Part shown: one piece after another, positions 1 through 22,885 of the stretch | How the letters are laid out: each line of letters opens with the position of its first letter | Numbering within the stretch: position 1 is the stretch's first letter | Source of the DNA: a virus | Virus record (IMG/VR): IMGVR_UViG_3300042485_004778 | Coordinates: 1 to 22,885 of that record | DNA length: 22,885 nucleotides | Reading direction: 5' to 3' (one strand) | Made by a program: the position numbers and the translations under genes | The notes under the pieces: generated by a model | The model's database searches: none | What the model saw: only the letters and a program-made list of their open reading frames with translations | Told to the model about the DNA's origin: nothing

Positions 1-117
1 CGCCAGGCCGTCACTTCCGCCCGAACAATTTCTCGATATCGCCATGGCCGAGCTTCACCAAGCCCGTCCCATGTGCGGATCAATAACGGCGGGCACATAG
101 TGGGTCAAGTCGCGCCC

Positions 118-123
118 TAAATA
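118..123 (+). promoter_or_regulatory. Late-promoter-like TAAATA motif before the 129-521 gene
   Basis: TAAATA is followed by CGTGC and then the ATG at 129. This is the only plus-strand copy of the motif that I see. It has the same layout as the minus-strand copy before the gene starting at 2634 (TAAATA, GGTGC, ATG). If it acts as a -10 element, transcription would start at or next to the ATG. Confidence 0.5.
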
Positions 124-128
124 CGTGC

Positions 129-521
129 ATGCGCGACACCGACGAATCACCCTGCCCCGCCCTCCGACACAACTGCATGGACCTGTTCGACAGCCCACCG
201 GAACCGTTGGATCACCTGTCCTTCGTGATCGACAGCATGGGCATCCCATTCTTGATCGCGACCGTCCATCCGGAGGATCGGCAGGAGCTTGGCCTGGACC
301 GTCCCCTCCCCATCTATCCGACGCCGGACAATTCGCCTGGTGCTGTGCTGGAGCGTGTCGCGAAGAGGATGCTGCGGTCGATGAACCTGCGGCGGTCGAA
401 GGACGATCAGTTGGACGATGACGCGCGGGTCTTCCCCGATTTCCATCAGCCCAATCTGCTGCGATCGGTGAACGATTTCCGCGATACGATGGAAGAGATC
501 GGCTTGACCTCGTCGATCTAA
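129..521 (+). CDS. Hypothetical protein, possible moron
   Basis: This 130-residue protein belongs to no family I recognise. It is acidic and soluble, with no membrane segment or signal peptide. It contains a Pro-rich N-terminal third and an Arg-rich helical stretch around residues 75-95 (ERVAKRMLRSMNLRR). The ATG at 129 was chosen because the TAAATA motif ends five bases upstream, the spacing seen at several late genes on the other strand; there is no Shine-Dalgarno sequence. A second in-frame ATG lies at 177. The gene runs opposite to the late operon and is separated by 38 bp from the next plus-strand gene. Sharing the motif with structural genes suggests it is expressed late. Function unknown. 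Confidence 0.6.
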   Translation: MRDTDESPCPALRHNCMDLFDSPPEPLDHLSFVIDSMGIPFLIATVHPEDRQELGLDRPLPIYPTPDNSPGAVLERVAKRMLRSMNLRRSKDDQLDDDARVFPDFHQPNLLRSVNDFRDTMEEIGLTSSI

Positions 522-559
522 AGGCGCCACCAATCGGCTATAACGACGGGGATCAAAAC

Positions 560-856
560 ATGATTGCACTCTTGGCCTTATTGCTCGCGCAGGCTGAAGA
601 AGGCCCTTGGAAGAAATATGAGCCGCCGCATGAAAACGTCTTCGATCAATTCGATCCCAAAGAGGAAAAGCTCTCCCCTGGACCGCACACATTGGTCATC
701 TCGGATCGTGATGGCATGACGCGAATCGACTATCCGTCTGGCGCAAAATGCCAGCACGCTAGAGATGTGACCCGCCGACAAGTTGCCCCGCCACCAAACA
801 GCAATGGCATCATATATGCCCCATCGACCGTGAAGGCGTTCTGCGTGCCAAGATAA
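560..856 (+). CDS. Small exported hypothetical protein
   Basis: This 98-residue protein starts with a hydrophobic segment (MIALLALLLAQA) ending in an Ala-X-Ala signal peptidase I site, so the mature protein probably begins near residue 13 and lies in the periplasm or outside the cell. There is no lipobox cysteine after the segment. The mature part is charged, rich in Pro and Lys, and has two cysteines (in AKCQHA and near the end in KAFCVPR) that could form a disulfide. A GGGGA Shine-Dalgarno sequence lies 7 nt before the ATG. The style resembles small secreted proteins of sphingomonad chromosomes, so it may be a lysogenic-conversion or host-derived gene. No function can be assigned. Confidence 0.6.
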   Translation: MIALLALLLAQAEEGPWKKYEPPHENVFDQFDPKEEKLSPGPHTLVISDRDGMTRIDYPSGAKCQHARDVTRRQVAPPPNSNGIIYAPSTVKAFCVPR

Positions 857-931
857 AACGTGATCTCCGACACTTCTTTCGTCTTGAGTTACGAGATATG
901 CGAAGCGTCCAAATGACTTAGGGGGTGTGTG

Positions 932-1531
932 ATGATGCGACCAGTGGGATTTGGTCTGATTGCTATCGGCGTCATCTGGTTGCTGATCGCGTTCAATATG
1001 GACACAAGCGTGGAGGTGCCTAGCACGTATTTCGGATCAAGCAGGGTTGAAAATATCGGGCTGATTGCGCAGCGCCAAAACCACCTGATGGTGGCTGGCT
1101 TGGTCACCCTGATCGGCACGCTGCTGGTCATCTTTGGCGGCCAGCGTCAGCCGCCAGAGGCGGTTGCTATCGCAATTAATCCGGCTGCGAATAGGCCACC
1201 GATGGAACGCGATCTTTCGTCTGACGCCTATCGTCTCTGGTTGGCCGAAAAATACGACATCAAGCGCAACGAACTATTCGACCGCTATGTCATGAACCAG
1301 CAGACCTATGCTGACCTAGAAAGTGCATTGAAGGGTGCCCACGACATCGATGTCGCCCATTTGGGTGTGATTGACGAGCAAGCACTGGAAGAACAGCGAA
1401 AAAAAGATGAGTGGGACGCAGAATGGGCGACGGAGCAAGCAGAACTATCTTCGAAGGTCGATAAGGTAATCTATTTGGTGATCGTCGTTTTGATCGTGGG
1501 CGCCGTCGCGGCGCTGGCTTTGAAAGCCTAA
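932..1531 (+). CDS. Three-pass inner-membrane hypothetical protein
   Basis: The 199-residue product has three predicted membrane segments: about residues 5-22, 52-70 and 179-198. Between the second and third lies a charged domain of about 100 residues, rich in Glu, Asp and Lys and probably helical. The start at 932 was chosen because a GGGGG run sits 6 nt upstream; a GTG at 929 and an ATG at 935 are alternatives. Its stop codon directly abuts the stop codon of the endolysin gene on the other strand. It could act in the envelope of the infected or lysogenic cell, for example in superinfection exclusion, but that is only inferred from topology and position beside the lysis genes. Confidence 0.65.
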   Translation: MMRPVGFGLIAIGVIWLLIAFNMDTSVEVPSTYFGSSRVENIGLIAQRQNHLMVAGLVTLIGTLLVIFGGQRQPPEAVAIAINPAANRPPMERDLSSDAYRLWLAEKYDIKRNELFDRYVMNQQTYADLESALKGAHDIDVAHLGVIDEQALEEQRKKDEWDAEWATEQAELSSKVDKVIYLVIVVLIVGAVAALALKA

Positions 1532-2011
1532 CTACGCTTCATTGGTCGAGATCGGCGCGCCTTTGGCATCCAACCAGACCGGCCGACCAGTGACAGCCAC
1601 ACCACGCGGCCACCGGCGAGCGATGCAACGATCCTTGGCGATCCGCATGACGTTCACGCTGTCGCTCTGGTTTCCACCAAGGACGTGATAGTGGGTGGCG
1701 TCTTCGCCGATATAGAAAGCGACGTGGCCGCCACCCGAACGATCGAACACCATGACAGCGCCTGGCGAGAGACGTTCGGCTCGAAGATTGGCGCCCCATG
1801 TCGCCCAGGCCTTCGCGCGGACGCATACGGCGGGTGGCTCGATGTCGGCCTTCAGTATCGCCCAGCCAACAAAGAGGCCGCACCAGGCCACGCTGTCGGC
1901 CGTGTAGGCGATGCCGAGACGCTTGCCGCCAAGTTCCTTCGCCATGGCGAGAATTCGTGGATTGTTGGTTGGGCCTGGCGTTTCGCGCAGACCGATTTCA
2001 GATTTGGCCAT
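1532..2011 (-). CDS. Endolysin, NlpC/P60-CHAP-like (TIGR02594-type) peptidoglycan hydrolase
   Basis: The 159-residue protein resembles the TIGR02594 family, small cysteine peptidases of the NlpC/P60-CHAP type that cut peptidoglycan peptides. The visible catalytic set is Cys44 in SVAWCGLFVGW, His96 in GGGHVAFY and probably Asn114 in LGGNQSD. It has no signal peptide, so it would rely on a holin, and it directly follows two tiny membrane-protein genes. The start is uncertain. The ATG at 2011 has no Shine-Dalgarno sequence, and the codons just upstream in frame encode DPSWLK, resembling the usual Pro-Trp-Leu start of the family, but no start codon precedes them before a TAG. An ATG at 2033-2031, six bases after a TAAATA motif, is out of frame by one base. 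Confidence 0.85.
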   Translation of the reverse strand: MAKSEIGLRETPGPTNNPRILAMAKELGGKRLGIAYTADSVAWCGLFVGWAILKADIEPPAVCVRAKAWATWGANLRAERLSPGAVMVFDRSGGGHVAFYIGEDATHYHVLGGNQSDSVNVMRIAKDRCIARRWPRGVAVTGRPVWLDAKGAPISTNEA

Positions 2012-2039
2012 CTTGAGCCAAGAGGGATCACATGACCCC

Positions 2040-2045
2040 TATTTA
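2040..2045 (-). promoter_or_regulatory. Late-promoter-like TAAATA motif before the endolysin
   Basis: Reading leftwards, CATAAATAG is followed by GGGTC and an ATG at 2033. The TAA inside the motif is also the stop codon of the upstream 59-residue membrane protein. The motif gives the endolysin a possible promoter separate from the tail genes. Confidence 0.5.
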
Positions 2046-2222
2046 TGTCCGGTTTTTATCCCGTTTCTCGTGATAGTCGGAATAGACACGATAGACAGTC
2101 CAGCCGATCGACATCAGCGCGGCGATCTGCGGCAGGAACTGGAATAGCGCCGCGAGCGCGATCCCCACAGAGGCCCAATCGATCCAGCCAAAAGCGACCT
2201 CCAGGAAATCGAAGTCAATCAC
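2043..2222 (-). CDS. Small membrane protein, holin candidate
   Basis: This 59-residue product starts at a GTG that overlaps the stop of the upstream gene (GTGA). It has one long hydrophobic stretch at about residues 17-45, which could span once or twice, and a charged C-terminal tail (SDYHEKRDKNRT). Small size, a hydrophobic core, a basic tail and a position directly before the endolysin fit a holin or other lysis helper that lets the endolysin reach the wall. No Shine-Dalgarno sequence is visible, so it is probably translated by coupling. The neighbouring 55-residue protein is an equally possible holin. Confidence 0.65.
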   Translation of the reverse strand: MIDFDFLEVAFGWIDWASVGIALAALFQFLPQIAALMSIGWTVYRVYSDYHEKRDKNRT

Positions 2223-2386
2223 AGCACGCTGATGATCGCGACCGCGACCGTAATGCTATCGTCGAGAAGCTGGGGGTCAGCGGTGACGCCGACCAGACCC
2301 AGACCCGCCACCGCGAGCGCCAATGCGACCCTGCGCCCAGCCTTCGTGCGGAATTTGTTGGCCAGGCGTTTGATCACGGCCTTCAC
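2219..2386 (-). CDS. Tiny cationic membrane protein, lysis-cassette component
   Basis: This 55-residue product begins at a GTG overlapping the stop of the upstream gene (GAGTGA), with GAGG 7 nt before the start. The first 20 residues carry eight Lys or Arg (MKAVIKRLANKF and on). They are followed by a hydrophobic segment at about residues 20-35 and a second at about 44-55, separated by an acidic turn (DPQLLDD). The positive-inside rule places the N-terminus in the cytoplasm. Overlaps on both sides indicate one translational unit with the 83-residue and 59-residue proteins. It may be a holin, an antiholin or a holin partner. Confidence 0.65.
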   Translation of the reverse strand: MKAVIKRLANKFRTKAGRRVALALAVAGLGLVGVTADPQLLDDSITVAVAIISVL

Positions 2387-2634
2387 TCGGTGGCCTCGCT
2401 CGCCAGGATATCTTCCAGCCTCGCCCGCTCGTTATGCAGGGTGATCAACGATCCGTTGAGGACGGAGATATGGTTGACGAAATTCTGCGCGCACATCGGA
2501 TCGATGGCGCCGCCCTGGCGGACAGTGGCGGCTTCGATCGCTGCTTCAATTTCGTCGATCTGGGCGACCACTGCGGCCAGGCTTGCGGTGATGACCTCGC
2601 GGAGGGTCGTAGAGAGATTGCTGTAAAGGCTCAT
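2383..2634 (-). CDS. Small hypothetical protein at the head of the lysis group
   Basis: The 83-residue product is mostly helical, with heptad-like Ile/Leu/Ala spacing (residues 15-35 and 57-80), no membrane segment and one cysteine. I do not recognise the family. Its ATG lies five bases after a TAAATA motif with no Shine-Dalgarno sequence, and its stop overlaps the next gene (GTGA). It is therefore the first gene of a tight set with the two tiny membrane proteins. It could be a tail-end or lysis-regulating protein; position alone supports this. Confidence 0.65.
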   Translation of the reverse strand: MSLYSNLSTTLREVITASLAAVVAQIDEIEAAIEAATVRQGGAIDPMCAQNFVNHISVLNGSLITLHNERARLEDILASEATE

Positions 2635-2639
2635 GCACC

Positions 2640-2645
2640 TATTTA
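2640..2645 (-). promoter_or_regulatory. Late-promoter-like TAAATA motif before the lysis group
   Basis: Reading leftwards, GCTAAATAG is followed by GTGC and the ATG at 2634. It lies in the 36-bp gap after the tail fibre gene and would allow separate transcription of the lysis group. Confidence 0.5.
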
Positions 2646-2657
2646 GCTTTCTCTCTT

Positions 2658-2683
2658 GACCCTCCGTTTGTCACCAGAGGGTC
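2658..2683 (-). other. Stem-loop around the stop codon of the tail fibre gene
   Basis: GACCCTC at 2658-2664 pairs perfectly with GAGGGTC at 2677-2683, leaving a 12-nt loop that contains the TGA stop of the fibre gene. The following bases on the minus strand are purine-rich rather than a U-run, so this is not a standard intrinsic terminator. It could protect the 3' end of the long message or slow the polymerase before the next motif. Confidence 0.4.
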
Positions 2684-5600
2684 CATTTGCATTTCACGTT
2701 CGACATCGAGAAATTGTAGTAATTTCCGCTCATCTCGCGGCGATAGTAGTCGCCCTCATTGATCATCCCGGTATCGCTGGACCCTTTGCGCGAATAGACT
2801 GCCAGGGTGACGTTCCCGACCGAGTTATCCAGGTCGAGATCGTCGAAAATCGTGGTGATATCCGCAGAGAAATTCTGCGCGCCATAGACCGATAGCCGCG
2901 TGCCGGTCCAACTCTTCTGCGCGATCGTCTGGCCATTCTTGGTGAGAGCAATCAGCAGGCCGCCATCATTGAGATAGTCGATATAATATGGTTTCCCGCT
3001 CTGCGTCATGGTCTGGCGGCCGCTCGTGTAGGTGAAGCCGATCGAACCGGTTAGCTGGTAGCTGCCATTCGCGATCGTCACGCCAAGGTCGGCCGCATAC
3101 ATCAGCCTGGCGTCGCTGGCGTTGGCCGACGCAGGACCAATTTTCTTCACGAAACGCGACAGGTCCAGCGCCTCCGGATTGATCGTCCCGCCAATCATTG
3201 CGTTACCGCTGATGCGAAGATCGCCGATGATATCGACGCCCGCACCGCCATTCGCATCGGCAACCAGGCGAAGCTGCGCACGATTTCCAGCCGCAACAGC
3301 ATCGACCTGGAAAAAGGCCGTCGTGCGCCCACGAATGTCGGACACCGCGCCCATCGTCTGGCTGACGTTCGCTTCGGCGGCCTGGAGACGGGTCGTGTGG
3401 TTGGCAATCGTCGAGTTGGCGGTCGCGATGGCGGTCTGCTGGGTGTTGATCGTCGCTTGCTGACTAGCCGCAACAGCACCGCTGCCACCAGGCGAGTAGG
3501 CGCAGGGGGTTGGGGCGGTCGCGAATGTCTCGCGAACCTGGGGGCGCAAGAACCATGCCCAGCTATCCGCCTGGCCGCCAAATGTGCCGAATTTGCGCAG
3601 ATACAGGCGGGCCTTGACCGCGTCGGCAGGCGCTTGTCCTTTGAATCCTACTTGGGTCCAGTTGCTCATGTTCGTGCCACCGCTGAGCGGAGTCAGGACA
3701 CCAGATGATGGAGTCGATACAGCACCACCAGAAGCATTTTGGAACTGGAGATAGATTTGCACCTGGCAGCGATGCGCAGCAACCAACACCGAGACATCAT
3801 ACCACTGGTTCGGCTGAACCGTGATATTCTGCATCCAATCTGAACTCCCCGTGGCGCCGCTGCTCTGCTGATAGATGCTGATGGCATTCGCAAATTCAGG
3901 ATGCCAATCGTTGCCGCCGCCATTGATCGGAAACACGACATTCGACTGGCTGTTCATGCCAGTCCACCAACCTGACGTATCGACCGCAAAGTCGGTATTT
4001 TGGAGCAAGTTGCCCCCCGCCGTGCTGTATTGCGCCGTCAGGTTTGCCTGCGTCGTCGCCGTGGATGCTGCCGAGGATGCAGTCGCGGCCGATCCCGCCG
4101 CTGCACTCGCGCTCGACGATGCTTCGCCAGCCCTGATATTCGCGGTGTTCGCGCTGTTCGACGCGGACGTGGCGGACTGCCCCGCCTCCCCCGCCTTCGT
4201 GCTGGCCGTGCTGGCGCTCGAAGCAGCAGCAGACGCAGAACCTGCCGCGCTATTGCTTTCGGTGATGTCTTCAATCCGCAGGGCGACAACGCGGGCATCG
4301 TGGATCGAACCGGCCTGGCCAGCATCGTTCTGCGATTGCACGAAAGGTTTGAACCGGAGAACCGTGGCGGGAATGGCCAAGTTGAAGTCGAAGGCGGTCC
4401 AGGTCGTGACACCAGCGTTTGCGGCGCGCGAATATGGAAAGGTGAACGATCCGCTGGCCAACTGGCCTTGGATGCCAACGTTGACCGGATAAGATGCAGA
4501 TGATCCGCCTTTTGCGTAGCCAGAAACGCGGAGGATGCGGACGCCGTTGCCAGGCATCGGGATGAAATCGCCTTCAGCGGCGTCACGCGCCTGCGAGCGG
4601 AGCGCCCTGCTCGTGCCAATCGCCGAGTTCGCGTCCGCAACGACGGACACCGTGCCGGTCCACATGCCCTTATCGCCATCCTCGAAAGTGGGCTTGGCGA
4701 CCAGATTACCCGCCGCGCGCGATGATGCGTAAAGCGCCTGGCTGCTCGCGACGGCGGCACTATTGGCAGCATTCGAGGCTTGGGTGCTGGCGGTGCTGGC
4801 GCTCGACTGTGCGGCCGACGCGCTGCCCCCGGCTGCGCTGGCTGAATTTGCGGCATTCGACGCCTGGGTCGAGGCCGTGTTCGCCGATCCCGCAGCATTA
4901 TTCGCCGACGTGCTGGCCTGGCTGGCGCTCGTGGAGGCCTGTCCCGCGCTGGTCGCCGCATTGGTGGCGTTAGTCTGCGCGGATGATGCGCTGCTCGCTG
5001 CCCCAGCCTGGCTCGCGGACGCCTGTGAAGCGCTATTGGCAGCAGCGCTCGCCGAACCTGCCGCACCAGTGCTTTCGGTGATATCCTCGATCCGGACGTA
5101 GGAATAATCGACCGTTACGGTGGACGAAGCTGCCATCAGCCGCAGCAGCGAACGGATGCTGGATGCGCCAGCCGCGATCATTGCGTTGGTCGTGGATGCC
5201 GGAACGGTGCCGGACATTTCGACCCACTGATTCAACGCGGTGAAGGTATAAGTAGACTGGACGGTGCCATTTTGCAGCGTGCCACCAGTCGAATTCACGC
5301 CGATCCGGTAAAGCTGAAGCTGCGCGAAAACGGAGCCGCTCTGCTGTCGGACTTTCGCGCTGATCCGATAAATCCGGTCAGGCTGAAGCTGGATCATGCC
5401 GATCTGCGACACGTCTGTCTGCGTTGACGCCGTGACGCGCATCGTCCGGCCAACATCGCTGTTGTTGACGAATGAGAAGGTCGAGTTCGGGGTGATCGAG
5501 GTCAGCGAGGCGGGCAGACCGCCAAAGCCATTTTGCCAAAACTTCCCATCTTGTTGAAAGTCCGAAGGCATCTGCGATGCAGCCGTGAGCTTGGCAGATA

Positions 5601-8600
5601 CGTCCGACGAATTTGCGGCGGTGGCCGAATTACCCGCCGCGTTTGACGAGCTAGACGCGCTAGACGCACTATTCGCGGCAGACGATGCAGATGCGGCGGC
5701 TTCGTTGGCTTTGCTCGATGCTGTGTTGGCCGATTGGGTCGCACTGTTCGCGCTCGTCCCCGCGTTAGTCGCGGAAGTGCCTGCGGCCGACGCAGAGGTC
5801 GCCGCCGCGCTCGCCGATCCAGCGGCAGCAGTGCTGTCGGTAACGTCGGTGACACTCAGGCCAGTAGCGCGGAGATCATGGTCGCTCGCACCGGACGCGC
5901 CGTCCGATACGACGCAGTATCGGATTTTGGCAGTGGTGGCGGGGATCGTTACAACTTCGTCAATATAGCTCCAAACCTTGGAGTTGGCGGGAGTTGCCCC
6001 ACGCAAAATCCAATTGTTTGTGCCCGCTGCGTCCTGAATTTGGACACCCATGCTGGCTTTATATGCACCAAACGACAGGAGGTGTCCGGTAAGCCGCACC
6101 TTACGTTCAGTTGAAAAGGGCCACGGCGAAAGCTCGCCTTCATAGCTGTCACGGTTCTTCAATTGGAGAACGCGAGTGGAGCCATCTGGCGGCGTGAAGC
6201 CAGTTGTGATCGTGGATACGCTGCCGCCCCACTCGCCAACAGAGCCATCCGAAAAGACCCCCTTTTTGATCAAATTTCCGGCTGCGTGACTGGCTGCGGT
6301 CAGCGCCTGTGCGCTTGCAACCGCCGCGCTGTTCCCGGACTCGCTCGCTTTAGTGCTGGCGGTGGATGCTGATCCCGCCGCAGCGGTGGCAGACCCACCG
6401 GCCGCATTCGCCGAATTCGCAGCGTTTGTCGCCGAAGTCGCCGCAGCATTTTTCGAAGCGTTTGCGTTCGTTTCGCTGGTCGCGGCCTGGCTGGCAGACG
6501 TGCTGGCTTCACCGGCTTTTGTAATCGCGGTGTTCGCTTGGGTGGTGGCCGTCGAGGCGGATTGACTGGCCTCTGTCGCCTTTGTCGAAGCGGTCGAGGC
6601 GCTGGTGGCAGCAGCATCAGCCTTTTGACCGGCTGTAGTCGCGGAGGTGGCAGCAGCGGTCTGCGACGATTTCGCCGCATTCTCTGATCCCTTGGCGTTT
6701 GTCTCGCTGGTCGCCGCATTCGTCGCGCTGGTCGATGCTTTACCGGCCTGCGTCGTCGCAGTAGTGGCAGAATTCTGGGCAGCGGTGGCGGATTGTCCGG
6801 CCGCAGACGCGCTGGTCGAAGCCGCCGAGGCGCTCGTGGCAGCAGCATCCGCGCTGTCCTGAGAATCATCAGCAGCAGATTGCGCCGAAACCTGCGACGC
6901 AGAGGCTGCGGTGGCAGATTTGGCTGCATCCGTCGCTTTCGTGCTGGCCGTCGAGGCGCTACCCGCCGCAGCCGTCGCCGAACCAGCGGCGTTTGACGCT
7001 TGGGTTTGAGCCTGGCTTTTCGCGGTTTCAGCGGCCGTCTGTGCAGCCTGGGCTGCATTCTTCGCGGTCGTCGAATTCGCGAACGCGGTTTCGGTATCGG
7101 CCTTCGCCGCCTGCGCTGCGCTCTTGGCGCTTTCAGCGGCAGTTTTGGCCGACTGTGCGTTGGTGTTGGCCGTGCCAGCATTCGTGGCGGCGGTCTGAGC
7201 CTGGCCCCTCGCCGTTTCCGCAGCGGTCTTGGCCGCCACGGCGTCGGTTTCGGCTTTTTCAGCATCGGTCTTCGCCTGGGCGGCATTGGTCGCGGCGGTC
7301 TGAGCATTCGCTTCATGCTGGGCAGCAGCGTCCGCGCTTGCGGCGGCAGCGGCGGTCGAACCATAGGTGGCCTGGAGATCGGCGATCTCGCTTTCCGCAC
7401 CCTGGAAGGCAGCGTCGAGCGTCGCGAATTTCTGCTGGAGCGTGGTGGTCTTCGTGACCGTCTCTTCGACCGTCTCCTTGACCGTTTCGAGATCGGTGGC
7501 AACATCATCGACCTTGCCGATCGCGGTGGAAGCGTCGGCCGCAGCCTGGTCAGCAGCGCCCTTCGCATCGTCGGCGGTATCCTGTGCATTGCCTGCGCGC
7601 GCGGCGGTGACATCTGCGATCTTGTTCTGGAGCGCGACGTAGCGCGAGACGTATGACGACCATGTCAAATTGAACTGCGCACGATCGATAGGCGTGGCTG
7701 CGCTGCCATCGTTCCAGGCAGGCGACAGGCCGTTGAGATAGGCGGTCAGCCCATCAAAAGCGGCGACATAGCTGGTCACCTGAGTGGTGATCCCCAACGC
7801 CTGCGCCTGGATTACCAGGGCGGTCTTGGTCGTCGATGCTTCAGCGTAATCGCGCTCCAGGCGCTTTTTTTCCGCACGATCGAGCCAAGCGTCTTCGCTC
7901 ATCTCGTTGATCTGACTGATCAACACTGCGCCATCAGCCTGCGCTTGTTCGGCCGCTTCCTGGGCGGCTTCGGCAGCTTGGCGCGCGGCCTGCGCGTCTT
8001 CAGAAATCGTCGTAAGAGCGCCACTGACCTCGTTGGCCGAATGGACCGACCAGCAACGCGAATGACCGACGCGGACGCTGTGGACGATCGACGGCGAGGC
8101 GATCAGGCGCGGAGCCGACAGGACCGTCCGTTCGCGGCTGCTGTCGAGATAGAGATCAGACGGCGCAGAGTTCGCCAGAAAACTACCAGCGGCCAGGACG
8201 CCATCGGTCTTGGAAATCAGGTAGCCGCCAAGCTCGTAAAGCGCGCGGCGCACAAGATCGCCGACCGTGGTTTCATCGCTGACATATGCGCACCAGGGCT
8301 GGTCGAACGCTGCCAGCGATGCCGTGTCGAGACCAGACGCGGCGATGCCTGCCTGCTCGCTCAGATGTGCGACAATGTCGGCCAAAGAAGTCGGGAAATT
8401 CGTCCCTCGCTTCGCACCACCGACATCGGCGGTGATCTTACCCGTCGGTTCGGCGCCAAGCAGGAAGCCGCCAGCGCCCGGAACATCGACCCATTCACCA
8501 GGTGCGGGGGCAGCAGCGATGGCCTGGGCCAGCGTATTGACGCGAGCCTTCGCGGCGGGAAGCTGGAGCGCATTTTCATAGACGGCGCGAGTGCCATCGG

Positions 8601-9168
8601 CGGCGCCATATCCGTGGAACTGGTAGAACCAAAATTGACCTTCATAGAGTTTGACCGGCTCGACGTTCTGGCATTCGCCTGAAGTCCAGGGCTTGCGGCG
8701 ATTGCGGACACCAGCCGGACCCTCGACACCACCGGTGCCCAGATAAACGCCAGATAGAAGCTCGACATCCAGGTAGGCTTCAGCGCCAAGCAGAGTGACG
8801 GTCGCGATATCATCGGTGATCTCAAGGCCGCTGATCGAGCCTTCGAACCATTGTCCGCCGAGACCATCGCCTTCGCCGATCCAGATGCGGCCCAGCGCAC
8901 CAGACCAGGACAGTTTCGCCCATTCCGGATTTCCGATGATGGAAAAGCTGATCGACCCGTGATCGGTGGAGACCTGGGAGAAATTCCCGCCCGCCATGAC
9001 ATCGACGGTGCGGGTCGGCCATTCGGTGATGACCGGCTCCCATTCGTAGCCGTCCGCCTGGGTCGCTTCGCCACCCATGGCGTCGATGGAAGTCAGTCGA
9101 AGAGTTTTGGTGCTGCGGTCGCTCGGATCGATGACCGAGACTTCAAAATGGATATTTCTGTTGATCAC
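2671..9168 (-). CDS. Giant modular tail fibre / tail tip (gpJ-like) protein
   Basis: This 2165-residue protein is probably the central tail tip and receptor-binding fibre. Residues 1-380 form the tail-attached N-terminal region. Residues 385-600 contain helical, coiled-coil-prone stretches. Residues 600-960 are a very long Ala/Ser/Thr-rich stalk. Four beta-rich domains follow, at about 962-1110, 1205-1365, 1495-1637 and 1718-1890, separated by shorter Ala/Ser stalks. Each looks like a carbohydrate-binding jelly roll, opening with motifs such as AAGNLI or GGNLLQN and, in three cases, closing on a DITES-like hinge. Residues 1945-2005 (FFQVDAVAAGNRAQLRLVAD) resemble the DUF1983 region of lambda gpJ-type proteins, and the last 150 residues are likely the tip. 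The GTG start lies four bases after TAAATA with no Shine-Dalgarno sequence. Confidence 0.85.
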   Translation of the reverse strand: MINRNIHFEVSVIDPSDRSTKTLRLTSIDAMGGEATQADGYEWEPVITEWPTRTVDVMAGGNFSQVSTDHGSISFSIIGNPEWAKLSWSGALGRIWIGEGDGLGGQWFEGSISGLEITDDIATVTLLGAEAYLDVELLSGVYLGTGGVEGPAGVRNRRKPWTSGECQNVEPVKLYEGQFWFYQFHGYGAADGTRAVYENALQLPAAKARVNTLAQAIAAAPAPGEWVDVPGAGGFLLGAEPTGKITADVGGAKRGTNFPTSLADIVAHLSEQAGIAASGLDTASLAAFDQPWCAYVSDETTVGDLVRRALYELGGYLISKTDGVLAAGSFLANSAPSDLYLDSSRERTVLSAPRLIASPSIVHSVRVGHSRCWSVHSANEVSGALTTISEDAQAARQAAEAAQEAAEQAQADGAVLISQINEMSEDAWLDRAEKKRLERDYAEASTTKTALVIQAQALGITTQVTSYVAAFDGLTAYLNGLSPAWNDGSAATPIDRAQFNLTWSSYVSRYVALQNKIADVTAARAGNAQDTADDAKGAADQAAADASTAIGKVDDVATDLETVKETVEETVTKTTTLQQKFATLDAAFQGAESEIADLQATYGSTAAAAASADAAAQHEANAQTAATNAAQAKTDAEKAETDAVAAKTAAETARGQAQTAATNAGTANTNAQSAKTAAESAKSAAQAAKADTETAFANSTTAKNAAQAAQTAAETAKSQAQTQASNAAGSATAAAGSASTASTKATDAAKSATAASASQVSAQSAADDSQDSADAAATSASAASTSASAAGQSATAAQNSATTATTQAGKASTSATNAATSETNAKGSENAAKSSQTAAATSATTAGQKADAAATSASTASTKATEASQSASTATTQANTAITKAGEASTSASQAATSETNANASKNAAATSATNAANSANAAGGSATAAAGSASTASTKASESGNSAAVASAQALTAASHAAGNLIKKGVFSDGSVGEWGGSVSTITTGFTPPDGSTRVLQLKNRDSYEGELSPWPFSTERKVRLTGHLLSFGAYKASMGVQIQDAAGTNNWILRGATPANSKVWSYIDEVVTIPATTAKIRYCVVSDGASGASDHDLRATGLSVTDVTDSTAAAGSASAAATSASAAGTSATNAGTSANSATQSANTASSKANEAAASASSAANSASSASSSSNAAGNSATAANSSDVSAKLTAASQMPSDFQQDGKFWQNGFGGLPASLTSITPNSTFSFVNNSDVGRTMRVTASTQTDVSQIGMIQLQPDRIYRISAKVRQQSGSVFAQLQLYRIGVNSTGGTLQNGTVQSTYTFTALNQWVEMSGTVPASTTNAMIAAGASSIRSLLRLMAASSTVTVDYSYVRIEDITESTGAAGSASAAANSASQASASQAGAASSASSAQTNATNAATSAGQASTSASQASTSANNAAGSANTASTQASNAANSASAAGGSASAAQSSASTASTQASNAANSAAVASSQALYASSRAAGNLVAKPTFEDGDKGMWTGTVSVVADANSAIGTSRALRSQARDAAEGDFIPMPGNGVRILRVSGYAKGGSSASYPVNVGIQGQLASGSFTFPYSRAANAGVTTWTAFDFNLAIPATVLRFKPFVQSQNDAGQAGSIHDARVVALRIEDITESNSAAGSASAAASSASTASTKAGEAGQSATSASNSANTANIRAGEASSSASAAAGSAATASSAASTATTQANLTAQYSTAGGNLLQNTDFAVDTSGWWTGMNSQSNVVFPINGGGNDWHPEFANAISIYQQSSGATGSSDWMQNITVQPNQWYDVSVLVAAHRCQVQIYLQFQNASGGAVSTPSSGVLTPLSGGTNMSNWTQVGFKGQAPADAVKARLYLRKFGTFGGQADSWAWFLRPQVRETFATAPTPCAYSPGGSGAVAASQQATINTQQTAIATANSTIANHTTRLQAAEANVSQTMGAVSDIRGRTTAFFQVDAVAAGNRAQLRLVADANGGAGVDIIGDLRISGNAMIGGTINPEALDLSRFVKKIGPASANASDARLMYAADLGVTIANGSYQLTGSIGFTYTSGRQTMTQSGKPYYIDYLNDGGLLIALTKNGQTIAQKSWTGTRLSVYGAQNFSADITTIFDDLDLDNSVGNVTLAVYSRKGSSDTGMINEGDYYRREMSGNYYNFSMSNVKCKWTLW
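4024..7371 (-). repeat. Low-complexity Ala/Ser/Thr stalk repeats alternating with beta domains
   Basis: Inside the fibre gene, degenerate repeats encode runs of the type SASxASTxA. The blocks correspond to residues of about 600-960 (6289-7371), 1113-1200 (5569-5832), 1366-1490 (4699-5073) and 1640-1715 (4024-4251). Such runs are known from phage side-tail fibres and form slender trimeric helical stalks. The alternation of stalk and beta domain implies internal duplication of a stalk-plus-domain unit, and it makes the DNA prone to recombination and to misassembly. Confidence 0.75.
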
Positions 9169-9183
9169 CGGCTATTTAGCCGG
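9168..9183. other. Perfect 16-bp palindrome centred on a TAAATA motif
   Basis: CCGGCTATTTAGCCGG is its own reverse complement apart from the central TT/AA geometry, and it overlaps the first base of the GTG start of the fibre gene. It could be an operator for a dimeric protein or a short hairpin at the 5' end of the fibre message. Confidence 0.45.
9173..9178 (-). promoter_or_regulatory. Late-promoter-like TAAATA motif before the tail fibre gene
   Basis: TAAATA is followed by GCCG and the GTG start at 9168. It would restart transcription downstream of the oppositely oriented PIN gene, so the fibre gene need not depend on reading through that insert. Confidence 0.5.
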
Positions 9184-9256
9184 ACGGTCCTTCGCTGATG
9201 GCCGTTGACACCGTGGCGGGAATTTTCGACGAGACGGTATCAGCAAGGGGGAAGTG

Positions 9257-10576
9257 ATGTCGGAAGCGAAGCCGCAGCAAAATCAGGAACGACAGAAAGC
9301 GCGCAATGCCGACGTGTCAGTCGATGATGCATTCTGGCTAACCGATCTCTACCCCGATCCCTTAGCTCTAATATCTCACAACATCGTTGACCTAGCGGAC
9401 GTAACGCCCGACTGCATAGTCGTTCTTGACGGAAACATTTTGCTTTGGCCGTATGAATATTCAACTTCGTCTCTCAAAGCCGTTGAAGATGTTTACAGCA
9501 AGCTTGCCAAAGAAGGGCGACTTATCGTTCCAGCACAGTCAATTCGTGAATACTATAAACATCGCAGCAATAAAGTTGCTGCGATATCTGAAAAAATCGA
9601 CGGCGTTTCGAAAAGGCAAAATTTTCAGGTTTTCGATAAAATATCAATATTGGAAGATGACAACGATTATATAGAAGCACGCAAACTAGCCTCTGAAATT
9701 GTTAATATCGGCAAAAACATATCTGAGAAATTGAATAAGATAAACAAGCGCCTGAAGGATGGGATTGGATCGGACCCCGTATCAATTATCTATAGAGAAG
9801 CATTTGAAGACTGCATTTTCGAAATACCTCTTCAACCCGCAGATAGGCAGGAGCTTCTTCTCGATGCCAAGCGCCGTTCGAGGTTAGGAATCGCGCCCGG
9901 CTTCAAAGATGACGGTAAGGCTGATGGCGGCGTAGGAGACTTGATTATCTGGAAAACCTTGATCCAGGAGGCAAAGACGCGAAAGCGCCATGCAATTCTC
10001 GTCACAGATGAATCGAAAAACGATTGGTGGGTTCGATCGAACGGCGCTTATCACCCTAGGCCTGAACTAATTGAAGAATTTAGACGAGAGACCGAAGGAC
10101 TTACACTTCACATGGTCCCTCTATCTGGTCTTCTTGCTGCATTCAAAAGCCCAACGGCGGTTGTTGAGCAGGCCAGGCGGCTGGAAAAGAAGGCAAATAA
10201 TGTCATTGAACAAATCCTGACAGATAGCCCAAAAACCACCAACGTATTGATGCGCAGGACGAGAGATAGAATAAAAGAACGAATTAGAGCACTTGAAGCA
10301 GAAATTTCTCTTCTCCAGTATCAGCGCGATGAAACAATCAGCCGGACTGATATTGCAGATTTCGATAAGGCCGACCGCATCAACACACTATCAAACGAAA
10401 TTCGAAAGTCACACAGAGAGCTAGGAAAACTCAACGGCCTTATCCATGAACATGAGATGGCTCTTGATAAAAGCGCACCCATCAGTCGTTCATCTGGTTT
10501 TGACGAGACCTACGAACAGCTATTTGGCAAATCATTTTCATTAAGGGGCAACGGCGGTGACGGCGAGGATGATTGA
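9257..10576 (+). CDS. PIN-like nuclease (PIN_8 / DUF4935-like), moron and candidate defence gene
   Basis: This 439-residue protein has the four acidic positions of a PIN-type metal-dependent ribonuclease: Asp58 in VVLDGNILL, Glu98 in SIREYYKHR, Asp228 in GVGDLIIWK and Asp251 in ILVTDESKNDWW. The block from GFKDDGK to DWW is typical of the PIN_8 subgroup. A long charged insert (about 105-200) separates the second and third motifs, and residues 295-410 are coiled-coil-like. The ATG at 9257 has an AAGGGGGA Shine-Dalgarno sequence; a GTG at 9254 is an alternative. The gene opposes the flanking tail genes and is clearly more AT-rich, suggesting transfer. Its last 36 bp overlap the end of the converging tail gene. 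A defence or superinfection-exclusion role is inferred. Confidence 0.8.
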   Translation: MSEAKPQQNQERQKARNADVSVDDAFWLTDLYPDPLALISHNIVDLADVTPDCIVVLDGNILLWPYEYSTSSLKAVEDVYSKLAKEGRLIVPAQSIREYYKHRSNKVAAISEKIDGVSKRQNFQVFDKISILEDDNDYIEARKLASEIVNIGKNISEKLNKINKRLKDGIGSDPVSIIYREAFEDCIFEIPLQPADRQELLLDAKRRSRLGIAPGFKDDGKADGGVGDLIIWKTLIQEAKTRKRHAILVTDESKNDWWVRSNGAYHPRPELIEEFRRETEGLTLHMVPLSGLLAAFKSPTAVVEQARRLEKKANNVIEQILTDSPKTTNVLMRRTRDRIKERIRALEAEISLLQYQRDETISRTDIADFDKADRINTLSNEIRKSHRELGKLNGLIHEHEMALDKSAPISRSSGFDETYEQLFGKSFSLRGNGGDGEDD

Positions 10577-11293
10577 CCAATAGTCCACCCCTTCGCTGGT
10601 GCCTTCGGCCTTCGCTGTGATCCGCCCGAACACGATGGAGTTCTGCCTGGGGCTTTCATCGTCGGGCACGAATAGCAGCGGGAGGGAGGTGCCCACTTGC
10701 GCGAAGAATGGCATCCATTCGTCATAATAGGCGTCGTCACTCTCCACGGTGATGGTGGCGCGCCAGGACGGTAGGCGCTTGTATGTGCGGAATTCCTGGT
10801 AGTTCACGCCCGCCACGGCGGGACTGTTATCCTCGACCGAGAATTTCGCATCATAGTCCAGGCCACTGCACCGAACCGCACGTCCGACCACTAGCCGCTG
10901 CGCTTCGAAGACCTTTGGCGATGACGACGAGACGGTCACACGGATGTAGCGGAACGATCGCGCGGGGAACGATGCGATCGTCTTGGTGGAAATAAGGTCG
11001 GACTTATTGCCGACATAACCTGGCACTGAGATCGGCGCGGCGGCATCAAGCCCGGCCAAAGTGTCGGCAAACCGGACGAACATCACGTCCGAATATGCCA
11101 GATTACTGCCGACCAGGGCGACGGTATCGATGATACGACCGTTGCCGCTGATGTCGATCGACGCAGAGGTGGCGGATGATGAACGCCAGACCTTCGCGGG
11201 ATGGTCCTTCGCAAGGTTCGTGGCGGGAGCAGTAGAGGATTGATCAGCCCGCTCGATCTTCACCGGCGCGGGTGCCAGGACATACGCGCCCAT
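10541..11293 (-). CDS. Tail tip-associated protein, beta-rich
   Basis: The 250-residue product lies between the tape measure region and the giant fibre, where distal-tail and tip-assembly genes sit in siphoviruses. It looks beta-rich. Residues 35-150 contain a stretch resembling a galactose-binding or discoidin-like fold (ASIDISGNGRIIDTVALVGS, then RSFRYIRVTVSSSS). The C-terminal part (RATITVESDDAYYDEWMPFF) resembles distal-tail-type domains. The ATG at 11293 follows the stop of the previous gene by two bases, with GAGGG nearby as a ribosome site. Its final codons overlap the converging PIN gene by 36 bp. The exact role, hub or fibre anchor, is inferred from position. Confidence 0.65.
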   Translation of the reverse strand: MGAYVLAPAPVKIERADQSSTAPATNLAKDHPAKVWRSSSATSASIDISGNGRIIDTVALVGSNLAYSDVMFVRFADTLAGLDAAAPISVPGYVGNKSDLISTKTIASFPARSFRYIRVTVSSSSPKVFEAQRLVVGRAVRCSGLDYDAKFSVEDNSPAVAGVNYQEFRTYKRLPSWRATITVESDDAYYDEWMPFFAQVGTSLPLLFVPDDESPRQNSIVFGRITAKAEGTSEGVDYWSIILAVTAVAP

Positions 11294-11294
11294 A

Positions 11295-11639
11295 TCAGCC
11301 CACCCTCAAGGTGGTGGTGATCACGCCGGTCGCACTATCCTCGACAAAGCGAACGCCTTTGCCGACATTGGCGCCATCCAGGGCGTAGCGCGGCAGGCTT
11401 CCGACCAGGTCATTGACCGAGAATTCTCCGGTCCAATCCACTTCGAAGGTCCGCTTGAAGGCACCGAATTCTGCGAGATAGGCCGCAGCAAGCTCTTCGG
11501 CGGTGGCCTCATTGATCGATGCATCGACCGTCAGTTCGCGGGCATCATCATAGACCGCTTTGATCGAATGGTCGTCCTGCTGCGTGTAGCGATACTCTGC
11601 CTGGACGAAGGCGGCGCGGTTATAATCGAGGTCTGTCAT
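11295..11639 (-). CDS. Small tail protein downstream of the tape measure
   Basis: The product of about 114 residues has no family I can name. It is mixed alpha/beta, with DWTGEFSVNDLVGSLPRY in the second half. It lies directly between the tape measure gene and the beta-rich tip gene, so a structural or assembly role at the tail tip is likely. The ATG at 11639 gives a natural N-terminus (MTDLDYNRAAF), but the AAGGA ribosome site is only about one base away. A TTG at 11654, overlapping the tape measure stop, would add five residues and is a real alternative through coupling. Confidence 0.7.
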   Translation of the reverse strand: MTDLDYNRAAFVQAEYRYTQQDDHSIKAVYDDARELTVDASINEATAEELAAAYLAEFGAFKRTFEVDWTGEFSVNDLVGSLPRYALDGANVGKGVRFVEDSATGVITTTLRVG

Positions 11640-11650
11640 ATCCTTACTTA

Positions 11651-14600
11651 TCAAACATAGTTCATCACGCCGTTCACCGCCCGCGACGTGCCGCCGCCCG
11701 ATACCGACAGGCTCGAAGCGATCACCTGGAGAACCTGAAGCTGCTGGAGGGCGAGATCGTTGTTGACCGCCATCAGGTTATTCGTCTCCTGCGTGGCGGT
11801 GACGACGGGATCGATGTTCAACGCGGTGTCGAACGCCTTTTCGATCGAGAGGCCAAGGGCGTCAGTGGTCGAGACCAGGCGGCTCCAGATGTTCTGCGAT
11901 TGCGCGGTCGCGGTGCCATAGACCTCGACGTTGAGGTCTTGGACCTTCTGCACCAGGGCGGCGTAAGCGTCCTGATCCACCGTCTTACCGGCATCGATGT
12001 CCGCCTTCATCGCGTCGAATTTGGCGAGTTCCGCGTTCAAGCGGGTCAGCGCTGTGCGACCCGAACCTTCCCCGTTGAGGAAATCACGGATGTCCTGGAC
12101 GCCCTGCAATTCCGATTTGCGGAGCTTATCGAGTTCGATGGCACGATACTTGTCGATCTGCGCGATATCATCGGCCGTCGCACCATACTGAACCATCTGC
12201 TGACGCAGCGTGTTGATCGGCTTGAGCAGGGCATCGACGGCACCCGCGATCGGGTTTTCGTAGGCCTTGATCGCGGTGACCACACCTTCCCACTGCGTGG
12301 CGATCGACACGGCCTTGTCGAGATCAACCGTCGATTTCAGCAGCTTGCTGGAGAACGCGGAGACGCCAGACAGGACATTCTGCTCCAGAGCGACGCGGAT
12401 CGCATATTCGATCGCATCCCCCTGCCCGTCCTTACCGAAATCCTTGATGTCCGTGCGCCCGCTGCCGCCTTTCAGCTTGCCGGTGCGGCCGATATCGGAG
12501 ACGCGCCACTTGTCCTTATAGGTGCCGATCGAAACCGTTGGGGTGCCGGAAATCACACCGCCGAGTTGGGCCGCGATAGCGTCCAGGCCCTGGTTAATGC
12601 TACCAGCGGCGCCGGTCGTGACCTTCTCGCGCGATGAACTATTCCCCTTCGTGTTGGACGAAAGGTCGCCGTTAGCGTCGCGGGAAATCGTGCTGGTGGA
12701 ATATTTGGCTTTCTTCAGGAGATTGCCGGTAATACCCCCCACGATGCTGCCCGCAACGGCACCGATGGGACCGGCCAGGCCGCCAATCGCGCCGCCAATC
12801 TGGGCGCCACCCGACGACATTTTCAGCCCCAGGGCGTTCGACAATCCAGCTATGGTCCCACCGATCTGCTGTCCCGCGCCGACCTTGCCCATGATTGAGC
12901 CGACGCCTTTCTGAAAGTCGCCACCCTTTTTGAAAATGTCGTTGAAGTCCTGGCCCAGGTCATCGAACCCTTTCCCGATCGACGTGAGTGGGCTTTTCAG
13001 ACCTTCGAGCAGCCGGGTGCCATAATCTGCTTCGCCTTCACCGCCCGAAAACACGCGCTGGGCGGCCTTGCCCAGCCGGTTCTGACCACCCTTTCCATCG
13101 GAACCAAACAGGTTGATCAGGCCGCCAGCCGGGCCAAGACCGGAGAAATCGCCGGACTTCGCGCGCGTGAGGCCGTCGAGCAACGACCCCAGATTTTCGA
13201 TCGCAGAACCGAACGCCCCACCGAACTGCTGACCCAGCACGCTGATCCGATCGGCAAATTCAAAGCGAAAACGGTCGGCGACAACCTGGGTCGCCTGGAT
13301 GTTCGCATCACGGGCGCGCCGGGCGCCTTCCAACAACCGACGCTGATCATCCGTCATTGCCGGGCCGATCGCCTCCAGCGCCTTGATGGCCGCCATGATC
13401 GACTGACCTTCCTGGTCAAGGCTGCGGAGATCATTGGCCTGGGTCGTGCGCGGATCATATTTCGCGATGGTGGACGGCGCGTTCTTGAGCAGCTTCGACT
13501 GGCGTTCGCGCTCGAAGGTTTCCTTCGCGGCCGCTTCCAGCGTCTTCAACTGTAGCTGATATTTCGCATCCGCCAGGTCCACGCCTTCCCGCCCGGCGCG
13601 GACGGTCCAGTCGCGTGTCGATTGGGCGATGTTGAGCGCGTCCTCTGACAGACCGAGCGTCTTCTTGGTCCACTCGAAATCAGCCTTACCAGCGTCATTC
13701 GCGGCTTTCGCATCATTGGCGGCGGCGGTCAGGTCGCGTAGCAATTCACCTGCACGGGCCTGCTGAAGCAGCGTGGCCAGACGCTTCTTGTCATCGTCAC
13801 TGAGGGCCTTGATGACGCCACCGGTGGCAATGGCGTAGGCTTTCTGGAGTTCATATTCTTTCGTGACTTGCTGCGCCGAGATGGGAAGTTCAGCGGCGAC
13901 ATCACGCGCTTTCTCAAGCTGCTGCCAATAGTCACGAACAGCTTCAGCCGAACGCTGCGCATCGGTCTTTTTGTTCGATTTCTTGTCAGGCTTTCCTGGG
14001 ATCGGCGGGGCCACGACCGGAAGATCGCCCTTACCGAGCGGATCATTGGTCGCGTGATCGAGTTGATCCTGAATACGGAGGCTATTCTGGACCGCCTTGC
14101 CATACGCAGCGGAATTCTCGCGATCGGTGCGCCCACCCGACCACCAGTTGCGAAGGCCAGCCATGGTGGCGCTTGGATCGAACGCGGCGGAGAAATCGCC
14201 CTCCCACAATGCCGACCAGGAGCGGTCGGTCGCGGCCTGACGACCACCAGGTAGGATAGCCGCCAGACTGCGTTCCTGCCCCTGGCTTTCCGCAAGCTGC
14301 TTTTTGAGAATTTCCTTCCTTGCTTGTCGAGCAGCGTGCGCCTGTTCATACAGGGCCTGGGCGGCGCGTCCGGTCGCACCAGCAAAATTATCGACATGCT
14401 GAATGGCACTCTCACTGTCGGTGCCGACGCCACGCGTCTCGCCAGCCAGCGTCTTGGCGGCACCAGCAGCTTTATCGAGTTCAGTGTTCAGGCGTTCATG
14501 GGTCGCCGCCACGGCAGCGACGATCGCATCCGCCTTGTTGGCCTCGATCGCATATGCACCGATGCCAAGGGCCAGTCCGGTGACAGCCAGGCCGATCGGA

Positions 14601-15763
14601 CCACCGAACGCGCCCAACATCGCACTGCCAAGCCCACCGGCCGCGACGCGCGCCGCAACCATGTTGGTCACCAGGCCAACGCCGAGCGCCGTCGAGAGCG
14701 CCACGACGCTTGGGATCACGATGTCGAGATTTTTGGTGACGACGGAGAGTGCATCACCCAGCGCCCGCGATCCGGCGACCGCCGTGGCGTTCTGGCCAAG
14801 ATACTCTTCGAGGCCATTCTTCGCGAGGGTCAGATTGTCGGCGAAAGTTTTCGGGATTTTGGCGAATTCATCGTCCAGCGCGCCGGTCAGGCGGCTGTCA
14901 GTGAAGGCCTTGATGATCATCTCGGAGGTGATCTTGCCCTCGCTGCCGAGAGCTTTCAGCGCGCCGACCGGCAGTTTGGTGCTGTCGGCGAGCATCCGCA
15001 TCAGTCGCGGAGCATTTTCCGACATTGCGCGGAATTCTTCGCCCTGGAGCTTCCCGCTTGCGAGCGCCTGGCCAAGCTGGAGGATGGTCGAACTGGTTTC
15101 CTGGGCCGACGCGCCGGAGACTTTCAACGCCTTGGCGACGGTTTCCGTCGTGCGGCTGACTGCGGCCTGGGAAGTGCCGAGGTCTTTCCCGGCGAAGGAG
15201 ACCTTCGAATAAAGTGCAGCGACATCGTCCAACCCGGATCGCGTGGTGGCAGCGATGCGGCTGACATCTTCCATGGCCTTGCCGGAGTCGCCCAGCCCTT
15301 GCACCGCGATGCCGAGTTTCGCGGCCATCAGCGCGTATGCGTCGGTCAGATGGACGGCACCCGCGATGGCGGCCGTGAAGGATAGGCCGCCCAGGATGGC
15401 GCCGAGGCGCGACAGGCCATCCGCGTGACGATCGGTCGAAGTCTTCGCTTTCGCCGACGCTGACTGCATTTGCAGAAGCGCGGCGGTGTTGCGATCTAGG
15501 GCTGCGGTGTTTGCGTGTAGGGCCGTGGCACTAAGCTGAGTGGCAGCATTAAGGCCGCGCATGGCGGCCGATAGGCCAGCCATATTCTGCGACGCGGACT
15601 TGGAGGCCTGGGCGGCACTCGCCATCGCTTTGCGGGCGGCATCCATGCCACGCTGGGCAGAACCAGCGCCGTTACCGATGCTGCGGAGGGCGGCGTTAGC
15701 CTGGGCGGCGCCACGCTTAGCGCCCGCCGCGTCGATGTTTACTTTGATGGTCCGTGTCGTCAC
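11651..15763 (-). CDS. Tail tape measure protein
   Basis: This 1370-residue protein sets tail length and travels through the tube at infection. The N-terminal 130 residues are Ala-rich helices. Residues of about 135-340 match the TIGR02675 tape-measure N-terminal domain, with the conserved GKLQGEEFRAMSENAPRL near residue 240. A hydrophobic Gly/Ala stretch lies at about 355-410 and another at about 960-1015, typical membrane-active segments of tape measures. Long helical regions fill the middle. By the usual scaling of 0.15 nm per residue the tail would be roughly 200 nm long (inference). The GTG start lies four bases after TAAATA with no Shine-Dalgarno sequence. The gene follows the frameshifted chaperone pair, the classic order. 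Confidence 0.93.
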   Translation of the reverse strand: MTTRTIKVNIDAAGAKRGAAQANAALRSIGNGAGSAQRGMDAARKAMASAAQASKSASQNMAGLSAAMRGLNAATQLSATALHANTAALDRNTAALLQMQSASAKAKTSTDRHADGLSRLGAILGGLSFTAAIAGAVHLTDAYALMAAKLGIAVQGLGDSGKAMEDVSRIAATTRSGLDDVAALYSKVSFAGKDLGTSQAAVSRTTETVAKALKVSGASAQETSSTILQLGQALASGKLQGEEFRAMSENAPRLMRMLADSTKLPVGALKALGSEGKITSEMIIKAFTDSRLTGALDDEFAKIPKTFADNLTLAKNGLEEYLGQNATAVAGSRALGDALSVVTKNLDIVIPSVVALSTALGVGLVTNMVAARVAAGGLGSAMLGAFGGPIGLAVTGLALGIGAYAIEANKADAIVAAVAATHERLNTELDKAAGAAKTLAGETRGVGTDSESAIQHVDNFAGATGRAAQALYEQAHAARQARKEILKKQLAESQGQERSLAAILPGGRQAATDRSWSALWEGDFSAAFDPSATMAGLRNWWSGGRTDRENSAAYGKAVQNSLRIQDQLDHATNDPLGKGDLPVVAPPIPGKPDKKSNKKTDAQRSAEAVRDYWQQLEKARDVAAELPISAQQVTKEYELQKAYAIATGGVIKALSDDDKKRLATLLQQARAGELLRDLTAAANDAKAANDAGKADFEWTKKTLGLSEDALNIAQSTRDWTVRAGREGVDLADAKYQLQLKTLEAAAKETFERERQSKLLKNAPSTIAKYDPRTTQANDLRSLDQEGQSIMAAIKALEAIGPAMTDDQRRLLEGARRARDANIQATQVVADRFRFEFADRISVLGQQFGGAFGSAIENLGSLLDGLTRAKSGDFSGLGPAGGLINLFGSDGKGGQNRLGKAAQRVFSGGEGEADYGTRLLEGLKSPLTSIGKGFDDLGQDFNDIFKKGGDFQKGVGSIMGKVGAGQQIGGTIAGLSNALGLKMSSGGAQIGGAIGGLAGPIGAVAGSIVGGITGNLLKKAKYSTSTISRDANGDLSSNTKGNSSSREKVTTGAAGSINQGLDAIAAQLGGVISGTPTVSIGTYKDKWRVSDIGRTGKLKGGSGRTDIKDFGKDGQGDAIEYAIRVALEQNVLSGVSAFSSKLLKSTVDLDKAVSIATQWEGVVTAIKAYENPIAGAVDALLKPINTLRQQMVQYGATADDIAQIDKYRAIELDKLRKSELQGVQDIRDFLNGEGSGRTALTRLNAELAKFDAMKADIDAGKTVDQDAYAALVQKVQDLNVEVYGTATAQSQNIWSRLVSTTDALGLSIEKAFDTALNIDPVVTATQETNNLMAVNNDLALQQLQVLQVIASSLSVSGGGTSRAVNGVMNYV

Positions 15764-15766
15764 GGA

Positions 15767-16533
15767 CTATTTAGAATTAACGGCCACCTTCTCGCTCATC
15801 AATCGAAGCTGGTGATTATCCACGAGAACAATAATTCTGGCCGCAGACTCCCATTCGTCTACGTCCATCAAACGCATGTATTGCACGATATCCAAATATG
15901 GGATTTGACCCATGCCGCCCATCGCGCCGATTGGACGGTGAGACTGTAGATGAGCGAATGCTGTCCAGAAGAACAGTTCTAGGCCGGTCAGCGGCGGCGC
16001 ATCGGCTGCGATCTTTTCCCGCATCTTGCGGGACCGTTCATGACCGCGTTCCGCGTCCCGGTTGAGTTTAACCACCTGGGACGCGAATTTCGCGTCGTAA
16101 TCGATGCGCGCGATTAGTTTTTTGCGATGGTCTCGGTCTGTGCGGCGATGCTGACTGCCTTGAAGTTCGCAGCATCAAGCGCCTTGTTCCAGATGGACAG
16201 GACGACCCATTCATGACCATCGGTCAGCAGAAATTCGCGACAAAGGTCCGGATCGAACTTCACCGGCTTGTCGTCTTCATCGACCATGTCCCAATCGACC
16301 ACACTGAATTCCATCAGCGTATCGACAAGCTGTTCGATGTCATTGAGCTTGTCCAGGCGCGCTTTTCGCTTCGGCTCTTCCAGCTTCGCCTTGGTGGCCT
16401 GCGACAGGAAATCGATATACCGGCACTTGTAGCGGCCACCCTTCACGTCCAGTTCTTCATCAGCGATGTCGATCCACACACCGTTTGTAGATGCTTCGCG
16501 ATTAACGCGTGAAACAGATTTCAGTTTAACCAA
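15767..16533 (-). CDS. Tail assembly chaperone G-T fusion by -1 frameshift
   Basis: Ribosomes that slip back one base at 16117-16123 bypass the TAA of the G protein and continue for 116 codons, giving a product of about 255 residues. The joint region encodes LIARIDYDAKFASQ and then the T domain (VVKLNRDAERGHERS to the end). The reading frame between the slip site and the downstream open frame has no stop, and the 42-base distance keeps it exactly in phase. In lambda-like phages the T part binds the tail tube protein while the G part coats the tape measure. Position between tail tube and tape measure fits. The T stop TAG forms the end of the next TAAATAG motif. A GTG at 16075 could in principle start T alone, but it has no ribosome site. 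Confidence 0.85.
15768..15773 (-). promoter_or_regulatory. Late-promoter-like TAAATA motif before the tape measure
   Basis: TAAATA is followed by GTCC and the GTG start at 15763. AAATAG within it is also the last sense codon and the stop of the T frame. Confidence 0.5.
16080..16116 (-). other. Tandem stem-loops downstream of the slippery site
   Basis: Directly after the slip site TAATCG (16116-16111) can pair with CGATTA (16103-16098) across a 7-nt loop. One base later GACGCG (16096-16091) pairs with CGCGTC (16085-16080) across AAATT. Structures just 3' of a slippery heptamer commonly stimulate -1 frameshifting. Confidence 0.5.
16114..16533 (-). CDS. Tail assembly chaperone, gpG-like (unshifted product)
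   Basis: The 139-residue zero-frame product ends at TAA right after the slippery A AAA AAC. It is the short form of the tail assembly chaperone that lies between tail tube and tape measure genes in siphoviruses, and it would bind the tape measure while the tail polymerises. It is a charged, mixed alpha/beta protein (DEELDVKGGRYKCRYIDF at 25-42, acidic DMVDEDDKPVKFDPDL at about 91-106). Translation appears to begin at a TTG at 16533 because GAGGG lies 7 nt upstream, but that site is buried in a hairpin. No better start is present. Confidence 0.85.
   Translation of the reverse strand: MVKLKSVSRVNREASTNGVWIDIADEELDVKGGRYKCRYIDFLSQATKAKLEEPKRKARLDKLNDIEQLVDTLMEFSVVDWDMVDEDDKPVKFDPDLCREFLLTDGHEWVVLSIWNKALDAANFKAVSIAAQTETIAKN
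16117..16123 (-). other. Programmed -1 ribosomal frameshift site, A AAA AAC
   Basis: In the zero frame the codons are GCA AAA AAC TAA, so the heptamer A AAA AAC has the ideal X XXY YYZ phase, with the stop codon next. Slipping gives AAA then CTA and enters the long T frame. Confidence 0.85.
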
Positions 16534-16537
16534 TGTA

Positions 16538-16564
16538 TAACCCTCAAATTCAATTTACGGGTTA
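16538..16564 (-). promoter_or_regulatory. Hairpin covering the ribosome site of the tail chaperone gene
   Basis: The 27-base element is a near-perfect inverted repeat. TAACCC pairs with GGGTTA at the ends and AAATT with AATTT inside, separated by two mismatched positions on each side. The GAGGG ribosome site for the TTG start at 16533 lies in the 3' arm. It may limit chaperone translation, or its DNA symmetry may bind a regulator. Its outer edge overlaps the TAAATA motif. Confidence 0.5.
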
Positions 16565-16568
16565 TTTA
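16563..16568 (-). promoter_or_regulatory. Late-promoter-like TAAATA motif before the chaperone genes
   Basis: CATAAATAA lies three bases past the U-run of the tail tube terminator and 29 bases before the TTG start. It would start a new transcript for the G/T genes. Confidence 0.5.
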
Positions 16569-16571
16569 TGC

Positions 16572-16603
16572 AAAAGGAGCCGACCCCTTGCGGGACCGGC
16601 TCC
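16572..16603 (-). terminator. Rho-independent terminator after the tail tube gene
   Basis: On the minus strand a 12-bp stem begins GGAGCCG and ends CGGCTCC, with two G-U pairs in the middle and a GCAA tetraloop, followed by TTTT. It lies 27 bp after the tail tube stop and separates that gene from the chaperones. Confidence 0.85.
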
Positions 16604-16630
16604 AATCGGCTGCGGAGGGTGACGCAGACT

Positions 16631-17533
16631 TTAGAGGAAGGTCACCGACGTGGACGTGTTGGCAACCGGATCGAGACCACCCGACAGATTGATGACCGAG
16701 TAAATCATCTCATCTTCCTGGTCCTGCGGGCGGGCGAAATTGGCCTTATAGACCGTCAGCTTGATGCCGTTGCCGACGCTGCCGAGCGCGATCTCGACAA
16801 GCTGACCGACCTCGCCCAGCGTGTTCGCCAAGGTGTGGTCCTCTTTGAATACAGTGACGCTGCCGGTCACGGTGCGGCGACCGCTGGTGGCGATGTTGCG
16901 GGCCTGCTTGGCGCCCATCTTGTAAATGGCGTTGCGGGTGTGGGCGACCTCCAGGGTGAAAGACGAAAGCTCCAGGTCATCAAACGCACCGATCTTGACC
17001 ACGCCAAGTTCAGCCGAAGTCAACAGCGGGACGCTGCTTTCGACGCCTTCGGTCAGGCCCTCAATCTCAGTGTCGGTCTCTTCCAGGCTCTGGCCGACCA
17101 AGGGGAAGGTCACGCGGATGAAGGTGCCAACCTCGCCGGAAATGCTGGCACTTACGCACTGCACACCGCGAAAATACTGGACGTTCACGCCATCTGCGTT
17201 CTGGGTCAGCTTGCGCACGGTGAACGACTTGTCGGCCTTGCCAGCTTTGATGACGTTGTTCGCCAGATCGCCACTGTATGCGCTTTCAAACAGCACCTTG
17301 ATCGCCGGACTGGCGCGAAGCTCCATTTCGAACTGGCCGGTGACGGATTCCGTCAGGGCACGGGCGCCCAGGCCGTCGCGGGTCGCGGTCTTCGTTTCGG
17401 CCTCGACCATATCGGATTCAAGACTGATGGTAGAACTATCTAAGACAGCGACGGGAATCCAAGCGCCGGTAGTGGGGGTAACACCAGCCACGTCTTCGAC
17501 GATGATGGCGTAGGAAATGTCAGAGGTATTCAT
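16631..17533 (-). CDS. Major tail tube protein
   Basis: The 300-residue, beta-rich protein matches phage tail tube proteins: an N-terminal ISYAIIVEDVAGVTPTTGAW, a central TESVTGQFEMELRASPAIK and a long C-terminal beta region (GRRTVTGSVTVFKEDHTL). It polymerises as stacked rings around the tape measure. It is preceded by the tail terminator and followed by the chaperone pair, the standard siphovirus order. It stands in its own unit with a TAAATA motif 52 bases upstream and a strong terminator behind, as expected for a very abundant product. The ribosome site GGAG lies 13 nt before the ATG, longer than usual, in a TTTGGAGACC context shared with the capsid gene. Confidence 0.88.
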   Translation of the reverse strand: MNTSDISYAIIVEDVAGVTPTTGAWIPVAVLDSSTISLESDMVEAETKTATRDGLGARALTESVTGQFEMELRASPAIKVLFESAYSGDLANNVIKAGKADKSFTVRKLTQNADGVNVQYFRGVQCVSASISGEVGTFIRVTFPLVGQSLEETDTEIEGLTEGVESSVPLLTSAELGVVKIGAFDDLELSSFTLEVAHTRNAIYKMGAKQARNIATSGRRTVTGSVTVFKEDHTLANTLGEVGQLVEIALGSVGNGIKLTVYKANFARPQDQEDEMIYSVINLSGGLDPVANTSTSVTFL

Positions 17534-17585
17534 TAGAAAAAACGGTCTCCAAATAATCGTTTAGAGCCGTTCGGCCCTTCACCGT

Positions 17586-17591
17586 TATTTA
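17586..17591 (-). promoter_or_regulatory. Late-promoter-like TAAATA motif before the tail tube gene
   Basis: CGATAAATAA lies 52 bases before the ATG, giving a leader of about 45 nt that carries TTTGGAGACC. The layout is nearly identical to that before the major capsid gene. Confidence 0.55.
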
Positions 17592-17614
17592 TCGATCTGA
17601 CCGTTTCCACCGCC

Positions 17615-18013
17615 TCAGGCGGGCCTATTCTTCAGCCTGGACGATCGCCATGGGATCGAGACACGGATTTCGTATCCCCGATCTTCATAAACATCGACAT
17701 CAGCACCGCCGCACCACAGGTTATCGGTAGACCATTCTTCGAAAATGTCGCGGATATGCTGGGCGAGTTCATTTGCTGCGCCGGTCCCCTCACCTTTCTT
17801 GTCACGGACGACCGCGATGATCCGACCAAGCTGGGTCTGTCGATATTGCGTCCGACCGGTGCTGCTGCGCTGTGACGCACCAGGCGAAAAAGAAATCGAG
17901 ACGCGAAGGATGTCGGCGATATCCTGTGTCGGACGATTGGCGCGGATCACGGGCGCGGGATGATCATATGCGGCGTCGAAGCGCGCGCGGAGGATGGAGA
18001 GGTCTTCGATCAT
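17615..18013 (-). CDS. Tail terminator protein (DUF4128-like)
   Basis: The 132-residue product has the size and pattern of tail terminators that cap the growing tube and join it to the head: an N-terminal helix (IEDLSILRARFDAAYDHPAP), a beta strand region beginning ADILRVSISF, a central helix in a Gly-rich setting (GEGTGAANELAQHIRDIF) and a final strand (YEIRVSIPW). It starts by ATGA overlap with the gp10-like gene and immediately precedes the tail tube unit. The family assignment is by pattern and gene order. Confidence 0.75.
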   Translation of the reverse strand: MIEDLSILRARFDAAYDHPAPVIRANRPTQDIADILRVSISFSPGASQRSSTGRTQYRQTQLGRIIAVVRDKKGEGTGAANELAQHIRDIFEEWSTDNLWCGGADVDVYEDRGYEIRVSIPWRSSRLKNRPA

Positions 18014-18414
18014 GACGTGAACCCAGCGGTCGCCGCATCGATCGCATTATCGGCCCAACCCTCCGGCGCCTGCTTTGAGTGACCGTCCAGGAGTGGGCCG
18101 GTGTAGACGGTAGGGTTGGTGATGTAGACATCCTGATACGCCTTCCGCGCGGCGACCGTGGCCTGGGCGCGACCGATCGCACCGCCGCCGCTCTTATCCT
18201 CGCCCGCAATTTCAGCCATGGCTGGCGCGCCCAGGGTGGTCTGGAAATTGTGGCGGAAATGGCCGGTATCGACCGGCGCGGCCAGCACGAGATTGGTTGT
18301 GGCATCAAGCGCGATCTTGCCAGCGACCAGCTTCTCTAGGTCCGCGTTCAGAGCGTCTTCCACGTTCAGATTATCTAGGATGTCTGAGACATCGATTACG
18401 AATTCATGGCTCAT
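18010..18414 (-). CDS. HK97 gp10-like neck / tail-completion protein
   Basis: The 134-residue protein carries the hallmark LAAPVDTGHFRHNF at about residues 44-57, matching the P-V-D-T-G-x-L/F-R motif of the HK97 gp10 family. In the C-terminal half, VYITNPTVYTGPLLDGHS also fits the family. Such proteins help join head to tail. It lies between the stopper and the tail terminator and overlaps both by ATGA, so the four genes from 19156 to 17615 form one coupled run. Confidence 0.85.
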   Translation of the reverse strand: MSHEFVIDVSDILDNLNVEDALNADLEKLVAGKIALDATTNLVLAAPVDTGHFRHNFQTTLGAPAMAEIAGEDKSGGGAIGRAQATVAARKAYQDVYITNPTVYTGPLLDGHSKQAPEGWADNAIDAATAGFTS

Positions 18415-18755
18415 CCCTTGACGACGACCTCCGACACAATCGTGGTCGATTTCAGCATCACCGCGCGGGTCTGTGTGATCGCCAGGCGACGAGCGCCGAC
18501 CTGGATGATGTCGCCAATTTCCGGAGTGGCACCACGGATAAGCGCACCCGAAAGCATGATCTTTCGCCCGGCCTCGTCGGTGCTTTCAACCGGCTTATCG
18601 ACCATCATGATCGGCAGTTGAACGACCGCCCCTGGCACCTTCTTATCGGTGACCGGATCGAACGTCGGCGCGGTCTCGCGACGCAAGATCGCAGGGGAGC
18701 CGAACAGGTTGCCGATCAGGTCATCGGCAAGAGCAGAGAAAGTCTGCTCGATCAT
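18411..18755 (-). CDS. Head-tail stopper-like protein
   Basis: This 114-residue beta-rich protein has the size and position of a head closure (stopper) protein that seals the connector and docks the tail. It contains APTFDPVTDKKVPGA at about 29-43, and GDIIQVGARRLAITQTRAV near residues 81-99, a pattern typical of these small barrels. It starts within the stop of the upstream adaptor gene (ATGA), with GAGGA about 8 nt upstream. The role is assigned from gene order and fold pattern and could be exchanged with a related minor neck protein. Confidence 0.7.
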   Translation of the reverse strand: MIEQTFSALADDLIGNLFGSPAILRRETAPTFDPVTDKKVPGAVVQLPIMMVDKPVESTDEAGRKIMLSGALIRGATPEIGDIIQVGARRLAITQTRAVMLKSTTIVSEVVVKG

Positions 18756-19156
18756 CGGGCCATCCTCGACGAAGAAGCGATGCGGGCGCTGGCATTGTTG
18801 CTACGAAGCGCCGCGATCGGGGCCAGGATGGCGGTGATCTGCGGATAGGGATCACGATCAAGATCACGCTTGGTCGTTACGCGGCCGACACCGGCGAGTT
18901 CCTGGGAAGATTCCGTCACTGTTGGATCGACGGCCTGTGCGGTCAGGAGGGCGGCGGCGAGGACGATTGCGGCGCGTTTCGCCAGGGGATCGACTTCATC
19001 ATCCTTCGAGAGCGCACCGACATATCGATCAACGATATAGTCGCTGGCGCGGATCAGGAGGGCGGCGCGCATGTCGTCGGCAGCGGTTGCCCAGCCCTGC
19101 GTCAGGCGGGCATCATGAAATTCATCTGCTTCAGCGAGGGTCGCGAAAATGGTCAT
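18752..19156 (-). CDS. Head-tail adaptor, DnaT-like ssDNA-binding family
   Basis: The 134-residue helical protein resembles phage proteins named DnaT-like, which are in fact usually head-tail connector adaptors: an N-terminal LAEADEFHDARLTQGW, then RAALLIRASDYIVDRYVG at 30-47 and a long Ala-rich helix (RAAIVLAAALLTAQA). It is the first gene after the capsid terminator. Its ATG lies six bases after TAAATA with no Shine-Dalgarno sequence, and its stop overlaps the next start. It thus appears to head the four-gene completion operon. Confidence 0.8.
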   Translation of the reverse strand: MTIFATLAEADEFHDARLTQGWATAADDMRAALLIRASDYIVDRYVGALSKDDEVDPLAKRAAIVLAAALLTAQAVDPTVTESSQELAGVGRVTTKRDLDRDPYPQITAILAPIAALRSNNASARIASSSRMAR

Positions 19157-19162
19157 CGAGAC

Positions 19163-19168
19163 TATTTA
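19163..19168 (-). promoter_or_regulatory. Late-promoter-like TAAATA motif before the head-completion operon
   Basis: CATAAATAG is followed by TCTCG and the ATG at 19156. It lies ten bases after the U-run of the capsid terminator, so the operon needs its own start. Confidence 0.55.
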
Positions 19169-19178
19169 TGCTGACACG

Positions 19179-19209
19179 AAAAAGCCCTGGTGGCGGACCA
19201 CCAGGGCTT
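19179..19209 (-). terminator. Rho-independent terminator after the major capsid gene
   Basis: A perfect 12-bp stem (AAGCCCTGGTGG with its complement) closes a 4-nt TCCG loop and is followed by TTTTT on the minus strand. It starts about 20 bp after the capsid stop codon. Confidence 0.92.
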
Positions 19210-19230
19210 CAACTTCCGGCTAAGCGCTCT

Positions 19231-20241
19231 TTAGCCGTTGGTCTTCAGGATCGCGATCGGGACCAGCTTGCGGTCGTAAACGCGCTTGAGGGCGCCTTCA
19301 GCTGCAAACTGCGCATTGGTCGGCGATTTGAACGGTGCGGTCACCGCCGCCAGCGACTGATAGCCGCGCGGATGCAGGACGAAGGCCTTGCGGGTGAACA
19401 GCTTGTCTTCACCCGAGTTGTCACCCGAGTGCGGATCACGGCCGACTTCGGCAGCGTCTTCGCCCAGATCGCCCTCGCCATAGGCGAACGCGCCCTGGCC
19501 CAGCATGAAGGTGGTGTAGGTCTTGCGGTTGGTGCCCTGTTCGACGGGGCAGGCATCGGTGACGATGACCGTGCGGCCATAGTAGGTGCCGAACGGCGCG
19601 ACTGCCGAAATCGGACCCCATGCGCCGGGTTCGGACTTCTGAAGCTCAGTCTTCACGAACGAATGCATGACGATCATACCCAGCGAATCCTGGGCGTCAC
19701 CCATCGTCTGGAAGGTGTCAGCGATGGTGGCATAACCAGCTTTCTGAGCAGCAGTGACCGCGCCAGTGCCATCGGTAGCGACGTTGACGACCATGTCGCC
19801 ACCATTGTCAGCGACGTTGTTGACAGCGATGCCCTTCAGCATGGCGAGCAGAGTGTTCTGCAAATCCTTCGACCAGTAGTTGGCCGCGAAGGTCGCGATG
19901 GCCTGCATCGGATCACTACCAGCGACCAGACCAGCCAGCGCCATGCTCGACCATGCCTTGTTGCGGAAATTCTTCTGCGCGACCTGCTTGGCAGCAGTGA
20001 TGCCAGCGGTCTCGCCCTTACGGTCCGGATCGTCCGAACCGACCGAGCTTTCGCCGTAGTCGAGGACATTCCAATGGGGCAGGTCCATCACGGTGCCGCC
20101 CGAATTGGCAAGCTGTGCGGCTTCAGGGGTGCGGGTGATGATGCCACTGTTCAGAACAGCAGACTTCTCAACCGTCTGCGCAAGAACATACTGCGCGAAA
20201 ATCTTGGGTTCGATAATATTCGAGAGGCGTGTCGTCGCCAT
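19231..20241 (-). CDS. Major capsid protein
   Basis: The 336-residue protein resembles coat proteins that occur with DUF4055 portals and DUF6651-type scaffolds. Features are an N-terminal TTRLSNIIEPKIFAQYVL and VEKSAVLNSGII, a central GGTVMDLPHWNVLDYGESSV, YWSKDLQNTLLAMLKG near residue 124, and MIVMHSFVKTELQKSE near 195. It lies directly after the scaffold gene. The ATG at 20241 was chosen over an in-frame TTG at 20259, because the latter lies inside the GGAG ribosome site. The gene is bracketed by a TAAATA motif 58 bases upstream and a strong terminator downstream, as fits the most abundant virion protein. Confidence 0.93.
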   Translation of the reverse strand: MATTRLSNIIEPKIFAQYVLAQTVEKSAVLNSGIITRTPEAAQLANSGGTVMDLPHWNVLDYGESSVGSDDPDRKGETAGITAAKQVAQKNFRNKAWSSMALAGLVAGSDPMQAIATFAANYWSKDLQNTLLAMLKGIAVNNVADNGGDMVVNVATDGTGAVTAAQKAGYATIADTFQTMGDAQDSLGMIVMHSFVKTELQKSEPGAWGPISAVAPFGTYYGRTVIVTDACPVEQGTNRKTYTTFMLGQGAFAYGEGDLGEDAAEVGRDPHSGDNSGEDKLFTRKAFVLHPRGYQSLAAVTAPFKSPTNAQFAAEGALKRVYDRKLVPIAILKTNG

Positions 20242-20299
20242 ATTGATTTGGGTCTCCAAAAATTAAACGACGACACACACAAACGTTATCGTCTGGCCT

Positions 20300-20305
20300 T
20301 ATTTA
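20300..20305 (-). promoter_or_regulatory. Late-promoter-like TAAATA motif before the major capsid gene
   Basis: TGATAAATAA lies 58 bases before the capsid ATG. The leader would carry TTTGGAGACC as the ribosome site, with GGAG 12 nt from the start codon, and a possible GACGA/TCGTC stem upstream of it. Confidence 0.55.
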
Positions 20306-20328
20306 TCAGCGAGACGATTTATCCTGGC

Positions 20329-20937
20329 TCAGGAAAGGTAATCATGGCCATGCTTGGCCGCATATGCTTTGGCGGTTTCGCCATTTTCTTTCTTGAGGCG
20401 ATTATAGGCGTCGAGTGACCAAGCATCCGGAGTCGCCTTGGCTGCGTTACGCAGGCCCATGCCAGCATCGCTGTTGGCGGGCTTCTCGATGTAGGCAGCA
20501 CCCGACCCGGCAAAATATTCAGCGAAATGGGCGCCGACCGTTTTGTCACCGATCATCGCGGCACCATCGCGGACTTCGATCCGGCCGATATTGGCGGCGG
20601 TAAGGAGATCGAGATGCGCGGGGTCAACTTTTGCTGCGGCGAACGCAGCAGTCAGTTCATGTGATTTCAGGCGGGAGTGATGCGCCGCGCGCTCCGCGTC
20701 GAGATCGGCGCGATAACGGTCCAGTTCGGCCTGGTGACTGGCCTTGAGGGCTTCGACATTCCCGGCCTTTTCAGCCGCGTCGCGCGCCGCCTGGTCGGCC
20801 TTGGTCTTTGCATCGACCTTCTCGCTCTTCAAGGCTGCGTTGGTGGTTTCAAGTGAGGAAACCGACGCGGTGAGCGAGCTAATTTTTTCGACGGCCTCGT
20901 GAAGTTCGGCCTGCAATTCTTCGATAGTCTTTTCCAT
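20329..20937 (-). CDS. Capsid scaffolding protein (DUF6651-like)
   Basis: The 202-residue product is a coiled coil over residues 1-110 (MEKTIEELQAELHEAVEKIS and on, rich in Glu, Lys and Ala). A short conserved region follows (LTAAFAAAKVDPAHLDLLTA, about 113-132), then a C-terminal tail that likely contacts the coat protein. This layout is typical of scaffolds that guide shell assembly and then leave the head. It lies immediately before the capsid gene. AAAGGA lies 4-5 nt before the ATG, and a TAAATA motif lies about 54 bases upstream. Confidence 0.88.
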   Translation of the reverse strand: MEKTIEELQAELHEAVEKISSLTASVSSLETTNAALKSEKVDAKTKADQAARDAAEKAGNVEALKASHQAELDRYRADLDAERAAHHSRLKSHELTAAFAAAKVDPAHLDLLTAANIGRIEVRDGAAMIGDKTVGAHFAEYFAGSGAAYIEKPANSDAGMGLRNAAKATPDAWSLDAYNRLKKENGETAKAYAAKHGHDYLS

Positions 20938-20990
20938 GTTTCCTTTCGTCTGCTGATTAGAGGACGCCGCCCAGGCTTGGGTGACGCTTC

Positions 20991-20996
20991 TATTTA
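20991..20996 (-). promoter_or_regulatory. Late-promoter-like TAAATA motif before the scaffold gene
   Basis: GCTAAATAG lies 53 bases before the scaffold ATG. Its TAA is also the stop codon of the gpF-like gene. Confidence 0.45.
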
Positions 20997-22073
20997 GCGA
21001 AAGGCAGCAGGATGAAGCCGACGTAACTGATCGAGGGTGTATTCTTTACCCGTGTCGTCGTGGAAATCCTGAAACTTGAGCTTCTTGCTGATGAAAAGGT
21101 CGGCTTTCCTTTTGCCCAGCACCTCTTCAATCGTGGCGCGGGACTGCTTGGGAAGCCAGGTCGAATAGGTTTCCAAGCCTCCCACCTGTCCGTTCATGGA
21201 TGCGCGGGCGGGCGCAGGAACATCATCGACATCGAAACCAAGCTCGCGCCAGCTTGGGGTGACAGGCACCAAGAGGGATCGGCAGCGAATATGAAGGGCA
21301 GGCTTAGGGTGCGGCTTCGAACGGTCGAAGACCTTGCCATCCAGGCTGCGGCAACGATCGGTCGTCCGCGTGTCGAGGGTCGCGACGAAGCGAACCTTTG
21401 GCACCAACGTCGGGTTTCCACCATACAGCGCCTCTCTCGCGTTGTTCTGCACCGTCGCAGTCGCGGTCAACACCATCGATTGGACGCTCTTTCGAGACCC
21501 GCCCAAGACGCCGTCGGCATAGCCCTTCGCGCGGGTGCCACGTAACGACCGGACGATCTGATCGGTCGTGCGGCCTGATGTCACACCGTCGCGGATCACA
21601 GCCTCAATCTTTGTGATCCGGCTTTCCGCAATGCCATCCAACCAAGGACGGACAAGGTAACCGCTGACCGGCGATTCCTCGACAAGCTGCCGCAGGACAC
21701 CCGGCGCGGGGATGTTGACGCCAAGCTCGACGGGGATGACCCGTTTGATCGTCGAGGCCGCCCATTCCGCTTCATATTCGGCAAAATCCGACAGTTCGTC
21801 GATCAGGTCGTTCGCTACAGGGCGATAGGCGTTGTCATTGATAGCGCGGAGGTCGCGGATCGTCTCTTCGATCCGTCGCGTCGTGGCCGGACCACGGTCG
21901 AAACCATCTGCCGCGATCTGCGCGTATCGCCGAGTCACCTCATCAACCAGTGACTTGTCGGCGCTATTGATCATCCGGACAATCTTGGCCGCAACCGACT
22001 TGCCATATCGCTGGGCGTAGATGGCGTGGAGGACATAGAGCGACGCCAGTTCTGCATTAACGCCGTCAGCCAT
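20994..22073 (-). CDS. Head morphogenesis protein, Mu gpF-like
   Basis: The 359-residue protein carries the C-terminal Mu F / SPP1 gp7 signature: VRFVATLDTRTTDRCRSLDG at about residues 227-246 followed by ALHIRCRSLLVPV at about 259-271, including the conserved Cys and His residues. These minor head proteins bind the portal inside the procapsid and assist DNA packaging or ejection. The start ATG overlaps the last base of the portal stop (TAATG), so the two are translated together. A tail of about 85 residues beyond the domain (WLPKQSRATIEEVLGKRK and on) is common in the family, and I see no toxin-like addition. Confidence 0.88.
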   Translation of the reverse strand: MADGVNAELASLYVLHAIYAQRYGKSVAAKIVRMINSADKSLVDEVTRRYAQIAADGFDRGPATTRRIEETIRDLRAINDNAYRPVANDLIDELSDFAEYEAEWAASTIKRVIPVELGVNIPAPGVLRQLVEESPVSGYLVRPWLDGIAESRITKIEAVIRDGVTSGRTTDQIVRSLRGTRAKGYADGVLGGSRKSVQSMVLTATATVQNNAREALYGGNPTLVPKVRFVATLDTRTTDRCRSLDGKVFDRSKPHPKPALHIRCRSLLVPVTPSWRELGFDVDDVPAPARASMNGQVGGLETYSTWLPKQSRATIEEVLGKRKADLFISKKLKFQDFHDDTGKEYTLDQLRRLHPAAFR

Positions 22074-22885
22074 TATTCGACCTGGGCGACCGGCTCGACA
22101 GCAGGATCATATGGAGGGAGGATATTGGCCTCCCCTTCCAGCCTGGAGCGCTCTTCCTCCCAACTGACGGACGGATCGCGCCAGCCACCATCCACCATCA
22201 TGTTGTGGTAGCTCTCAAGGCTAAGACGGCTTTCACGAACGTCTGTTGCCAGGGTCGCGACTTCAGAATCGGTCCATGGTGCGGGGATGAAATCGGTGTT
22301 GAGGGCGAATTCGACGGTGTCGAGACCGGCCCATTCGAGCATCAGATTGATGGCCTTTTCGAGCCAGGTCGAGACGCTGCGGGCGACACCAGCCAGGGAA
22401 GCGTTTTCCCCGCTGTGGCGCATCGCAACCGTATCGGCGGCCTCAACGCCAGCCTTTTCACCCGCGAGGATGCGAGAGCCGAGAGCGGCCATATGCGCTT
22501 CGAGCCGATCCAATTCTGCGCGGACGCCGGGGAGTTCAGCGCTGGCCTGGATGATCTTCGCATCTGCGGATTTCCCGTTTTCACTCGCGGGAAGCCACCA
22601 GACTGCACCGGGCGCCATCGAGAGCGGGATTTCATTTCCATTGGCATCGACCTCCCGCTCTGCGCCGATCATCACCACGCGCGGAGTGGTCGTCCAGGCT
22701 AGGCCATCATAGTGGCGGGCCTGCAATTGATAGTGCTTCACGGCAGTGACAGCGACCGGATCGAGCAGGCTGGTAGTCGTGCTGTCACCACGGACAAACA
22801 ATGGCAGGCTGGTCAGCGGTCGGTTTCCCATCGAAATTATGACCGGCTCGCTGGCAGTCCAGACAGTCCCGTCACGCGTATGCAT
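22073..22885 (-). CDS. Portal protein (DUF4055-like), C-terminal part, cut by window edge
   Basis: The visible 270 residues match the C-terminal half of DUF4055 proteins, which serve as portals in siphoviruses. They include LPLFVRGDSTTTSLLDPVAV, a HYQLQARHYDGLAW segment, and a long helix with ELPGVRAELDRLEAHMAALG followed by GVEAADTVAMRHSGENASL. The C-terminal LMLEWAGLD and WEEERSRLEGE are also typical. Full-length members have about 450-500 residues, so the first 200 or so lie beyond the right edge; the ATG at the edge is internal. The portal forms the ring through which DNA is packaged, and the terminase genes are expected further right. Confidence 0.8.
   Translation of the reverse strand: MHTRDGTVWTASEPVIISMGNRPLTSLPLFVRGDSTTTSLLDPVAVTAVKHYQLQARHYDGLAWTTTPRVVMIGAEREVDANGNEIPLSMAPGAVWWLPASENGKSADAKIIQASAELPGVRAELDRLEAHMAALGSRILAGEKAGVEAADTVAMRHSGENASLAGVARSVSTWLEKAINLMLEWAGLDTVEFALNTDFIPAPWTDSEVATLATDVRESRLSLESYHNMMVDGGWRDPSVSWEEERSRLEGEANILPPYDPAVEPVAQVE

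Follow-up and report, generated by a model that had tools for sequence, protein, structure and literature searches.

The late genes of the phage group described here are probably transcribed from a shared promoter, [A/C]TAAATA, which would yield leaderless mRNAs where it is placed at the start codon and would serve abundant products where it lies further upstream, ahead of a leader with a Shine–Dalgarno (SD) sequence. The DNA analysed, referred to here as the window, is the entire IMG/VR record IMGVR_UViG_3300042485_004778 (positions 1–22,885; 22,885 bases) and is a fragment of a siphovirus-type phage. On the head side, PHROGs assignments comprise the portal, head morphogenesis, scaffold, major head, adaptor, head closure and neck proteins, and on the tail side the tail terminator, tail proteins, chaperones, tape measure and giant fibre, together with an endolysin-like protein. 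A near-identity search of INPHARED (50,697 phage records) returned no near match to the window, and a host search by two scans of genome contigs gave no match. The host of the phage group is probably a sphingomonad, proposed because of a single weak clue, a RadC fragment at the edge of the related record G001 that is 62% identical to Sphingomonas parapaucimobilis.

TAAATA sites in the window

TAAATA occurs ten times in the window, against 1.34 ± 1.19 expected from dinucleotide shuffles (highest count across 100 shuffles, 5), and every one of the ten sites adjoins a gene start on its upstream side. Five of these starts are of the leaderless type. On the plus strand, CTAAATA (TAAATA at 118–123) precedes by 5 nt the ATG at 129 of a 130-residue gene (129–521), the frame of which is conserved in G001, G002 and G010. 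The other four are on the minus strand. CTAAATA (TAAATA at 2640–2645) lies 5 nt from the ATG at 2634 of an 83-residue gene following the fibre gene (2383–2634; leaderless too in G001, G002, G011 and G012). The same seven letters (TAAATA at 9173–9178 and 15768–15773) stand 4 nt from the GTG at 9168 of the giant tail fibre or central fibre (2671–9168, 2165 residues), the gene upstream of which is divergent, and 4 nt from the GTG at 15763 of the tape measure protein (11651–15763, 1370 residues). ATAAATA (TAAATA at 19163–19168) is 6 nt from the ATG at 19156 of the head–tail adaptor Ad1 (18752–19156). Adjoining this last element on its upstream side is a terminator hairpin that follows the capsid gene (19181–19210, minus strand; folded segment −27.8 kcal/mol).

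A first-pass annotation had proposed leaderless late mRNAs from six of the ten sites, the five above and one 6 nt from an ATG at 2033. All six lie where it placed them, with gaps that agree to the nucleotide, and none has an SD match at a useful distance. At 2033 the distance stands and the gene start does not: TGA comes directly after the ATG, which therefore opens no gene; the lysin gene opens with the ATG at 2011.

That list omitted four sites on the minus strand that precede genes with leaders (lengths counted from the motif). ATAAATA elements with TAAATA at 16563–16568, 17586–17591 and 20300–20305 head leaders of 29, 52 and 58 nt for the tail assembly chaperone (16114–16533), the major tail (tube) protein (16631–17533; SD GGAG) and the major capsid protein (19231–20241, the start being taken as the ATG at 20241; SD GGAG), respectively. 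CTAAATA (TAAATA at 20991–20996), situated at the 3′ end of the head morphogenesis gene, heads a 53-nt leader for the head scaffolding protein (20329–20937; SD AAAGGA). Directly upstream of the chaperone element is a Rho-independent terminator, a hairpin followed by TTTT (16576–16603, minus strand). The first-pass observation is confirmed, and the pattern is larger than first described.

Conservation of the spacing in related phages

The comparison set comprised eight records; seven relatives carry motif arrays, namely G001 (34 kb), G002, G010, G011, G012, G013 and G014. G002 and G010 come from one isolate (2922434878), and G012 is a prophage that carries an integrase. Across the eight records, 102 of the 119 TAAATA sites are on the late strand, where they lie ahead of late (virion and lysis) genes. 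At 77 non-redundant late-strand sites, starts of long ORFs (at least 50 codons) fall at gaps of 4 nt (20), 5 nt (19) and 6 nt (2), with only 0–3 such starts at any other spacing of 30 nt or less. When hexamers are ranked by start spacing TAAATA comes top (52/102), with 39/54 for the overlapping CTAAAT and 8/37 for AAGGAG; about half of the TAAATA sites are not leaderless. Nucleotide similarity between G002 and the window in the head and tail region is almost nil except for one 100-nt piece, and the tape measure, adaptor and fibre genes of G002 nonetheless show TAAATA followed after 4–5 nt by the start codon.

Occurrence of the same spacing in related phages had been named as a check on the leaderless proposal, and it holds strongly, including at loci that were collected only after the prediction. 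Thirteen further relatives, found with the G012 portal (54–78% identity), have 33 of 52 new sites at a gap of 4–6 nt (binomial P ~4 × 10⁻³⁵ against a background of 3.5%). No TAAATA at this gap was seen in 35 distant portal relatives (23–33% identity, plus one short fragment), and the pattern was negative in a Rhodovulum phage and in G015, both used as controls. An ATG at gap 4–6 follows none of the 52 TAAATA sites in the T4 late region.

Two classes of late gene

A leader precedes the scaffold, capsid, tail tube and chaperone genes in 16 of 16 cases counted across lineages, the motif standing 20–76 nt from a start that has an SD sequence. Other late genes (terminase subunits, portal, protease, adaptor, tail terminator, tape measure, 117-residue tail protein, fibre and 83-residue protein) are leaderless in 29 of 32 cases. 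Both classes were counted by hand, and the split between them gives a Fisher p of 4 × 10⁻¹⁰, the lineages within the family not being independent. Taking the copy number of each product from general knowledge of siphovirus virions, which is our assumption here, leaderless starts belong mainly to low-copy genes, and high-copy genes combine the same promoter with a leader and an SD sequence. This refines the leaderless late-mRNA interpretation of the first-pass annotation, which is well supported.

The leaderless starts lack an SD site, as is expected of leaderless mRNAs: the mean anti-SD energy, pooled over relatives, is −1.6 kcal/mol for 43 leaderless starts vs −4.7 kcal/mol for 78 others (p = 1.8 × 10⁻⁷). 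For 34 of the 43 there is no earlier in-frame start. Their start codons are 33 ATG and 10 GTG, the latter including those of the tape measure and fibre in the window. Non-AUG starts are inefficient on leaderless mRNAs of E. coli, and in S. meliloti every one of 171 leaderless starts is AUG (PMC3616915); the GTG starts found here may mean that expression is low or that the host ribosome is more tolerant.

Nature of the motif

The consensus is seven letters long and is not accompanied by a −35 element; apart from the A/C base, information from −60 to −2 is at most 0.11 bit per position. Late promoters of T4 consist of TATAAATA at −13 to −6, and that of phage Aeh1 of CTAAATA at −12 to −6 (PMC1524935). 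A single element resembling TATAAATA or CTAAATA, with no −35 element, characterizes T4-type late promoters and is what is found here, so that by sequence [A/C]TAAATA matches the late promoter of the T4 family. The suggestion that the motif is a −10 element fits the T4 and Aeh1 arrangement, in which its last A is at −6 (PMC1524935). Given that geometry, +1 would coincide with the opening base of the start codon at a gap of 5 nt, and at a gap of 4 nt it would by analogy lie one base into that codon, barring a one-base shift of initiation.

We propose that this single −10-type element is read by the host RNA polymerase, probably together with a putative phage late factor, and that initiation some 5–6 nt past the motif would place +1 at, or within 1–2 bases of, many late start codons. 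The resulting leaderless mRNAs would be translated through recognition of the 5′ start codon, and the same promoter, located further upstream of an SD leader, would drive the capsid, tail tube, scaffold and chaperone genes, the most abundant products. As the late promoter is located either at the start codon or upstream of an SD leader, the 5′ end would be a simple setting for protein stoichiometry.

Searches of the eight records, mostly fragments or trimmed prophages, gave no match to sigma-70 region 2 (PF04542) or to the T4 gp55 family (by phmmer or phrog_234), and hmmscan of early ORFs produced no convincing late-factor candidate. A zinc-ribbon protein common to both lineages was considered as a late factor and is not a general one, because it is missing from most records.

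Three further features of the motif were considered and set aside. Dyad symmetry around TAAATA is weak and unconvincing. Hairpins at the 5′ end of leaders are suggestive at some capsid and tail genes, with a mean z of only −1.4 by a simple mononucleotide shuffle. The base before TAAATA (C vs A) tracked leaderless vs leadered starts in the first set (p = 1.3 × 10⁻⁴), but the new set by itself showed no such association (p = 0.54).

Alternative explanations

The motif could instead act in the RNA, as an A/U-rich substitute for the SD sequence or as a site for ribosomal protein S1, on transcripts that begin upstream. The strict 4–5 nt spacing and the missing SD sequence at these starts would then be accounted for, as would an excess of G at the fourth base past the motif (31/43 leaderless vs 15/37). 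The leadered orthologs, however, argue for a promoter rather than a translation signal, since TAAATA is present in these as well, alongside an SD sequence: at the tape measure and Ad1 genes of G013 and G014 it heads 29- and 20-nt leaders with AAGGAG/AGGAGG, and its distance from the start in leadered genes generally is well outside that spacing. The adaptor gene also disfavours a translation signal. In G000, G001, G002 and G012, terminators (energy of the folded segment, −28 to −35 kcal/mol) sit directly upstream of its promoter and end 8–12 nt before the motif, so that transcription must restart there. We consider a role confined to translation very unlikely.

A promoter read by a housekeeping or alternative sigma factor of the host, without any phage factor, would make the layout one of ordinary host leaderless promoters. 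This would agree with the absence of a detected sigma-like gene from the phage records, with the sharing of the motif by two phage lineages that have unrelated head and early genes, and with the existence of leaderless mRNAs in alphaproteobacteria (PMC3616915). A 197-kb Sphingomonas core region, however, contains only three TAAATA, none at a gap of 4–6 nt, the link to this host being the one RadC fragment, and the explanation appears rather unlikely. As TAAATA holds a stop codon, it could also mark the ends of upstream genes, or arise by chance or base composition, and the motif does sometimes provide the upstream stop, as for an ORF ending at 15767. Stop–start overlap fails at 9168, where the upstream gene is divergent, and chance is refuted by the shuffles and hexamer ranking and by recurrence of the pattern in the 13 new loci and its absence from the 35 distant ones; such an origin has next to no probability.

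Mini-ORFs ahead of the endolysin

The site near 2033 is an ATAAATA element (TAAATA at 2040–2045, minus strand) located upstream of the endolysin-like gene (1532–2011, minus strand; phrog_1259/phrog_9589). Six nucleotides past it is a start–stop mini-ORF, ATG TGA (2028–2033, minus strand), and the same order of promoter element and ATG TGA is found in G002. G001 and G010 have another lysin; in these two records the element is followed by ATG AAC CTC TGA or ATG AAC TCC TGA, and the TGA overlaps a CTG with which the conserved N-terminus of the lysin begins; this lysin frame has no standard start. That a leaderless mini-ORF precedes two unrelated lysins suggests that lysis is delayed at the level of translation, as judged from two independent cases. 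If lysis is gated in this way, the mini-ORF has two forms, AUG-UGA, or AUG, two codons and UGA overlapping the CUG start of the lysin.

A broader picture of the clade, in which virion stoichiometry is coded by 5′ ends, lysis is gated by leaderless mini-ORFs and the late factor is unrelated to gp55, is put forward tentatively, as somewhat doubtful when taken as a whole.

Comparison with known systems

As in the late promoters of the T4 family (gp55/gp33/gp45; Aeh1 CTAAATA), a single −10-type element without a −35 element lies before late genes, and the +1 expected about 5 nt past the last A is likewise assumed here (PMC1524935). Unlike T4, the phages described here are small and siphovirus-type, at least one is an integrated prophage, and no member of the gp55 family was found in them. 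T4 late promoters mostly give leaders of 24–28 nt with an SD sequence, whereas here start codons are found at gaps of 4–6 nt. The pattern suggests that small temperate phages possess a T4-like late factor which current gp55 and sigma-70 profiles fail to recognize.

Giant phages also have short phage-specific late motifs (AACA-N6-TA/G in AR9, TATG in phiKZ), but the motif differs and the polymerase is multisubunit and phage-encoded; AR9 leaders are 26–491 nt long (PMC5312081).

The late genes resemble the leaderless mRNAs of bacteria (lambda cI, Sinorhizobium, mycobacteria) in lacking an SD sequence and in having a predicted 5′ end that coincides with the start codon or directly adjoins it. Leaderless mRNAs in Gram-negative bacteria are usually scattered exceptions. 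Here, in contrast, a whole class of virion genes under a single phage promoter normally takes this form, GTG accounting for 23% of the starts and the 5′ ends being predicted. Because dozens of virion genes in more than 20 phage records share one spacing, leaderless initiation seems to be a regular class of expression, and orthologs with and without leaders under the same promoter provide a natural test set for the purpose of leaderless translation. What is new relative to these systems is that one clade of small phages joins a late promoter of the T4-like kind to leaderless starts used systematically.

Minimal reading frames and leader repeats

After the endolysin late promoter, an element of the [A/C]TAAATA type, comes a minimal open reading frame, found in the window (promoter and reading frame together at 2028–2045, minus strand) and in the related phage records G001 (2021, minus strand), G002 and G010 (33165, plus strand). 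It is composed of ATG TGA in the window and in G002, and reads ATG-AAC-CTC-TGA or ATG-AAC-TCC-TGA in G001 and G010, overlapping the CTG start of the lysin gene. A possible role of this reading frame is that of an attenuator of lysis timing. Some leaders of the major capsid genes of G010 and G013, another related record, open with GC-rich inverted repeats (for example, ccgtgaggc...gcctcacgg), and the leaders carrying them have fold z-scores of about −2.8.

A possible cargo or defence gene and early-region genes

Between its fibre and tail genes the window has a gene for a PIN_8-domain protein (9254–10576, plus strand; Pfam E = 1.5e-38), which runs against the direction of the late genes and is possibly a cargo or defence gene.

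Among the few early-region genes common to both main lineages is that of a zinc-ribbon protein of 106–117 residues (G001 30391–30744, plus strand; G010 5992–6312, minus strand; 2428–2748, minus strand, in a further phage record, L055), which retains 91–95% identity across phages that otherwise differ and weakly matches a PHROG named translational regulator. Two other small proteins may be early-region regulators: one (G001 32312–32776, plus strand) has weak matches to MarR winged-helix proteins, and the other (G010 5328–5738, minus strand) resembles it by eye and had no significant match in a family search.

Host and genomic setting

A single isolate genome is the source of at least four such phage records (IMG/VR 2922434878_000003, _000005, _000006 and _000008). 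An N-terminal fragment of RadC at the edge of G001 (93–509, plus strand) hints that the phage integrated close to radC in a sphingomonad host. The 197-kb Sphingomonas record NZ_CP155756.1 is labelled a plasmid, yet is probably part of the chromosome, because it carries the core genes proS, secDF, dnaK, groEL and ftsH.

Follow-up and report, generated by a model that had tools for sequence, protein, structure and literature searches.

The gene P0001, at positions 9257 to 10576 of a 22,885-base virus fragment from IMG/VR (this whole stretch is termed the window), is most likely an exchangeable prophage cargo gene that encodes a one-protein anti-phage PIN RNase. We put at roughly 55% the probability of the full reading, in which P0001 is accessory cargo of a sphingomonad temperate phage and acts as a one-protein anti-phage nuclease with a variable sensor tail. 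The late genes occupy the minus strand and encode portal, head and capsid proteins, tail tube, chaperones, tape measure, two tail-tip proteins and a fibre-like protein; P0001 is read from the plus strand, head-on to them, in a slot between P0003 and P0002, that is, on the opposite strand inside the tail-tip module, where the first-pass annotation had placed it. The features referred to below are as follows.

11–61, minus strand: last 16 codons and stop codon of a host mutL gene, a probable prophage–host junction, from sphingomonad matches
2671–9168, minus strand: P0002, a 2165-aa fibre-like protein with CBM_4_9 domains and its own CTAAATA start motif at 9173–9179
9169–9256, plus strand: intergenic leader common to the window and the relative phage G001, with TTGACA at 9205–9210, a Shine-Dalgarno-like AAGGGGG and no clear −10
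9257–10576, plus strand: PIN_8 nuclease gene P0001, 439 aa, with ATG at 9257 and stop codon at 10574–10576
9317–9406, plus strand: codons 21–50, the subfamily N-terminal motif DDAFWLTDLYPD..L..H
9360–10545, no strand: exchanged cassette, with an identity to G001 of 0.25–0.85 (mostly <0.7) against 0.73–0.97 in the flanks, in 60-base windows
9413–10156, plus strand: PIN fold, residues 53–300, from alignment and structure model
9428–9430, 9548–9550, 9938–9940 and 10022–10024, plus strand: codons of the catalytic-site acids D58, E98, D228 and D256
10157–10573, plus strand: hypervariable C-terminal helical hairpin (coiled-coil) plus a low-confidence end
10541–11293, minus strand: P0003, late tail-tip gene matching phrog_8610 (unknown function), with a 36-base overlap between its 3′ end and the PIN gene

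A Pfam profile search matched residues 54–271 of P0001 to PIN_8 (PF18476) with an E value of 1.5e-38 and 133.5 bits against a cut-off of 26.1, and the profile was covered end to end (1–227 of 227), which bears out the claim, made earlier from the letters alone, of a complete PIN_8-type protein. PIN_12 scored weakly and stayed under its cut-off. Residues 46–364 matched phrog_9788, for which PHROGs lists the function as unknown; neither the PF18476 nor the phrog_9788 entry gives a function. No HEPN family appeared in the Pfam scan of P0001, and searches with NCBIfam and PADLOC returned no match in earnest, PADLOC holding no model for this protein. The acidic set shared with PIN_8 was found at D58, E98, D228 and D256, which are invariant in 15 of 15 aligned homologues and also in all ten subfamily members aligned; D256 was taken as the fourth acid because D251 is not invariant. 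The 15-sequence alignment comprised the window, G001 and 13 of the 14 plasmid matches; the Halomonas match H2, with a reading frame broken up into two ORFs, was for that reason omitted from alignment A2. R207, P214, G215, D218, W232 and E274 were invariant in the 15 sequences as well.

The AlphaFold2 model of full-length P0001 (mean pLDDT 74) placed a long helical insert at about residues 121–193 and a coiled-coil hairpin at about 300–406, in line with the insert and coiled-coil tail anticipated by the first reading. With the full model, VIA-align 2 returned PIN proteins intermingled with coiled-coil ones, so a separate model of the PIN part was made (pLDDT 84.6), and its top VIA-align 2 rows were PIN proteins: 1ye5 and VapC4 (5h4h_B) of Pyrococcus (Z 10.5–10.6, rmsd 3.4–3.5, 140–142 residues; VapC4 itself Z 10.5, rmsd 3.4, 142 aligned), VapBC2 of Rickettsia felis (3zvk_B; Z 10.1, rmsd 3.4, 133 aligned), exosome Rrp44 (5k36_K; Z 9.1, rmsd 3.3, 137 aligned), SMG6 (2hww_A; Z 8.4, rmsd 3.7, 132 aligned) and protein-only RNase P (Z 8.3). 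These values support the fold but do not constitute an independent search, since VIA-align 2 worked on the 1000 top-ranked chains of Foldseek and gave them new scores. In Foldseek itself the PIN-only model had no match in the PDB at E <= 0.001, and its five best rows were one protein, PAE2754, which is also in the VIA-align 2 list. No solved structure was matched by sequence with the A6 profile at E <= 0.1. Helical-bundle matches of the full model in Foldseek (dynein, axoneme) were set aside, as they reflect the coiled-coil only. Profile search and structure prediction thus both give PIN, as proposed at first, and for P0001 a predicted PIN fold is supported by structure comparison.

This fold, shared with VapC toxins at Z of about 7–10.5, brings in the possibility that P0001 is an addiction toxin, a VapC-like PIN RNase acting on host tRNA or rRNA that would be released by loss of the prophage or of an antitoxin that went unrecognised. 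The VapC proteins are its closest structural neighbours, and G001 has a separate pair read as HigBA, so addiction cargo exists in this phage group. On the other hand, P0001 has no small co-directional partner, with the opposed fibre gene upstream and the end of P0003 downstream; at 439 aa it is three times longer than the matched VapC chains (about 126–147 aa); and the neighbours differ on either side among subfamily members. Membership in a VapBC toxin–antitoxin pair was ruled out, since no partner gene is adjacent, and an addiction toxin of the wider kind is considered unlikely.

The length of the plus-strand frame alone is weak evidence for a gene, because the antisense strand of other late genes also holds long open frames (up to 526 codons). 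The frame is nevertheless more than chance, given that saturated synonymous sites go together with a conserved PIN core and that ten of ten relatives lie below their own flanks in G+C, five of them by <5 points. P0001 is a real, constrained protein. Its own G+C content is 0.455, compared with 0.589 ± 0.029 for 15 late genes (z −4.6), and its GC3 is 0.44 compared with 0.687 ± 0.046 (z −5.3), in agreement with the visibly different base use reported before.

The slot was compared with that of G001 (IMGVR_UViG_3300034072_001334), since no other close relative spanning it was found; a scan with the fibre N-terminus for further phages with the same tail tip returned G001 only and no phage record, and two candidates found with P0003 (L004 and L005) were dropped as unrelated phages with 33 residues matching. 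The proteins of 14 structural genes are 85–98% identical between G001 and the window and the fibre is 79% identical, at dS values of 0.2–1.0, yet the PIN gene of G001 (P0013), in the same slot and orientation, is only 60% identical to P0001. The two alleles differ in GC3 (0.44 in the window, 0.56 in G001) and both are unlike their neighbours. Between the two phages the first 30 PIN codons are backbone-like (dN 0.014, dS 0.53), whereas in the rest of the gene synonymous sites are saturated or nearly so, and the divergent stretch ends at codon 34–35 and at the P0003 overlap. Because the upstream DNA and the first ~34 codons are common to both phages, the body appears to have been exchanged as a cassette. 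Selection on the PIN protein alone would not saturate synonymous sites, which favours allele exchange by recombination in a shared slot as the simplest account of these sequence patterns. The cargo character postulated by the first-pass annotation is thereby borne out for two near relatives. It had also envisaged different cargo genes at the same locus in related phages; what was found is a different PIN allele in G001, with no different cargo and no empty slot, and the gene is carried by both close phages (2/2) at differing base composition, so that the refuting case named there, presence throughout the relatives at one base composition, does not apply.

The fixed position in these two phages, and a second relative that also lies in a tail module, could be taken to mean that P0001 serves the phage's own lytic cycle, as an RNase for processing late or host mRNA or in regulation of the tail fibre, and sits in this slot by chance. 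Against this are the strand opposite to the late operon, the foreign composition, the allele exchange and the occurrence of relatives at unrelated positions, also in chromosomes; we regard a lytic-cycle role as distinctly improbable. A conserved tail gene was rejected on composition, strand and allele exchange.

Both phages look temperate because pieces of host genes stand at their contig ends, in keeping with the lysogenic carrier supposed earlier. The residues encoded at 11–61 of the window match a protein in each of the four sphingomonad genomes tried (81–94% identity, E 4e-5 to 4e-3), one of which is MutL by Pfam, and G001 starts in a broken radC that is 72% identical to an intact sphingomonad RadC up to residue 142 of 235 and then ends. 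From their sequences the mutL and radC pieces look like prophage–host junctions, one seen per phage. It appears that closely related phages use different host sites, the mutL 3′ end for the window and radC for G001. In G001 the pair reading as HigBA toxin–antitoxin (L018 10156–10929) lies near a gene for a 225-aa serine recombinase and a small terminase gene, and a DUF2971 gene is also carried.

The subfamily that shares the DDAFWLTDLYPD-type motif has 12 members, namely the window, G001, three viral contigs, five genomes, one plasmid-borne prophage and G080; a weak Rhodobacteraceae match (L038) was left out. Nine of the 12 lie in phage-like or recombinase-bearing loci (window, G001, L011, L028, L029, L032, L033, L035 and L036), where most flanking ORFs and, in L032, L033 and L035, the recombinases too were assigned by eye and not profile-scanned; the other three (L034, L037 and G080) are chromosomal, with no phage genes seen nearby. 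In L029 the PIN gene stands between serine recombinase and terminase genes, and the locus also holds a CBASS cyclase (E 2.1e-154), a 2TM effector and the KAP ATPase of the candidate system PDC-S20. In the sphingomonad elements L029, L032, L033 and L035 the PIN gene shares its region with a DUF2958-like gene and one for a serine recombinase, and this element family may be a defence hotspot.

A more distant relative was found directly 3′ of dndE on a Pseudoalteromonas megaplasmid, and further contexts were a P2-like tail module, a phage-like Bacillus plasmid, and positions beside SIR2 and beside a GHKL ATPase and an Mrr-helicase. Among the 14 plasmid matches, two are in phage modules and five have defence-type neighbours by annotation or scan (H5, H9, H10, H13 and H14), while in the remaining ones neither a phage module nor a defence neighbour was recognised. 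On the Rhodobacterales plasmids L014 (1642–8483) and L015 (2873–8483), genes for a GHKL ATPase, an Mrr-helicase, an unknown protein and PIN_8 stand together, with an IS3 transposase between the GHKL ATPase and the Mrr-helicase in L014; this set is possibly a multi-gene defence system. An anti-phage role of P0001 is indirectly supported by the CBASS pair and the candidate defence ATPase at L029 and by the dndE neighbour elsewhere.

Of 397 genomes from the host family, 3 carry the gene; the centre genome G003 is one of them, and one match is at E 3e-24 only. The gene was found in 1 of 385 genomes of the class, which is G003 itself, and any PIN_8 was found in 6 of 296 genomes of the order, again including G003. 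A tblastn search of 50,697 phage records with three queries returned no relative. The subfamily is rare, and its members lie for the most part in loci of the prophage type. The solitary chromosomal copies (L034, L037 and G080) would suit a moron for host fitness unrelated to phages, for instance one for stress-induced RNA turnover; the great rarity of the gene in hosts, its hypervariable tail and its defence-gene neighbours speak against such a function, which we hold to be quite unlikely. The preferred reading remains that of anti-phage cargo.

Across 45 pairs from ten homologues, the N-terminal motif has a mean pairwise identity of 58% and the halves of the PIN domain have 57% and 59%; the value is lower for the insert (41%) and lowest for the C-terminal hairpin (17%). 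Judged by these alignments, the PIN core is under purifying selection, and a hypervariable helical tail attached to a conserved catalytic core would be expected of a sensor or of a site of conflict with a phage protein. Compared with PIN_8 and phrog_9788, the subfamily adds the N-terminal motif and the hypervariable coiled-coil tail. In a mechanism of this kind, the PIN domain would probably be a metal-dependent RNase kept inactive in the lysogen, and the fast-changing coiled-coil tail would probably sense an incoming phage component or oligomerise on it; sensing would then free the nuclease, and RNA cleavage would halt the infection. More speculatively, head-on late transcription might silence the PIN gene after induction, so that the prophage would be unharmed.

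Two described systems resemble parts of this locus. In DS-3 of E. coli, a one-protein PIN defence, the PIN catalytic residues are needed, no antitoxin is present and autoinhibition is proposed (PMC13092281); P0001 is like DS-3 in being a single gene lacking an antitoxin, a likeness by description only, and is unlike it in that the DS-3 PIN domain is reported to be divided between the two termini of the protein (PMC13092281). In S. aureus prophages, tail proteins activate the HEPN RNase Tha-1 and Ith-1 shuts it off, antisense transcription being a minor contributor (PMC11087260). Tha/Ith resembles the defence proposed for P0001 in being a prophage-encoded RNase system in which an opposed transcript helps shut-off on induction. 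Tha belongs to the lysogeny operon, where a small inhibitor gene lies antisense (PMC11087260), whereas P0001 is a PIN protein set against late tail genes and no inhibitor was seen. By analogy, the P0001 locus may combine features of DS-3 and Tha/Ith. Literature searches found no description of the P0001 subfamily or its layout and nothing under PF18476 or on a prophage-encoded PIN RNase; among papers on PIN_8 in phages none was on phage defence by title, and in a Dnd paper (PMC10853773) three PIN phrases gave a single hit, within the reference list.

HK97-type morons, such as the gp15 gene for superinfection exclusion, are accessory genes inserted among tail genes; P0001 differs from them in its opposite strand and in encoding a predicted nuclease. 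Single-gene PIN defence is a known kind, to which the present analysis adds the slot, the exchange of the cassette and a subfamily in sphingomonads. Few cases have been worked out (Tha/Ith) that show how prophages carry toxic defence nucleases without self-harm at induction, and the locus offers a compact test, with one gene, one slot and two natural alleles in a nearly identical phage backbone, in which a hypervariable putative sensor is paired with a constant leader. The locus also places in context a nuclease family to which the literature searched assigns no function.

It is conceivable, if rather doubtful, that the slot works as an on/off switch, in which the constant leader and the first 34 codons would drive interchangeable PIN bodies in the lysogen, and head-on late transcription would silence the nuclease while the phage's own tail proteins, otherwise sensed by the coiled-coil, are made. 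If true, this would be a PIN counterpart of Tha/Ith with the late operon replacing the inhibitor gene. In the leader, AAGGGGG stands directly 5′ of the P0001 ATG, and a sigma-70 scan found no promoter for P0001; some 50 bases upstream there is only the TTGACA. Because P0002 has its own start-site motif, the fibre could do without read-through across the inserted PIN gene.

P0002 contains long Ala/Ser/Thr-rich repeats and four CBM_4_9 stretches, and its distal part diverges from that of G001 (71% identity versus 93% at the N-terminus). Its start motif, CTAAATA, occurs five times in the window (117, 2640, 9173, 15768 and 20991) compared with 0.25 expected, and seven and four times in two G001 stretches compared with 0.41 and 0.17 expected, mostly 4–5 bases ahead of the GTG or ATG start of a phage gene. 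CTAAATA resembles the T4 late TATAAATA box; it may serve leaderless genes as the −10 of a late promoter, or it may be a signal for translation.
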